DNA of 64,000 bases, taken from positions 3,996,037 through 4,060,036 of the forward strand of contig NZ_BDUD01000001.1 of NCBI RefSeq assembly GCF_003113895.1, in the 5' to 3' direction. The DNA is from Nostoc commune NIES-4072 (GTDB lineage: Bacteria; Cyanobacteriota; Cyanobacteriia; Cyanobacteriales; Nostocaceae). Of this stretch, positions 1-64,000 are shown in pieces (within the stretch, counting starts at the first letter, position 1; each line of letters starts with the position of its first letter). The position numbers were made by a program, and so were the translations under genes. The notes beneath the pieces are model-generated. The model made no database searches, was not told the DNA's origin, and saw nothing but the letters and a program-made list of their open reading frames with translations.

Positions 1-663
1 GCTAGTTATATAGTGACTGGTTCTATTAATCAATCTTGTGTTGAAGCTGGCACTTCTGTGCATACAAAAAACTTGCTAGCCCAAGCGAGTATGGCAGATG
101 TAATTATGGCTCCTTCTGCTGATATGTTTGAAATGGGGGTAAAAGTACAACTGCTCAAACGCGGTACTCTTTTTCCAATGCGGGCGCAGAAATTGTATGA
201 CCTTTATAGAAGTTACAACTCAATTGATGAAATTCCACTTGAGGAAAGACAAAAATTAGAAGAGCAAGTCTTTGGCAGAAACTTGGAAGCTATTTGGCAA
301 GATACGGTTACTTTTTTCACTGAACGAGATCCAGAGCAAATCACTAGAGCAAACGATAATCCTAAGCGGAAGATGGCGCTAATTTTCCGTTGGTATTTAG
401 GATTGTCTTCTCGTTGGTCTTCTTCTGGTGAAAAAGGGCGAGAAATGGATTATCAAATTTGGTGCGGGCCTGCTATAGGTGCTTTTAATGAATGGGTAAA
501 GGAGTCTTATTTGGCTGAACCAAATGCACGATATGTGGTTGACGTTGCTCACCATATTATGACTGGAGCAGCTTATTTATACCGATTGCAAAGTTTGAAA
601 TTTCAGGGTTTGCAAATGCCAGCCCACTACCGTTACTATCGCCCAATTCCTTTAGTGTCTTAA
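1..663 (+). CDS. PfaD-family FMN-dependent enoyl reductase, C-terminal part (5' end outside window)
   Basis: The reading frame is open from base 1, before the first possible start (GTG at 13), so this is the 3' part of a longer gene. The visible ~220 residues match the C-terminal half of PfaD-type proteins of the 2-nitropropane dioxygenase/enoyl reductase fold. Typical stretches are the TGSINQ segment, SADMFEMGVKVQLL, the KLYDLYRSY segment, and the late WCGPAIGAFNEW and DVAHHIMTGAAYLYR segments. In polyunsaturated fatty acid synthases and some trans-AT or cyanobacterial PKS systems, PfaD homologues reduce the enoyl-ACP intermediate in trans. The next PKS (1501-8175) has DH and KR domains but no ER, so a trans-ER role is plausible; this is inference. 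The FMN-binding N-terminal part lies outside the window. Confidence 0.85.
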   Translation, partial: ASYIVTGSINQSCVEAGTSVHTKNLLAQASMADVIMAPSADMFEMGVKVQLLKRGTLFPMRAQKLYDLYRSYNSIDEIPLEERQKLEEQVFGRNLEAIWQDTVTFFTERDPEQITRANDNPKRKMALIFRWYLGLSSRWSSSGEKGREMDYQIWCGPAIGAFNEWVKESYLAEPNARYVVDVAHHIMTGAAYLYRLQSLKFQGLQMPAHYRYYRPIPLVS

Positions 664-1087
664 TACTGTTATACCAATTCTGTATGAAGATGCACAGAAC
701 ATTAAACGAACCGCCAAGTACGCCAAGAGCGCCAAGAATAGAGGGTTACTCCTAAAGTACAGCTTCACATTAAACTGGTATTACTTTATTTGTAGCAGAA
801 AACAAGTTGTATTCTTTATTGTTAGATTCTGCCTTCGTTTGCTCAAGTTTATCTATTGTCTAACTAAAAATACAAATTTTTGTAAAAATAGCATAATTTG
901 TTGATTTAGAACTGAAAAGTTAAAAGAGGTTGGTAGTTTTAGCTGAATAAGATAACTAAAAGTTCTTGATTGTATTCCCAAAACTTATTAATAAAAATCA
1001 AGATTAAATACTGCGAAGCTCTTAGTAATTCAGCAAATTAATTAACTACAATACATTTATTTTAAATAAAAATAAATTGCTTAATTT
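664..1087. other. Intergenic region with short STRR-like repeat
   Basis: This 424-base AT-rich gap separates the pfaD-like gene from the ACP gene. At 711-739 a 9-base unit built on CGCCAAG occurs three times, a typical Nostocales short repeat. The bases just upstream of 1088 are very A/T-rich and could hold the promoter of the ACP-PKS unit, but I see no clear -35/-10 pair. No protein-coding signal is visible. Confidence 0.5.
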
Positions 1088-1390
1088 ATGCAAATAAACC
1101 ACCTGATTACTATTTCAAATTCTGGACAGTCTCAAATTGCAGAGACTATTCAAGCTTGGTTAGTTAACCAGTTTGCCGAGCGGCTGGAAATTGATCCAGA
1201 AGATATAGATATTCATGAGCCTTTTGATAACTACGACTTAAATTCAGTAGAAACAATTATCCTATTGAAAAAGTTAGAAAATTGGCTGGGACGCAATCTC
1301 AATCCTACCCTAATCTTTAATTACCCAAATATTGCAGAACTTGCTAAACGCCTAGCTGAAGAAACTAGTGCAACAAGGCAGAAGGCATAA
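1088..1390 (+). CDS. Stand-alone acyl carrier protein
   Basis: A 100-residue acyl carrier protein. The phosphopantetheine site is at Ser53 in the YDLNSVET context, so an Asn replaces the usual Asp before the Ser. The following LENWLGRNLNPTLIFNYPNI segment has the usual helix 2-3 pattern of PKS carriers. It lies 110 bp upstream of PKS1, which lacks an N-terminal docking helix. That arrangement suits a discrete loading carrier delivering a starter acyl group to the PKS1 ketosynthase. A similar free ACP sits by the FAAL gene at 51886-52191. What loads this ACP is not visible; the FAAL at 52542-54398 is one candidate. Confidence 0.88.
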   Translation: MQINHLITISNSGQSQIAETIQAWLVNQFAERLEIDPEDIDIHEPFDNYDLNSVETIILLKKLENWLGRNLNPTLIFNYPNIAELAKRLAEETSATRQKA

Positions 1391-1500
1391 GAACAGAAAG
1401 CTGTGTTGAGTTAGAACTCAATTGTGAATACTCATTGTTCAGTATTCAGCACTATTTTAACGATGACAAAAATGTGGTGCAATCAAAGAAGGTAATTGAA

Positions 1501-4500
1501 ATGGAAGCGATCGCAATTATTGGTATTGGCTGCCGATTTCCTGGGGCAAAAGATCCAGAGGCTTTTTGGCAACTTTTGTGTAACGGAGTTGATGCCATTA
1601 CAGAGATCCCTAAAAATCGGTGGGATCTGGATAAATACTATGACCCAAACCCAGAAGTTATTGGTAAAACAAACTCGCGCTGCGGCGGTTTTTTGCAGCA
1701 AGTAGACCAGTTTGACCCTCACTTTTTCGGAATTTCGCCAAGAGAAGCCATGTCTCTAGACCCCCAGCAACGCCTCTTATTAGAGGTGGCTTGGGAAGCA
1801 TTAGAAGATGCTGGACAGGTGCGAGAACAGCTATCCGGCTCACGCACTGGCGTGTTTGTAGGTATTTCCACAAACGATTACACCTTAATTCAGGGAGAGG
1901 GTTATTCTCAGCAGATCCAAGGCTACGATCTGACCGGTAATGTGTTGAGCCTTGCTGCTGGTCGCCTTTCCTATGTATTTAACTTCAAAGGGCCAAGCAT
2001 GGCAATTGATACAGCTTGTTCCTCGTCACTTGTTGCAGTTCATCTGGCCTGCCAAAGTTTATGGAATAGAGAAGCTAGCATGGCTTTGGCTGGAGGTGTA
2101 AATATTATTGTTTCACCGACTGGACACATTGGTTTAACTAACCTAAAGGCTTTGTCTCCCGATGGTCGTTGCAAAACCTTTGATGCCGAAGCTAATGGTT
2201 ATGTTCGCAGTGAAGGGTCTGGTTTTATTGTCCTCAAACCTTTATCGCAAGCTCTGGCAGATAATGACCAGATATATGCACTGATTCGCGGCAGTGCGAT
2301 TAACCATGATGGACGCAGTAAGGGATTGACCGTACCTTATGGCCCTGCTCAAGAAGCACTGATTCGTCAAGCATTGGACAATGCCGGGGTGGCACCAGCT
2401 GATATTAGCTATGTTGAATTGCACGGTACTGGCACTCCTTTGGGAGATCCAATTGAAGCGATCGCTCTCGGAACAGTATTAGATACTAACCGCCCTGCTG
2501 GAAATTACTGTGCCGTCGGTTCAGTCAAAAGTAACATTGGGCATTTAGAAGCAGCCTCTGGCATCGCTGGTTTAATTAAAGTTGCATTATCTCTCAAGCA
2601 TCAACAGATACCACCAAATCTGCATTTTCACCAGCCTAACCCCTATATTCCTTTTGACACTCTACCCATCCGAGTGCAGCAGTATTTGACACCTTGGCCT
2701 CAAGGGTCTAGTCCAGCCAAAGCTAGCATTAGTTCTTTCGGGTTTGCAGGAACTAATGCTCATGTTGTCCTAGAACAGCCTCCCCAATCCGCAGATATAT
2801 CGCAACCGCAACAATCTTACTTACTACCCCTGTCAGCCCAGAGCCAGGAAGGTGTGAAATCACTAGCACAAGCTTATCAGAATTTTTTAGAAACTCAAAA
2901 ACCCGATGCTGTCTCACTGGCAGATATTTGTTATACAGCAAGTGTGCGACGCACTCACCATGAACACCGTCTGGCCTTGTTGGCTGATTCTCCCACACAA
3001 CTCCAAGAAAAGTTACAAGATTTTTTACAAAGCAAGTTAGAAACTAATCAATCTGCTAATCGCAAGCATCGCCGTCCGAAACTAGTTTTCGTTTTCTCCG
3101 GTCAAGGCCCGCAATGGTGGGCGATGGGTCGGGAGTTACTAGAACAAGAACCAGTCTTTCGCGCCACTATCGAGGAATGCGATACTCTAATCAAATCTCA
3201 TACTAATTGGTCTTTATTAGCAGAACTGACAGCAGATGCAACTCAATCTCGTTTGCAAGAGACAGAGATTGCCCAGCCAGCAATTTTTGCCCTGCAAGTG
3301 GCGCTTGCTCGTCTATGGCGTGCTTGGGGTATCGAGCCAAAAGCAGTAGTGGGTCATAGTTTAGGTGAAGTGGCAGCAGCCCACATTGCTGGTGTTCTGA
3401 GTTTAGCAGATGCTGTACAGCTAATCTGCGATCGCGGTCGCTTGATGCAACAAGCAACTGGCAATGGCAAAATGGCAGCAGTAGAATTGTCAGCAAAAGA
3501 CACAGAGTATTGGTTACGTGGGTATGAGGCAAGACTAGCGATCGCTGCTATTAATAGTCCCACTTCCACAGTAGTTTCGGGAGAACCTGCTGCCATAGAA
3601 TCATTTCTAGAGTTACTCCAACGGGAACAACCAACGGTTTTCTGCAAGTTGCTACCAGTGAATTATGCCTTCCACAGCCCGCAAATGTTACCCTTTGCTG
3701 AGGAATTGGTAGAAATACTAAATCAACTCCAGCCACAAGCAGCAAAGATTCCCATCTTCTCAACCGTCACAGGTAAAGGTAGTAACGGCGCAGATTTCGA
3801 TGCCGCCTACTGGGGATGCAACCTACAGCAACCCGTCCGCTTTGCACCAGCAATTGAGGAACTGGTAAGTGCAGGTCAAACTATTTTCCTAGAAATTAGT
3901 CCCCACCCAGTACTTTCGGGTTATATTTCCCAGTGTCTTAGTCATCTTGGTCAAGAGGGAACGGTATTATCTTCTCTGCGGCGCGGTCAGCCAGAAAGGG
4001 CAACGCTACTTAGTTCTTTAGGCAACCTTTATAATTTAGGATTTACCGTTGACTGGAAGCAACTATATCCATCTGAATGTCAGGTTGTTAGCTTACCCTC
4101 CTACCCTTGGCAGCGCGAACGGTATTGGTTTGAACCAAAACCCCAACAAAAGCCATCTTTCTTGCCAACTCGCAAGGCAAATCTGCATCCTCTGTTAGGT
4201 CAGCGAGTCCGTTCAGCCCTCAAGGAGACTTTATTCGAGTCTGAGTTGAACATTAATTTGCAACCTTACCTAGTCGGACATCAGGTTTACGATATGGTGG
4301 TTTTGCCAGGGGCAGCTTATTTGGAAATAGCCTTAGCTGGAGCAAAGGCAGCGCTGGGTTCAGGATTCAATTCTCTTGAACAGGTACTGATTCAGGAAGC
4401 ACTAATTATTCCAGAGGATGCTAGTCGGATTGTCCAGTTAATTCTGACACCTGAAAATGCTGGGCAAACTTCTTTCTATATCTTAAGCTTGGCAGACGAT

Positions 4501-7500
4501 GCTACTTCTTGGATACAGCACGCGACTGGAAAAATCAATGCTGTGCAGATACCAGTGCAAACATTTGTTTCTTGGAATGAACTCCAGGCATCCTTTGACG
4601 AACAATTATCAGTCGAGGCATACTATCAACAATTATGCGATCGCGGATTGCAGTATGGGCCAAGTTTTCAAGGAATTGAGCAACTCTGGCGACGTGAAGG
4701 GGAAGCTCTAGGACGAATTCGCCTGCCGCAGGCATTAATATCAGAAGCAGAAGCTTATCAGTTGCACCCAGTATTAGTAGATTCTGGTTTCCAGCTTTTG
4801 TTTGCCAGCTTGGGTAATGTAAAAGAAGGAGATACTTATCTACCAGTAGGTTTAGACAGTTTGCGGGTATACCGTCGCCCAGAAACACAATTGTGGATTC
4901 ATGGTCAAATTCGTCCCAAGGATGGTTCAAATCAGGAAACCCGCACGGGAGACCTACGCTTTTTCGATGATGCTGGACAACTCGTAGTAGAAATTGAGGG
5001 TTTGCACGTCAAGCGTGCGAAGCTTCAAGCATTGCAGCACAAAACACACGAGGATCTGGGTGATTGGCTTTACGAAGTGGAATGGCAGCTCAGAGTGCCT
5101 CAAAGCCAGTATCTGCCAGCAGACTACATACTCAGTCCCCTGCAAGTTAGCGCCCGCATCCAGCCCGATGTCCCTCAGTTATGCATTCAGCATGGACTGG
5201 AAATTTATGACGAGCTATTTTTTCAACGCGAGATTTTGAGTGGCGCTTACGTGGTGAAAGCTTTCCAGACAATGGGTTGGGAGTTTCATCCACAGCAGAG
5301 CTTCACAACAGGCGACATCGCAAAGCAGTTGGGTGTAGTAAATCAGTATCATCAACTACTGGGTAGGCTGTTAGAGATACTACAGGAAGAAGAGATACTT
5401 ACACAGGTAGGCTGCGAGTGGCAAGTTTGCCGAGTCCCTGAGAAAGCAGCTCCCGATGAAAGATATAAAGAACTTTTGGCTCAATACTCAACCGATGAAG
5501 CCGAGTTAACCCTACTTGCACAGTGCGGTCAAAAGTTGCCAGAGATTCTTAGGGGAGAGTGTGACCCACTACAATTGCTGTTTCCCCAAGGATCTTATGC
5601 TCCAGTAGAAAAATTGTATCAAAATTCACCAGGCGCAAAAGTGTTTAACCTGCTGGTGCAAAAGGCGGTGTCAATCGCCCTAGAGCGCTTGCCGGAGGGA
5701 CGAAAAATTCGGATATTGGAAATTGGTGCTGGAACTGGAGGGACAACATCTTATGTGCTGCCTCAACTGCCAGCAAATCAAACAGAATACGTGTTTACCG
5801 ACGTATCATATTTGTTTATGTTAAAAGCTCAGGAGAAGTTTTGCGATTACCCATTTTTGCAGTATCAGCTTTTAGACATTGAACAAGACATTGAAACCCA
5901 AGGATTTGCTCTCCATCAATTTGATGTGATTTTGGCAGCCAACGTGATCCATGCTACAAGTAATCTCCGACATACTTTGAACCATGTCCAGCAACTTTTA
6001 GCCCCAGAAGGGATGTTGGTATTGCTAGAGGGAACAGGTCGTCAGCGTTGGTTAGACTTAATATTCGGATTGACAGAGGGCTGGTGGAAATTTGCAGATA
6101 GGGATCTGCGACCCGTCTACCCCTTACTTGCGCCGCAACAGTGGCAAGATGTGTTGACAGAAATCGGATTTACAGAGACAACATCAATACCACAAATAGA
6201 GACTAACGATAGCACTTTATCCCAACAAGCTGTAATTATTGCTCGCGCTCCTGGGGTGAAGACGGAAACACCGCAGATGCAAATTATATCCCCTGCGCTA
6301 GAACCACAGAGCAGCTGGCTGATTTTTGCCGACAACAAAGGTATTGCTCAGAAGCTAGCTTCTCAGATTAAATCCCGTGGCGAAACTTGTGTTACAGTCT
6401 TTGCTGGCGAGTTTTATCAACAGTTAGGGGAAGGAGAATACAGGCTCAATCCAGAACAACCTGAAGACTTTCAGCAGTTACTCCAGCAGGTCGTGAAAAA
6501 TGCTCAACTGCCATGCCGAGGAATAGTTCACCTGTGGAGCTTGGACGCTGCGACACCAGAAGTGATGACAGCATCTGACTTAGAAGCAGCATCAGTATTA
6601 GGATGCCGCAGTGTACTTCACTTAGTTCAGGCTTTAGCCAAAGCAGAATTTTCTGAGTTACCGTCTCTGTGGTTAGTTACTCAAGGTGCTCAGGCTGTGG
6701 GTTCAGAAGCATCTCCCTTAGCAGTAGCTCAAGCACCTTTGTGGGGTCTTGGCAAAGTAATTGCCCTAGAGTATCCAGAACTTCATTGTGTCTCAGTAGA
6801 TTTAGATCCCGCAGATGCAGAGGCGAAAGCTCTATATGACCAAATCTGCTTGGGGTATCTAGAAAGCAAGGAAAATCTCGCCTTTCGTCAAGGACAAAAA
6901 TATGTGCCTCGTCTAGTGCGTAGCCGTAGACTTGAATCACAGTCTTTGTATTTGCAGCCTGATGCCACTTACCTGATTACAGGTGGTTTGGGAGGTCTTG
7001 GTTTACTAGTTGCCCAATGGCTGGTTGAGCAGGGAGCGCGACACTTAGTGTTGATGGGGCGTAGGGGCCCAAGCGATGAAACCGAAACTACCTTAAGCAA
7101 GCTTGAGCAGATAGGCGCTCAGATTCTGGTGGTTCAGGCTGATGTGTCTCAGTCACAGCAAGTGGCCAAGGTACTGGCAGAAATCACAACATCTATGCCG
7201 CCACTGAGGGGAATTATCCATGCAGCAGGCGTTCTTGATGATGCGGTGTTAGTACGGCAAGATTGGCAGCAATTTGCCAAGGTGTTGTCTCCAAAAGTGC
7301 AAGGAGCCTGGAATCTGCACACCCTCACTCAGAACATAGCTTTGGACTTCTTTATTCTATTCTCTTCAGCTGCCTCTTTGCTTGGCTCACCAGGTCAAGG
7401 AAATCATGCAGCAGCCAATACTTTTTTAGATACTCTAGCTTATTATCGGCGATCGCAAGGGCTGCCAGCTTTGAGCATCAACTGGGGGGCGTGGACTGAG

Positions 7501-8175
7501 TTAGGAGTTGTTGGGAAGCGCAACTTCAGCGAGGTGACGAGTATGCAGGGTGTAGGCACTATTACACCGAAGCAAGGGATACAGATATTAGAGAAGGTGT
7601 TTCAACATCCCTCTGCTCAAGTCGGGGTAGTACCAATAAACTGGTCGCAGTTTATGCAGAGATTTACAAATGATACTGTCCCAGCATTTCTTGCCGAGTT
7701 GGTGCGTGAAGTAGGCTTACAGGTAAAAGTTGAGCTAGTGTCGGTGCAACAACCTGAGTTTCTGGTGCAATTAGAGAAGGTTGCTCCCGATGCTCGTCAG
7801 GAAATTTTACTAGGTCATGTTCGAGACCAAGTAACTAAGGTTTTGGGTTTGAGTTCATCCCATTCTTTAGAGTCGCACAAAGGTTTCTTCGATATCGGCA
7901 TGGATTCTCTTACCTCCGTTGAGTTAAGGAACCGTCTTCAAACTTCTTTGGGACGCTCCTTGCCTTCAACATTAATCTTTGACTATCCGACTCTTGATGC
8001 TCTTGCCGGGTATTTAGTCAAGGAGATGTTTACTTTAGAGAACCCCACAAACTTTTATGCAACTTCCGAGAAAAATCAGCATGAACAGACTATCAACTCA
8101 GCAGAACTACAAGAGCTTTCCGATGAAGATGCTGAAGCATTACTGCTCAGGGAACTAGAAAGCATTAGCTACTAA
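1501..8175 (+). CDS. Type I polyketide synthase, KS-AT-DH-cMT-KR-ACP (PKS1)
   Basis: A 2224-residue modular PKS. The frame is open to a TTG at 1435, but ATG 1501 has an AGAAGG ribosome site about 8 bases upstream and begins directly with the KS fold ([15 protein letters not shown]). KS: Cys173 in DTACSSS, with HGTGT and NIGHLE histidines intact. AT: Ser620 in GHSLGE; the specificity box reads YAFH (residues 722-725), a hybrid of malonyl HAFH and methylmalonyl YASH, so the extender is uncertain. DH: His927 in an HxxxDxxxxP variant, and Asp1094. C-methyltransferase: LEIGAGTGG near residue 1405. KR: TGGLGGLG near 1825, but the catalytic Tyr position is His1969 (GNHAAAN). ACP: Ser2136. The C-terminus ends in an acidic docking-like tail. 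There is no ER; the upstream PfaD-like protein could supply one. Confidence 0.95.
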   Translation: MEAIAIIGIGCRFPGAKDPEAFWQLLCNGVDAITEIPKNRWDLDKYYDPNPEVIGKTNSRCGGFLQQVDQFDPHFFGISPREAMSLDPQQRLLLEVAWEALEDAGQVREQLSGSRTGVFVGISTNDYTLIQGEGYSQQIQGYDLTGNVLSLAAGRLSYVFNFKGPSMAIDTACSSSLVAVHLACQSLWNREASMALAGGVNIIVSPTGHIGLTNLKALSPDGRCKTFDAEANGYVRSEGSGFIVLKPLSQALADNDQIYALIRGSAINHDGRSKGLTVPYGPAQEALIRQALDNAGVAPADISYVELHGTGTPLGDPIEAIALGTVLDTNRPAGNYCAVGSVKSNIGHLEAASGIAGLIKVALSLKHQQIPPNLHFHQPNPYIPFDTLPIRVQQYLTPWPQGSSPAKASISSFGFAGTNAHVVLEQPPQSADISQPQQSYLLPLSAQSQEGVKSLAQAYQNFLETQKPDAVSLADICYTASVRRTHHEHRLALLADSPTQLQEKLQDFLQSKLETNQSANRKHRRPKLVFVFSGQGPQWWAMGRELLEQEPVFRATIEECDTLIKSHTNWSLLAELTADATQSRLQETEIAQPAIFALQVALARLWRAWGIEPKAVVGHSLGEVAAAHIAGVLSLADAVQLICDRGRLMQQATGNGKMAAVELSAKDTEYWLRGYEARLAIAAINSPTSTVVSGEPAAIESFLELLQREQPTVFCKLLPVNYAFHSPQMLPFAEELVEILNQLQPQAAKIPIFSTVTGKGSNGADFDAAYWGCNLQQPVRFAPAIEELVSAGQTIFLEISPHPVLSGYISQCLSHLGQEGTVLSSLRRGQPERATLLSSLGNLYNLGFTVDWKQLYPSECQVVSLPSYPWQRERYWFEPKPQQKPSFLPTRKANLHPLLGQRVRSALKETLFESELNINLQPYLVGHQVYDMVVLPGAAYLEIALAGAKAALGSGFNSLEQVLIQEALIIPEDASRIVQLILTPENAGQTSFYILSLADDATSWIQHATGKINAVQIPVQTFVSWNELQASFDEQLSVEAYYQQLCDRGLQYGPSFQGIEQLWRREGEALGRIRLPQALISEAEAYQLHPVLVDSGFQLLFASLGNVKEGDTYLPVGLDSLRVYRRPETQLWIHGQIRPKDGSNQETRTGDLRFFDDAGQLVVEIEGLHVKRAKLQALQHKTHEDLGDWLYEVEWQLRVPQSQYLPADYILSPLQVSARIQPDVPQLCIQHGLEIYDELFFQREILSGAYVVKAFQTMGWEFHPQQSFTTGDIAKQLGVVNQYHQLLGRLLEILQEEEILTQVGCEWQVCRVPEKAAPDERYKELLAQYSTDEAELTLLAQCGQKLPEILRGECDPLQLLFPQGSYAPVEKLYQNSPGAKVFNLLVQKAVSIALERLPEGRKIRILEIGAGTGGTTSYVLPQLPANQTEYVFTDVSYLFMLKAQEKFCDYPFLQYQLLDIEQDIETQGFALHQFDVILAANVIHATSNLRHTLNHVQQLLAPEGMLVLLEGTGRQRWLDLIFGLTEGWWKFADRDLRPVYPLLAPQQWQDVLTEIGFTETTSIPQIETNDSTLSQQAVIIARAPGVKTETPQMQIISPALEPQSSWLIFADNKGIAQKLASQIKSRGETCVTVFAGEFYQQLGEGEYRLNPEQPEDFQQLLQQVVKNAQLPCRGIVHLWSLDAATPEVMTASDLEAASVLGCRSVLHLVQALAKAEFSELPSLWLVTQGAQAVGSEASPLAVAQAPLWGLGKVIALEYPELHCVSVDLDPADAEAKALYDQICLGYLESKENLAFRQGQKYVPRLVRSRRLESQSLYLQPDATYLITGGLGGLGLLVAQWLVEQGARHLVLMGRRGPSDETETTLSKLEQIGAQILVVQADVSQSQQVAKVLAEITTSMPPLRGIIHAAGVLDDAVLVRQDWQQFAKVLSPKVQGAWNLHTLTQNIALDFFILFSSAASLLGSPGQGNHAAANTFLDTLAYYRRSQGLPALSINWGAWTELGVVGKRNFSEVTSMQGVGTITPKQGIQILEKVFQHPSAQVGVVPINWSQFMQRFTNDTVPAFLAELVREVGLQVKVELVSVQQPEFLVQLEKVAPDARQEILLGHVRDQVTKVLGLSSSHSLESHKGFFDIGMDSLTSVELRNRLQTSLGRSLPSTLIFDYPTLDALAGYLVKEMFTLENPTNFYATSEKNQHEQTINSAELQELSDEDAEALLLRELESISY

Positions 8176-8182
8176 GAACTGT

Positions 8183-8211
8183 TGTTGGATGGGCATTTTG
8201 CCCATCCAACA
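8183..8211 (+). repeat. Perfect 12-bp hairpin between PKS1 and PKS2
   Basis: TGTTGGATGGGC (8183-8194) pairs with GCCCATCCAACA (8200-8211) around an ATTTT loop, 7 bp after the PKS1 stop. No T-run follows, so it is not a classical terminator. It may be a dispersed palindromic repeat or an mRNA-stabilising or attenuating hairpin inside the operon. Confidence 0.7.
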
Positions 8212-8289
8212 CAACATCCCGCCAAGCAACGCCACGCCTCACTTGAAATTTTGGATTGCTTATGGGCCTTACTAATAAAGGAATTTGAT

Positions 8290-11200
8290 ATGAATAATAA
8301 TTTAGAAAACCCCCAATCTCTATCTCCAACAAAACGTGCGCTCTTGGCCTTGAAAGAAATGCAAGCCAAGCTAGAAGCAAACGAGCGTGCCCAGTCAGAG
8401 CCGATTGCCATTATTGGCATAGGCTGCCGATTTCCGGGCGGCGGCAATAATCCAGAAGCATATTGGCAGATGTTGCGTAATGGAGTAGACGGGATTACAG
8501 AGATCCCATCGGATCGATGGGATATTGATGCTTACTATGACCCAAATCCTGATGCCTTAGGAAAAATGTATATCAGGAAAGCTGGAATTTTAGAGCAGGT
8601 AGACCAGTTTGACCCGCAGTTCTTTGGGATTTCTCCTCGGGAAGCAGTAAATATGGACCCCCAACAGAGGTTACTCTTAGAGGTTAGCTGGGAAGCTCTT
8701 GAGTATGCAGGCATTGTGCCAGACAAGTTAATTGGTAGTCAAACTGGCGTGTTTGTTGGAGTGATGAATCTGGATTATTTTCAGATGGTTACTAGTCCAG
8801 ATTTGATTAATGCCCATACTGCCACAGGTAATGCCTTTAGTGTTACTTCTGGCCGATTATCTTATACCCTTGGTCTACAGGGGCCAAGCATGGCAATAGA
8901 TACAGCTTGCTCATCCTCATTAGTGGCGGTACATCTGGCTTGCCAAAGCTTACGGACTAGAGAGTGTAATTTAGCTCTCGTAGCTGGGGTAAATTTGATC
9001 TTAACGCCAACGGTGGCTATTAATGAATGCCGGGCAAAAATGCTAGCTCCCGATGGTCGTTGCAAGACATTTGATGCTAGTGCCGATGGCTTTGGGCGCG
9101 GAGAGGGCTGCGGGGTCGTGATTCTCAAACGCCTAAGTGATGCGATCGCTGATGGTGATAATATTTTAGCCCTAATTCGGGGGTCGGCGGTCAACCAAGA
9201 TGGTCGTAGCGGCGGTTTGACGGTTCCCAATGGCCCATCTCAGCAAGCAGTTATTCGCACAGCTTTAGCTAACGCTGGGGTAGCGCCCAATCAGGTGAGT
9301 TACGTTGAAGCCCACGGCACAGGCACATCTTTAGGAGACCCCATTGAATTGCGGGCCTTAGGAGCAGTACTAGCTCAAGGACGCTCTCCAGACCATCCTT
9401 TGATAGTTGGTTCAGCTAAAACCAATATAGGACACTTGGAAGCAGCAGCTGGAGTGGCGGGTTTAATTAAGTTAGTGCTAGCTCTACAACATCAAGAAAT
9501 ACCACCTCATCTACACTTACATAACCCTAATCCTTATATACCTTGGGCAGAACTGCCAATCAAAATTTCCACAGAACTCACTCCCTGGTCTTCGCCCAAC
9601 GGATCGCGCATCGCGGGTCTAAGTTCCTTCGGTTTTAGTGGCACTAATGCTCATTTGGTGGTTGAAGAAGCGCCAACCCGTCAGCAAAAGCCAAAGGAAG
9701 TAGAACGCCCCCTCCATCTGCTAACTCTCTCGGCAAAAACTGAAGGCGGATTACAGGAGTTAGCCAGTAAATTTTACACCGCACTCAAAGCCGATCCCGA
9801 TCTCAACTTAGCTGATGTCTGCTTTAGTGCCAATACAGGTCGCTCCCTGTTTCCTAATCGCCTAGCAGTAATAGCTGAAAATTCAGATCAGATATGCGAA
9901 CAGCTAGCAGCCTTCAGCAGTGGTAATCATCCATCGGGAGTATTGAGTGGGCAACCTCAAGACACTCGTCGGCCGAAGATTGCTTTTTTGTTCACCGGAC
10001 AAGGTTCCCAATATGTAAATATGGGACGCCAACTCTATGATACCCAGCCGACTTTCCGCCAAGCCCTAGAACGCTGCGATGCTATATTGCGCCCTTATCT
10101 GCCAAAACCCCTATTATCTGTAATTTATCCCGCAGCAGGTGAGAATTCCCCCCTTGACCAAACACTTTACACCCAACCAGCTTTATTTGCTTTGGAATAT
10201 GCTCTGTATGAGTTATGGCGTTCTTGGGGGATTGAACCGAATGCTGTGATGGGCCACAGTGTCGGCGAATATGTAGCAGCTTGTGTAGCTGGGGTGTTTA
10301 GCTTGGAAGATGGGTTGAAGTTGATTGCCCTTCGCTCTGGTTTGATGCAAGCATTACCACCAGGGGGTGAGATGGTGGCGGTGTTTGCCTCAGAAGAACA
10401 GGTAATCGCTGCGATTACTCCCTATACTCAGCAAGTAGCGTTGGCAAAGCCCGCCGTAGGCATCGCGGCGGTTAATGCCCCACAAAATATAGTCATTTCC
10501 GGTGAAGGGGTGGCTTTACAGGCGGTGTTAAAGGAATTAGAAGCCGAAGGAATAGTGACTCGTCCCTTAACAGTGTCCCATGCCTTTCATTCTCCTCTGA
10601 TGGAGCCGATGCTAGCGGAGTTTGAGCAGAAAGCAGCAGCAGTAATCTATGCCGCTCCCCGGATAGACTTAATTTCTAATGTGACTGGACAACTGGTGCA
10701 GCCAGCAGAAATAGGTCAAGCCAGTTATTGGCGTCGTCATCTGCGGCAGACGGTGCGATTTGCCGCAGGGATGCAAACACTCCAAGCCCTTGGGTATGAA
10801 CTGTTTGTGGAAATCGGCCCAAGTCCTATACTCATCGGGATGGGGCGGCAATGTTTCCCAGAAGGAACTGGGGTTTGGTTATCAAGCTTGCGCCGTGGAC
10901 AAGACGATTGGCAGCAGTTGCTCCAGAGTTTAGCCTCGCTCTATGTCCAAGGCGTGAAGGTGGACTGGTCTAGCTTTGACCACAATTATCAGCCCAGGCG
11001 CGTCCCTCTGCCTACCTATCCCTTCCAAAGAAAGCGTTATTGGGTTGAGAGCCAAGTACCTAAGCAGCCAGAAGTACAAATTCTATCAAACAAAAATGTT
11101 GAAGACCCGATTCACAATCTTTTACAATCTGGAGATAACCAACAACTAGCTCGGAAATTAGAAATAGTTGAACAACTGCCAGCAGCGCAAGTGCAATCCA

Positions 11201-13287
11201 TCTTGGAGAGTATGCAGCTTGCAAAACTTTCTCAACGTATTGTCGAGCTTTCTCCAGACAGATATGAGCTACTTAAACAGTTGCTCTTACAACAGCAGCA
11301 CTTGATTCTGGATTATCTGAGTGATTCATTATACGAGGTACAGTGGCAACCCCAAGAGCGTTTGATACCGCCTATTTCCGTTAACCAGACGGGCAAATGG
11401 TTGATATTCGCAGATCGAGGTGGCGTGGGACAAGCGCTAGCAGAACTGCTGCGATCGCGCGGTGAAAAATATGTGATGATTTATCCTGGCAAAGCCTATG
11501 AAATTTTAGAAGCTGGACATCGGAAAATCAACCCAGCAAATCCTCAACACTGTCAACGACTATTGCAGGAAACTCTCGGAAATAATGGTCTATCATGTCG
11601 TGGAATACTGCATCTGTGGAGTTTAGATGCAGCAATGTCGGACCAAATTACACCATCTTCTTTAGAGAAGGCGCAACTACTGGGCTGTGGCAGTGTGCTG
11701 CATCTTGTTCAGGAACTGGTAAAACAGGATAGCTCAGTATTACCCCGGTTGTGGTTAGTAACTTGTGGAACTCAAGCCGTAGAAACAAAACCTGCTTCTG
11801 TAGCAGTAGCTCAAGCACCTTTGTGGGGACTGGGGCGGGCGATTGCGCTGGAGCATTCTGAAGTTTGGGGAGGGTTAATAGATTTAGATCCTAATATCTC
11901 TGGCGATCAGCAAGCTGTTTCTCTATTCACAGAAATTTGGCAGCCTGATGGCGAGGATCAACTCACCTTACGCGGGGAAAAACGCTATGTTGCTCGTTTG
12001 GTGCGTAGCAATAAACTGCCATCTAAACCTGTACAATTGCAAGCTGATGGTACTTACTTAATTACTGGCGGCTTAGGCAGTTTAGGGCTGAAAGTTGCCC
12101 AGTGGCTGGTAGAACAAGGGGCGCGAAACTTGTTGCTAATAGGGCGTCGCGGTCTTTGCGATCGCGCTACATGGGCAACTTTACCAAAGGATACCGAAAT
12201 CGGGGAACAGGTGCAGGCGATTCAAGCCTTAGAAAAGATGGGTGCTAATGTCGTCGTCGCTCAGGCTGATGTCAGCAACCAAGCTCAAATGTCTGCGGTC
12301 TTTGAACAGTTACACAATACTCAAATTCCTTTAAAAGGAATTGTTCATGCTGCTGGGATAGCTGAGTATCAACTATTACAAGACATTGCTCTAAAGATTC
12401 TTGAATCCACTCTGCGGCCGAAGGTAGCGGGTGGGTGGATTTTACATCAACTTAGTTTGGGGATGAATTTAGATTTCTTCGTCTGTTTCTCCTCAATTGC
12501 TTCAGTGTGGGGTTCTAAAGGACAAGCACATTACGCTGCTGGCAATAACTTTCTTGATGCCCTTGCCCATTATCGCCAAGCTTTGGGAGTACCAGCTTTA
12601 AGTATAAATTGGGGCCCTTGGGCAGGCGGTGGGATGGCTTTGGAAGAAACCCAAATCTTATTGAAGCGGATGGGGTTAGAACCTTGGCAACCAGAAGAAG
12701 GGATTGCAATCTTAGCGCAGCTTTTGGGTACAAACATTATCCAAACAGCAGCAGCTAAGGTTGACTGGAATATCTTCAAACCAGTTTATGAAATCAAGGG
12801 ACAGCGATCGCTACTCAAACAAATTGGCACACAGCTACAAGAACAAGGTGAAGTGCAGCCAGCATTGCGCCCACAGTTTTTAGAGCAATTAAACGCTCTA
12901 CCAGCCAACAAACGTCAAAGTTTCTTAATTGCTCATCTGCAAAGCCAAGTTGCTGAGGTTTTAGGACTAGAACCATCGCATCTAGTAGACGTACAACAGG
13001 GCTTTCTCGAACTAGGCATGGATTCCTTGATGGCTGTGGACTTGAAGAATCGCCTTGAATTCAGTTTGGGACAATCCTTAAGTTCAACACTAGTTTTTAA
13101 CTATCCAAATATTCAGGTTTTAGCTAATCACTTGGCTACCTACATTCTTTCCCTAGAGCCATCGACACAACAGGAGTTACAAAAAGATCCCAAAGAATTG
13201 TCTCAAGCTTCAGTAGAGCTAGAACAATTTTCTGAAGACGAATTGGCTTCATTACTAGACGCAGAATTAGCCGCCTTGGTTAATTAA
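8290..13287 (+). CDS. Type I polyketide synthase, KS-AT-KR-ACP (PKS2)
   Basis: A 1665-residue modular PKS. ATG 8290 is chosen over an upstream TTG because AAGGA lies just before it and the protein then starts with the usual coiled docking segment ([17 protein letters not shown]) ahead of the KS. KS: Cys207 in DTACSSS, with HGTGT and NIGHLE present. AT: Ser657 in GHSVGE and HAFH at 764-767, which indicates malonyl-CoA. KR: nucleotide site near residue 1255 and an intact Tyr1415 (AHYAAGN). ACP: Ser1579 in LGMDSL. The expected product is a beta-hydroxy extension by two carbons. The C-terminal acidic tail ([17 protein letters not shown]) looks like a docking element for PKS3. The AT carries a 7-residue insertion (LAKPAVG) that PKS3 lacks. 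The AT DNA is almost identical to that of PKS3. Confidence 0.95.
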
Positions 13288-13447
13288 AAGTCTAGGGGGG
13301 TGGAGGTTCCCATAACGCGAGTTGACTCTTTGATCAATTCTGATTTTTTCTTAACCCTACACCCCTTTTTCAATAGATTTTCAGTCTACTGCATCAAAGA
13401 TCCTCGATTTTTTGATAACTCTTTAAACACCCTCAGAAATTATTAAA

Positions 13448-16400
13448 ATGAGTAATATTGCCGAAACTATTGACCATCGCGATCGCTTAAAAAATGCACT
13501 CCTGGCAGTTAGAGAAATGCGCTCTAAGCTTGATGCAATGGAGCGTGCCAAGACAGAGCCAATTGCAATTATTGGTATGGGTTGCCGACTTCCGGGTGCT
13601 AACAATCTGCAAACTTTCTGGTCTCTGCTCCATAACGGAGTGGATGCCATCACTGAAGTTCCTGAAGATCGATGGAATATTGATGAATTCTACGATCCAG
13701 ACCCTGATGCACCAGGAAAGATGTATGTTAGAAATGCTGGTTTTCTAGACCAAGTAGACCAGTTCGACGCCCAATTCTTTGGCATTACCCCACGGGAAGT
13801 TGAGAACATGGACCCGCAGCAACGGCTGTTGTTGGAGGTCAGCTGGGAGGCGGTTGAGCAGGCTGGCATTGCACCCGATCGCTTAAGAAATAGTCAAACT
13901 GGGGTATTTGTCGGCATTACCACCAATGATTATTTGCAACTCCAGATTGGGTCTAGCGATCGCACCAAAATCGATGCCTACAGTGCCACAGGCAATTGTC
14001 TTAACGCTGTAGCTGGCCGCTTATCATATACTTTAGGTCTACAGGGGCCAAGTATGGTGGTGGATACGGCTTGCTCATCTTCACTGGTAGCCATCCATTT
14101 AGCTTGCCAAAGTCTGCGTAGCCAAGAGTCCGATCTAGCCTTAGCTGGTGGGGTGAATCTCATCCTCTCACCAATTGCTACCATTGCTACTTGTCGAGCC
14201 AGGATGTTAGCCCCCGATGGTCGTTGCAAGACTTTTGATGCTGCTGCTGACGGCTTTGCCAGAGGAGAAGGGTGTGGGGTTGTTGTTCTCAAGCGCCTTA
14301 GTGATGCGATCGCTGACGGTGACAATATCTTAGCTTTGATTCGGGGATCGGCGGTTAACCAAGATGGTCCCAGTAGTGGTTTGACAGTTCCTAATGGGGT
14401 AGCCCAGCAAGCACTAATCCGTAAAGCCTTGGCTAACGCTGGGGTAGAGCCTGGACAAATCAGCTATGTAGAAGCCCACGGTACAGGAACATCTTTAGGA
14501 GATCCGATCGAAGTTGAGTCTTTAGGGGCAGTATTATGCCAAGAGCGATCGCCCCAGGAGCCTTTAATCATTGGCTCGGCAAAAACCAACATTGGTCACT
14601 TGGAATCGGCATCTGGGGTAGCGGGACTGATCAAGGTGGTGCTAGCACTGCAACATCAAGAGATACCACCTCATCTGCACCTAAAAAATCCCAATCCATT
14701 CATCCCGTGGGCAAAGCTGCCAGTGCTAGTGCCAACGCAAGGAACGCCTTGGACTTCTGGAGATAAACCCCGGATTGCTGGGTTGAGTGGGTTTGGTGTA
14801 ACTGGTACCAATGCTCACCTGGTCATCGAAGAAGCCCCTAGCGGCCAGCAGCACCCCAATGAAGTAGAACGCCCCTTACATCTGCTCACTCTCTCAGCGA
14901 AAACTGAAAGTGCATTACAGGAGTTAGTTGGTAACTTTTACACAATCTTCAGAGCTAATCTTGACATAAACCTAGCCGATGTCTGTTTTACTGCCAATAC
15001 AGGCCGCTCTGTATTTGCCCATCGCTTGGCAGTGGTGGCTGAAAACTCAAATCAGGTGTGTGAACAGCTAGCAGCCTTCAACCTTGGGCAAAATACTGGT
15101 GATTTCCTCAAAGGGCAAGTTGATAAATCCCGTCAACCCAAGGTGGCCTTTTTGTTCACCGGGCAAGGTTCCCAATATGTAAATATGGGACGCCAACTCT
15201 ATGATACCCAGCCGACTTTCCGCCAAGCTCTAGAACGCTGCGATGCGATATTGCGCCCTTATCTGCCAAAACCCCTATTGTCTGTAATTTATCCCGCAGC
15301 AGGTGAGAATTCCCCCCTTGACCAAACACTTTACACCCAACCAGCTTTATTTGCCTTGGAATATGCCCTGTGTGAGTTATGGCGTTCTTGGGGGATTGAG
15401 CCGAATGCAGTGATGGGTCACAGTGTCGGCGAATATGTAGCAGCTTGCGTAGCTGGGGTGTTCAGCTTAGAAGATGGGTTGAAGTTGATTGCCCTTCGCT
15501 CTGGTTTGATGCAAGCATTACCACCAGGGGGTGAGATGGCGGCGGTGTTTGCCTCAGCAGAACAGGTAATCGCTGCAATTACTCCCTATACTCAGCAAGT
15601 AGCAATCGCGGCGGTTAATGGCCCGCAAAATGTGGTTATTTCAGGGGCGTCGCCAGCAGTACAGACAGTCTTGCAAAAACTAGAAGCACAAGGAATTGAG
15701 TACCGAAGCTTACGAGTTTCTCATGCCTTTCATTCTCCTCTGATGGAACCAATTCTGGCAGAGTTTGAGCAACGCGCTAGCGAGTTGGTCTATCATGAAC
15801 CCCAAATAGACTTAATTTCCAATGTGACTGGACAACTAGTGCAAGGAGCAGAAATTGGTCAAGCCAGTTATTGGCGTCGTCATCTGCGGCAGCCAGTACG
15901 ATTTGCCGCAGGGATGCAGACTCTCCAAGCCCTTGGGTATGACTTATTTGTGGAAATTGGCCCACATTCAGTACTTATAGGAATGGGGCAACAGTCTTTA
16001 TCTAATGGCGTGGGAGTTTGGTTGCCTTCTTTACGTCGTGGACAAAACGATTGGCAGCAGTTGCTCCAGAGTTTGGCGTCGCTGTATGTTCAAGGAGTGA
16101 AAGTGGATTGGTCTGGCTTTGACCACGATTATCAGCCCAGGCGCGTACCTCTGCCTACTTATCCCTTCCAGCGCCAACGTTTCTGGATTGATACACCAGT
16201 CACTAAGCAAGAGTCAGTTCCAGTTCAGAAGCCAGAAATTCCTGCCATCAGCATCTCTGATACAACCCTAGAAGAGCGTATTCTAGCTCTAGCTGCTAAG
16301 ACAACTGGACTCAAGTTAGAGCAATTAAATTTGGATATTTCCCTAGAGGCAGACCTGGGATTAGATTCAATCATGATGATGCAACTAATGAGCGGTCTGA

Positions 16401-18214
16401 TAAAATTGGTTCCAGTAGACCAACAGACAGCATTTAGTAGCAAGTTCTCTTTGCGAGACTTGATGCAGTTGCAAACATTAAGGCAAGTAATTCAGATATT
16501 TGATGAGTGGCAAAGCTCGGATGAGCAAAATATCGTCAGTGCTGGAGAGGCTGTAGTTACTAACGCAGAAAAACTTAGTAGACAGGGTGAAATAAATAAT
16601 GTGGAAATGCTTCATGGACAGTATTTTCACTTATTAGGTCACTGGGTGGTAAATTCCAACAGCCTGTTTTCTAGTCTGCGTTTACAAGGGTCTTTCGACT
16701 TAGATATTGCTTGGCAGAGTTGGAAAGACTTGCTGTCTCGGCATCCTATGTTGCGATCGCGCTTTCATGTCCCAGAGGGTGCGACTCGTTTTAATGAATA
16801 CTTAATGGAAGTTATGGAAGATCCAACTCCTCCAGAAATTCCAGTTACAGATATTATACATCTTGACAGTGATGCTAAAGAGCAGGCTGTACAGGCAGAA
16901 GTTCATCGCTGGTTAAATTATGAATGGCCCCTGACTGCATGGCCATTGCATCAATTTTCTGTATTGCGCTTAGAAGATTCGGTATATCAGCTATTTTTAG
17001 GCAACGAACACCTAATTTCTGATGCTCTGGGAAATCATCTTATATTGCGTGAATTTCTCGAAATTTATCGTGCAAATATCTGCAACGATCAGCCTGATCT
17101 GCCTCCAGCTACGACCTTAGAAGATTACCGCCAATTAGTGCAAGCCATGAACGCTTGGCACGATCCCGAAGAAGACCGAGCGCTGGCAGCCTACACTAGT
17201 AGCCAAGGCAAAGATTCTTACTTCTGGAACCCCAAAGGCGATATTGTTGACCACCCACGCCCCCAATTTCACACTCAACGGTACATTCTGGGAGGCGATC
17301 GCACTGCTAAACTGATTGAACGGACCCGTGACTGGCGATTACCTGTAAATTCTTTGCTGCTGGGAGCTTTTCTGCGAGCCGTTGTCAAGTTGCAGCAGTC
17401 TTCACAATCTGTAATCGTTCAAGTCCCCACCGGCGGTAGAGTTTATCCTGGTGCTGATGCTTCTAATGTCGTCAGTAGTTTCGCGCAGAATTTAGCCCTG
17501 AGTTTTACGCCACCACAACCTGATGAAGATTGGCAAACTCTGTTAAACCGTGTACATCAAGAAGTTCAAAATGGCATCGCTAGCGGTCTAGACAGAGCGC
17601 AGACTCGCCAGATGGGGCTGATGTTCCGGGACAATATAGCCTTAGAAGACGGCAAAATACCTGAGCATAGTTTATCTATGTTTAAAAGCGTCTTGAAATC
17701 AAATTTATACTTTCCCTACACAGGTCATACTCAAATCAAAACTCAATACGGCCCTGTAGAAGTAATTGATTATCAAGCAGGTGGCATAAATGCTGTTGGA
17801 ACCATTGATATATTACAAGAGATATTCGACGGTAGTTTGCATCTGTTTGCTAGTTATGACCACAAATTCTTTGACTTGTCCGTTATTGATCAGTTAATGC
17901 AGGAATACATTGCTCAGATAGAGGAATTATGCTCACTGACAATTCAATCCCAACAGCCAACAGAACTGGTGTCAGTATCACAAGCAGATGCGAAAATTGA
18001 GTCCACAATTCGACAGGTAGCGGAAGAAATTTGTCACTACCAAATTAGTCCCGACGAAATGGACAAAGATATGGAGGCGGATTTGGGCGTAGATTCCCTA
18101 GAACGTATCCGGATTATTACCCGCTTGGAAAAGCTAATTGGGAAAGTCGATCGCCAAGCCTTATTAAGTTGCAGGAGTTTGCAAGAAATGGCAAACACAC
18201 TCACCAAATTTTAG
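13448..18214 (+). CDS. Hybrid PKS-NRPS, KS-AT-ACP-C-ACP/PCP (PKS3)
   Basis: A 1588-residue hybrid protein. An N-terminal docking coil (RLKNALLAVREMRSKLDAM) precedes the KS (Cys209; HGTGT and NIGHLE intact). AT: Ser659 and HAFH at 759-762 (malonyl). There is no KR or DH, so the new beta-carbon should stay a ketone. Carrier 1 has Ser974 in LGLDSIMMMQL. Residues ~1050-1480 form a condensation-type domain whose HHxxxDG motif is degenerate: Glu1187-His1188, Asp1192, Ala1193. The second His, the catalytic one in the family, is kept. Carrier 2 has Ser1550 in LGVDSLERI at the extreme C-terminus. The next gene encodes an A domain without its own carrier, so carrier 2 is probably its aminoacyl acceptor. 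The condensation domain would then join the polyketide on carrier 1 to the amino acid on carrier 2; this is inference from domain order. Confidence 0.93.
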   Translation: MSNIAETIDHRDRLKNALLAVREMRSKLDAMERAKTEPIAIIGMGCRLPGANNLQTFWSLLHNGVDAITEVPEDRWNIDEFYDPDPDAPGKMYVRNAGFLDQVDQFDAQFFGITPREVENMDPQQRLLLEVSWEAVEQAGIAPDRLRNSQTGVFVGITTNDYLQLQIGSSDRTKIDAYSATGNCLNAVAGRLSYTLGLQGPSMVVDTACSSSLVAIHLACQSLRSQESDLALAGGVNLILSPIATIATCRARMLAPDGRCKTFDAAADGFARGEGCGVVVLKRLSDAIADGDNILALIRGSAVNQDGPSSGLTVPNGVAQQALIRKALANAGVEPGQISYVEAHGTGTSLGDPIEVESLGAVLCQERSPQEPLIIGSAKTNIGHLESASGVAGLIKVVLALQHQEIPPHLHLKNPNPFIPWAKLPVLVPTQGTPWTSGDKPRIAGLSGFGVTGTNAHLVIEEAPSGQQHPNEVERPLHLLTLSAKTESALQELVGNFYTIFRANLDINLADVCFTANTGRSVFAHRLAVVAENSNQVCEQLAAFNLGQNTGDFLKGQVDKSRQPKVAFLFTGQGSQYVNMGRQLYDTQPTFRQALERCDAILRPYLPKPLLSVIYPAAGENSPLDQTLYTQPALFALEYALCELWRSWGIEPNAVMGHSVGEYVAACVAGVFSLEDGLKLIALRSGLMQALPPGGEMAAVFASAEQVIAAITPYTQQVAIAAVNGPQNVVISGASPAVQTVLQKLEAQGIEYRSLRVSHAFHSPLMEPILAEFEQRASELVYHEPQIDLISNVTGQLVQGAEIGQASYWRRHLRQPVRFAAGMQTLQALGYDLFVEIGPHSVLIGMGQQSLSNGVGVWLPSLRRGQNDWQQLLQSLASLYVQGVKVDWSGFDHDYQPRRVPLPTYPFQRQRFWIDTPVTKQESVPVQKPEIPAISISDTTLEERILALAAKTTGLKLEQLNLDISLEADLGLDSIMMMQLMSGLIKLVPVDQQTAFSSKFSLRDLMQLQTLRQVIQIFDEWQSSDEQNIVSAGEAVVTNAEKLSRQGEINNVEMLHGQYFHLLGHWVVNSNSLFSSLRLQGSFDLDIAWQSWKDLLSRHPMLRSRFHVPEGATRFNEYLMEVMEDPTPPEIPVTDIIHLDSDAKEQAVQAEVHRWLNYEWPLTAWPLHQFSVLRLEDSVYQLFLGNEHLISDALGNHLILREFLEIYRANICNDQPDLPPATTLEDYRQLVQAMNAWHDPEEDRALAAYTSSQGKDSYFWNPKGDIVDHPRPQFHTQRYILGGDRTAKLIERTRDWRLPVNSLLLGAFLRAVVKLQQSSQSVIVQVPTGGRVYPGADASNVVSSFAQNLALSFTPPQPDEDWQTLLNRVHQEVQNGIASGLDRAQTRQMGLMFRDNIALEDGKIPEHSLSMFKSVLKSNLYFPYTGHTQIKTQYGPVEVIDYQAGGINAVGTIDILQEIFDGSLHLFASYDHKFFDLSVIDQLMQEYIAQIEELCSLTIQSQQPTELVSVSQADAKIESTIRQVAEEICHYQISPDEMDKDMEADLGVDSLERIRIITRLEKLIGKVDRQALLSCRSLQEMANTLTKF

Positions 18215-18278
18215 ATTTTAAATAATGGAATTGAAGATTCAAAGTAATCATTTAAAACTTCAGAGGAAAATCATTGAG

Positions 18279-21245
18279 ATGAGCAATATTACAGAAATTC
18301 CTTACCTGAAAATTGTAGAACAAGTTCAGCAAACACCCGAAGCGATCGCAGTTCTACATCAAGAAACTAAACTGACTTACGCCCAGTTACATCGCCTTTC
18401 TAATCAGCTGGCCAATTATTTACGGACTCAGGGTGTAGGGCCAAACACGCTTGTCGGCATCATGACACAGCGCAACCCTTTAATGCTAGTCGGAATTTTG
18501 GGCATCCTCAAAGCTGGTGGGGCTTATGTTCCTCTTGATCCTTCCTACCCAGGCGATCGCATCCGTTACATTCTCGAACATGCTAAAATTGGCACTTTGC
18601 TAACTGAATATCAACTAACTAATAAACTTGAAGAGTGTTTGGATGCAGAGTTACCATTGTATACTTTGCTATTCTTGGACGATGGCGACGGGTTTATTCC
18701 CAGCAAAGAACTAAACTTACTTAGTAAAGATACTTGGTCTACTTTCTCAGATCAAGATCCGCCCTATACTAATGATCCCGATGATTTAATGACGGTTCTA
18801 TATACTTCTGGCTCCACCGGACGCCCCAAAGGAGTAATGCTCAACCATCGGGGTTATATGAACCGCCTGCGCTGGATGCAAAATACATTCAGGCTGAAAC
18901 CTGGAGATAGAGTTGCTCAAAAAACCTCTTTTTGTTTCGATATCTCCGTCTGGGAACTCTTCTGGACGTTGATGGAGGGAGCTACTATTTGCCCAGTAGA
19001 AAGGGAAACAGTAATCAATCCTTGGAAATTCGCTCAATGGATCAAGGATACCCAAATCAATGTTATGCATTTCGTGCCTTCATTGTTTGGTGAATTTATC
19101 AGTGCTTTAGAAGATGAATCTTGGGAATTTCCTAGCTTGCGCTGGTTAATTTTTAGTGGTGAAGCTTTGCCCTTACCTTTTATCCAACGTTGGATTGACA
19201 AGTATGGAATGGGTACTGGACTAGCAAACCTCTATGGCCCAACTGAGGCATCCATTGACGTGACTGCTCATATCATTGAGCAACGTCCTAATGAACAGGT
19301 GACTAATCAAATTCCCATCGGCAAAGCCATTGATAATGTTTACATCAAGATTTTAGATGAGCAAATGCAGCCAGTCGTACCTGGGCAGTTGGGAGAACTT
19401 TGGATTGGAGGTGTACAACTTGCCAAAGGTTACTTAAATGATTTGCAACGCACATCAGAAGCTTTTCGCCTCAATCCCTTTCTGCAAATTCCCGGACAAT
19501 ATCTCTATCGGACTGGGGATTTGGCGAAAGAATTGCCAGATGGTAGTTTTGAATATCACGGACGGATTGATAACCAGGTAAAAATTCGGGGTTTTCGTGT
19601 AGAACTAGGAGAAATCGAGAGCGTTCTTAATACTCATCCAGCAGTGCGCGAAGCAGCAGTTTTAGCTGTAGATTATGGAGCCGGGCAGAAAAGATTAATA
19701 GCTTGGTTGTCTGGAAACAAAGTGGATAATCGACAAATCAAGGAACATCTCTCCCGACTACTACCTGATTATATGATTCCGCAACGTGTGGAATGGTTGC
19801 CCAGTCTGCCTAAGAATCATAATGGCAAGCTGGATCGTAACGCTCTCCAAGCGCTGCTGAATAAGAGTCAGCCGAAACAAAAACCGGAGGAAACCATTGA
19901 TACTGCTCAAGAATACTTACCACTGGGGCCGGCGCAGAAATGGCTGGTGACATACTTCGAGCCTCCTTATCAGTGGACGGGGTATACACGTTTTCGCTAC
20001 CGCCAAGCTTTGAATCTGGACGTTTTCAACAAAGCTTTCAACTTGATGATGGCACGGCATCCTGCTCTGCGTACTTTGTTTGTGCAACGCGATGGACAAT
20101 GGCAGCAGCAAATCATGGGTACAGAAAAGCAATTTCCTGTAGATTTCTTTGATGGTAGTCACCTGAGTGCAGCCGAACGCGATCGTGAAATCCGCTCTCG
20201 CATAGAGCAAAGCAGTCAAAAATTGCGTCTTGAAGAGTGGCCGCTATTAGCAACAATCGTGGTCAAAGTTGATGAATCAATCTACGACATCACCATGATT
20301 GCCCACCATATCATTGCTGATATGCTGAGTACAACTGTGTTATTTAAAGAACTTTGGTACGCTTATGACCGAATTTTGGTGGGTGGTGTGCCTAGTTTTG
20401 AAAACCCCTCGCCACCTTCCTACGCAGATTTTGTCCGTCTGCTTGTGGAAGAAGACAAAAAAGGAGCTTTGGCCAGCCACGTTGATTATTGGAAATCACA
20501 ATTTCCTTCTCGACAATATGCGTTTCATGTTCCCTTTGACCATATCAAGGGGACTAATATCGAAGCTTCTGCTGCGACTGAACGATTCACTCTCACCAAA
20601 GCTAACAGTGACACATTGTTACGCAAAGCTAAACAGCACTATGGTTGCAATTTGTATACACTTTTACTCGCTCCTTTGTACCAACTGACGGCTGTTTGGT
20701 GTGGTACATCTTGGGTAGTTTTGAGTCATCGTAGCCACGGTAGGGATCTAGGCGATAACCACATTTTCTGGGAAAGCTTTGGTAATTTTGCAGTGAATTT
20801 TCCCGTGGGAGTGATGATAAACTATGAGGAAAAGTGGGAGAAAACCATCAAGCATATCAAAGATGGTTTTGATGCACTGCCAATGAACGGCGTCACCTTT
20901 GATTGGATATGCGATCGCTTGCCAAATTATATCTATCCTGATGCTAATCTGACATCGATTAGAGCCAATTACCTGGGGAATCGCACCCAACCTGTGTTTG
21001 AGTTGTTTGAGTTTATCGAAGAAGATCGCGATCGGCGTTTGTCCCCTCCTGAACAAAAACGCACAACCTTGTTAGAGTTTTTCTTTTCTATTATCGATGG
21101 CACTTTCCATTTAGAAATCGAATACTCTCGTAATTTTCATCTTCCTGCAACAATCAACCAACTCGGCAAGCAATACTTGGATTTGATAGAGAATATGCTC
21201 GCAGTTATATCGCCAGTAGAAGAAGGCGTTCGGCATCGCAAATGA
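18279..21245 (+). CDS. NRPS adenylation-condensation didomain without carrier protein
   Basis: A 988-residue protein from ATG 18279, which has AGAGGA 11 bases upstream. ATG 18225 in the same frame, 10 bp after the PKS3 stop, is an alternative. The A domain has all main motifs: YTSGSTGRPKG, FDISVWELFW, NLYGPTE, YRTGDL, the IDNQVKIRGFRVELGEIE stretch, and NGKLDR. By hand alignment to GrsA the specificity residues read D-I-W-S-I-S-L-I-D-K, closest to the serine signature I remember (seven of ten positions). Serine is therefore a tentative call. No PCP follows. The protein continues into a condensation-like domain (~560-970) with His676-His677, Asp681 and Met682 instead of Gly. A terminal C domain could release the product by ester or amide formation, but this is not established. 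Confidence 0.9.
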   Translation: MSNITEIPYLKIVEQVQQTPEAIAVLHQETKLTYAQLHRLSNQLANYLRTQGVGPNTLVGIMTQRNPLMLVGILGILKAGGAYVPLDPSYPGDRIRYILEHAKIGTLLTEYQLTNKLEECLDAELPLYTLLFLDDGDGFIPSKELNLLSKDTWSTFSDQDPPYTNDPDDLMTVLYTSGSTGRPKGVMLNHRGYMNRLRWMQNTFRLKPGDRVAQKTSFCFDISVWELFWTLMEGATICPVERETVINPWKFAQWIKDTQINVMHFVPSLFGEFISALEDESWEFPSLRWLIFSGEALPLPFIQRWIDKYGMGTGLANLYGPTEASIDVTAHIIEQRPNEQVTNQIPIGKAIDNVYIKILDEQMQPVVPGQLGELWIGGVQLAKGYLNDLQRTSEAFRLNPFLQIPGQYLYRTGDLAKELPDGSFEYHGRIDNQVKIRGFRVELGEIESVLNTHPAVREAAVLAVDYGAGQKRLIAWLSGNKVDNRQIKEHLSRLLPDYMIPQRVEWLPSLPKNHNGKLDRNALQALLNKSQPKQKPEETIDTAQEYLPLGPAQKWLVTYFEPPYQWTGYTRFRYRQALNLDVFNKAFNLMMARHPALRTLFVQRDGQWQQQIMGTEKQFPVDFFDGSHLSAAERDREIRSRIEQSSQKLRLEEWPLLATIVVKVDESIYDITMIAHHIIADMLSTTVLFKELWYAYDRILVGGVPSFENPSPPSYADFVRLLVEEDKKGALASHVDYWKSQFPSRQYAFHVPFDHIKGTNIEASAATERFTLTKANSDTLLRKAKQHYGCNLYTLLLAPLYQLTAVWCGTSWVVLSHRSHGRDLGDNHIFWESFGNFAVNFPVGVMINYEEKWEKTIKHIKDGFDALPMNGVTFDWICDRLPNYIYPDANLTSIRANYLGNRTQPVFELFEFIEEDRDRRLSPPEQKRTTLLEFFFSIIDGTFHLEIEYSRNFHLPATINQLGKQYLDLIENMLAVISPVEEGVRHRK

Positions 21246-21374
21246 CTCTAGGGAATAGTTGTGACGCAAGTTGTCGTTGCTGTTTACTCGAATGCTCAAA
21301 ATAATTCCTCCATTCCTGGATTCAGCAACGCCAACATATTACTCTAACTGCAAATATATAAATTTAATAAAACA

Positions 21375-22538
21375 ATGCAGGAAATTTCTTCAAAAGCATC
21401 AACTTCTCCTTTTTCCACAGGTTTACCAGCCTTATATATTATCGGTTTTATTTCCGGTATCTCTATGGGGCTGTTTACTCCCTTTATCTCAACGCTCATG
21501 GCTCAATATCAAGTTAATGATATTTTAATCGGGGCAAATTCTACGGTATTTTTTCTGGCTATAGCTTTGGGAACACCTTTGGTAGCAAAGATATTGCGCC
21601 AATTAGGATTGCGTCAAACTATGACGTTGGGCTTAATACTGATGGCTTTGAGTGCGCCCCTATTTCCTATGACTACACAAGTATCTTTGTGGTTTGTCAT
21701 CCGCGCGGTTATGGGTATTGCTTGCTGTTTTTACTTCGTCTGTGGACAAACTGCACTGAACTACTTTTGCCACGAAGGTAATCGAGCGATCGTTAATGGT
21801 ATATATGCTCTATCTTTTAGTGTCGGATTTGGACTTGGCCCAGTCATCGGTTCTGGACTCTATAACGTTTCCCCCAAATTGACTTTTTTTCTAGGTAGTA
21901 TTTTAGTTTTAAGCGGTGTAGTTGTAGTCTGGATAGGCTTACCTAATAAGTCTGTCAGTTTTCAACCATCGTCGCGTCAAGGGATTTTCAGAAAGCTAAC
22001 ACTTTCTCTCTATGGTGCATTCGCCTTTGGTTTTGCTGAATCTACTATAGTCTCTCTATATCCGGTATATTTATTACGAGAAAAATATAGTGTCGAGCAA
22101 ATAGGTTATACCTTTTCTTTATTCGTAGTTGGAGGTCTTTTGGCTACCGTTCCAGTTACACATTTTGCAGACCGATTTGGCAAATTAAAGATTCTTTTAA
22201 TTAGTGTATGTATTTTAATATTTTCTATTTTGTCTCTTTCCTTCGCTGAAAATACTATGAGTATACAAATATTTGCCTTTACTACTGGAGCTAGCCTGAC
22301 TCCAGTTTTTCCTTTAGCACTGGCACTCATCGGAGATAAGCTTTCCCACAATGAATTATCATCTGGAAGTGCTTTGTTCACAGCCATATATAGCTTTGGA
22401 TGTACTGCTGGGCCTCTACTCTCCTCTCTAGTTATGGAAATTTTTGATAATCGTTACATATTTAGTTTAGTAGTACTATTACTTATATTATTTATACCGC
22501 GAATAGTTAAAGAACAGCCAAAGATGAAGTCTAATTAA
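21375..22538 (+). CDS. MFS exporter, 12 transmembrane helices
   Basis: A 387-residue major facilitator superfamily protein with about twelve hydrophobic helices. It starts with a short polar N-terminus, and the first helix has the ISGISMGLFTPF pattern seen in drug-efflux type MFS. A charged HFADRFGKLK loop between helices 6-7 and 8-9 fits the family motif A. It is co-directional with the PKS-NRPS genes and 129 bp downstream of the last one, so it probably exports the product or an intermediate. No substrate can be read from sequence. I see no T-run hairpin just after its stop. Confidence 0.85.
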   Translation: MQEISSKASTSPFSTGLPALYIIGFISGISMGLFTPFISTLMAQYQVNDILIGANSTVFFLAIALGTPLVAKILRQLGLRQTMTLGLILMALSAPLFPMTTQVSLWFVIRAVMGIACCFYFVCGQTALNYFCHEGNRAIVNGIYALSFSVGFGLGPVIGSGLYNVSPKLTFFLGSILVLSGVVVVWIGLPNKSVSFQPSSRQGIFRKLTLSLYGAFAFGFAESTIVSLYPVYLLREKYSVEQIGYTFSLFVVGGLLATVPVTHFADRFGKLKILLISVCILIFSILSLSFAENTMSIQIFAFTTGASLTPVFPLALALIGDKLSHNELSSGSALFTAIYSFGCTAGPLLSSLVMEIFDNRYIFSLVVLLLILFIPRIVKEQPKMKSN

Positions 22539-23090
22539 GTTATCTATTCCAGACTCAAATCATTGTAAATCATCAATCATCGCTTTCATTGTTACAAGAT
22601 AGACACCTTTATCGCCATCTTTTATCACTCTGGGAAGAGAATAATCAAGGTTCAAAGATGAAGTCAGATTTGGTAAGATAATTAGCGAGGTCTAGCGGCA
22701 AGCCGATGTGCTTCTACGCAACTCAATAAAACTTCAAACAAAAAGGTCAATAAGCAAACTTATATCTCTACAAAAATTTTATATTTTACTCTGAAAAAAG
22801 GAATAAAAGAGACTTATTAGTGTCTCTATATTGAGTACGGTATACTCAAAAAAACTATAGATTATACGAAATATAATCCATTTAATTTTGTTTTGTTTTG
22901 TTAGATTAATATGGTAATATACATCAGTGAAGCGTACAACTTTCTTTTGCAAATTTGCACATTATCACAATTATTTTGGTGACGTTATATTTTTGCACCA
23001 AAGAATACATAATCAAAAACTAAAAAATTGCCAAGAAATAGGCTGATTTACTCTTTTTTCTAGTACTACTTATCGGAGTTAGCTTAACGT
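22539..23090. other. Intergenic region before the PEP-CTERM genes
   Basis: A 552-base AT-rich gap without a plausible gene. It contains an AGAGAC/GTCTCT hairpin near 22808-22827 and a perfect 7-bp hairpin, TTGAGTA/TACTCAA, at 22831-22849. The second is followed by an A-run, not a T-run, so it is not a terminator for + strand transcripts. The stretch 22860-23060 is very A/T-rich and is the likely place for a promoter of the gene at 23091. Confidence 0.4.
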
Positions 23091-24044
23091 ATGCTTAATC
23101 CAACCATTTCTCTACTTATAGGATTTGCAGCTACCGCCGTAATCTCAACACCTATGAATGTTGAAGCTGCGACTTATGACTATAGCAAAGCTAAAAATAT
23201 TCCCGTAAGGCCTATTGCCTCTAACAATATACTCAACCTCTATGGAGATTTATATCAAAATGAGGGATATAATGTTTTTTCTAATGTAGATCCTAATGCC
23301 CCAGATGGAGGTCATTTTGGTATTCGCATTAACCCGATTTACACCTCTTATTATGCAGTAGGTCGCGAAGCAAATCTTAATCCAAGCGGTGCGACTCGTT
23401 CAGCAAGCGTACAGAACATTACAGGTTTCTCTAATCTTTTCAACTACTTAAACAGAAATAATATTTCGCCCAGCAGTATTGGTATCGGCATTTCTCCCAA
23501 AAGTGGTCGAGACGTAACCAAAGCGTGGAACTTAGGTGAAGATATACTTGGTCAAGATTGGTTTTCTAGTCCAGATTCAACTATTGAGGAAGACATTTAT
23601 CGAGCCAATCCAGATGATGTAGAGATATCTCTATCTTATGGAACAACAAAAATAATTGATTTGGGATATTCACCCTTTTACTTTATTTCAGATAACGCTG
23701 GCGGTGTTTTCGCCAATGAAAATTGGAACATCTTTTTAACTCACCCTACTTCACCGAGCAAACTATCTGGCTTAGATCCTTTCTCATCAGGTTTAGCTGA
23801 TGCATTTCTAAAAGATGTGGCTGCTGCTGGTGGAAGTATTCAGTTAGTTTCTGAAGACCAACCAGAAGCTTCTGACATTCTCCCTTTCGCTAATGATAAA
23901 TATCAAGGCTTTCTTTTATCTTTCCCCATAGAAATCAGGGCAGTCAAAAGTGTACCAGAACCTTCTACAGGGTTGGGATTGTTAATGTTGGGAGCTTTAG
24001 TTACAGTTTCACGCAAAATCTCACAGAAACAAAAGCAAGAATAG
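23091..24044 (+). CDS. PEP-CTERM sorting-domain secreted protein (paralogue 1)
   Basis: A 317-residue exported protein. It has an N-terminal signal peptide (about 27 residues, ending near VEAAT) and a C-terminal PEP-CTERM signal: VPEPSTG, a hydrophobic stretch and a basic tail (SRKISQKQKQ). In bacteria with an exosortase system this tail directs processing at the cell surface. The body is not a domain I can name. It is clearly homologous to the protein at 24945-25937, sharing the NPDDVE segment, the AWNLGEDILGQDWF-type segment, and DPF.SGLA.AFL.DVAA.GG near the end. It lies between the assembly-line genes and transposase debris, and no function in the pathway can be assigned. Confidence 0.82.
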   Translation: MLNPTISLLIGFAATAVISTPMNVEAATYDYSKAKNIPVRPIASNNILNLYGDLYQNEGYNVFSNVDPNAPDGGHFGIRINPIYTSYYAVGREANLNPSGATRSASVQNITGFSNLFNYLNRNNISPSSIGIGISPKSGRDVTKAWNLGEDILGQDWFSSPDSTIEEDIYRANPDDVEISLSYGTTKIIDLGYSPFYFISDNAGGVFANENWNIFLTHPTSPSKLSGLDPFSSGLADAFLKDVAAAGGSIQLVSEDQPEASDILPFANDKYQGFLLSFPIEIRAVKSVPEPSTGLGLLMLGALVTVSRKISQKQKQE

Positions 24045-24137
24045 TTCTGATAAAGTGAAACCTACTGTATTATATATTCCCAAAACTTCTTCTCAGGTAT
24101 CGACACAATTGCTCAAACTTTACTCACAGCTTAAATT

Positions 24138-24860
24138 ATGCGTTATCACCTTCTTTCAATACTTCTTGGACTAGCTACTGCCGTCGCAGTCAGTACGCCG
24201 CTAAATGTTCAGGCTCAGTCTAAAATCTATCAATTTGTTGGTGGTAAAGAGAGCGTCAACTTTGATGCAGAGGCACTTGATGTGCTGAAGTCATTAGGCT
24301 TAACTTTGGCTTCAGTAGAAAATACGGCTGTACCAGCTCCGGGTTACACCTATGCGTTTGATGTCATTCCTACGAGTGCTAATTCCAGTGTTCAAAGTAG
24401 TACTTTTACCTTCAATTATGATGATGCCACAAAAGAATTTATTCCAATTAGTGGAACGGTTGATTTAACTGGTAGCTTATTCTTCAACGTAGATAGAACC
24501 AAACTTGCCCTTCCTCCTCAACTAGAGTTGGGAGATTTATCAGCCCAGCCTGCTGTTGACCTTGATGTTATAGATAAGGCAAATACTGGTTTGCCTATAT
24601 TTACTTTGGAGGTATTGGCTCCTCCTAATGTTGACCTGGAAAATCGAACTGTAACGCTCAATTTCAACGCATTGGCATCTCAAGAGTTCAGCGATTTTCT
24701 TGTAGCAGCAGGGGCAAGCCAGCCGATCGCTGGTTTGAAGCTGGGTGAGATTCAAGGCGATAGGAATATTGCTCTAGTTCCTGAACCTGGTACTGTGCTA
24801 GCAATATTAATGGCTGCTAGTTCAGCGCTAGCTTTAGGTAAACGGCATCGAATTATGTAA
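24138..24860 (+). CDS. PEP-CTERM sorting-domain secreted protein (unrelated body)
   Basis: A 240-residue exported protein. The signal peptide MRYHLLSILLGLATAVAVS is very like those of its two neighbours, with a probable cleavage after VQAQ. The C-terminus has VPEPGTVLAILMAASS followed by a basic GKRHR tail, the PEP-CTERM arrangement. The mature part (~190 residues, rich in beta-type sequence) is not one I can name and does not resemble the flanking PEP-CTERM paralogues. The gene lies 93 bp after the first PEP-CTERM gene and 84 bp before the third. The three are therefore probably one transcription unit. Confidence 0.78.
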   Translation: MRYHLLSILLGLATAVAVSTPLNVQAQSKIYQFVGGKESVNFDAEALDVLKSLGLTLASVENTAVPAPGYTYAFDVIPTSANSSVQSSTFTFNYDDATKEFIPISGTVDLTGSLFFNVDRTKLALPPQLELGDLSAQPAVDLDVIDKANTGLPIFTLEVLAPPNVDLENRTVTLNFNALASQEFSDFLVAAGASQPIAGLKLGEIQGDRNIALVPEPGTVLAILMAASSALALGKRHRIM

Positions 24861-24944
24861 CTGCTATTTTTTACAAAGTTAATTTTGTCACAGAAAAAAT
24901 GGCTTTTTATTGTGTAATTGTTTAGTTTTGTTAAAACCTTGCTT

Positions 24945-25937
24945 ATGCGTACTTATTATCTTTCAGCATTTTTAGGACTAACCGGCTCTATTGCAATCGT
25001 TGCACCTTTACCTGTTAAGGCTGCAACTTTCGACTTCGACCAATTGCAATATATTTCATCAAGACCAATCGATTCTGCTTACAGGCTAGATTTATTGGGA
25101 ACCCCATCTGAAAACCAAGGATATCTAGGTTTCTTCAATGCAAATCCTGATGCCCCAGATGCTGGTCATGCAGATATTAGCTTAAATGCCTCAGGTAATG
25201 GCGCTCCTTATTACACGACCGGTCGGCAGGCTAGCCCTCAACTACCTCCAAACGGTGCTACCAGAACAGCAAGCGCGATCGCAATTGCTGGCTTTCCTAG
25301 CCTGAGTAGCTACGTGACGAACAACGCAATTAACCTAAGTGACCTTGGATTTGGGTTTGGACAAAAAAGCGATGTCTACGACGGGCTGCGCCTACGCAAT
25401 CCTACCACTACATGGAATTTGGGCGAGGATAAGCTTGGTCAAGATTGGTTTGCTAGTAAAACTTCAAAGATTGAGGAAAGAATTTATAAAGCTAATCCAG
25501 ATGATGTTGAGCTATTCCTCTCTTATGGGGCAAATAAAATAGTTGATTTGGGTTATTCTAATATTTATTCAGTTCTTGATTACGGTGCTACCACTCAAGT
25601 TATTGATGATATCGATGTTGGTTATACTGACCCAACTCAAGCAACAAAGGTTGCTGGTCTAGACCCCTTTGCAGACGGCTTGGCTAACGCTTTCTTACAA
25701 GATGTTGCAGCTGAGGGTGGTGGTGTCCAAGTATTTATTGAAGACAACCAAGTTGACGACAGTAATGTTGTTTTCGACAACAACGGATTCAATATATTCA
25801 ATCTTCGATTTATAGGGTCTTTGCGAGCAGTTCCTATAGCAGCAGTACCTGAACCCTCTCATGTATTAGGGCTGTTGATGTTTGGAAGTTTAATTGCAGT
25901 TTCTCGTCGGAAAAAGCATAAATCCAGAGTGGGTTAG
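24945..25937 (+). CDS. PEP-CTERM sorting-domain secreted protein (paralogue 2)
   Basis: A 330-residue exported protein from ATG 24945; a TTG 27 bases earlier is less likely because the signal peptide (MRTYYLSAFLGLTGSIAIV) begins at the ATG. The C-terminus has VPEPSHVLGLLMFGS followed by SRRKKHK, a PEP-CTERM sorting signal. The body is a divergent copy of the 23091-24044 protein, with the shared NPDAPDAGH, NGATRTAS, WNLGEDKLGQDWF and NPDDVE segments in the same order. This suggests a local duplication with the unrelated 24138 gene between the copies. Function is unknown. A T-run hairpin downstream probably ends this transcript. Confidence 0.82.
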   Translation: MRTYYLSAFLGLTGSIAIVAPLPVKAATFDFDQLQYISSRPIDSAYRLDLLGTPSENQGYLGFFNANPDAPDAGHADISLNASGNGAPYYTTGRQASPQLPPNGATRTASAIAIAGFPSLSSYVTNNAINLSDLGFGFGQKSDVYDGLRLRNPTTTWNLGEDKLGQDWFASKTSKIEERIYKANPDDVELFLSYGANKIVDLGYSNIYSVLDYGATTQVIDDIDVGYTDPTQATKVAGLDPFADGLANAFLQDVAAEGGGVQVFIEDNQVDDSNVVFDNNGFNIFNLRFIGSLRAVPIAAVPEPSHVLGLLMFGSLIAVSRRKKHKSRVG

Positions 25938-26132
25938 CCCCTTTGGGTAAGTCAAAAGTCAATAATTTTGAACCCCATAAATAAATTGCCCACTTTCGTA
26001 AAACTATCAAATAATAAATAGACTTCTAAAAAAAGGCGTCAGTTAACAGGATTAGCTAAAGGGATGCCCAGCTTCCTTTGTTCTGGAAAACGAACAACTA
26101 GGAGCAAAAGCAGTATGAATTGAACTTTAAAG

Positions 26133-26158
26133 AGAGGAAGCGATCGCCTCCTCTTTTT
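26133..26158 (+). terminator. Probable intrinsic terminator after the PEP-CTERM genes
   Basis: AGAGGA (26133-26138) pairs with TCCTCT (26149-26154), with a HIP1-like GCGATCGC in the loop that can extend the pairing. Five T residues run directly from the stem (26154-26158). The position, 200 bp after the last PEP-CTERM stop and before transposase remnants, fits the end of the + strand transcript. Confidence 0.65.
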
Positions 26159-26288
26159 CGCATATTTAATCGATTATGCTAGATAAAGAACTTTTTTTAT
26201 AGCATCAGCTAATTACCAAGCTTGCTCCAATTAAATCCATAACAATTAAACTTGTAGTCGCCGTTGGTTCTGGGCCCTAGCTATCTAA

Positions 26289-26669
26289 TTGGTATACAAA
26301 GCAGGTAAGCTGAGAAAAGCACCTACCATCGGTAAAAAATTAGTGATAGTAAAGTTGCCTCGCCATCGCCCAGAACGAAAATTCAGTAACGTCAAACGAA
26401 TAATTTTAGAATGTTCGCTCATAGAATGTGTCCATTGTGGGGCAGAATTAGCGTTACGCAGACCAAGGCATATGCGTAAAACCGTTCAAACAATGGATGG
26501 TGCAGTGTTTGTGGCAGGCAAGAGTAAAGAATGTACCAATCCCAGTTGCACACATTTTGGTAAACATTACTACGCTACTGGCGTGCTAAAGTACAGCCTA
26601 CCTTACAGTACCTACGGGCTAGTCCTAACTCTGTTCAATAGTGCCGATGTCTGCTATGGCTGTTGCTAA
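26289..26669 (+). pseudogene. Truncated transposase-like N-terminal fragment with zinc-ribbon cysteines
   Basis: An open frame of 126 residues from a TTG. It has two cysteine pairs (CVHCG and CTNPSC) of zinc-ribbon type and the segment MRKTVQTMDGAVFVAGKSKE. From memory this resembles the start of a large multi-copy cyanobacterial transposase family in which the sequence continues after STYGL. Here the similarity stops at STYGL and a short unrelated tail (VLTLFNSADVCYGCC) leads to a stop. It is most likely the 5' remnant of an insertion sequence. I could not confirm the family. Confidence 0.5.
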
Positions 26670-26753
26670 TTCTATTAGAACATAAACTATAAGAATTCTT
26701 GTAGTCTGTATGACCTCTGACGACTCTCGAATGAACTATGTTGTGGTCTGTTT

Positions 26754-26900
26754 AACCATAAAATCTACCGTCAATACAACATTATTGAGCAGGTTATCAA
26801 CCTGCTCAAACAATTTCACCGCATTGCCACCTGATATGAAAAATTTGCTGCAAATTATACAGCCATAATTATGTTTGTCTCCATTATTTTGTGGTTATAG
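26754..26900 (+). pseudogene. C-terminal remnant of an IS5-type transposase
   Basis: In one frame, 26754-26900 reads as a transposase tail: IIEQVINLLKQFHRIAT, then an in-frame TGA (26832-26834), then YEKFAANYTAIIMF and a hydrophobic end before TAG. The pattern of an E-containing helix, a KQF-RIATRYEK stretch and a hydrophobic tail is typical of the last ~50 residues of IS5-family DDE transposases. The TGA stands where Arg (CGA) would be expected, so one C-to-T change explains it. The rest of the element is missing. It lies 29 bp from the end of the convergent CylK-like gene. Confidence 0.65.
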
Positions 26901-26929
26901 TTTGAAAACACGCCTTAGTTCTAATCATT

Positions 26930-29161
26930 TCAAATGACTATAGTGCCATTATTAACTGCCTCAGTCAAAGCTGCATTAAAAGAACCTTCAGACTGAGAGT
27001 TAAATATGCTGCCAAGACCAGAAACAATCTGTCCATAGTTAAATGCACTGCTACTACTGTTTCTCTGAGCAGAATTAGTACTAATTCCTTGAGTAGGGTT
27101 AAGACCCTCAGCAGGGTTAATCAGGTTATCGCCTTGAGGCAGCCTTTCGCTAGTTACTAAATCATTAGTGATATCAATGGTGGTAATTGGACTAGGATCG
27201 GCAATACTAATGACATCATTTGAACCACCGACAAATTTTTGCAGTTTTCCTTTGTTAATGTCCAATTCCGCCAACCAGCCGTCCACAGCTGAGGTATTAA
27301 CGCCACCACCGTTTCCTAATAAGCCATCAGTAGCTCCAGTCACGTAAAGCTTACCATTTCCGGCAGTAGTAACACCTATAGGGTAGTCAAGATTTTTTTT
27401 GCTTCCAAATTGTTGAATCCACTTGTTGTTGCCATCAGTATCGAATCTTGCCACCCAGGCATTATAAGATTCGTCTTTTTGGCCTTTTCCTAACTTGCCG
27501 TTAGATTCTCCGATGATAAAGATGTTGTCATTTTCATCGATCTGCATGTCGGATAAGAACATGCCATCATCATCTGGAGAACCAAACTGTTTAGCCCACA
27601 CTTGAGAGCCATCTGGGGTAAGTTTACTAATCCAAATATCACGACCCCCGATTCCTTTTTTTCCGACCTTTGTGCCAATATCCCCTGTAGTCCATCCTGT
27701 AACGTAAATATTGCCTTTGCTGTCAGTATCAACACCCCAAGCAAAATCAAGTCCCTGATTTATACTTCCAAGCTGTTGAACCCACTGTATCTCCCCTGCG
27801 GTGTTCACCTTTGACACCCAAGCATCGTACTTCAAAAGTTGCCGTGATGGGTCTGACTCTCTGACTAAGCCCTGAGTCCAACCTACAGCTATGCTGTTGC
27901 CATTATTATCAACGGCAAGGTCATAACATTCATCAAAAAAGGGAGTTATATCAAAAGGAAAGGTCGCTGAAGGATCTTTAATCAAGGTAGTCCACTGCTG
28001 GTTGCCATTGTTGTCAAACTTAGACACCCAGGAATTATCCTGAACGGCAAAATTGAAAATGTCTGTTCTGTCATTGTTATTAATTTCTATTCCTGATACG
28101 TAGACATTGCCTGATGGATCTAGATCTAGGCCAAAGGCTCCACTAGTAAAACCACCAGCACTAAACTGCCTACCCCAAACCTGATTGCCATTGGTGTCAT
28201 ATTTCGCCACCCAAACATCAGCTTCTGTTTGCTTGGTTCCAAACAAGTTACTCGACGTGCCGCCTGCCATGTAGGAGTTACCATCTTTATCTGTAACCAT
28301 CGCAAAGTTAGACTCATCACCAGAAGAGCCAAACTGCCTACCCCAAACCTGGTTGCCATTGCTGTCATATTTGGCTATCCAAGCATCTCCAAAACCCTGA
28401 TTTGTTCCAAACAATGGCCCGGTAGTAGTTCCTGATATATAAACATTGCCAGCAGCATCTGTACCCGTAGCAAGACTCAGATCGTTTCCGGTAGTTCCTA
28501 ATTGCTGAATCTTCTTGTTGAATGTTGGTTTTTTTGGTGGTTTTTCACCGACAAATCGGAAATTATTTGACTTCAAATCTAAGTTGACTTCCGGTTTTGC
28601 AACTACAAAAGTTACAAGGTCAGGTACTCCCTGTTGCAGTGAAAATATGGCTTCTCCAGAAAGAGGTCGTGCGACTCCTGCAATCTGTAATCCATCAATT
28701 TTTACGATTCGATAGTCTTTAGGTTTACCATTTAGCTGGATGACATCATTATTTACACCGAAATCATAAATGACAGCATACTCGTTCAAACCAAGGAAGT
28801 TTGTAGTCAGTAGGGTATCTGGGTTAGAGGTAGTATAGTAAGGCTGATATGTATCACCTAGAACAAATCTGTCTGCCCCTACAGATGGGATATTTCTGTC
28901 TAAGATGAGAAATGGATTACCACCTTGTTGAGCATTCTGAATATTCAGAATAATTTCATACTCTTCTGGAGAGTTGTCAAATATATCGCCGAACAAATAA
29001 TCTACATTTGTTGCTTGAGTCGCGCTTGCAATCGGATTGTCAGGATAAATGGTATCGTTTCCGGCACGACCGAAAAGGGCTTCAGGAGCATTTGTACCTC
29101 CTCCAATAACTAGATCGGCGGCAGGTGTCAATAATGAAATTGCTAATTGTTCATCAGCCAT
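26930..29161 (-). CDS. CylK/BrtB-like alkyl-chloride-using beta-propeller enzyme (copy 1)
   Basis: A 743-residue protein. The N-terminal ~215 residues contain an RTX-like calcium motif (GRAGNDTIYPDNP) and a conserved block (GADRFVLGD, FLGLNEYAVIYDFG). A seven-bladed-propeller-like part (~216-620) follows, built from repeats such as DVWVAKYDTNGNQVWGRQF and GNVYVSG, and then a low-complexity tail. This is the layout of CylK from cylindrocyclophane biosynthesis, which alkylates a resorcinol with a secondary alkyl chloride, and of BrtB, which esterifies carboxylates with alkyl chlorides. A CylC-like halogenase in the same gene set (50448-51845) strongly supports this role. The acceptor nucleophile is unknown. 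Start ATG has AAAGGA upstream. The sequence is closely similar to the next copy, including about 80 bp of leader. Confidence 0.82.
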   Translation of the reverse strand: MADEQLAISLLTPAADLVIGGGTNAPEALFGRAGNDTIYPDNPIASATQATNVDYLFGDIFDNSPEEYEIILNIQNAQQGGNPFLILDRNIPSVGADRFVLGDTYQPYYTTSNPDTLLTTNFLGLNEYAVIYDFGVNNDVIQLNGKPKDYRIVKIDGLQIAGVARPLSGEAIFSLQQGVPDLVTFVVAKPEVNLDLKSNNFRFVGEKPPKKPTFNKKIQQLGTTGNDLSLATGTDAAGNVYISGTTTGPLFGTNQGFGDAWIAKYDSNGNQVWGRQFGSSGDESNFAMVTDKDGNSYMAGGTSSNLFGTKQTEADVWVAKYDTNGNQVWGRQFSAGGFTSGAFGLDLDPSGNVYVSGIEINNNDRTDIFNFAVQDNSWVSKFDNNGNQQWTTLIKDPSATFPFDITPFFDECYDLAVDNNGNSIAVGWTQGLVRESDPSRQLLKYDAWVSKVNTAGEIQWVQQLGSINQGLDFAWGVDTDSKGNIYVTGWTTGDIGTKVGKKGIGGRDIWISKLTPDGSQVWAKQFGSPDDDGMFLSDMQIDENDNIFIIGESNGKLGKGQKDESYNAWVARFDTDGNNKWIQQFGSKKNLDYPIGVTTAGNGKLYVTGATDGLLGNGGGVNTSAVDGWLAELDINKGKLQKFVGGSNDVISIADPSPITTIDITNDLVTSERLPQGDNLINPAEGLNPTQGISTNSAQRNSSSSAFNYGQIVSGLGSIFNSQSEGSFNAALTEAVNNGTIVI

Positions 29162-29844
29162 TGTCTTTAAATCCTTTATTTGAGAAACAATTTAGATTTT
29201 TTCTAGACTCAGTTTCGGACTTGTGACTAATTCCCGTTAGTTGCTATCGAGAGTGCAAGCGCATCTCAAGTACAATAATCCTTTAATAGCAAGGGTTCGG
29301 GCGTTTCATGATTTAGGATATTGTTTCATCACTTTCCTTATCCAGCAAGTGTTTCAGTTTTACGTGCGTTTGCCCTGCTGGTGTTGATGCTCTGGTGGTT
29401 ATATTTATTTATCTCCAAAGAATAATATCTAATAGTTAGGCCAAATAGTAAAGTATTTTTTTTTCGTAAAGGATTTATTTTTGCAAGCTCCTTATTTGGA
29501 CTTTGCAGAAAAAAAAGTTGTTCGCATATAATTTACGTAAACAACTCGAATGATTAATTTTCTTTATAGGTTTATGTCTATTCTATCAAATTTGCTGACC
29601 CTAATAGTCAAAAACTTCTGGAGAGAAAATAATATAAAAAACTATATTTGATACTGACATTACTTCTTGTTAGACTTGAGAAAAAAATTGTTAGTTCTTG
29701 TATTAATTACGCTTCAATGCTTACCTTGAATCTTTTTTAACAGTGAACAGTAAACAGTTATCAGTGATCTATTTATCCCTGGGTTTAAGTCCCCCACCTC
29801 CAGGTGGAATGCGTTGGTGGCGGGTCTAAATCCCCCACCATACG

Positions 29845-29885
29845 CCTGATAACTGATAACTGATAACTGATAACTGATAACTGAT
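29845..29885. repeat. STRR heptamer array (AACTGAT x5)
   Basis: Five exact tandem copies of AACTGAT run from 29851 to 29885, preceded by a partial unit. Just upstream (29783-29840) a short stretch containing CCCCCACC occurs twice in degenerate form. Such short tandemly repeated heptamers are characteristic of heterocystous cyanobacterial genomes. Confidence 0.85.
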
Positions 29886-30061
29886 TTAAAGCCTCGCTTG
29901 ATCAGCAAAGTCAAAAAATTCTTGTTTGCAACCAAGCAGGGAGAAACAAAGTTTTAAATCTTCTCTCATGAGAGTAATAAAAAAGCCTTAATAAGTAGTC
30001 GGACAGAATTAATTACACAATGTCATTGCCAATGAAGTTTTCGCGGTAGCATCTCGTAAAG

Positions 30062-30108
30062 AAGCGGAATGAAGCAATCTCAGCCCTTACGATTGCTTCA
30101 TTCCGCTT
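30062..30108. repeat. Perfect 18-bp stem hairpin
   Basis: AAGCGGAATGAAGCAATC (30062-30079) is followed by an 11-base loop and its exact reverse complement at 30091-30108. No T-run follows on either strand. It is probably a dispersed palindromic repeat rather than a terminator. Confidence 0.8.
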
Positions 30109-30125
30109 GTAATGGTTTAAATCAT

Positions 30126-30260
30126 TAGGACTTACGCACTGTACAAAATAACTACCCTATATATTAACCAATTGTGGGGGTTGAAGTTAAGAGCCTTTAT
30201 AGGCAGAACGAATTGAACGCCTAACTAAATTCATTCACTTCTGTCAATGCGTAAGTCCTA
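30126..30260. mobile_element. MITE-like insertion with 13-bp inverted repeats and ATCAT target duplication
   Basis: TAGGACTTACGCA at 30126-30138 is the exact reverse complement of TGCGTAAGTCCTA at 30248-30260. The element is flanked on both sides by the direct repeat ATCAT (30121-30125 and 30261-30265). It is 135 bp long and has no coding capacity. It lies a few bases from the stop of CylK-like copy 2. The sequence after the right repeat (ATCATTTCAAAT) is also found just after copy 1, which marks the pre-insertion context. Confidence 0.75.
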
Positions 30261-30266
30261 ATCATT

Positions 30267-32783
30267 TCAAATCACTAGACTCCCATTATTAACTGCCTGA
30301 GTCAAACTTGAAGAAAAAGGACTCCCATTATTAACTACCTGAGTCAAACTTGAAGAAGAAGCAGGTTGCAACTCAGAGTTAAATATGCTGTCAAGACTAG
30401 AAACGAACTGTCCATAATTGAATGTACTACTGGTAGAAGGAGTAGTGATTCCCTGACCAAAGTTAAGATTGATCCCTTCAGCAGGGTTAATCCGGTTATC
30501 GCCTTGAGGCAGCTTTTCGCTAGTTACAAGACTATTAGTGATATCAATGGTACGAATGGGAGCAGGAGCGGCAATACTGAAGACATCAGTTGAACCAGTG
30601 AGGACATCAGTTGAACCAGTGAGGACATCAGTTGAACCAGTGAGGACATCAGTTGAACCAGTGAGGACATCAGTTGAACCACTGGGGACATCAGTTGAAC
30701 CTGTGAGGACATCAGTTGAATCACTGGGGACATCGGTTGAACTAGTGAGGACATCAGTTGAACCACTGGGGACATCAGTTGAACCTGTGAGGACATCAGT
30801 TGAACCAGTGAGGACATCAGTTGAAAGGCTGAGGCCGTTAATTGATCTGCCGATAAATTTTTGCAGGCTTCCACTGTTGGCATCAAGTTGAGCCAACCAA
30901 CCGTCCACAGCTGAGCTAGTAACGCCAGTAGGGTTCGTTAATGAGCTATCCGTAAATCCAGTCACGTAAAGCCTACCAGTGCCGTTAGTAGTAACACCTG
31001 TAGGGTAGTCAAGATTATTTTGTCTTCCAAATTGTTGAACCCAGTTGTTGTTGCCATTAGTGTCGAACTTCGCCACCCAGGCATTATAAGATGGGTCTTT
31101 TGTGCCATTTCCCAACACGCCGTTAGTATGTCCGATGATAAAGATGTTGTCATTTTGATCGATCTGCATATCCGATAGGTACATGCCATCATCATCTGGA
31201 GAACCAAACTGTTTAGCCCACACTTGAGTGCCATTTGGGGTAAGTTTAGTAATCCAAATATCACGACCCCCGATTCCGGTTTGTCCGGTGCTTGTGCCAA
31301 TATCCCCTGTAGTCCATCCTGTAACGTAAATATTGCCCAAGCTATCAGTGTCAACACCCCAAGCAAAATCAAGTCCCTGATTTATACTTCCAAGCTGTTG
31401 CACCCACTGTACCTGTCCTGCTGTGTTCACCTTTGACACCCAGGCATCGTACTTCAAAAGTTGTCGTGATGGGTCTGACTCTCTGACTAAGCCTTGAGTC
31501 CAGCCTACAGCTATGCTATTGCCATTATTATCAACGGCAAGGTCATAAGATTCGTCAAAGAAGGGAGTTATGTCAAAAGGGAAAGTCGCCGCAGGATCTT
31601 TAATCAGGGTAGTCCACTGCTGGTTGCCATTGCTGTCAAACTTAGACACCCAGGAATTATCCTGAACGGCAAAGTTGAAAATATCTGTTCTATCATTGTT
31701 GTTAATTTCTATTCCTGATACGTAGACATTGCCTGATGGATCTAGATCGAGGCCAAAGGCTCCGCTCGAAAAACCACCAGCACTAAACTGCCTACCCCAA
31801 ACACGATTACCATTGGTATCATATTTTGCCACCCAAACATCAGTTTCTGTTTGCTTGGTTCCAAACAAGTTACCCGATGTACCACCCGCTAGGTAGGTGT
31901 TACCATTTTTGTCTGTGACGCTCGCAAAGTTAGACTCATCACCAGAGGAGCCAAACTGCCTACCCCAGACTAGGCTACCATTGGTGTTATATTTCTCTAC
32001 CCAAGCATCTCCCAAACCTTGATTGCGTCCAAACAATGTCCCGGTGGTAGTTCCTCCCAGATAAATATTGCCAGCAGAATCTGTATTCACAGCAAGACTG
32101 AGATCGTTACCAGTAGTCGCTAACTGATCAATCTTCCTGTACGCTGTTGGTTTTATTAGTGGTTTTTGACCGATAAACCGAAAATTATTCGAGATCAAAT
32201 TTAAATTGACTTCAGGCTTTGCAACCACAAAAGCTACGAGGTCAGGTGCTCCCTGTTGCAGTGAAAATATCGCTTGTCCAGAAAGAGGTTGTGCGATTCC
32301 TGCAACCTGTAATCCAGTAATTTTTACGATTCGATAGTCTTGCGGTCTACCATTTAGCTCGATGATATCATTATTAACACCGAAATCATAAATGACAGCA
32401 TACTCGTTCAAACCAAGGAAGTCTGTAGTTAGTAGGGTTGCTGGGTTAGAGGTAGTATAGTAGGGCTGAGTTCGATCACCGAGAACAAATCTGTCTGCCC
32501 CTACAGATGGGATATTTCTGTTTAGAATGAGAAATGGATTTCCACCTTGTTGGGCATTCTGAATATTCAGAATAATCTCATACTCTTCTGGGGAGTTGTC
32601 AAATAGATCCCCGAACAAATAATCTACATTTGTTGCCTGAGTGGCGCTTGCAACCGGATTGTCAGGATAAATGGTATCGTTTCCAGCACGACCGAAAAGG
32701 GCTTCAGAATCAGTTGTACCCGATGCGAGAACTAGATCGCTGGCAGGTGTCAATAATGAGATTCCTAATTGGTTATTGGCCAT
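30267..32783 (-). CDS. CylK/BrtB-like alkyl-chloride-using beta-propeller enzyme (copy 2, with tandem repeats)
   Basis: An 838-residue paralogue of the downstream CylK-like protein with the same layout: RTX-like N-terminal block (GRAGNDTIYPDNP), beta-propeller repeats (DVWVAKYDTNGNRVWGRQF, GNVYVSG) and an NNG-rich C-terminus. It differs by twelve STDV motifs in a 7-residue periodicity after the propeller and by a 14-residue duplication at the C-terminus. CylK-type enzymes couple a nucleophile to a secondary alkyl chloride made by a CylC halogenase. Two adjacent copies could mean two alkylations, two acceptors, or a homologous pair. ATG 32783 has AAGGGA upstream. The MFS gene is 447 bp upstream, so this gene may have its own promoter. 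Confidence 0.82.
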   Translation of the reverse strand: MANNQLGISLLTPASDLVLASGTTDSEALFGRAGNDTIYPDNPVASATQATNVDYLFGDLFDNSPEEYEIILNIQNAQQGGNPFLILNRNIPSVGADRFVLGDRTQPYYTTSNPATLLTTDFLGLNEYAVIYDFGVNNDIIELNGRPQDYRIVKITGLQVAGIAQPLSGQAIFSLQQGAPDLVAFVVAKPEVNLNLISNNFRFIGQKPLIKPTAYRKIDQLATTGNDLSLAVNTDSAGNIYLGGTTTGTLFGRNQGLGDAWVEKYNTNGSLVWGRQFGSSGDESNFASVTDKNGNTYLAGGTSGNLFGTKQTETDVWVAKYDTNGNRVWGRQFSAGGFSSGAFGLDLDPSGNVYVSGIEINNNDRTDIFNFAVQDNSWVSKFDSNGNQQWTTLIKDPAATFPFDITPFFDESYDLAVDNNGNSIAVGWTQGLVRESDPSRQLLKYDAWVSKVNTAGQVQWVQQLGSINQGLDFAWGVDTDSLGNIYVTGWTTGDIGTSTGQTGIGGRDIWITKLTPNGTQVWAKQFGSPDDDGMYLSDMQIDQNDNIFIIGHTNGVLGNGTKDPSYNAWVAKFDTNGNNNWVQQFGRQNNLDYPTGVTTNGTGRLYVTGFTDSSLTNPTGVTSSAVDGWLAQLDANSGSLQKFIGRSINGLSLSTDVLTGSTDVLTGSTDVPSGSTDVLTSSTDVPSDSTDVLTGSTDVPSGSTDVLTGSTDVLTGSTDVLTGSTDVLTGSTDVFSIAAPAPIRTIDITNSLVTSEKLPQGDNRINPAEGINLNFGQGITTPSTSSTFNYGQFVSSLDSIFNSELQPASSSSLTQVVNNGSPFSSSLTQAVNNGSLVI
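30279..30362. repeat. 42-bp duplication at the 3' end of CylK-like copy 2
   Basis: Two tandem copies of a 42-base unit begin at 30279 and 30321. They encode the repeated C-terminal element SSSLTQVVNNGS / SSSLTQAVNNGS. Copy 1 of the enzyme has only one such end (NNGTIVI). Confidence 0.8.
30580..30826. repeat. 21-bp tandem repeat inside CylK-like copy 2
   Basis: About eleven units of a 21-base repeat (core AGGACATCAGTTGAACC on the + strand) encode the 7-residue unit STDVLTG or variants (STDVPSG, STDVLTS, STDVPSD) on the - strand. The units stay in frame. All three frames of the + strand are also open here, which creates spurious open frames. Copy 1 has a single equivalent position and no array. 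Confidence 0.9.
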
Positions 32784-33230
32784 TTTGTTTAAATCCCTTA
32801 TTTGAGAAACAATTTAGATTTCTTCGAGACTAAGTATCAGATTTGTGACTAACGCTCTTTTATTACTCTCATTAGAGAATATTTCAAACCTTGTTTATCG
32901 GTGCTTGGTTCCAATGTCCTGACAAGGATTTTTTAACTTTGCTGATAAAATTAGGCTTTGAAAAAGATTCAACATTAGCATTTGATTTTTCTCTCTTCAG
33001 AGATATAGAAGAGAGCTAATTTCCGTTAGCTGGTTTCGATGATTTGGTGGTTTTTAGCTATCTCCAAAGAATAATATGCAATACTTCTGCCAAATAGTAA
33101 AGGATTTATTTTTTATAAACTTGTCGCTTTCATAGTTGAAAATTCAATCAAACGAGAAAAAATCTTGATTTTTTAGTTAATGTATAATAAAATCATCTGT
33201 TTTTTAAAGTCTAATTTAGCTACGCTTACC
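32784..33230. other. Spacer between MFS exporter and CylK-like copy 2
   Basis: A 447-base AT-rich gap without a gene. The part next to 32784 matches the leader of the other CylK-like gene. A hairpin, CTCTCTTC (32991-32998) with GAAGAGAG (33008-33015), lies in the middle. On the - strand its exit side is an A-run, so it is not a clear terminator. A promoter for the CylK-like gene is likely here. Confidence 0.45.
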
Positions 33231-34781
33231 CTACTTCTTGTGTTTAATATAAACAGGAGAATTCTTAGGAACTTGGTTAAAATTTGGCTGAATAAACACC
33301 AGAATCAAAAATGCTCCACCTAGCAAGGCAATACTTGCTAGAAGCACAGTTGCATGTAGACCCGATACAAATGCATTGCTAATCGCCTGATGCATAGCTT
33401 GGGTTGAAATGTTAACTGGCAGGTCACTGGGTACTTTTACTCCACTATGCAAAACATCAGCGATGAGGCGATCTTGGAGGTTTGAGGGTAGGCCCCAAGT
33501 AGAGAGCGATCGCGCTAAATGTGAGGCTAGCAGTTGTGTAAGAATTGTTCCTTGTATGGCAACTCCTAAAATAGCGCCGATACGATTACTAGTGTTGATT
33601 ACTGCTGAGGCAATTCCCACTTTTGTAGAGGGTACAGAATTCAGAGCTACTGCCGCTAAGGGCGCGAGTGTCAAGCCGCTACCAAACCCCGAAAGAATCA
33701 GGCTCCACAAAATCGCTCCATACTCTGTATCGGCACTAATTCGGATCAACGAAAATGTAGCTATGCTTGCTACGATAAGTCCTGTCGCGATCGCAAAGCG
33801 CCACCCTAAGCGAGCAGCAAACCACCCAGAACATATAGATGCAATTACAAAAGCCCCATTCATCGGCAGGAAGCGCAAGCCAGCTGCCGTTGCCGAGTAG
33901 CCCTGCACTTGTTGGAAGAACAGGCTGAAGATAAAAAGTAAGCTGACAACACAGAAGAATACCAAAATTTCAACGACATTGACAACAGTAAATGTCGAAT
34001 TCTGAAACAAGGTTAATGGCACCATTGGGTGGCTACTGTGGGACTCAACAAATAAAAATGCTATAAAGCTAAGTCCAGCAACTATCAGCAGCAAGACAAT
34101 AAGGGGTGATTGCCATAGCCCAGTATTCCCTTGCGTAAGTGTGTATGTAAGTGAAGCCAGAAAGATTACACTGAGCAATAAACCAGGCACATCGAGACGT
34201 TGCTTGTTAGGATCTTTACTTTCCCTAACAACACGCGAAGTCAACTGAAAAGCGATCGCTCCCAATGGTAAGTTGACAAAGAACACACTTTGCCATCCCA
34301 AAGTATCTACTAGCAGTCCACCTAACGCAGGGCCAGCAACCAGGGCGAGTCCTGACACGGCAGCCCAAATACCAAGGGCTTTTGATTTTTCATTCGGTTC
34401 AGGAAACGTATCAGCAATGATCGAGAGAGAACCAGTCACTAGGGCAGCAGCCCCAATTCCTTGAAGGGTTCGTCCAGTAATCAAGATACTCAAATTGGGA
34501 GCTAGACCGCAAATTAAAGAAGCGATCGTGAAGATGACTAGCCCTGTAAGGAAGACTCGCTTACGTCCATAAATGTCTCCTAATGTTCCGCTTGGCAGCA
34601 TCATACCAGCAGCAGACAAAGTGTAAGCGTTGAGAATCCACTGTAATCCCGACACGCCAGAGTTTAGACTTATCTGAATTTTGGGAAGCGCCACATTCAT
34701 CACAGTGTCATCAATATTGGCCATGAAGAGGGCGAAACACATTGCCGCTAGGGTAACTGTTTTAATACGATCTCGATTCAT
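33231..34781 (-). CDS. DHA2-type MFS exporter, 14 transmembrane helices
   Basis: A 516-residue EmrB/QacA-family transporter. The start MNRDRIKTVTLAAMCFALFMANIDDTVMNVALPKI has the D-D-T motif in helix 1 typical of drug/proton antiporter family 2. Motif A is GTLGDIYGRKR, and the TGSLSIIADTFP and AGPALGGLLVD segments follow in the expected order. The last part has the SGLHATVLLASIALLGGAFL helix. The gene starts 8 bp after the stop of the upstream glycosyltransferase, so the two are co-transcribed. It probably exports the glycosylated product. Substrate is not predictable. Confidence 0.9.
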   Translation of the reverse strand: MNRDRIKTVTLAAMCFALFMANIDDTVMNVALPKIQISLNSGVSGLQWILNAYTLSAAGMMLPSGTLGDIYGRKRVFLTGLVIFTIASLICGLAPNLSILITGRTLQGIGAAALVTGSLSIIADTFPEPNEKSKALGIWAAVSGLALVAGPALGGLLVDTLGWQSVFFVNLPLGAIAFQLTSRVVRESKDPNKQRLDVPGLLLSVIFLASLTYTLTQGNTGLWQSPLIVLLLIVAGLSFIAFLFVESHSSHPMVPLTLFQNSTFTVVNVVEILVFFCVVSLLFIFSLFFQQVQGYSATAAGLRFLPMNGAFVIASICSGWFAARLGWRFAIATGLIVASIATFSLIRISADTEYGAILWSLILSGFGSGLTLAPLAAVALNSVPSTKVGIASAVINTSNRIGAILGVAIQGTILTQLLASHLARSLSTWGLPSNLQDRLIADVLHSGVKVPSDLPVNISTQAMHQAISNAFVSGLHATVLLASIALLGGAFLILVFIQPNFNQVPKNSPVYIKHKK

Positions 34782-34789
34782 CGCTGTTA

Positions 34790-36022
34790 CTACCTCTGCT
34801 GGAGTGGTTCTGCCACTGTTGTTTTAGTTGTTTTATAATTATTAGCAAGAATCTTCTGTAAGATATCGGGAATTTCAAACACGGCTCTATTGTTTACCGC
34901 AGCGACATTTGCACGGTAGCGGGCGAAATTTTCCGGCTCAAGAAACTGCTCAACTGCTCGGTCAATATCTCGAAAACTGCGGATAACCAGACCTACTTGC
35001 TGGTGTTGAATCCAGTCAGTGTTGTATTGTTCCTGCGGCATTGTTGCAGCACTTCGTTCCACAATTACTGGTAGCTTCATGACTAACGCTTCACTAATAC
35101 TACCAGGGCCTGGTTTACCAATCATAAAATCACTAAGATGCATATAGTAAGGAATGTCTTTTGTAAAGGTGGTGACAAACCTTTTCTGGAGACTTTGGCT
35201 CTCACGTAAAGCTAAAGCTAGTTCTTCATTGCGTCCGCAAATAAAGATGAGTTGTAGTTTTTGGTGAAAAGACTCTAGACGCTTGGCAATTTCTAGCATT
35301 GCTTTGGAGCCATTACCCCCGAATAATACAAGTCCAGTCAGACAGTCTGGATCTAAACCCAAGCGTTGCCTTTCTTGGGCGCGATCGCTGACAATTGGTT
35401 CATAAAAGCGAGGGTTAATCACCATTCCCGAAGTTTTGACGATCAGATCCTCATTTACTCCTAGAGAACGAGCTTGTTCCACTGCTTTTTGGGTGCCACA
35501 AACAACATAACTTCCCGTTTCTGGTTCTATCCAATAGGCCGACGGAAAATCAGCAAAATCTATCAGAACTGTCACTAAAGGTGTGCCTGGTTTTACTTTC
35601 TGTAAACTTTCCCAGATCATTTTATTAAACAACGGCACTACAGAAACTACTAGGTCTGGCTGTTGTTCGCGCCACTGTTCCTCAAATATCCTCACACCAG
35701 CATCGTAATTTAGTTTGATCAGTAGTTTATTGAAGGGCATTGTCAGATGGTGAATCCATGTCCAACCGCTTTGCATAATCTGGTTGAGAACTTGATCTCC
35801 ACTAGTTCCGAATAACTTGTAGATATCCAGTGTCTTTTGTCCTTCAGCTAACCGCTTTGCTAATATGTCCACATCGGTAATACTAGTTTGACAGGGGAGT
35901 TGTTGCTCAATTATTGAAGATATCGCATTAGAAGTAGCGATATGCCCTCCACCACTATTTCCGGTGACAACATTGATCAAAAACTTTTTTTTGGGATATG
36001 AGGATGATTGCATTGTTTCCAT
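34790..36022 (-). CDS. MGDG-synthase/GT28-like glycosyltransferase (copy 1)
   Basis: A 410-residue glycosyltransferase with the N-terminal domain of monogalactosyldiacylglycerol synthases (VVTGNSGGGHIATSNAI, FNKMIWESLQKVKPGTPLVTVLIDF) and a GT28-type C-terminal half (LFGGNGSKAMLEIAKRLE, FICGRNEEL, MIGKPGPGSISEA). The GKPGPGS segment normally binds the UDP-sugar phosphates. It is related to the protein at 38321-39496. Near a UDP-galactopyranose mutase gene and PKS genes it probably attaches a hexose to the polyketide or fatty-acyl product rather than making membrane MGDG; this is inference. The donor could be UDP-galactofuranose or another UDP-sugar. Confidence 0.85.
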   Translation of the reverse strand: METMQSSSYPKKKFLINVVTGNSGGGHIATSNAISSIIEQQLPCQTSITDVDILAKRLAEGQKTLDIYKLFGTSGDQVLNQIMQSGWTWIHHLTMPFNKLLIKLNYDAGVRIFEEQWREQQPDLVVSVVPLFNKMIWESLQKVKPGTPLVTVLIDFADFPSAYWIEPETGSYVVCGTQKAVEQARSLGVNEDLIVKTSGMVINPRFYEPIVSDRAQERQRLGLDPDCLTGLVLFGGNGSKAMLEIAKRLESFHQKLQLIFICGRNEELALALRESQSLQKRFVTTFTKDIPYYMHLSDFMIGKPGPGSISEALVMKLPVIVERSAATMPQEQYNTDWIQHQQVGLVIRSFRDIDRAVEQFLEPENFARYRANVAAVNNRAVFEIPDILQKILANNYKTTKTTVAEPLQQR

Positions 36023-36083
36023 AAATACAAAATATCTCTTAAAAACTAAACTTTTTTTGTTATGCTATTGAGCAAATCTCTAT

Positions 36084-37055
36084 TCAACTAAGTTCTCCAG
36101 CGACTCCATAAGGAAGACGAGAATTGGAGTAAATGCTTTTGCGGAAGATGATGCTCATCCCAGAATAAAAATTGAGCCAATAGCCAAAAATTGCGTAAAA
36201 TACGAAGAATATAAATCTGCTCGATGTCAAAACTTTCCTTGAGTTGATCGGTTCGTGAAAGACATCTACCGGGCGGCCGAGGATGCGTTGGTACTCATTG
36301 GAAACACGAGCATTTAGGGTAGGCCAGAGTGTATCATGATTAGGCCGTAATGAATCTATAAACTCCCACCCTTGACGACGCCCGAATAATTCGATGGATT
36401 CACGAGTATAAATATGAAGGTGGTACGGGACATGTACCGCGTTACAAATATCGTTTATGTCAGGTCGATTTAAGTTAAGGTTAGACGCGTTTGGTGTGCT
36501 GATCAGAATATAACCACCAGGAGCAAGCAAGTTGTTTAACTTATCTAACAAGGCATTAGGATCTTTAACATGTTCGATGACATCCTGAAGTAAAATGTAA
36601 TCGAATGCTCCTTTTTGAAGCGTTGCCGGATCGCCGAAGCCGTCCTTGGTTCCGTAAGGATCATATCCGTGACAATTGGTAAAGCCTTGTTGCCGGAGGT
36701 ATTGTACAAATAGGCCGTTTGCACCACAGCCATAATCGAGTATTGAGTGAGTCTTGGAAAACCCATACTTGGTAAGTTGTTTGCGTAATTTTCTGTAGAA
36801 GACGCGAAAGGGCCATGTCAATGTTGCCTGAGCAATCGGATATTTTGCGTAGTAATGATCAAGATCCACAATATCTAGACAATGAATTGTCTTGCAATCA
36901 GGACATCTCCAAACCTTAAATGTTTCATGCATAAAGGCTCTGACGTTGCATGGAAATGTAGAAAATGCAGATTCATCATTCGGATCAACGCGATAATTGC
37001 AAATCAAACATTCAAGGCGTTGCTTGGTTGTACTAACAAGTTGTTGTTGCACCAT
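36084..37055 (-). CDS. SAM-dependent class I methyltransferase with N-terminal zinc-type cysteines
   Basis: A 323-residue protein from ATG 37055, preceded by AGAAAG; a TTG nine codons earlier is less likely. The N-terminal ~80 residues carry CLIC and CPDCKTIHC cysteine pairs. The SAM domain follows, with motif I ILDYGCGANGLF, an acidic YDPYG, motif DYILLQDVIEHVKDP and GGYILISTPN. The C-terminal ~60 residues are hydrophobic (FIFFVFYAIFGYWL), so the protein may touch the membrane. Cysteine-led methyltransferases of this kind often act on sugars or lipids. Here, between a sugar mutase and a glycosyltransferase gene, a sugar O- or C-methylation is plausible but unproven. Confidence 0.82.
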   Translation of the reverse strand: MVQQQLVSTTKQRLECLICNYRVDPNDESAFSTFPCNVRAFMHETFKVWRCPDCKTIHCLDIVDLDHYYAKYPIAQATLTWPFRVFYRKLRKQLTKYGFSKTHSILDYGCGANGLFVQYLRQQGFTNCHGYDPYGTKDGFGDPATLQKGAFDYILLQDVIEHVKDPNALLDKLNNLLAPGGYILISTPNASNLNLNRPDINDICNAVHVPYHLHIYTRESIELFGRRQGWEFIDSLRPNHDTLWPTLNARVSNEYQRILGRPVDVFHEPINSRKVLTSSRFIFFVFYAIFGYWLNFYSGMSIIFRKSIYSNSRLPYGVAGELS

Positions 37056-37158
37056 AATCTTTCTGTGAGAAAATATTAACAATTTTTTAGGGAGAATTTT
37101 AGGGAAATTCTATGTTTTTTTATCCATCACAAGTGCGATCGCATCTTTTTCGCACTTT

Positions 37159-38286
37159 CTACATAGAATTGGCTATTTCTTTCTCAAACAAACCAAGCGC
37201 CCGAAGCACTGCATGATCCATGTCATAGTACTTATAATCTCCAAGTCGTCCGGCAAAGAGTACTGTACCGTTGAGTTTCTCTACTTCTTTGAGGTATAAG
37301 CTCAAGCGATCGCGGCTCTCTTCATTGAGAATAGGATAATAAGGATCATTTCTCCCTGGTACATAAGCCTGGGGATATTCCATCACCAAGGTAGTTTTAG
37401 GAGATGTTTGTCCTGATAAATACTTCTGTTCAGTGATGCGAGTGATATCGTAATCGTTGGGATAGTTAACTGTACCCACTTCTTGATAATGTTCTTGATC
37501 CAAAGTATCGAATTGAAAGCGCAGACTACGATAAGGCAATTCACCATACATATAATCAAAAAAGGTGTCAATCGGCCCAGTGCAAAGTAACCGATGAAAC
37601 TTAACATCTTTGATAATCTCGCGGTAATCTGCGTTTAGCAGTACCTTAATGTTGGGATGAGCAAGCATCCGCCGGAACATTTCTGTATAGCCTAGTTTAG
37701 GCATAGCCTGATAAGGGTCTTGAAAATAACGGTCATCCCGACTGATATAAACTGGAACGCGTCCCGTTACCCCCCGATCGAGATCCTCTGGTTTCATTCC
37801 CCACTGTTTGATTGTGTAATGGAGAAAAACATTTTCATAAATGTAATCAGCTAAAAAGGTGAGATCGCCACTAGCACTCTCTCGCAGTTTTAAAATAGGT
37901 ACTTTCACTCCAAAACCGAAGTTTTCTAGAAGCAAATTCTCTAGCTTCTCTGCATATTTCTCAGGAAAAAGTGCATGGAGAGAATTGAGATTAAAAGGGA
38001 TAGGAACTTTCTTACCCTCTAAAACTCCCAACACATGATGATAGTAATGCCTCCATTCTGTAAATTGAGAGAGATAATCCCATACTTTCTTAGACTTAGT
38101 ATGAAAGATGTGAGGCCCATATTTATGAACGAGAATACCATGCTCGTTGTAGTAATCATAGGCATTACCCCCAATATGATCTCGCTGCTCTACAATTAGT
38201 ACTCTCTGCCCAAGCTGAGTTGCTAGGCGTTCAGCCATTACACAGGCTGAATATCCAGCCCCTACAATCAGCCAATCAAATAGCAT
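37159..38286 (-). CDS. glf: UDP-galactopyranose mutase
   Basis: A 375-residue flavoenzyme that interconverts UDP-galactopyranose and UDP-galactofuranose. The FAD-binding N-terminus DWLIVGAGYSACVMAERLA is followed by DHIGGNAYDYYNEHG and KYGPHIFHT, then VPIPFNLN, the IKQWG segment, CTGPIDTFFDY, RITEQKYL, and the C-terminal GRLGDYKYYDMD, all standard for this family. The length is usual. The gene lies between two MGDG-synthase-like glycosyltransferases and beside a methyltransferase, so the gene set probably adds a galactofuranose-type residue. The symbol is given from family recognition. Confidence 0.93.
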   Translation of the reverse strand: MLFDWLIVGAGYSACVMAERLATQLGQRVLIVEQRDHIGGNAYDYYNEHGILVHKYGPHIFHTKSKKVWDYLSQFTEWRHYYHHVLGVLEGKKVPIPFNLNSLHALFPEKYAEKLENLLLENFGFGVKVPILKLRESASGDLTFLADYIYENVFLHYTIKQWGMKPEDLDRGVTGRVPVYISRDDRYFQDPYQAMPKLGYTEMFRRMLAHPNIKVLLNADYREIIKDVKFHRLLCTGPIDTFFDYMYGELPYRSLRFQFDTLDQEHYQEVGTVNYPNDYDITRITEQKYLSGQTSPKTTLVMEYPQAYVPGRNDPYYPILNEESRDRLSLYLKEVEKLNGTVLFAGRLGDYKYYDMDHAVLRALGLFEKEIANSM

Positions 38287-38320
38287 ATTATTTCACTCCG
38301 GTTATTTTTTTCGGAATTCA

Positions 38321-39496
38321 TCAAACTGTTGAGGATAACTGCTTATTTGTCTCAACCGTTGGAGAAGGCACAACTGAGAAGGAGTTTTCAAGTATTTGTT
38401 CCAAAATATCAACAACTTCAAATACTCCTTGATTGTTGATCGCGGCGGCGTTGGCACGGTACTGAGCTAGAGTTTCCGGTTGGATTAGCTTTGCTACAGC
38501 TTGGTTAATATCGCGGAAATCGCGGACTACAATTCCAATTTCATTTTCTGCAATCCACTCAGCCGAGGGTCGTTCTTGAAACATACTTAAGGCGTTGCAA
38601 TCTGTAATTACTGGTAAGCTCATTGCCACAGCTTCGCTAACACCTACAGAGCCGGATTTACCAATAAAGAAATCCGATAGATGCATGTAGTAAGGAATTT
38701 CACTAGTAAAAGTTTCAATGTACCTTGGTAAGCGACTCTGTTGACGGCGCAAAGTATTTGCTATTTCTTCATTACGTCCGCAGATAAAAATGAGTTGTAG
38801 ATTCAATGACGATTTCTCTAGAGAATCGGCAATTTCTAGCATTGCTTTTGAACCCTGACTACCAAAAGTTATTAAACCTGTTGGTAAATCTGGATTTAGA
38901 CCTAAGCGTTCTCTTTCAATTTTGCGATCGCTATTTACGGGTTCAGAAAATCGAGGATGAATTACTACTCCTGAAGTGCTGAAAATTCGCTCTTGCGTAT
39001 AACCCAAGTTTTTTGCTTGTTCAACTGCTCGTTGAGTAGGACATATTAAAAATTGTCCTTGTGGATCAATCCAGAAGTTGGGTGGACAATCGGCATGATC
39101 GGTCATTACCGTTGCAAAAGGCACACTAGGCGATACTGCCTGCAAGCTTTGATTAATCAGCCCGTTGATATAAGGCAGTAATGAAACCACCATATCAGGT
39201 TGATGCTGCTGCCAATATCTTTTAAAACGTCCTAGCCAAGCAAAACGAGAAAGGCGTATTTGTAATTTGAATGAGGGAACTAAGAAAGGGTCATTAATAA
39301 TTTTTGCCCAGTTCTTTTTGAGTATTAGCTGATTGTAAACGTAGTGTGGAGCAGTCGTACCAATAATTTCTTTGAAAGCATCAACTATATGAATTTCCCA
39401 AGGTAATTGCCGCTTCTCGATCACTTTTTGCAAAGCATTGGCTGTGCTGCGATGACCTGCACCTAAATCATAAATCATCAAATATACTTTTTTCAT
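38321..39496 (-). CDS. MGDG-synthase/GT28-like glycosyltransferase (copy 2)
   Basis: A 391-residue glycosyltransferase. The N-terminus LMIYDLGAGHRSTANALQ is the MGDG-synthase-type opening. The C-terminal half has ITFGSQGSKAMLEIADSLE, FICGRNEEIANTLRRQ and FFIGKSGSVGVSEAVAM. It is paralogous to the protein at 34790-36022 along its whole length. The donor-binding loop differs (GKSGSVGVSE here, GKPGPGSISE there), which may mean a different sugar or acceptor. It starts 70 bp after the SDR gene and ends 34 bp before glf, so it belongs to the same unit. Confidence 0.85.
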   Translation of the reverse strand: MKKVYLMIYDLGAGHRSTANALQKVIEKRQLPWEIHIVDAFKEIIGTTAPHYVYNQLILKKNWAKIINDPFLVPSFKLQIRLSRFAWLGRFKRYWQQHQPDMVVSLLPYINGLINQSLQAVSPSVPFATVMTDHADCPPNFWIDPQGQFLICPTQRAVEQAKNLGYTQERIFSTSGVVIHPRFSEPVNSDRKIERERLGLNPDLPTGLITFGSQGSKAMLEIADSLEKSSLNLQLIFICGRNEEIANTLRRQQSRLPRYIETFTSEIPYYMHLSDFFIGKSGSVGVSEAVAMSLPVITDCNALSMFQERPSAEWIAENEIGIVVRDFRDINQAVAKLIQPETLAQYRANAAAINNQGVFEVVDILEQILENSFSVVPSPTVETNKQLSSTV

Positions 39497-39566
39497 GGTT
39501 TTACCATTTGGTTTGTATTTGGGTTCGGGACAATCTTGTTAAATTTGATATCTAAATTCAACAATG

Positions 39567-40463
39567 TTATCTTTCACTGGTTTTGTCTGATGTTGCTCCT
39601 ACCATTGATTTACTTCCACTAAATTTCAACGCAACGTGCTTTTGATTCTCGATGCGGAGTTGATTGAGCTTACCTACTCCCATCCACTGATAAACTGCGT
39701 CGCCAAATAGAGGAAAAATTTGCCACAGCCCCATCAGCAGTTTTGATATAGTTTCTGTTGTCGGATCTTGATTGACAATCACTTCTGCTTGATTCTGCTT
39801 AATAGCGCGGATGACCGCTTTTGCGACATCATCTGGTGTAGATGCGCCTGCTAACTTTGGTATCGGTACGCCAGTATCGGCAATCATTCCCTCACCAGAA
39901 ACATATCCCGGACAGATTGCAGAAATCTCCACGCCAGTACTAGCTAGTTCTTGTCTAAGTGCATCAGTCCATATAAGAAAACCAGCTTTGCTAGCAGAGT
40001 AAACACTGTTGTAAGGGTTTCCCTTTTTACCAGCTAGAGAAGCAATATTAACAATGTGACCCCTGTTTTGGGCTAACATCGTTGGTAGTACCAAACGACT
40101 TAATTCCATCCCCGATAGCAAGTTAATTGTTAATATTGACTGTAACTCCGCAGTTGAATAATCTTGAAATTTTTTGTATATCTCTATACCTGCGTTGTTA
40201 ATCAAAATGTCAATTGGCCCTGCAAGCTGATTGATTTGCTGAATGAGGTTTGGCAGCTCCTCAAGCTTGCTGAGGTCATATTTAATACCTAACCAGCGAC
40301 CTCCTAAAGCTTTGACTTCGGCAGCTACTTGATCTAATGCCTGTTGCGATCGCGAAACACCAACTATAGTTGCTTTTTCTTTTGCCAAAGCACGAGCAAT
40401 AAAGACTCCTATCCCGCGTGAGGCTCCTGTCAAAAGTACTGTCTGACCTGCAATAATTGTCAT
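39567..40463 (-). CDS. Short-chain dehydrogenase/reductase
   Basis: A 298-residue SDR. The cofactor site is TGASRGIG (residues 12-19). NNAG follows near 89-92, and the catalytic residues are Ser142, Tyr155 and Lys159 (YSASK), with PGYVSGEG after them. The Arg after TGAS favours NADPH. The C-terminal ~100 residues are longer than in FabG. It probably reduces or oxidises a keto/hydroxy group on the acyl chain or sugar. Similar SDRs accompany cyanobacterial polyketide and heterocyst glycolipid genes. The precise substrate is unknown. Confidence 0.88.
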   Translation of the reverse strand: MTIIAGQTVLLTGASRGIGVFIARALAKEKATIVGVSRSQQALDQVAAEVKALGGRWLGIKYDLSKLEELPNLIQQINQLAGPIDILINNAGIEIYKKFQDYSTAELQSILTINLLSGMELSRLVLPTMLAQNRGHIVNIASLAGKKGNPYNSVYSASKAGFLIWTDALRQELASTGVEISAICPGYVSGEGMIADTGVPIPKLAGASTPDDVAKAVIRAIKQNQAEVIVNQDPTTETISKLLMGLWQIFPLFGDAVYQWMGVGKLNQLRIENQKHVALKFSGSKSMVGATSDKTSER

Positions 40464-40501
40464 GTTTGCTTAACATCCTCTTTCATTCAGTACAACTTAG
40501 T

Positions 40502-42367
40502 TCAGGAAGTAGCAACGTTCTCTTTGAGAGAAGGGAAATGTTTCCCACCCAGTTCAATTTGCTCCTGTTCAACTCCGGTTTTGATTCTGGCGAGTAAATA
40601 TTTCCAGTCAGAAGCAATAATATTTGTGCCATGATCTGGTTCTATCAAACTGGCTAAGGCAATATTGCTGCCATATTTATTCACTAAATTGTATATACCT
40701 AAGAAATTAAAAACTCCTGATTCATAAGTTCCACAAGGAACTGAGGGATTTTGAACTCCAGTACAGTATTCATGGGGTTGCAACCACTCTTTTGAAGGAT
40801 ATCCGTGGAAATGAACCATTGGCATCCCATTTTCAATTAACTCTGGTGCGTATAAAGCAGCAGCCAGTGCGATCGCCACCATGACATAGATATCGTAAGA
40901 TGGTTTGATCTCGCCTGCTCCAGAATCAAGTCCTTTTGGCAACTGGAGTAATAATCTGTCTTGTAATCCAATCCTAAATATGTCTGTTTCTAAATTCAGG
41001 TTTGTTTTATTTGAGCCTGAACGAGAACTAGCAAGCCAGATATCTGGTATTTGTTTAAATACGTATTTTTCGGCAATCTTGGTTTTGATATACCTTCTAC
41101 CAATTTGATTCTGACGCAGTTCATCACGGCTGAATCCTGCGATCGTTGATAAGCTGTCCCACTCCCTCTCGGATATTTCTACAGCACCGATATATTGTGG
41201 CGGTTCGGCGTATGCAACAAAACCGTAAGAAACTCCGGTTCTGCCATTTATCATCCAGTCTACAATATCTCGATGGGACTTTCTTTTCATCACATCGTTA
41301 ATTTTAAAACCAGAAGGTAGTAAATCTGTTGATGCTAATTCTTTACCCAATTTGACTAATTGACCTGCATAGGCAGATGCTTTCGCGTCATATTCACCAA
41401 TTTCAAATCGACTTAAAGGTAATGGTTGAATTGGGACAAAGATTTTAGGAATTAAGGATTTAGAAACGAACTCATCAAGTAACTCTGTAGAAAATACTGA
41501 GTCTGAGAGGTTCATGTTTAAGATAGAGATATTGGTGTTGTCAACCCCAATCACAATTTCCGAAAAGTTCTTGATGAGGGTATTTACACCAATTGGAATT
41601 TTTTGCTGATAAGGTATTTTTGGATCGACTAGCTTTGGATTCAGTTTTGTTAAAACGATCGCTTGAGTATTTGTTGGGTCTTCAAGTGGTTGGACACTCT
41701 CTTCAGCCCAACTGATAAATTGCATGATTTTAGCAGCAGATATCGGGTTTTTGTTGAAAACAAAACGAGAATATAATCGATAGAGCAATTCTGCTAAAAC
41801 TATCTTTGCTTTGCCAAACAAAGAAGGATGTTTTTCAACATCTACGACAGCATTAACACCTGATTTAATCACCCTTGTGGTAATATTCCTTTTCCAATTA
41901 ATTAAAGGAATAGTAATTTCGTAGTTAAACTCTTTAGTTGCTTCTTCCCAAGATAATATCTGAACTCCGTTTTCTTGTAATTTATGTTCTAACTCTTTCC
42001 TAAACTGTAAAACTGTTTCTTCTTTATAACCATTAGGCAAAGGTCTAAAGGTAACTTTTAGCTTATTTGCCATCACTTTTGGATCGATGACAGGAGGGAT
42101 AAAGCCTGTAATTTTACGACAATAACCACCAATCAAACGACCAATTGTTTGCAAACTCAGGTCTTGAGCTTTAGTTGTAGAACTATCAGTAACGACATCG
42201 TTACTATTTTGCAGAAAGGCGAGAATTTCTGTTTTGCGTTGAGCTAGTTCTGTACGGATTTCTGCTGTTAGTAATCCTTTCGGAGAATTAATCTTGAGTT
42301 TATCATTATCAGCCCACAACTGAACGCCTTGATGATTAAGATTTTCCAAAAGTTCTGATACGTTCAT
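40502..42367 (-). CDS. TubC-type docking domain fused to an unrecognised ~560-residue protein
   Basis: A 621-residue protein. Residues 1-53 are a TubC N-terminal docking domain (MNVSELLENLNHQGVQLWAD, a KLKINSPKGLLT-type strand, and TELAQRKTEILAFLQ). TubC domains normally sit at the start of NRPS proteins and bind the tail of the preceding enzyme. The remaining ~560 residues are not a PKS or NRPS domain I recognise. They contain FRPLPNGYKEETVLQFR, IPIGVNTLIKNFSE, GRTGVSYGFVAYAEPP, a conserved-looking VHFHGYP, and CTGVQNP.VPCGTYESGV near the end, with a hydrophobic helix (VMVAIALAAALYAPEL) in between. It follows PKS5 by 150 bp on the same strand. Docking suggests that it acts on a carrier-bound intermediate, for example in chain transfer or release. 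Function is unknown. Confidence 0.8.
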   Translation of the reverse strand: MNVSELLENLNHQGVQLWADNDKLKINSPKGLLTAEIRTELAQRKTEILAFLQNSNDVVTDSSTTKAQDLSLQTIGRLIGGYCRKITGFIPPVIDPKVMANKLKVTFRPLPNGYKEETVLQFRKELEHKLQENGVQILSWEEATKEFNYEITIPLINWKRNITTRVIKSGVNAVVDVEKHPSLFGKAKIVLAELLYRLYSRFVFNKNPISAAKIMQFISWAEESVQPLEDPTNTQAIVLTKLNPKLVDPKIPYQQKIPIGVNTLIKNFSEIVIGVDNTNISILNMNLSDSVFSTELLDEFVSKSLIPKIFVPIQPLPLSRFEIGEYDAKASAYAGQLVKLGKELASTDLLPSGFKINDVMKRKSHRDIVDWMINGRTGVSYGFVAYAEPPQYIGAVEISEREWDSLSTIAGFSRDELRQNQIGRRYIKTKIAEKYVFKQIPDIWLASSRSGSNKTNLNLETDIFRIGLQDRLLLQLPKGLDSGAGEIKPSYDIYVMVAIALAAALYAPELIENGMPMVHFHGYPSKEWLQPHEYCTGVQNPSVPCGTYESGVFNFLGIYNLVNKYGSNIALASLIEPDHGTNIIASDWKYLLARIKTGVEQEQIELGGKHFPSLKENVATS

Positions 42368-42517
42368 AGATTCACCATTTTTGTTGTTATTTAAACAGAA
42401 TTCAGGGGTCAGGAATCAGAATTCAGAATGAATTATGTGTCAATAGGGTTGGCTAAAAGTAAGTTTTTTGAACGTAGACGCAAAGACGCAAAGGACGCGA
42501 AGCAAGAAATGCTTAAC

Positions 42518-45493
42518 TTAAATTTCAAAGGTTTCTGATTCAGAAGCTTCTACTTCTTTGGCTAGATGCTGTGAAAGTGATTCTATAGTGGGATAATGCA
42601 CTAAGAGAAGTGGAGACATATCAAGTCCGAGAAATTGTTTTCCAGTACTAGCAATCGCGATCGCTAGCACGGAATCTAAGCCGTAACTGTCAAAAGGTAG
42701 CCGGACATTAATTTCATCTGGTTTGACTCCCAGTTCTTGGGCAATTTGGTTAACTAACCAAGCTTGAATATCTTCTGCTGTCAGAGATTTAAGACTGAGT
42801 TGCTGCAATGTTATGTTAGTTTCCTCCTGAGTTTCGGTCTGCTGATGTTGCTTCTCTAATAGCTCAAGCAGTCTCGGCAGCAAATTCAACTCTGCTTGTG
42901 AGAGTTCTGCGGTCATTTCTAACTGCTTGACTAATTGCTTAAAGTCTGCATTACCGAGAGATTTATTCGGCGAGACGCTCTCAACTTTCTCGTGCCCATT
43001 ACGATTAGCTGTAAACCAGTGGCGCTTTCGCTGCCAGGGATAGGTTGGTAATTGTAGACGTTGACGCGAGTAATCTAGGTCAAAGGCTAACCAGTCTACT
43101 TTTGCTCCATGTACATATAAAGTTCCTAAACTTTCTAGTAGCTGTTGCCAATCTTCTTTTTCTGGATGCAAACTAGGAAGGAAAACTTTTTCATTCTTAG
43201 ATAAGCGATCGCTACCTATTTCTACAAATATTTCGTACCCCTGTTGAGCTAAAATATCTACGCTGGCTGCATTTACGGGTTTTCGTACTTGCTCAAACCA
43301 ATACTCAGGGGTAGCTATTTCACCAGTTAGATGAGAAACTACGGGAATTCGTGGTTGAGAGTAGGTTACTTCCTTAGCGATTTTTTCAAACTCGTCTACT
43401 TGGGATTTGACAACTAACTTCAAGGCATCTTCCAAGCTGAAAACTCCAGCTACACAAGCAGCAACGTATTCCCCGACATCGTTACCCATAACTGTGGTGG
43501 GTTGTATACCCCAGGATTTCCATAACTGGAAAAGGGCATACTCTAGGGCGAAGAGGGCAGGGGGGGCAGGGGGAGCAGGGGAGGCAGGGGGGGATTGAGA
43601 GAAAATTGTCTCTAGTAATGGTTGCTCTAAGTAAGGACGCAGGATTTGATCGCAATGGTCGAGAGCAGCACGGAAGGTAGGTTGAGTTTCGTAGAGTTTA
43701 CGCCCCATTCCTAGATGCTGGTAGCTCACGCCTGTGAAAATGAAGGCTATTTTAGGAGAACCTGCGACTTTTCCTTTAAATAAGCCTGCTACTTCTTGCC
43801 CAGCGCGGAAGGCGGCTAGCTTTTCATAAAGTTCGGTAGTTGAAGATGCTACCACACTTAACCGATGCTGAAAGTGCGATCGCCCGCTATTGGCACTAAA
43901 GCAGATATCTCCTAAAGCTAAGTCTGGGTTAGCAGCCAAGTGCTTCTCATACCGTTCGGCTAACTGAATTAGAGCTTCGTCTGTCTTCGCTGATAGTGCT
44001 AGTAAATGTAGGGGGCGCTCTATGGATTTTGGATTTTGGATTTTGGATTTTGGAACATTTTGACCAGTATCACCCAATCTAAAATCTAAAATCGGCAATC
44101 TAAAATCAGATGGAGCCTCTTCTAAAATCACATGAGCGTTAGTGCCGCTAAAGCCAAAAGTATTAACTCCCGCCAGTCGGCTCTTTGCTCCTACAGTCCA
44201 GGGCATTCGCTCAGTCGGAACTTTTAGCCTGAATTCATCCCATTTAATGTTAGGATTAGGCTGCTGAAAATGCAGATGCGGTGGGATTTCTCCATGTTGC
44301 AAAGCCAGCACCACCTTAATTAAACTGGCGATCCCAGAAGCGGGTTCTAAGTGACCAATGTTGGTTTTTACTGAACCAATAACTAAAGGTTGATCTTGAG
44401 GACGATTCTTACCAAATATCGCCCCCAAAGCTGCCACCTCAATCGGTTCTCCAACTGATGTCCCTGTACCCTGAACTTCTACATAGTCAATCTCGGCTGA
44501 GTCTACGCCACTATTTTCTAAAGCTTGGCGAATCGTAGCTTGCTGAGACATCCCATTAGGAGCAATCAAGCTACTACTACGCCCATTGTGATTCACCGCA
44601 GAACCCCGAATCAAGGCTAAGATATTATCCCCGTCAGCTAAAGCATCTTTGAGGCGCTTGAGGACGACGACACCACACCCTTCTCCTTTGACAAAGCCAT
44701 TGGCAGCAGCATCAAAGGTTTGGCAGCGACCGTTAGGATTTAACATCCGTGACTTGGAGAGAGCAATGCTGGTGTCTGGGACGAGATTCAAGCCAACTCC
44801 GCCAGCTAAGGCTAGATTGCATTCACCCAGCCGCAAACTTTGACAAGCCAAATGTACTGAAACTAATGAAGAAGAACAAGAAGTATCGATCGCCATACTT
44901 GGGCCTTTTAGCCCTAAAATATACGACAAGCGCCCAGCCGCTACACTCAAGGAGTTACCGATCGCACTAAAAGCGTCGATTTGGGTGGAGTCTCCTACTG
45001 ACGACATTACCTTGCTGTAATCATTGAGGTAAATGCCGATAAACACTCCTGTAGAACTGTTATACAAATGCTCTGGTGCAAGAGTTGCATTTTCTAAAGC
45101 CTCCCAACCAACCTCTAGTAAGAGCCGTTGTTGGGGATCTATACTTGCTGCTTCTCTCGCTGAAATCCCAAAAAATTCAGGGTTAAACCCATCTACCTGA
45201 GTCAAAAAACCGCCTTTGCGGGTACACACCTTGCCAGGAGCATCAGGATCTGGATCATATAATTTTTCAATATCCCAGCGATCGGCAGGAACTTCAGTAA
45301 TGGCATCAACTCCATTGCGTAACAGTTGCCAGAAAGCCTCTGGATTGTCAGCACCGGGAAATCGGCAACCCATGCCAATAATTGCAATTGGTTCTCGTTT
45401 GGCGTACTCTAGCTGGTTAACTTTGGCTTGCAGGTCTTCAATCGCCCGAAGCGCCCGCTTGATGGGTGATACATTATTTTCTTGTTCTGACAT
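42518..45493 (-). CDS. PKS module KS-AT-ACP with altered KS and AT active sites (PKS5)
   Basis: A 991-residue protein with an N-terminal docking coil (SPIKRALRAIEDLQAKVN). KS: Cys206 is intact (DTSCSSS) and NIGHLE is present, but the HGTGT histidine is Gln341 (VQGTGTSVGEPIE). AT: the GHSxGE nucleophile is replaced (GNDVGE; Asp672 for Ser, Asn for His), and the small subdomain with the HAFH box is deleted. ACP: Ser941 in YGLDSVLAI is intact. In trans-AT systems a KS lacking the HGTGT His is non-elongating (KS0). This module therefore probably does not add an extender but may hold or transfer a chain. Two STRR blocks lie inside the gene, in the KS-AT linker and in the AT (SPPASPAPPAPPALFAL). 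The start is 4 bp after the PKS4 stop. Confidence 0.9.
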   Translation of the reverse strand: MSEQENNVSPIKRALRAIEDLQAKVNQLEYAKREPIAIIGMGCRFPGADNPEAFWQLLRNGVDAITEVPADRWDIEKLYDPDPDAPGKVCTRKGGFLTQVDGFNPEFFGISAREAASIDPQQRLLLEVGWEALENATLAPEHLYNSSTGVFIGIYLNDYSKVMSSVGDSTQIDAFSAIGNSLSVAAGRLSYILGLKGPSMAIDTSCSSSLVSVHLACQSLRLGECNLALAGGVGLNLVPDTSIALSKSRMLNPNGRCQTFDAAANGFVKGEGCGVVVLKRLKDALADGDNILALIRGSAVNHNGRSSSLIAPNGMSQQATIRQALENSGVDSAEIDYVEVQGTGTSVGEPIEVAALGAIFGKNRPQDQPLVIGSVKTNIGHLEPASGIASLIKVVLALQHGEIPPHLHFQQPNPNIKWDEFRLKVPTERMPWTVGAKSRLAGVNTFGFSGTNAHVILEEAPSDFRLPILDFRLGDTGQNVPKSKIQNPKSIERPLHLLALSAKTDEALIQLAERYEKHLAANPDLALGDICFSANSGRSHFQHRLSVVASSTTELYEKLAAFRAGQEVAGLFKGKVAGSPKIAFIFTGVSYQHLGMGRKLYETQPTFRAALDHCDQILRPYLEQPLLETIFSQSPPASPAPPAPPALFALEYALFQLWKSWGIQPTTVMGNDVGEYVAACVAGVFSLEDALKLVVKSQVDEFEKIAKEVTYSQPRIPVVSHLTGEIATPEYWFEQVRKPVNAASVDILAQQGYEIFVEIGSDRLSKNEKVFLPSLHPEKEDWQQLLESLGTLYVHGAKVDWLAFDLDYSRQRLQLPTYPWQRKRHWFTANRNGHEKVESVSPNKSLGNADFKQLVKQLEMTAELSQAELNLLPRLLELLEKQHQQTETQEETNITLQQLSLKSLTAEDIQAWLVNQIAQELGVKPDEINVRLPFDSYGLDSVLAIAIASTGKQFLGLDMSPLLLVHYPTIESLSQHLAKEVEASESETFEI
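43553..43593. repeat. In-frame low-complexity G-rich block inside the AT of PKS5
   Basis: A G-rich run built on GGGGCAG or GGGAGCAGG units encodes Ser/Pro/Ala repeats on the - strand (SPPASPAPPAPP). It replaces the usual acidic/[10 protein letters not shown] segment of the acyltransferase fold. The frame is kept. Confidence 0.75.
44024..44054. repeat. STRR heptamer array (GGATTTT x4) inside PKS5
   Basis: Four exact tandem heptamers GGATTTT and a partial fifth lie in the KS-AT linker. Related AATCTAAAATC units follow at 44080-44105. On the - strand they encode a KSKIQNPKS-like insert, in frame. A short related stretch occurs at the same linker position in PKS4. Confidence 0.8.
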
Positions 45494-45497
45494 CTCT

Positions 45498-48400
45498 TCA
45501 GTACCTCATGCTATTTAATTTACCAAGCAGCAGTGCTTCGGCTTCGCTGTCTGATAAATCGTCTAAATATGACTCAGTTACAACTTGCTCCTTATGGTTG
45601 GTTTCTTGTGATTCGACAGCAGATTCATCAGAAATTAAAGATGCAATCGCATCTTTTAGTAGATAATCAACAAGCGCCTCAATTGTGGGATAGTCAAAAA
45701 CTAAAGTTGAAGGTAGAGAACAACTTAGAGTGCTTTCCAAACGGTTCTTTAACTCCACTGCCATCAGAGAATCCATGCCGAGATCAAGAAAACCTTGTTG
45801 CGGCTCTAATTCCGATGCATCAATCCCTAAAAGTTTAACAAGTTCAGTTTGGATGTGAGCAATTAAAAGAGGTTGCCGCTCGTTTACAGGGGTTGCTTCT
45901 AACTGTTGTAAAAATTTTGTTCGTTGCAACGATGGTTTTTTATCTATGGCAATGAAAGATTCCAAAAATGGTGAAACCACACCTTCAGGAAATTGTTCGC
46001 AGAACTTAGACCAGTTGACTGGCAATACTCCTACCTGGCTTCTATCCTGTCCTAGCAAATTTCCTAATATCTGCAATCCCTGTTCTAATGGTATAGACTC
46101 CATTCCTTGAGCTGCTAATCTCGCTTGATCGCGGTTTCCCAGACTTGTAGCCATGCCAGCATCTTTCCAAAGTCCCCAGTTGATGCTTAATCCTGGTAGT
46201 CCTGATGCTCGGCGATAATCGGTTAACGCATCCATGAAAGCATTGGCGGCTGCATAATTTCCTTGACCTGGCGAACCTAATAACGCCGCAGCCGAGGAAA
46301 ATGTAACAAAGAAATCCAGTTGTAACTGCTGGCTCAATGTGTGCAGAATCCAAGTTCCTCTAACCTTTGCTGCCATAACTTGCTCGAAGGACTTCCACTC
46401 CTGCTGTCGAAGGATGCCATCGTGGAGCATACCAGCAGCGTGGATAATTCCTCCCAGAGGTGGCATCGAGGTTTTAATTTCCTCGAATACTCTGACCATA
46501 TCGCTCCAGTGGGCGACATCAGCAGTGGCGATCGCTACCTTTGCTCCCAGATTTTCCATCTGAACGATCGCTTGGAGTACTTCAGCTGATGCCTGTTTGC
46601 GCCCAGTCAGCATTAAATGCCGCGCCCCTTGCTCTACCATCCACTGTGCTACTTTTAGACCTAATGCTCCCAACCCTCCAGTAACCAAATATGTGCTATC
46701 TGATTGCAGAGATATTGAACGAGCCTCTGATACTTCGCTGCGGATGAGACGAGCCACATAACGCCGTCCTTCTCGGAAGGCGATTTGGTCTTCCCCTTGA
46801 GAATCCCGAATCTCTGCTAACAGATTTACTGCTTCATCTGTGGGAGCATCGGCAGCCAAATCTAGTAGTCCTCCCCACAACTTGGGATGCTCTAAAGCAA
46901 TAACTTTACCCAATCCCCACAAAGAAGCCTGGGCTGGTGCTTGCAATGAGGATACTGCTGGTACTGCTCCTCTAGTTACTAACCACAAACGGGGCGAAGC
47001 GAGGCGTGAGGCAAGAGCTTGCACTAGATGCAAGGTACTGGCACAACCAAGAACCTGAATCTTTTCTATTAAAGGGACGGTTAATTCTGAAGTCAATCCT
47101 GCTTCTAAACTCCACAGGTGAACAACTCCTTTTAACGGTAAGTTGTTAGTTCCCACTACCTCTTGCACAAGCTGCTCAAAATCGGCTGGGTTCGATGGGT
47201 TAACACTCCAAGTTCCAGGCTGTTTAACTTCATAGCTGTCCCCAGGATAGACCAGAAAACAATTTTCACCCTGCTTTTGTAAAAGATGGGCTAGAGCTTG
47301 TCCAACACCCGATCTGTCAGCTAAAATCAGCCAACTACCAGGTTCTTGAGCGCTGATTTGTGTCAACTGACGTGGCTTAGGCTGCCAACTAACTTCGTAG
47401 AGCCAATCTTTGTAGGATGCTGCTGTTAGTTGTTGTTGATGTTGCTTGGCTAATATGTCTAGCAGCTTAGGGAGTACTTTGATTTCTTCTTCTGAGAATT
47501 GTGTTGCAGTTTGTAAGTATTTGGCTAGTTCTTGAGTCTCCCCTTGATGTAAAAGATTGAAGATTTGAGTCTGAATCCGATCTGGGGATAAAGACTCTGT
47601 TTTTGAATCCCCATTCTTAACTTGTTCAAACCAATAGCGCTGGCGTTGAAATGGGTAATTTGGTAAAACAACTCGACGACGGGCATAGTCTCGATCAAAG
47701 CCATTCCAATCTACGATCGCACCCTTAATGTACAATGTCGCCAAACTGTCAAGGATTTGTTGCCAATCTTCACGCCCAGTCCGCAGGCTAGGCAGCCAAG
47801 TTCCCTCTCCCTCCGGCAAACAATAACGACCCATTCCCATGAGTATAGGCTTGGGGCCAATCTCGACAAATATCTTGTAGCCCCTCTGATACAGCGACTC
47901 CATACTGTCTGCAAATCTTACTGGCTGCCGCACATGATTGCACCAATACTCAGGGGTAGCCATTTCATCTGTAATTGGTTGACCAGTGAGATTGGAAATT
48001 AGACTAATTTTAGGTGAAGAGTAGGTAATATTTTTAGCTACTTGCTCAAACTCACCTAGCATTGGTTCCATTAAGGGAGAGTGGAAAGCATGAGAAACTT
48101 GTAACTTTTTCGTCGTGATTCCTTGTGTCCGCAGAATGTTGGTGACTATTTCTATAACGTCGCGATCGCCAGAAATTACTATATTCTTAGGGCCATTAAT
48201 CGCAGCGATGGCTACTTGGGCATAAGGTTGAATAATTGAGGTTACTAAAGCTTCCGACGCAATTACCGCCACCATCTCACCATCTTGGGGCAATGCCTGC
48301 ATGAGACGAGCGCGTTCGGCAATTAACTTTAGACCATCTTCTAAACTAAATATCCCGGCAATACAAGCAGCTGCATATTCACCTACACTATGCCCCATCA

Positions 48401-50255
48401 CTGCATCTGGTTTGATCCCCCAGGATTCCCATAACTGAAATAGAGCATATTCCAGAGCAAACAAGGCTGGTTGAGTATAAGCAGTTTCATCTAAAGGCGA
48501 AGATTTGCCAGCTTCGGGATAAAGAATCTCTACTAAAGGCTGCTTAAGATATGGATGCAGAATTTGGGCGCATTTGTCAATAGCTTCCCTAAAAATCGGT
48601 TGGGTATCGTAGAGTTGACGGCCCATACCGACATACTGCGATCCCTGACCGGTGAATAAAAATGCTAGCTTCGGCAACTTCTTTTTCTTTAATTGCCCAC
48701 TCCTAAGACCGGAAGTATCTTCTCCAGCGCCAAAAGCACTCAATTGCTGACACATTTGGACAGCAGATTCACCAACAACAGCCAAGCGATGCTCAAAATG
48801 CGATCGCCCCGTATTTCCACTAAAGCAGACATCCGCCAACGATACTTCTGGATGAGACGCAAAGAAATCTTGATACTCTTGTGCTAGTTCCACTAGAGCT
48901 GGAGCAGTTTTCGCCGATAGGGTCAGAATATGCTGGGGTCGTTCTATAGAACCAGTATTCCCCAATCTAAAATTAGATGGTGATTCTTCTAAAATTATGT
49001 GACAATTGGTGCCACCGAAACTAAAAGCACTGACTCCTGCCAAGCGACTTTCAGAGGAAGACCAAGGCTGACGCTCAACTGGAATGGCAAAGGGTGTGCC
49101 TTCCAGAGAAATATAAGGATTAAGCTGCTTAAGATGCAGATGAGGCGCAATTTCCCGTTGCTGCATTTGTAAGACCACCTTGATCAGGCCAGCCATACCA
49201 GCAGCACCTTCTAAATGACCAATGTTGGTCTTGACTGAGCCAATCCAACAGGGTTGATCTGGGGAACGACCTTCCATCAATACAGCTTTGAGGGATTTGA
49301 CTTCAATGGGATCTCCTAAAGAAGTGCCAGTCCCGTGAGCTTCTACATAGCTAATCTGCGCTGGGGCGACTCCAGCCTGTTCTAAGGCTTGGCGAATAAC
49401 TGCTTGCTGGGAAGGCCCATTGGGAGCTGTCAGTCCATTACTTGTACCATCTTGGTTAATTGCCGAGCCTCTAATTAGCGCCAAAATGTTGTCTCCATCA
49501 CGCACGGCATCTTCTAGACGCTTAAGTACGACAACGCCGCAACCTTCTCCTCTGCTATAACCATCAGCACTAGCGTCAAAGGTCTTACAGCGACCGTCAG
49601 GAGCCATCATCTGAGCTTGGGAGCAAGAAATTGCAGGCTCTGGAGCTAACATTAAGTTAACTCCTCCAGCTAGGCAGAGATTGGACTCTCCGTTTCGTAA
49701 ACTCTGGCAAGCTAAATGAATTGCTACTAATGATGAAGAACAAGCTGTATCTATAGCTATACTGGGGCCACGCAGATTTAGCAAGTAGGATAGACGATTG
49801 GCGGCAATGCAAGGAGTAGTCCCCGTAGCACTATATGCACCGATTTGGGAAGAGTCTTTGTAGATCAGTTTGTGGTAGTCAGCGTTGGTAACACCGATGA
49901 ACACACCTGTTTGGCTACCAGCTAGAGTTTTTGGTACAAGTCCAGTATTTTCTAAAGCTTCCCAAGCTACTTCCAAGACTAATCTTTGCTGGGGGTCTAG
50001 ATGTTCTGCCTCGCGGGCAGAAATTCCAAAAAAGTTGGGATCAAACAAATCTACTTGATCTAAAAAACCGCCCGAACGGGAGTTCATTTTTCCTGGTGTC
50101 GCTGGCTTAGATTCATAAAAGGCGTTTATATCCCATCGTTCTGGTGGTACTTGTGCGATCGCATCTACTCCATCACGCAAGAGATGCCAAAACAACTCAG
50201 GATTTTTAGCTTTGGGAAAACGGCAACCAATGCCAACAATTGCTATGGCTTCCAT
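45498..50255 (-). CDS. Type I polyketide synthase, KS-AT-KR-ACP (PKS4)
   Basis: A 1585-residue modular PKS. ATG 50255 follows a TTG one codon earlier, and AAAGAGG lies upstream. The protein begins directly with the KS ([14 protein letters not shown]), without a docking coil, as PKS1 does. That fits chain entry from a free ACP. KS: Cys172; HGTGT and NIGHLE are intact. AT: Ser623 in GHSVGE and HAFHSPLM, which indicates malonyl-Co[11 protein letters not shown] and Tyr1334 in GNYAAAN are intact. ACP: Ser1496 in LGMDSL. The tail ([17 protein letters not shown]) resembles PKS docking tails and closely matches that of PKS1. Being next to FAAL, ACP and CylC-like genes, this is probably the first extension module for the chlorinated fatty acyl chain. 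Confidence 0.95.
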
Positions 50256-50447
50256 CAAAATATTATGCCTCTTTTTAACTAATTACTAATTCGTAGTTAA
50301 TAATTTAATTACGAATTGTGAATTAGGGATTTCCAAGAAATAAATTACCCAAATAAACCTAGACGCCGAGAACACAGAGAACACACAGGAATAAAGAAGA
50401 GAGAGTTTTTTGGATATTTTTTATTTGGAAGTCCCTTACGGATTGCT

Positions 50448-51845
50448 TTAAGTGTCTTGAGCTATAACCGATTTTTTGAACTCTTTAAAGACCGGAATAT
50501 TGTTTTGAATTGCTTTGTCAATTGAGGCTCCAGCAGCCATAATCCCCATGTTACGGTTGACAGACCACTGATAGTCTAGGCGATTAAATAATCTCCGCAT
50601 CAATTCCAAAAGACTTTGATGATATTTAAGCCCGGTTTGGAAACCTTCATGTTCTTGGCAGAAGCATTTTTCCATCCAATCAAGTGCTTCTTTTGTTTCC
50701 ATATCAAATAAAGGAGACTTTAAGAGCTTGTAGTAAAAGAGCATCAACATCTGGTCATCATAAACACAACGACCTGGTAATACTCCAGAAAGTCCGCTCA
50801 AAAGGTTGCGTTGGATTTGATAGACTATCGAACCAGAGATAAATTTCTCGTAAGCAGTTGGCTTGGGGAAATCCTTATACATATCTCTGGCAATGGTTTG
50901 AGAGATTGTTGTATGGAAAGCCTCGTCCAATAAGTGGTAATAAGAAACAGCTGTTGGAGCCGGAATATACTCGCCTTTTTGCTCTAACTCTCGGTAATAC
51001 CTGACATAAGGATATTCCTGATTCTTGAGAATCGCATTAGCCGTATAGCGCAAGGAATAGTATTGACACGCCATAAACGGCGACATACCCCAGTGAACAG
51101 TAAAAAACCGTAACCAGTGGCGGGGTGCGATTCGTCCTGCTAGTCCATCTGCTGGTGCAGGAATCGGCTCACCTTTTTCTTCTAAATTTCTCAAATACTG
51201 AGAGTAATACTGTTTTTTATCGCTCAACATTGTCTTAGCGATCGCGCTTAAGGTATTATCTCGCTGTATTGAAAAGGGAGAACTTCCTTGATTAGAGGTG
51301 AAATACTCTCGCACAGGTTGAGGAATCAAAAGATTAAGCCAACTACTGTTGTCTTTTGCTGTTTTGCCATAAAGGGAATTACCCAATATGGTTTTACCAA
51401 CAATCGCCATTTTCGATTTGTAGCCGATCTTTTGAAAGGTACGAATGTGGTAGCTTTCCTGCTCGGTTTCAAAGTCCAGTTCATCACAAAGCGTTTCATA
51501 ACCACCAACGGCACGAAAAACACCAGACGTGACCATGTTGTAAATACTTGTACTGGCTTCGCTAACAGCAGTATGGTTATAATTTCCAACCCAATAAAGA
51601 TGGTTAAGGGCTAGTTTTTGGGTTTCAGAAGCAGCATCATAAAGAGGAGTCCCATACAGAAGCGAAAGGTCAGGTTTACTCCAATAATAATTGCTGTTTT
51701 TGGCGTAATTAAATTCGTTACCCAGTTCTTTGAGTTTCTCAGTATAATCTGAGTCTTTATTATTTTGGTAAGTTTTTTCAATCCGATGGAAGTGCGTTGG
51801 TTCCTGCGCTTCTAACGGTTCGAGAGTCTTATTTAGAGTTACCAT
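50448..51845 (-). CDS. CylC-like dimetal-carboxylate halogenase
   Basis: A 465-residue protein. It has two ferritin-like ExxH metal motifs, E130-S-Y-H133 (in TEQESYH) and E308-A-F-H311 (in LLDEAFH), with a further Glu at position 96 (SEAST) in an earlier helix. This fits the AurF/CylC dimetal-carboxylate group. CylC chlorinates an unactivated mid-chain carbon of an ACP-bound fatty acid in cylindrocyclophane biosynthesis. Homologues occur in bartoloside, columbamide and microginin gene clusters, always near FAAL and ACP genes. The order here, FAAL-ACP-halogenase-PKS, is the same. ATG 51845 has AGGAG 7 bases upstream. The site of chlorination cannot be predicted. The CylK-like genes downstream suggest that the chlorine is later displaced. 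Confidence 0.88.
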   Translation of the reverse strand: MVTLNKTLEPLEAQEPTHFHRIEKTYQNNKDSDYTEKLKELGNEFNYAKNSNYYWSKPDLSLLYGTPLYDAASETQKLALNHLYWVGNYNHTAVSEASTSIYNMVTSGVFRAVGGYETLCDELDFETEQESYHIRTFQKIGYKSKMAIVGKTILGNSLYGKTAKDNSSWLNLLIPQPVREYFTSNQGSSPFSIQRDNTLSAIAKTMLSDKKQYYSQYLRNLEEKGEPIPAPADGLAGRIAPRHWLRFFTVHWGMSPFMACQYYSLRYTANAILKNQEYPYVRYYRELEQKGEYIPAPTAVSYYHLLDEAFHTTISQTIARDMYKDFPKPTAYEKFISGSIVYQIQRNLLSGLSGVLPGRCVYDDQMLMLFYYKLLKSPLFDMETKEALDWMEKCFCQEHEGFQTGLKYHQSLLELMRRLFNRLDYQWSVNRNMGIMAAGASIDKAIQNNIPVFKEFKKSVIAQDT

Positions 51846-51885
51846 GATTTTCTCCTGAATGCACTAAATATGAAGAGAATTGAGA

Positions 51886-52191
51886 TTATTTTTCAACTTT
51901 TAACTCTGAGACTAAATGCTTAACTAGAGCCTCAACAGTTGGGTAATCATATAGTAGGGTTGGATCGAGTTCACATCCCAACCAGTCTTCTAAGTCACCT
52001 GTCAAACCGACTGCTGCTGAAGAGTCTAATCCATAGCGGTCAAAAGGTATTGTGACTTCGATTTCGTCTGAATCAACTTCCAGCAAGTCAGCTAGATATA
52101 AAACTATCCACGCTTGAATTTCTGCTGCTGTTGGGATCTGCTTCAGTGCAATTGTAGATGTGGTATTCAATTCCAGATTTTGCATTGTCAT
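51886..52191 (-). CDS. Stand-alone acyl carrier protein of the FAAL/halogenase set
   Basis: A 101-residue carrier protein with Ser57 in the RYGLDSSAAV motif as the phosphopantetheine site. The LEDWLGCELDPTLLYDYPTVEALVKHL part is typical of ACPs that pair with fatty acyl-AMP ligases. It lies between the FAAL and CylC-like genes, 40 bp before the latter, and AGGAG precedes its ATG. The expected role is to carry the fatty acyl chain during chlorination and pass it to PKS4. It corresponds in position to CylB of the cylindrocyclophane pathway. Confidence 0.92.
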   Translation of the reverse strand: MTMQNLELNTTSTIALKQIPTAAEIQAWIVLYLADLLEVDSDEIEVTIPFDRYGLDSSAAVGLTGDLEDWLGCELDPTLLYDYPTVEALVKHLVSELKVEK

Positions 52192-52541
52192 GGTTTAACT
52201 CCTTGTGTCTGTAAATGTTTTAACAATCAAATGAAATGTGTTCAGTTTTTTACTGCAACCATAGCTGTTTTGGAGATATTTATATTCCAAACCAAGCTAA
52301 AAAACTCTAGAAAATAAATGATCCCGGTATCTGGAGCTATCTGCTACTACTGCGACTCAACTATTGGAAATGTATGATAGTTTTTAATCTAACTACCTAT
52401 AGATAAACCTCTAGAGAGTTTGCAGGTATTTATTTGGGATCGCTTTCTTCTGCTTCTGAAGGGATTTAACAAAACTCATCTTGTATGTCTGCTATTGAGT
52501 TGGGTTGGTATGAATTTTTTCCTGGATAATTTGATTGCTGT
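52192..52541. other. Spacer between FAAL and ACP genes
   Basis: A 350-base AT-rich gap. It contains no credible gene; the short open frames on the + strand overlap it by chance. The ACP ribosome site is at its left edge. A promoter for the ACP-halogenase-PKS unit could lie here, but no clear box pair is visible. Confidence 0.4.
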
Positions 52542-54398
52542 TTATAGCTGGTTAGTAGGTGTTAACTGCCTTAAAACAGAATCAACCTCTGCTTCTAGAT
52601 CCTTAAACTTAGCTTTGTTCTGAGGATTCTCACTCCAATCCTCCATGACATCCAAGGTGCCAGCAAGAAATGCAGTTCTACAAGCTTGACGGCGAATTTT
52701 GCCACTAGAGGTTTTGGGAATACTTCCAGTCTTGATGAGTACCGTAGCGAATATATCTAGTCCATGCTGTGCAATCACTGCTTGTCTTACATTTCCCAGA
52801 ATTTCTTGAACGTTTAACTTACGTAAGTAACTACGCTCTACCTCCTGAACAATAACTAGTCGCTCAGAACCCTTGAAATCAACGGAAAATGCGGCTCCTG
52901 AAGCAGGTTTCAGGGCTGGATGGCTCTTTTCAACAGTCAGTTCAATATCTTGGGGATAATGATTTTGCCCTCTGATGATAATTACATCTTTGAGTCTCCC
53001 TGTGATAAACAACTCCCCATCTTGCAAAAATCCTAAATCTCCAGTGCGAAAAAACGGGATTGAGGTTTCAGCATCGCTTATATCTGTATCTGCTAAGTAG
53101 GCACGGAAAGCCTTTTCTGTCTCTTCAGGTTGATTCCAATAACCTTGAGCAACACTTGGGCCTGCTACCCAGATTTCCCCTACTTGCTCAGGTGCACATA
53201 TCGTTAAAGATTGGGGATCAACAATGATCACCTTCTGATCAGAAGGACTTTGCCCACAACCTACTATTGTCTGGATATCTCCCTGACTCTTATGCTGCTT
53301 AACAATTCGGTTTTGCTCTAATGCCGCTTTATCTACATTGCAAGTGATTGGTAAAGCTGTTTTCTCACCTCCGCTTACTATCAGAGTGGTTTCTGCCATA
53401 CCGTAGCAGGGATAAAATGCTTCTTTGCGAAAGCCACAAGGTGCAAAAGTTGAAGCAAACTGTTCTAAAGTCTCAGCACGGACAGGTTCAGCACCGGTAA
53501 AAGCAACCTCCCAACTGCTGAGATCGAGAGTTGCTAACTGTTCGGGTGTCACCTTGCGAATGCAAAGATCATAAGCAAAATTTGGCCCGCCACTAGTTGT
53601 AGCTTTGTAGTGAGATATTGCTTGTAACCAACGAATTGGTTTTTGAAGAAACTCTACTGGAGACATCAGAATGCAAGGAACTCCTAAATACAGGGGTTGC
53701 AAGACATTTCCAATGAGTCCCATATCATGGAAGACAGGTAACCAACCAACAACGATAGTTTTGTTTGTATGTCCGAAAGCTTTCTCGATCATCCGCTCGT
53801 TATGCAGCAGATTCCCATGACTGATCATCACCCCCTTTGGCGTCCCTGTAGAGCCAGATGTGTATTGGAGGAAAGCTAAGGTATCACCGGTCAATTCCTG
53901 CGGTTGCCATGCTTGCGCTAGATCGTTACTCAACTCATCGGTAGCTAGCCAATGCAATCCCGAAATTTCTAAATCCTCTTGATTAGAACTAGTTTGGAGG
54001 TTATCTAAAATAGATTTAGAAGTCAGTACAATTTTGGCTTGGGCATCTGCGGCTATTGCCTGCAACCTAGACAATTTTTGATTTCGTCTGGGTGGATATG
54101 CAGGAACAGCAATAACGCCGGCATATAAACATCCAAAGAAAGCAGCGATAAAATCTAGACCCGGTTGATATAGCAGCAAAGCACGTTCACCGCCAAGATT
54201 TAGAGCCTGGAGACTAGCTGCGATCGCTTGTGCTTGCACATGTAACTCTTTATAAGTCAACGATGCTGCTTCTGTCTCTATACTTTGTAAAAAAGTATAA
54301 GCTTTTTGTTCAGACTGGTTTTTTGCTCTATAAATCAGCAATTCAACTAACGTTGAAAACTGATGCGGACTTATCACGCTGTTGGAATAAACACTCAT
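52542..54398 (-). CDS. Fatty acyl-AMP ligase (FAAL)
   Basis: A 618-residue adenylating enzyme. It has YTSGSTGTPKGVMISHGNL, WLPVFHDMGLIGNVLQPLY, the YGMAETTL motif, FFRTGDLGFL and KDVIIIRGQNHYPQDIE. The HDMGLIG and GQNHYPQDIE segments and the ~620-residue length are typical of FAALs, as against acyl-CoA ligases. It forms acyl-AMP from a free fatty acid and loads the neighbouring ACP. It is the first gene of the fourteen-gene - strand set and corresponds to CylA of cylindrocyclophane biosynthesis. Chain length is not predictable. The upstream region (54399 on) is long and AT-rich and should hold the main promoter. Confidence 0.93.
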   Translation of the reverse strand: MSVYSNSVISPHQFSTLVELLIYRAKNQSEQKAYTFLQSIETEAASLTYKELHVQAQAIAASLQALNLGGERALLLYQPGLDFIAAFFGCLYAGVIAVPAYPPRRNQKLSRLQAIAADAQAKIVLTSKSILDNLQTSSNQEDLEISGLHWLATDELSNDLAQAWQPQELTGDTLAFLQYTSGSTGTPKGVMISHGNLLHNERMIEKAFGHTNKTIVVGWLPVFHDMGLIGNVLQPLYLGVPCILMSPVEFLQKPIRWLQAISHYKATTSGGPNFAYDLCIRKVTPEQLATLDLSSWEVAFTGAEPVRAETLEQFASTFAPCGFRKEAFYPCYGMAETTLIVSGGEKTALPITCNVDKAALEQNRIVKQHKSQGDIQTIVGCGQSPSDQKVIIVDPQSLTICAPEQVGEIWVAGPSVAQGYWNQPEETEKAFRAYLADTDISDAETSIPFFRTGDLGFLQDGELFITGRLKDVIIIRGQNHYPQDIELTVEKSHPALKPASGAAFSVDFKGSERLVIVQEVERSYLRKLNVQEILGNVRQAVIAQHGLDIFATVLIKTGSIPKTSSGKIRRQACRTAFLAGTLDVMEDWSENPQNKAKFKDLEAEVDSVLRQLTPTNQL

Positions 54399-57300
54399 TC
54401 AATGTGCCTCTATATATTCAATTACAGTTATTTTTCAGACGGATATCATCTTGAATCTGCGTCAGAAATTTAGGGCGATCGCATGATGTCAATCATGATG
54501 TCAATAAGACTATCTTATTTTTTAAATATTCTAAGTTAATCTCGCTAAAACCTGTTCATTAACAAATATTTAAATGATAGGTTTAAAGCTTAGAAAATAA
54601 ATCAAATTACAACAAATAGTGATTTATTCATTGCTGATTAATATTTCTTATCATCTAAATTAATTTAGATGGGTTTCACCGATTTCAAAAATCAGAGATT
54701 ACTTTTGTTTTTGTTTGATGCATTTAGAATATAGGTATTTCTTCTATAAGTCAACACACCATTTAAAATTTTCTAACAAATCCCTCTATTGATATAGATT
54801 TATCTCTCTTAACAATGTATTTAGCAATACTCTCTTTATTTACTTTTTTGCTAGTAGGCAAAAAAGTAAATCACATTGAAACAAACATAATAACTAACTG
54901 AAGTTATTATGCTTATTTAAATGTGATTTAAGAAACTTATAGTGAATTTTGAGTTAGTAAATTTTAGGCAATCAAAGCCTCAACGCAATGATACAAGCCT
55001 GTTCAGCTTCTAAGCTTGGCATCGATACTCTCTAAAAGTTTTCCAGGTTTTTGCTCTGATCTTATTCTAAAAACACTTGCTCATCTTTTTTTAATTTATT
55101 TTTAAATGATGACTTAACAATGATTTAACTGTCTATAACATATATTTTTAATCACTCCGATATTTATTTTATATGAAAATTTTATTTCTCCAGTCGAAGA
55201 TAGGAAAACTAGCATTTATATATTTGTAATTGAATTACTAATATTTACAAATGCTGACTTATTGTATGTAGTACTTGCAATCAACTAAGTTAGATTTGCA
55301 AGTAAATAATAAGAGTGGATGTTACATTGAACTTTGTGAACAATTTCCATTATGTCCAATGTTGCACTATTGCCTATCTGATTTAGAAAGCATAAGCAAA
55401 CCACGTTTTTAAGCGAGAGATTCGACGCCAAATGATCCCAGTCCGCTCAAGTCGGGATACTTACTCACGCGGCGGGTTGATCCACTTGGGTAGAACCACA
55501 GACTCTACTTGCTCTTTTGTATCTTGTGCTACACATCTCGTAGAAATTTTGCTATATTAGTGCATCTCTGTACTTACAACTAAGGTTTACATTAATATTT
55601 CTTTCCTTCCACGTTTTGCCCTCTGCCTTTCTTGTAAAATTATGTAAATTGAAAATGAGTAAACATCATTTGCGGATCACCTCGCTCAACTGAAGATGAT
55701 GAGTGCAGAATGCTTGGTAGATTTAGTTGGCGACGGATTGCCACAATAAGCCAGCAATAAATCCCCAAGTTCACGGTAAAATAGGCAATTCCAAATATAT
55801 TGGTACATGGAAAAGGAAAATACAAATAGCACTTACTCACCTCCTCAAACGCGCTACAAAAATTAAAATTTTGATCTCTGCTTTCTATGCACCTATGTTG
55901 GTTTGAATATAACTATCAGCTTTGACTTCAAACAAAGGCGTTGCCGAACAAGCAATATCCACATCTGTTTAAGTGCATAGGTGATTGATTATTGATATAA
56001 TTCTCAGATTAGCTCACCAAGCTTACTAGTTACTGAATTTCGCCTTATTAGCAAAATTATTTTGCTATAGAGAAATTTAACTTGGCTGATTTTGTGTTTT
56101 AAAATCCCAAATTTGTCCATTTATAGAATTTTAAAGATTTTATTCTGGCAATTTGGGCGCTAATTAAGAATTAACTAGAAAACAGACAAAAGAATTTATA
56201 TTTTTTAGCCGAAATTGCGGTTTATAATGGGAATTTTGGCTGTAGCAGTAAATTGGTCAAAGAAACCACTTTTGCAAGCGTTAAAACTTACAAAAAAATG
56301 CTTGATAACAGCTTGATTTTGATGAAGAGTTTGTGTCATAATTTTAATTGGTTGTCATTCATGGTAAAGGCGGCTGCACAAAAGTGCCGCAGCTAGTTCT
56401 GAATTTCTCTTGCCCGAGATTTTGCAGAAAATGTATATCAAGTTAGCCCGCAAAGGTTAACTTTTTAACAACCTGATAGACAGCTAAACCTGGGATAATC
56501 CCTCTGGTATTTTAGGAGACTAGGGGGGTTAACTCCCGGTTTAAGTCACGGTTTAGTTTTACCTGTTAACATCGGGATGTTGAACAGGAAAATTCAGATT
56601 TGCCACAGTTTTTAGTTGATTTTTGAAGCAACTCTTGTATTTCAAGTAAACATTACAGCCTTCCTATCTTAAGAACAATATCTGTAAATTAATTCAAATT
56701 AGCGAAGCCAAGTCTTTTAAAGTCTACAGGGACTATGGCTAGACGAGAATGCCGAACCCATAGAACTTATTCAAGAAATGCAATCACTGCCAAATCTTGC
56801 AATGCCCATTAAGTACTTATTTCAAACGCAAACCTTAGAAGGTGTACATTAATACTGTTCATAAATTAAGCAAAGCAATTTTTTCATTTTTCCCATTTTT
56901 TTGTGTAATGCTTAGTGGTATTTGTAAAAACCACTTTAAACAATACAGTTATTTGATAGTTTATGCAACAGCTCTTCGGTTAGATTATTGATTTTAAAAC
57001 TTAACTCTCTAATTTACCTCTAAAGGTAGAGGACAAAAGGGATTTATTCCTTTTGTAAAATGCTCAAACCAAAGAGTTACAAGTGAACGTAGCCAAGTAT
57101 CTTAGTCACTCAGTAAAATTTCTGATTTTGTGACTATCACTCAGTGTAGGTCAGAAACCTACACACTTGTTGCATTCTTCACTTAGCATACTGCATTTTA
57201 CCTTTTTTAGAATAAAACATATATTTACACTAAAACATATATTTTTTCTTTTTTTAACTTTTCGATATTTAAAAAGTATGGCGTGGCATAAATGCGTGAT

Positions 57301-57703
57301 GACTCAGTAAAAACACTAGTATTTATATATACTTCTGCTTAAAAATAATAAGCAAATTGAGTATTTAAGTATATCTACTGACTTAAAATAGCACAAGATT
57401 TTGCAATGTAAGCGTGCTAAGTAAGCTAATCGTCATTTATTTTTCCAGGTTGATACGCTTGAGCTTGTTTGTATGCAACTTAAATGCTCATTAGCTTAAT
57501 GACGTAAACGGGTATTTTCTTTTTCGACTTTGGTTCAATAAAGCTGGAGTAAACCTTCCATCCATCTGTGACGTAAAAATAGCACTGCCAACAGCAAACT
57601 TTCCTGCCACAATGATTTAAATATTTCTGCACCATGATCTTCCAACACCGAAGCCAAAATTTCTTACCGAATTAGATGCGATCGCTCTGGAGCAAGAGCT
57701 TGG
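54399..57703. other. 3.3 kb gene-poor AT-rich region
   Basis: I see no intact gene. The FAAL promoter should lie near 54400-54600. Stretch 55410-55510 is richer in G/C than its surroundings and may be a transposon remnant. A 43-codon open stretch without a start (56721-56852, ending QTQTLEGVH) may be the tail of a lost gene. A short hairpin, TGTAGGT/ACCTACA, lies at 57145-57163. The open frame at 55640-55840 (-) has no support. The rest is A/T-rich sequence without structure I can support. Confidence 0.5.
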
Positions 57704-57765
57704 TTTCATTAATGTGTGTGTGGTTATCACCCACACAAGAACATGTGGTGATAAGATTAATGAAA
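57704..57765. promoter_or_regulatory. Nested palindrome upstream of plasmid-type genes (candidate operator or centromere)
   Basis: The outer arms TTTCATTAAT (57704-57713) and ATTAATGAAA (57756-57765) are exact reverse complements. Inside them, TTATCACCCACA (57724-57735) pairs with TGTGGTGATAA (57744-57754), with one extra C. It lies just before the gene for a small DNA-binding protein. Plasmid StbC/ParG-type proteins bind such sites to autoregulate or segregate, so an operator or centromere role is plausible. Confidence 0.6.
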
Positions 57766-57789
57766 TTTTCAGTTCAGTCATCATCAAAA

Positions 57790-58329
57790 ATGGTACGCAC
57801 AACTCCAGGGCAGAAGATTCCAATTGATAAACTCCAAACTACGTTGGGAGAATTAGAGAAGCTAGAAGAGAAGGCTAAAGAGGAATTATCTCTGCGAGAG
57901 AGTATTTACTTTCTGCGTGAACAACTTCAATCGGCACTGAAGAAAGGCTATAGTTATCAAGACCTATCGCAGCTACTAGAGAAGCAAGAAATAAAAATTT
58001 CCGCAGCGACACTTAAGCAATATTTAACTGAAATTGAAAAAGAAAAGCGTTCTCGTCAGCGAAGGGTTAAACCAAAACAAGTTTTATCTTTTGAAGATTC
58101 GACTCAGACTTCAACAGAATCATCGGTAACACCAACAGTTATAGGAGTAACAGAGGACTCTCAAAATGCTCTGAAAGATGTAGGTCAATTAACAGAGGAG
58201 TTACAAGAGAAGCAATCATTGTTAAAAGGGGGTAAGGGTTCTCAGAAAACTGCTAAAACTACTAGGCGACAAACGCCAAAAACTTCTAAGCCTAGTTCAG
58301 ATATATTGAGTGAGTTTAATCAGTATTAA
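57790..58329 (+). CDS. Plasmid-type small DNA-binding protein (StbC/TraK-like)
   Basis: About 179 residues from ATG 57790. An upstream ATG (57760) falls inside the palindrome and is less likely; neither has a strong ribosome site. The N-terminal half is helical, with a helix-turn-helix-like stretch (LKKGYSYQDLSQLLEKQEIKI, then SAATLKQYL). This pattern is found in proteins partnered with P-loop NTPases in plasmid stability and conjugal transfer loci. The C-terminal ~80 residues are polar and low in complexity (Ser/Thr/Lys rich). The next gene follows by 11 bp and encodes such an NTPase. The family name is by analogy only. Confidence 0.6.
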   Translation: MVRTTPGQKIPIDKLQTTLGELEKLEEKAKEELSLRESIYFLREQLQSALKKGYSYQDLSQLLEKQEIKISAATLKQYLTEIEKEKRSRQRRVKPKQVLSFEDSTQTSTESSVTPTVIGVTEDSQNALKDVGQLTEELQEKQSLLKGGKGSQKTAKTTRRQTPKTSKPSSDILSEFNQY

Positions 58330-58340
58330 AGGTGGGTGTT

Positions 58341-59045
58341 ATGCCGACGATTCATTTGATAGATGGTGAGAAGGGTGGAGTAGGGAAGTCTTTAGTAACT
58401 AGGACAATGATTCAGTACTTTCTGGATAAGAAAATCCCGTTTGTACCAGTAGAAACAGATAGATCAAATCCAGATGTGGCAGGAGTCTATAAAGGAATAT
58501 GTCAGTATGCAGTGTTTAGCGAGAATGAGCGGCAGGCTGATAAGGCAGATAGAATATTTGAGATGGCGACAAATAAGCCAGTAGTTGTGAATTTGGCAGC
58601 ACAATCACATAGAGCAGTCTTTGACTGGATAGAAAGAAATCAGTTAATTGAACTAGGGAATTCTGAGGGAGTAACTTTTTGCAAATGGTTTGTCTCTACA
58701 GGAGGATATGATAGTCTTAACCTGTTTGGACAGTCAGTGAATAGCTACGGGGAAAAAATACCTCATATTCTGGTACGCAATTTAGGGCTGTGTGATGATT
58801 GGGAACATGTAGATTCAGATGTGAATATACAGAAACTAATCAAAAAATATAAAATTATTGTTATAGATTTTCCGAAACTAGCATATAAAGAAAGAAACAT
58901 AATAGACCAAAACAGAATGACCTTTGCTGAAGCCAGAGAGAATAAAGAATTTGGAATTATAGGAAGACAGAGAGTAGTAAACTTTTTGAAGCTTGCTTAT
59001 GCAGAATTTGAGAAGGTAGGTATCTGGAATGAAGAAGTTAAATAA
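58341..59045 (+). CDS. ParA/StbB/TraL-like P-loop NTPase
   Basis: A 234-residue protein from ATG 58341, which has AAAGGTGG just upstream; a GTG at 58332 is in frame. The N-terminus HLIDGEKGGVGKS is a deviant Walker A of the MinD/ParA superfamily. VPVETDRSNPDV follows, and a Walker B-like IIVIDFPKL lies near residue 175. It is most like the StbB/TraL proteins that accompany small DNA-binding partners in plasmid stabilisation or conjugation regions. It suggests a plasmid-derived or integrative-element segment here. It does not look related to the biosynthetic genes. Confidence 0.75.
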   Translation: MPTIHLIDGEKGGVGKSLVTRTMIQYFLDKKIPFVPVETDRSNPDVAGVYKGICQYAVFSENERQADKADRIFEMATNKPVVVNLAAQSHRAVFDWIERNQLIELGNSEGVTFCKWFVSTGGYDSLNLFGQSVNSYGEKIPHILVRNLGLCDDWEHVDSDVNIQKLIKKYKIIVIDFPKLAYKERNIIDQNRMTFAEARENKEFGIIGRQRVVNFLKLAYAEFEKVGIWNEEVK

Positions 59046-59241
59046 TAAATTTTTGGAAGGTACTAGATAGCTATAGCTATATCATTCTATAGAGGGAATT
59101 ATTCTGGAAAAATGAATGACGATTAGCTTAATCTACTTCTCAATAATGAGAGGTAGATAGCTAGACATTTTAATAGATACCCATTGCACAGTTGATTAAA
59201 AGTTTTTACTATCCTTAATTCTTTATTGATCAACTATTAGT
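59046..59241. other. Short A/T-rich gap
   Basis: No gene or clear signal is visible between the NTPase gene and the convergent P450 fragment. Confidence 0.3.
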
Positions 59242-59712
59242 TTAACTAGGGCAAACGCATTTAAAGTATAATAATCCTTTAATTAGTATTGTATAATCCA
59301 AGGTAGTTCTTCCATAACATTTTTGACCTCTTAGAAAACTTAATCCCAATTGTACAAAAGTAAGTTTTTGTATTAAATCATCTACTTGTACTTGCCAACG
59401 TTGACCCAATTGCCAATTATTTGATAGGTTTAAGATAACCAGAGCCATTGTTTTTATATATTGCTCTACTTTATTAGTAGATAAAAACTGCTCAATTATC
59501 TTGCGATATCGGCGATGCTCCTCACCATCCAATTCGGCTATTAGACTTACGCCTAATTCCTTTGCAATATCAGTGTAAATTATACGAGTACTAAAGCAAT
59601 TTATCCCCTTTCGAGAAACAAATATATTTGCTTCTGGCCCTCCTAACACTGTTAATACTCTTCCCGGAACATAAACTTTGTAAATTGAATCTAGCTGCTG
59701 ATAAGCTTTCAC
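59242..59712 (-). pseudogene. Cytochrome P450 N-terminal fragment
   Basis: An open frame of 156 residues starting with a GTG. It matches the region before and around the C-helix of cytochrome P450s: GPEANIFVS, then LGVSLIAELDGEEHRRYRKIIEQFLS. The ~300 residues with the oxygen-binding helix, ExxR and the haem Cys loop are absent, so it cannot be an active P450. The tail after FVQLGLSFLRG diverges. A MITE-like copy lies 34 bp from the other end (59746-59895), so insertion may have removed the gene's 5' part. I take it as a decayed gene; it has no link to the PKS set that I can see. Confidence 0.7.
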
Positions 59713-59745
59713 AAAAAACTGATAAAGATTGTTTATTAAATGAAT

Positions 59746-59895
59746 ATAGGATTACTATTTGATTTTTGAACGGAATTAGGTATTGTAGAGTGTGTTAGAA
59801 CGGAGTTCGTAACGCACTATTATCAAGGGTTTGATGCGTTACGCTGTCGCTAACACATCCTACAGATATTTTCAGAAATCAAACCGGATTCCTAT
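59746..59895. mobile_element. MITE-like repeat, copy A
   Basis: A 150-bp element with imperfect terminal inverted repeats: ATAGGATTACTATTTGAT at the left and ATCAAACCGGATTCCTAT at the right (ATAGGA and TTTGAT blocks shared). The interior includes GTGTGTTAGAACGGAGTTCG and GCGTTACGCTGTCGCTAACA. A second copy lies in opposite orientation at 62677-62828. No coding capacity. Confidence 0.8.
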
Positions 59896-60512
59896 AATAC
59901 TTCCAATGATTAGTAATCCTCTAGCTACTGGTAGCTTATTAGTATTCATACATTTTATCCAATAATAAATATTGAGTTTTCATCACTTTTATTGATTCTT
60001 ATCCCAAACCCTTGCGTTTCTCTCAATAACTTGTCTCATTAAGTACTTATCTTAGTTGATATTGACTTTGTAATAATCACTAAATTACAGCTTATCAGCA
60101 GCATAATCAAGGGTTGCTTCAAAAGATCCTACTAAACCCACTTTTCCTACTTTACTAAACCAGTAATATTGTAAGTAAATATATCTGATAATGCTGGAAT
60201 CGCTGTAATTTCATTGGATGCTGTACTCTGGAATCTTTGACGTCAGCCAAATACTCAATTAGACTCTGTTAAATACGCCCAATTTGTGCTATTTCTGTTA
60301 GCTGGCGATGATTACGAGAATTTTTACTAGGATCAACAGATTTAGTTGCAAAGCCTTCTGACATCAACTTAACTCCTGGCAATTTTCAACGGTAGCATTG
60401 AATTCACCTCATTGATCTTGCTCAGTCGTCAAGCCCATTTTTTACACGGTCGTTTATGCTTATCCTTTTTAATTTGTCAACTCTTTATACCAAATTAGAT
60501 GAGGTTACTCTG
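59896..60512. other. Gene-poor region upstream of the M15 peptidase gene's 3' end
   Basis: About 600 bases with no long gene. A 31-codon frame on the - strand with a good ribosome site is listed separately. The rest shows no feature I can support. Confidence 0.3.
60269..60364 (-). CDS. Possible 31-residue small ORF
   Basis: ATG 60364 is preceded on the - strand by CAGGAG with 7-8 bases spacing, a good ribosome site. The product begins MSEGFATKSVDPSKN and ends QIGRI. It may be a small gene or the 5' end of a truncated one. The ribosome site is the only evidence. Confidence 0.25.
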   Translation of the reverse strand: MSEGFATKSVDPSKNSRNHRQLTEIAQIGRI

Positions 60513-61328
60513 CTAGTTTAACTGTAAAAGGCTCCTAGTTTCTTCGCCTACTACACCATCGGGGGACAACCCTTTTGACTGTTGAAAAGCTTTTACAGCC
60601 TGTTCTGTAGCTTGGTCAAATACCTGGTTGGCTTGTTGTAATTCAATATTAGCTTTTCTAAGAGCTAATTGCATTTCGCCTACATCTTTTCCTTGTTGTA
60701 ATGGGCTTGTCAGCTTTAAAACTCTAGGATATTCAACGTTTGAGAATCCTTCAGCAGGAGAATTATAAATACAATTTAAGGTTTTTTCCCCTAAATCTCC
60801 ATCTTCAGCAATCTGTTTATTTGGATTTGCCTTGTTCCATAGTTTTTGGAAAGCTTTGATTGAATTGGGACGGATATCTTTAATTTCATTAGATGTGCAA
60901 TCAAAGTGCATTGGATCTTTGTCGCCATAAGTCCATCTCCATCCATGACTGGTCATTAGAGATTTCACTTTTGCCCACTCTTCTATGTCTAAAGACCCAC
61001 CCTTTTGATGGTCTGATTTTCCTGGATATCCTACCAAATTATCAATTAATCCCCTCTGCTTTTGGCTATAAAGCATTGCTTGGGCAATGACAGAACGATA
61101 GGCACTATTAATAGTCAAAGGTTTTGCGTAAGCTCTCAATGCTGCTTCTAAGGCATTCCGTGCAGGAAGCTGGCAGTAAGGGAAAAGTCCTTCACCTTTG
61201 TTAATATTTAAGTCGGAAATACTGACTAATGAATTAGGAACTAATTGATTTAATTGCCAAAACAACTGCAAATCTAATCCACGAACTGCGATTGTACTAC
61301 CTGCTGTTATCTCTTTAACTAATACCAT
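60513..61328 (-). CDS. Peptidase M15 (VanY/D-Ala-D-Ala-type) with peptidoglycan-binding repeat
   Basis: A 271-residue protein. The N-terminal ~150 residues have the M15 pattern: NSAYRSVIAQAMLY, then the first metal motif SDHQKGGSLDIE (H, D) and the second DPMHFDC (H). Two peptidoglycan-binding type segments follow (FQKLWNKANP...IAEDGDLGEKT and QAVKAFQQSKGLSPDGVVGEET). It should hydrolyse a peptide bond in cell wall peptides. No signal peptide is visible, which is unusual for a wall enzyme and could indicate a lysin-like protein carried by a mobile element. The start is ATG 61328; no strong ribosome site. Confidence 0.82.
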   Translation of the reverse strand: MVLVKEITAGSTIAVRGLDLQLFWQLNQLVPNSLVSISDLNINKGEGLFPYCQLPARNALEAALRAYAKPLTINSAYRSVIAQAMLYSQKQRGLIDNLVGYPGKSDHQKGGSLDIEEWAKVKSLMTSHGWRWTYGDKDPMHFDCTSNEIKDIRPNSIKAFQKLWNKANPNKQIAEDGDLGEKTLNCIYNSPAEGFSNVEYPRVLKLTSPLQQGKDVGEMQLALRKANIELQQANQVFDQATEQAVKAFQQSKGLSPDGVVGEETRSLLQLN

Positions 61329-61673
61329 AATTCTATTTTCGCTCCCTCTTGAGCTTTTTTAGCTTCAAGTAATATCTGAAGTTTTCTACATCTGGCATCA
61401 TGTCTTTTCCAGAAATCCAGCTAAAATTACAAAAAGATGGGGTATAGGGGTATAGCTAATCAGACTTACCAAGATGCCAAAAGATACTAGCAATAGGCTA
61501 TACATCTAAGCCTATGTAAGACAAAATTAATTACATAATTTTGACCTGAAATCCTTATCTAGTCAAGAACTCATGTGTAAATTTTTCTGTACAATTACTT
61601 ACTAAACCCGACATACTTTGACACCATCACTTGGCATTAGTGCCGTCGGTTCAGATTTTCAAGTGATCACCGA
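61329..61673. other. Intergenic region
   Basis: AT-rich sequence with no gene. CACTTG and CAAGTG lie about 30 bases apart near 61628-61665 and could pair. Nothing else I can support. Confidence 0.3.
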
Positions 61674-61732
61674 AAGACGACTTGGAAGCCCGTTCCTTCA
61701 GGGTACGGGAGGAATTGTCGCCAAGTCGTCTT
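61674..61732 (+). mobile_element. IS200/IS605-like end structure (nested hairpin)
   Basis: AAGACGACTTGG (61674-61685) pairs exactly with CCAAGTCGTCTT (61721-61732). Inside is a second stem-loop with CCCGT and ACGGG arms (CCCGTTCC to GGTACGGG). A GAAGCCCG...CGGGAG stem just after the end of tnpB is the usual look of IS200/IS605-type right ends. A CACCGCGTAAAGCCGGGGGATG segment at 61801-61822 resembles another end of the same type. No tnpA or tnpB is present, so this is a remnant or a non-autonomous element. Confidence 0.5.
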
Positions 61733-61789
61733 AGTCATTAGTATTATTAAACACGAAAAATCGTGTATAACTACTAATGACTAATGACT
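61733..61789. repeat. Nested hairpins and STRR-like ACTAATGACT repeat
   Basis: AGTCATTAGT (61733-61742) can pair with ACTAATGACT (61773-61782); a second CTAATGACT follows to 61789. A 6-bp hairpin, ACACGA/TCGTGT, lies inside at 61751-61766. Confidence 0.6.
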
Positions 61790-61832
61790 TCGATTTCCCT
61801 CACCGCGTAAAGCCGGGGGATGAGTTAAGCGT

Positions 61833-62353
61833 ATCGACGGGTATTTTCAATGGGTTAGCCCAAGCTTTGAACGAGTGTTTGGCTGGACGTTGGACGAAAT
61901 GACATCCTATCCCTGGACTGATTATGTTCATGCAGGCAATATTAGCGAATCAGTCTTAGAAGCCGACAGTCTTTTTTTCGGTAACAAAACCATTAAGTTT
62001 GACGCTATCGCTTTCTGGTGACAACAACTTCATCAATGGTCTGGATTGCCAACAGTGCAGGTGATATTATAAAAAATGTCCCTTGGTGGGAGAAATTTAC
62101 CGAGTAGACCCCCGAAGATTATAAAGGGTACGGTTGGCTGGATGCTATTCATCTTAATGAGCGACAATCGACCACAGAAATTTGGACGCGATCGCTACTA
62201 ACGAAAACACCAGTTGTTGAGTACCGATGGTACGACGGACAGTATCGCTACGTGAGCGATGCCTACGCACTCCTAGAAATTGCCTTAGAAGTCAAGCATA
62301 TCTGGATTGCAGATGATAACCAAAATCTTGAAGCTGAAATTATTGGTATCTAA
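61833..62353 (+). pseudogene. Broken PAS-domain gene (sensor kinase fragment)
   Basis: Two frames together give a PAS/PAC-like sequence. The first part reads GYFQWVSPSFERVFGWTLDE and SYPWTDYVHAGNISES, then meets a stop near FW. After a frameshift it resumes with SSMVWIANSAGDI, a further in-frame stop after KFTE, then DYKGYGWLDAIHLNER and EYRWYDGQYRYVSDAYALLE. PAS domains bind small ligands or cofactors in sensor kinases; no kinase or cyclase part remains. At least one frameshift and two stops show that it is dead. Confidence 0.72.
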
Positions 62354-62358
62354 ACAGC

Positions 62359-62610
62359 ATGACAGATAAAACAGATTTATCAAAAATAATTGCCAGCCAA
62401 GGCGACAATCCACTAATTCTGTCACCCGAAAATTTGCAATCACAAGAAGATGTAGAACTTGAGCGTAAGCTGCGAGAACTCAAGTTTAAACAAGAACTAA
62501 GAAAAGATTGGATTTTATTTATTGTCAGGGATGTAGTAATTTTTCCTGCCGCTATCCTTTTTATTTTTGCTGTCAGTGGTTATTCCCTATTTCTTCATAT
62601 TCATGGGTAA
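62359..62610 (+). CDS. Small single-pass membrane protein
   Basis: An 83-residue protein. Residues 1-55 are polar with a charged helix (LERKLRELKFKQELRKDW), and residues ~56-80 are one hydrophobic helix (ILFIVRDVVIFPAAILFIFAV). It begins 6 bp after the stop of the PAS pseudogene. I do not recognise the family. The composition and helix look like a real membrane protein, but a chance frame cannot be excluded. Confidence 0.5.
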   Translation: MTDKTDLSKIIASQGDNPLILSPENLQSQEDVELERKLRELKFKQELRKDWILFIVRDVVIFPAAILFIFAVSGYSLFLHIHG

Positions 62611-63034
62611 CTTACTCGGACTACAATTTTTAATCAACCACAGAGACGCAAAGTACACAGAGAAAAAAGAGATGATATAGGAATCCGGTTTGATTTGGAG
62701 AAAATATACGTAGGATGTGTTAGCACAGAGAGTACGGCATAAAACTCGTGTTCATAGTGCGTTACGAACTCCGTTCTAACACACTCTACAATACTTAATT
62801 TCGTTCAAAAATCAAATAGTAATCCTATATTCACAAACAATTTGGAATTGTTGGAAATTGTTTCTCTCTGCGTTCTCTGCTGCTTTGCGGCTATTTAAAA
62901 AATATTACACCAGTAAATTTGCGTAACTAATTTTACAGACGACGAAGCCAACTTGCTACAAGTAAACTCATCTTTATATCCACACAAATTTTGCTGGATA
63001 TAAAGTAAGTATCTGATGGAAATCATCTAAAAAT
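62611..63034. other. Intergenic region with MITE copy B
   Basis: This 424-base gap holds the MITE-like copy at 62677-62828. It also carries the degenerate phrase CACAGAGACGCAAAGTACACAGAG (in pieces) around 62640-62665, a common Nostoc dispersed sequence. The lemA promoter should lie near its right end. No gene seen. Confidence 0.5.
62677..62828. mobile_element. MITE-like repeat, copy B (inverted)
   Basis: A 152-bp copy of the element at 59746-59895 in reverse orientation. Left end ATAGGAATCCGGTTTGAT, right end ATCAAATAGTAATCCTAT. The interior has GTGCGTTACGAACTCCGTTC and TAACACACTCTACAATA, complementary to copy A. The part from 62708 to 62745 differs from copy A. Confidence 0.8.
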
Positions 63035-63622
63035 ATGGGGCTTTTAATATTTTCTGTTGCTTTAGTCGCCATTGTTGCTGTAATTATCATTAATAGCTAC
63101 AACGATTTAGTCAAGTATCGCAATCGTTACAAAAATGCTTATTCTCAAATCGATGTTCAATTACAGCGTCGCTATGATTTAATTCCCAACTTGGTGGAAA
63201 CTGCTAAAGGGTATATGAAACATGAACGGGAAACTCTAGAGGCAGTTATTGCAGCTCGAAATTCTGCAATTAATGCTAGCAGTCGTGCAGCGAAAAATCC
63301 CGGCGATCCACAAGCGATGCAACAGTTGGGCAATGCTGAAGGGGCGCTAACGGGTGCTTTAAGTCGGTTGATGGTACTTTCAGAATCTTATCCCGAATTG
63401 AAAGCCGATCGCGCCATGACTCAGGTTATGGAAGAATTATCTTCCACTGAAAACCGGATTGCTTTTGCACGTCAGGCTTTTAATGACGCGGTGACACTTT
63501 ACAACACTAAGAGTGAGTCTTTCCCCAGCAACCTTGTGGCTAATACTTTTAACTTTACCGTTGCAGAATTGCTCCCCGAAGCTACTCCAGAAATGAGAAA
63601 TGCTCCACGCGTGTCTTTTTAG
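63035..63622 (+). CDS. LemA family protein
   Basis: A 195-residue LemA-type protein with one N-terminal membrane helix (MGLLIFSVALVAIVAVIIIN) and a long helical body. It has the LemA signatures YNDLVKYRNRYKNAYSQIDVQ, RYDLIPNLVETAKGY, a HERETLEAV segment and a late FNFTVAELLPEATPEMRNAPRVSF segment. The role is not well defined in bacteria. LemA genes are commonly next to membrane metallopeptidase genes, as here. The following gene starts 7 bp later, so the two are co-transcribed. It looks like an ordinary chromosomal gene. Confidence 0.92.
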   Translation: MGLLIFSVALVAIVAVIIINSYNDLVKYRNRYKNAYSQIDVQLQRRYDLIPNLVETAKGYMKHERETLEAVIAARNSAINASSRAAKNPGDPQAMQQLGNAEGALTGALSRLMVLSESYPELKADRAMTQVMEELSSTENRIAFARQAFNDAVTLYNTKSESFPSNLVANTFNFTVAELLPEATPEMRNAPRVSF

Positions 63623-63628
63623 GTGTCT

Positions 63629-64000
63629 ATGAATTTCTTTGAACATCAGGATCGGGCACGCCAAAATACGCAACAATTAATCGGGTTATTTTCCCTGTCG
63701 ATCGCAGTCATGATTATGGCGATTTATATTGCCACTTTATTTCTGTTGGGCATGGCTCCCCGTATTTGGTGGCATCCAGGGATATTTCTCTACGTGGCTG
63801 GGATTACAATAGTTGCGATCGCAATCGGAAGCTTATATAAAATTGCCTATCTCCGTGAGGGCGGAAGCGTAATTGCCCAAGAGTTAGGGGGAAGACTCCT
63901 GATACGAGATATGGCAGATGAACCAGGGCGACAACTATTAAATATTGTCGAGGAAATGGCGATCGCTTCTGGTATTTCCGTCCCCGAAGTTTATCTCCTG
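63629..64000 (+). CDS. M48-type membrane metallopeptidase, N-terminal part (3' end outside window)
   Basis: An open frame from ATG 63629 to the end of the window (124 codons). It begins MNFFEHQDRARQNTQQLIGL and has two hydrophobic helices (FSLSIAVMIMAIYIATLFLL and FLYVAGITIVAIAIGSLY), then ELGGRLL, and the family phrase RQLLNIVEEMAIASGISVPEVYLL just before the expected HEXXH. The metal site itself is outside the window. Pairing with lemA is typical. It is not complete, so activity cannot be judged. Confidence 0.85.
   Translation, partial: MNFFEHQDRARQNTQQLIGLFSLSIAVMIMAIYIATLFLLGMAPRIWWHPGIFLYVAGITIVAIAIGSLYKIAYLREGGSVIAQELGGRLLIRDMADEPGRQLLNIVEEMAIASGISVPEVYLL

What the first reader, a model, noticed from the sequence alone, without database searches (positions are those of the whole stretch)
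26930..54398. Orphan FAAL-ACP-CylC...CylK gene set with glycosylation genes: a candidate new alkyl-chloride-using pathway
Fourteen same-strand genes join a FAAL, an ACP, a CylC-like halogenase and two CylK-like enzymes to PKS modules, UDP-galactopyranose mutase, two glycosyltransferases, a methyltransferase and an exporter. In cylindrocyclophane biosynthesis CylC installs, and CylK removes, a chlorine while making a C-C bond to a resorcinol; BrtB makes C-O bonds. Here I see no type III PKS or resorcinol-making gene. The nucleophile should therefore be something else, such as a carboxylate, a sugar hydroxyl, or the PKS-NRPS product encoded on the other strand. I do not recognise the whole set as a described cluster.
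Basis: partly seen in the sequence, partly recalled or inferred. Interest (0 to 1): 0.9.

Follow-up and report, generated by a model that had tools for sequence, protein, structure and literature searches.

The report
Nostochloroside-like chlorinated glycolipid gene cluster
A Nostoc genome carries a variant of the recently described gene set that makes chlorine-bearing sugar lipids and stitches them together by displacing the chlorine; it has a different sugar module and includes a probable aldolase-type enzyme that had no assigned role.

Summary
The 14 genes are real and their predicted functions hold up. They form one conserved 27.5-kb unit, found in seven other Nostoc/Desmonostoc genomes with most genes 79-99% identical; the plus-strand PKS-NRPS does not travel with it. 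The set is not wholly orphan: its closest described relative is ngl of Nostoc punctiforme (nostochlorosides; PMC10849952), where the CylK homologue NglO joins chlorinated glycolipids by ether bonds. The window shares with an ngl-like proxy FAAL, ACP, CylC, a KR-bearing PKS, an inactive-KS/ACP unit, a docking-domain protein, SDR and methyltransferase. It differs in sugar genes (UDP-galactopyranose mutase, two GT28-type transferases), an exporter, one PKS module fewer, and two CylK homologues of a separate clade without RTX. Both keep the alkyl-chloride residues Arg and Tyr, have Glu for CylK Asp440 (as NglO), and lack Glu374. I predict hydroxyl nucleophiles and ether-linked glycolipids. New here: the 621-aa TubC_N protein is predicted to fuse a docking domain to a class II aldolase-like domain (metal-site motif in all 120 listed homologues), a candidate for the unexplained odd-carbon diol end; profile comparison does not support it. 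Verdict: new variant of a known kind.

The parts
52542..54398 (-). fatty acyl-AMP ligase (FAAL): activates the starter fatty acid
   Evidence: Pfam AMP-binding and DIP2-like domain; NCBIfam FAAL models match but below their curated cut-offs; 68% identical to the FAAL of the ngl-like proxy cluster
51886..52191 (-). stand-alone acyl carrier protein
   Evidence: Pfam PP-binding, E 3.5e-17
50448..51845 (-). CylC-type dimetal-carboxylate halogenase
   Evidence: weak AurF Pfam hit below cut-off; QExxH and HxxDExxH motifs; 826 homologues at E<=0.001; 54% identical to the proxy's halogenase
45498..50258 (-). PKS1: KS-AT-KR-ACP, active-site motifs intact
   Evidence: Pfam; motifs
42518..45493 (-). PKS2: KS*-AT*-ACP with KS His lost (QGTGT), AT Ser lost (GNDVG) and an acidic docking tail ASESETFEI
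   Evidence: Pfam; motifs; same His-to-Gln change in the proxy's KS* (QGTST); a tail of this kind in 27 of 27 regions examined, window included
40502..42367 (-). TubC_N beta-hairpin docking domain (residues 1-55), middle region without a clear fold match, and class II aldolase-like domain (residues 327-621; PSYD, H519xH521, H579)
39567..40463 (-). short-chain dehydrogenase/reductase
   Evidence: Pfam adh_short, E 7.6e-56; 65% to the proxy
38321..39496 (-). glycosyltransferase 1 (GT28/MGDG-synthase-like)
37159..38286 (-). UDP-galactopyranose mutase
   Evidence: Pfam GLF; TIGR00031 above cut-off; a second, 50% identical copy lies elsewhere in the genome
36084..37082 (-). SAM methyltransferase
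   Evidence: Pfam Methyltransf_23; 62% to the proxy's methyltransferase
34790..36022 (-). glycosyltransferase 2 (GT28/MGDG-synthase-like)
33231..34781 (-). DHA2-family MFS exporter
   Evidence: Pfam MFS_1; TIGR00711 above cut-off
30267..32783 (-). CylK homologue K2 (838 aa), Arg/Tyr/Glu catalytic set kept, repeat-rich tail
   Evidence: PDB CylK, E 8.9e-96; residues
26930..29161 (-). CylK homologue K1 (743 aa), R32, E411, Y445
   Evidence: PDB CylK, E 4.3e-99; residues

Best explanation
This is a variant of the nostochloroside (ngl) type of pathway. FAAL and ACP load a long fatty acid; the CylC-type enzyme chlorinates it mid-chain; PKS1 adds two carbons and leaves a hydroxyl. The inactive KS*-AT*-ACP protein holds the chain and presents it, through its acidic tail, to the docking domain of the 621-aa protein, whose metal-dependent class II aldolase-like domain makes or breaks a C-C bond at the chain end and so releases it. 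The SDR reduces the product to a polyol end; the two GT28 transferases add hexose (galactofuranose made by the mutase is the simplest guess) and the methyltransferase caps a hydroxyl. Finally K1 and K2 bind the alkyl chloride with Arg and Tyr, deprotonate a lipid hydroxyl of a second molecule with Glu, and join the two by an ether, giving oligomers; the MFS protein exports monomer or product. Shown here by sequence: gene identities, conservation, catalytic residues, the dead PKS sites, the conserved tail and docking domain. Inferred: every reaction and its order, the aldolase chemistry, the sugar, the ether. If the logic matches ngl with one fully reducing module fewer, the tail would be C19 instead of C21, with monomer C26H51ClO8 ([M+H]+ 527.3345) for one methylhexose or C32H61ClO13 (689.3873) for two hexoses and one methyl.
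Against: N. punctiforme ngl itself was not recognised in the collections searched, so all ngl comparisons go through a proxy. K1 is as close to CylK (41%) as to the NglO-like proxy (40%) in identity. K1 and K2 lack the RTX domain. The aldolase assignment has no sequence-profile support: hhalign probability 0.3% against 18 class II aldolase-family proteins, no Pfam domain over cut-off or NCBIfam match beyond TubC_N, and the Foldseek alignment has a low query TM-score (0.21) and rmsd 10.4. Of those 18 control proteins only 10 have the HG and 4 the PSxE motif. The published ether position rests on MS and modelling, not on NMR of the oligomer. A mutase does not explain the gulose of nostochlorosides, and some relatives lack it: of 14 regions 9 have it whole, 1 truncated, 4 not. 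I have no metabolite data for this strain.
Confidence: 0.6

Rival explanations
1. K1 and K2 work like BrtB: they join the alkyl chloride to free fatty acids or another carboxylate, giving esters of the glycolipid.
For: BrtB also has Arg and Tyr equivalents plus a Glu at the Asp440 position (PMC8916777 passages); the genome lacks a type III PKS by PF00195.
Against: BrtB has Arg at position 374; K1 and K2 have Gly there, as do both NglO-like rows. Only 1 of 27 clade rows has Arg. The tree puts them with NglO-like proteins, but BrtB itself was not in the tree.
Confidence: 0.2
2. The chlorinated glycolipid is the end product and K1/K2 are dispensable or act on an unrelated substrate; the cluster is an ordinary chlorolipid glycoside cluster.
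For: In N. punctiforme the monomers are readily detected, the dimer only in some cultures, and nglO deletion raised the monomers; the number of CylK copies varies.
Against: K1 or its orthologue is present with Arg, Glu and Tyr in all seven syntenic genomes, and K2-type copies persist in N. flagelliforme and CHAB 5836 with the residues intact.
Confidence: 0.12
3. The PKS-NRPS on the plus strand supplies the nucleophile, so the two clusters make one hybrid product.
For: They lie side by side in the window, their 3' ends facing each other near 26.7-26.9 kb.
Against: The plus-strand genes p6-p10 are absent from all seven syntenic regions, which extend 9.7 to 30 kb beyond K1, while the minus-strand set is kept. 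The plus-strand locus resembles in make-up a separately described hybrid PUFA-PKS-NRPS clade.
Confidence: 0.03
4. The 621-aa protein is not an aldolase-like catalyst but a structural or regulatory partner of the ACP with a degenerate or unrelated fold.
For: No detectable sequence-profile similarity to class II aldolases; where those enzymes have PSxE this family has PSYD.
Against: The His triad and the PSYD/PSFD motif are kept in the 120 listed homologues, unlikely for a dead domain.
Confidence: 0.2

Closest known systems
ngl (pks3), nostochlorosides, Nostoc punctiforme ATCC 29133 (PMC10849952)
   Same: FAAL, CylC homologue, PKS with an inactive KS, glycosyltransferase, CylK homologue, no resorcinol synthase; via the proxy also ACP, docking-aldolase protein, SDR and methyltransferase
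   Different: Window has UDP-galactopyranose mutase, two GT28 transferases and an MFS exporter in place of the proxy's GT4 transferase (the published ngl has a sugar epimerase); no DH-ER module; AT remnant on the KS* protein; two CylK homologues without RTX and with Arg-Tyr spacing 413 against 376
cyl, cylindrocyclophanes (CylC/CylK; PMC8916777, passages and section 9)
   Same: CylC-type halogenase and CylK-type propeller enzyme with Arg105 and Tyr473 equivalents
   Different: No type III PKS; Glu374 lost; Asp440 replaced by Glu; glycosylation genes present
brt, bartolosides (BrtB; PMC7081238, search listing only)
   Same: Glycosylated chlorolipids (recalled) and a CylK-family O-alkylating enzyme with Glu base
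   Different: No dialkylresorcinol genes among the 14; Gly, not Arg, at 374
Type I PKS CylC clusters (chlorosphaerolactylate, columbamide, microginin, puwainaphycin-like; PMC8406957, abstract and section 19)
   Same: FAAL-ACP-CylC-PKS front end
   Different: CylK homologues, sugar genes and docking-aldolase back end
PfaD-bearing, PUFA-synthase-type loci L152-L166, perhaps the compact hgl-like islands of PMC11804610 (passages); that equation is my inference
   Same: Same docking-tail ACP plus docking-aldolase protein, often with the SDR
   Different: Chain made by PUFA-type synthase with PfaD instead of FAAL and modular PKS; of the ten such loci without CylC nearby that I fetched, nine had PfaD

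Membership tests
ngl (nostochloroside) cluster | FAAL, CylC and CylK homologues without a CylI resorcinol synthase | tested here: met
ngl (nostochloroside) cluster | PKS with an inactivated ketosynthase (KS*) | tested here: met
   HGTGT to QGTGT in 42518-45493; published KS*, whose mutated residue the text read does not name; proxy has QGTST
ngl (nostochloroside) cluster | DH and ER domains in the PKS line | tested here: not met
   no DH or ER domain in either PKS protein; present in the proxy
ngl (nostochloroside) cluster | CylK homologue with a C-terminal RTX domain (NglO) | tested here: not met
   no PF00353 in K1 or K2; present in the proxy
ngl (nostochloroside) cluster | sugar epimerase (NglK) | tested here: inconclusive
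ngl (nostochloroside) cluster | product: chlorinated glycolipid and its ether oligomers | not testable with these tools
   needs metabolomics
CylK family of alkyl-chloride-using enzymes | N-terminal domain plus propeller homologous to CylK | tested here: met
   (query residues 31-648 and 11-645)
CylK family of alkyl-chloride-using enzymes | Arg105 and Tyr473 equivalents | tested here: met
   R32 and Y445 in K1, equivalents in K2
CylK family of alkyl-chloride-using enzymes | carboxylate base at Asp440 (Asp or Glu) | tested here: met
   Glu in both
CylK proper (resorcinol-alkylating) | Glu374 and a partner type III PKS | tested here: not met
   Gly at 374; no PF00195 match in the genome
BrtB proper (carboxylate O-alkylation) | Arg at position 374 | tested here: not met
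   Gly in K1 and K2; the BrtB residue is from PMC8916777
CylC-type dimetal halogenase | QExxH and HxxDExxH motifs | tested here: met
   QESYH and HLLDEAFH; motif definition
Class II aldolase superfamily (621-aa protein, residues 327-621) | class II aldolase fold | tested here: met
Class II aldolase superfamily (621-aa protein, residues 327-621) | HxH ... HG metal-site His triad | tested here: met
   120 of 120 listed homologues, 56-60 residues from second His to HG His; 61-73 in the 10 of 18 PF00596 control proteins that have HG. That the three His meet in space was not checked
Class II aldolase superfamily (621-aa protein, residues 327-621) | Glu of the P-S-x-E motif upstream of HxH | tested here: inconclusive
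   PSYD in 119, PSFD in 1 of 120: Asp instead of Glu; only 4 of 18 control proteins have PSxE
Class II aldolase superfamily (621-aa protein, residues 327-621) | sequence-profile similarity | tested here: not met
   hhalign probability 0.3%; hence 'class II aldolase-like', not filed as a member

The most novel reading that the evidence does not exclude
The docking-domain protein is a new kind of assembly-line terminator. An acyl chain on an ACP with a conserved acidic tail is handed to a metal-dependent class II aldolase-like enzyme that forms (or cleaves) a C-C bond with a small hydroxy-ketone donor, so that an SDR can leave a hydroxylated, odd-carbon chain end ready for glycosylation. The same ACP-aldolase pair ends both modular PKS chlorolipid clusters and PUFA-type islands across cyanobacteria, and would explain the puzzling C21 vicinal-diol tail of the nostochlorosides (C16 + 2 + 2 + 1). 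In the window it is combined with mutase-dependent sugars and two ether-forming CylK homologues.
Probability: 0.35. Interest if true: 0.75.

Novelty: new variant of a known kind. Interest (0 to 1): 0.55.

Why it matters
Enzymes that swap an alkyl chloride for a C-O or C-C bond are rare; PMC10849952 compares three activities in this family (CylK, BrtB, NglO). The window clade of 27 sequences shares a Glu/Tyr set and lacks the resorcinol residue, a defined group to test for hydroxyl chemistry with other sugars. The docking-aldolase protein gives a question left open in the nostochloroside paper, how an odd C21 tail with a vicinal diol arises, a concrete gene and a testable active site. It also links these clusters to uncharacterised PUFA-type islands of Nostocales.

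Tried and rejected
N. punctiforme ngl itself: looked for in genome contigs (the best 80 of 215 matches, 75 loci), the protein collection (the best 120 of 2109 and of 826 hits, representatives of 90% clusters) and the 53 held genomes of the genus (unnamed). I did not recognise it in any; capped lists mean it may lie below. Desmonostoc geniculatum (G008/L042) served as proxy, chosen because its CylK homologue has the published NglO spacings.

Sequence support for the aldolase: hhalign of residues 320-621 against 18 PF00596 proteins from held cyanobacteria gave probability 0.3% and an alignment that sets the HxH stretch against their HG stretch; Pfam over 31 members gave only TubC_N in all; NCBIfam none; PDB sequences only docking domains with E under 0.01. 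Only 10 of the 18 controls have HG and 4 PSxE. The case rests on the predicted fold and the motif order. The model's coordinates could not be read, so the geometry of the His triad was not checked.

Print searches: class II aldolase + PKS + docking domain 0 papers; mutase + halogenase + Nostoc 0 papers; at least two of chlorinated glycolipid, cyanobacteri, galactofuranos 53 papers, 20 listed, only PMC10849952 of these judged relevant from the listing; at least two of NglO, CylK, halogenase since 2023: 3 papers. These cover open-licence PMC only, and supplements could not be read, so the ngl supplementary note on the tail was not seen.

RNA families: none at gathering score in the window. Plasmid search with the 621-aa protein: four records; one (92.9%) is UHCC 0926, another (59%, Gloeothece) was not followed.

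Tree caveats: rows other than K1, K2 and CylK were picked by the Arg motif [GA]RxG[NS]D, so Arg conservation among them is by construction; Glu and Tyr are not. Several loci gave two rows. BrtB was not available. The root is at the midpoint only.

Full report
What is there. The window lies at 3,996,037-4,060,036 of contig 1 of an 8.2 Mb genome of the genus group g1; the closest named relatives of its proteins are Nostoc. On the minus strand 14 ORFs run from 54,398 down to 26,930: FAAL, ACP, CylC-type halogenase, PKS1 (KS-AT-KR-ACP), PKS2 (KS-AT-ACP), a 621-aa TubC_N protein, SDR, GT28-type transferase, UDP-galactopyranose mutase, methyltransferase, a second GT28-type transferase, MFS exporter, and two CylK homologues. 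Both CylK homologues align with solved CylK along most of their length.

It is one unit. tblastn of every window gene against regions from 14 genomes found by their CylK homologue shows the whole set in seven of them (G050, G044, G053, G004, G045, G032, G038). Most genes are 79-99% identical; the methyltransferase falls to 59-69% in G044, G053, G045 and G032 and is nearly lost in G038, the mutase is truncated in G032, GT2 and MFS are 65% and 73% in G053, where the CylK homologue also has another place in the row. Plus-strand genes p6-p10 and the right-hand flank (57-64 kb) gave no match in any of the 14 regions. Beyond K1 the seven syntenic regions reach 28, 18, 30, 9.7, 19, 19 and 19 kb (in the order above), enough to see p6-p10, which end within 5.6 kb of K1 here; G001, G030, G083 and G068 reach only about 1-2 kb and are no test. 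In Nostoc sp. UHCC 0926 the unit sits on a 1,036,473-bp plasmid. The plus-strand genes (PfaD end, three PKS proteins, NRPS, MFS) look like the clade II hybrid PUFA-PKS-NRPS pathways of PMC13291983, listed there for N. commune, N. flagelliforme and N. sphaeroides among others (passages).

The described relative. PMC10849952 (abstract, start of the main text, sections 6, 7, 8, 10 and extended-data legends read) describes ngl of N. punctiforme: FAAL, CylC and CylK homologues, PKS with KS, KR, AT, DH, ER, ACP and an inactivated KS*, no CylI. Products are chlorinated 6-O-methylgulose glycolipids with a C21 tail, starting from palmitate. NglO oligomerises them in vitro, read by the authors as etherification from MS and modelling. 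NglO's key residues are R84, E428 and Y460. I did not recognise N. punctiforme in what is held (capped lists). One locus, Desmonostoc geniculatum (L042 = G008), has a CylK homologue with exactly those spacings (+344 Glu, +376 Tyr), an RTX tail, and a PKS with KS-AT-DH-ER-KR-ACP followed by a KS-ACP protein whose KS reads QGTST where HGTGT is usual. I use it as a proxy for ngl. Against it the window has FAAL 68%, ACP 57%, CylC 54%, PKS1 55%, TubC_N protein 68%, SDR 65%, MT 62%, CylK 41%; the mutase, both GT28 genes and the MFS have no match there, and the proxy has a GT4 transferase and a second methyltransferase instead.

The CylK homologues. In a 61-row maximum-likelihood tree K1 and K2 lie in a 27-row clade (100/100), next to the NglO-like pair L042/L043 (100/99), and a 100/100 branch separates these 29 rows from CylK and the rest. 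The 18 rows with the mutase gene in their neighbourhood, K1 and K2 counted among them, form one group relative to the GT4 rows. K2-type copies are shared with CHAB 5836 and N. flagelliforme, so the duplication is not recent to this strain. At CylK numbering the 27 rows have Arg105, Glu440 and Tyr473 throughout (Arg by choice of rows, except K1 and K2); position 374 is Ser 12, Gly 10, Ala 3, Arg 1, Pro 1. The six CylK-clade rows have Asp440 and Glu or Asp at 374. PMC8916777 (passages and section 9) assigns Arg105 and Tyr473 to the alkyl chloride, Asp440 and Glu374 to the resorcinol, and notes Glu and Arg at these two places in BrtB. So K1 and K2 keep the chloride side, have the NglO-type base, and lack both the resorcinol and the BrtB signature at 374. 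Identity alone does not decide: K1 is 41% to CylK and 40% to the proxy. The genome has no type III PKS by PF00195 (the same search rings in 5 of 14 control genomes). Six CylK homologues of the listed 120 are fused behind a stretch of 278-306 residues that matches the start of the window's MFS protein, which suggests membrane-bound action.

The PKS line. PKS1 has intact KS, AT, KR and ACP motifs. PKS2 has lost the KS active-site His (HGTGT to QGTGT) and the AT Ser (GHSxG to GNDVG), and no HAFH motif was found, in keeping with the KS* of ngl. Counting modules: ngl-like = 2 + 2 carbons, window = 2. The published labelling puts chlorination at C12 of the tail and C7 of palmitate, hence C1 of palmitate at C6; my inference is that C4-C5 come from PKS1 and C2-C3 from the reducing module, with C1 left over. 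For the window this predicts a C19 tail.

How it most likely works, and how sure. Family placement (ngl-like, hydroxyl-using CylK homologues) I hold at about 0.8; ether formation specifically about 0.55; the aldolase-like fold about 0.8 and its role as chain terminator about 0.35-0.4; galactofuranose about 0.4. The combined statement gets 0.6, read as 'right in its main lines'. Rivals are a BrtB-like ester (0.2), idle K1/K2 (0.12) and the hybrid with the plus-strand cluster (0.03).

Novelty. The front end and the idea of cryptic chlorination without resorcinol are in print (PMC10849952; PMC8916777 section 9 predicts diverse nucleophiles; PMC8406957 classes FAAL-ACP-CylC-PKS clusters, section 19). 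New here, as far as searches go (open-licence papers, no supplements), are the separate clade of RTX-free, often mutase-linked CylK homologues, the shortened PKS line with its mass prediction, and the docking-aldolase reading. Some clade members were probably among the 286 homologues of PMC8916777, which I could not check.

Noticed in passing
window 13-22538 (+): End of a PfaD gene (TIGR02814, below its cut-off because only the end lies in the window) followed by KS-AT-DH-MT-KR-ACP, KS-AT-KR-ACP, KS-AT-ACP-C, A-C and MFS genes: looks like the uncharacterised clade II PUFA-PKS-NRPS hybrids of PMC13291983.
   Followed up: partly
P0141, P0143, P0144, P0156, P0157, P0188: CylK homologues fused behind 278-306 residues matching the start of a DHA2 MFS transporter in six of the 120 listed homologues: perhaps a membrane-anchored alkylating enzyme.
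   Followed up: partly
   Followed up: no
L169-L170 (G044:C3, Nostoc indistinguendum): A second cluster in the same genome with near-identical FAAL (90%) and CylC (95%) but three PKS stretches and a distant CylK homologue (36%): front end perhaps exchanged between clusters.
   Followed up: no
G032:C131 (Nostoc favosum): The mutase gene of the otherwise intact cluster matches only residues 1-77.
   Followed up: no
window 29162-30266: The 1.1-kb gap upstream of K1 shares short stretches with the sequence upstream of K2 (65 bp at 89% and others): the leader region was probably duplicated with the gene.
   Followed up: partly
window 54399-57675: 3.3 kb upstream of FAAL without an ORF of 100 aa and without an Rfam match.
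   Followed up: no
window 58332-59045 and 59242-59712: By eye: a P-loop ATPase (GEKGGVGKS, ParA-like) and a piece resembling a cytochrome P450; no Pfam match for either.
   Followed up: no
PMC10849952, discussion: The epimerase NglK is given as Npun_F3566, outside the stated cluster range R3355-F3373; probably a misprint.
   Followed up: no
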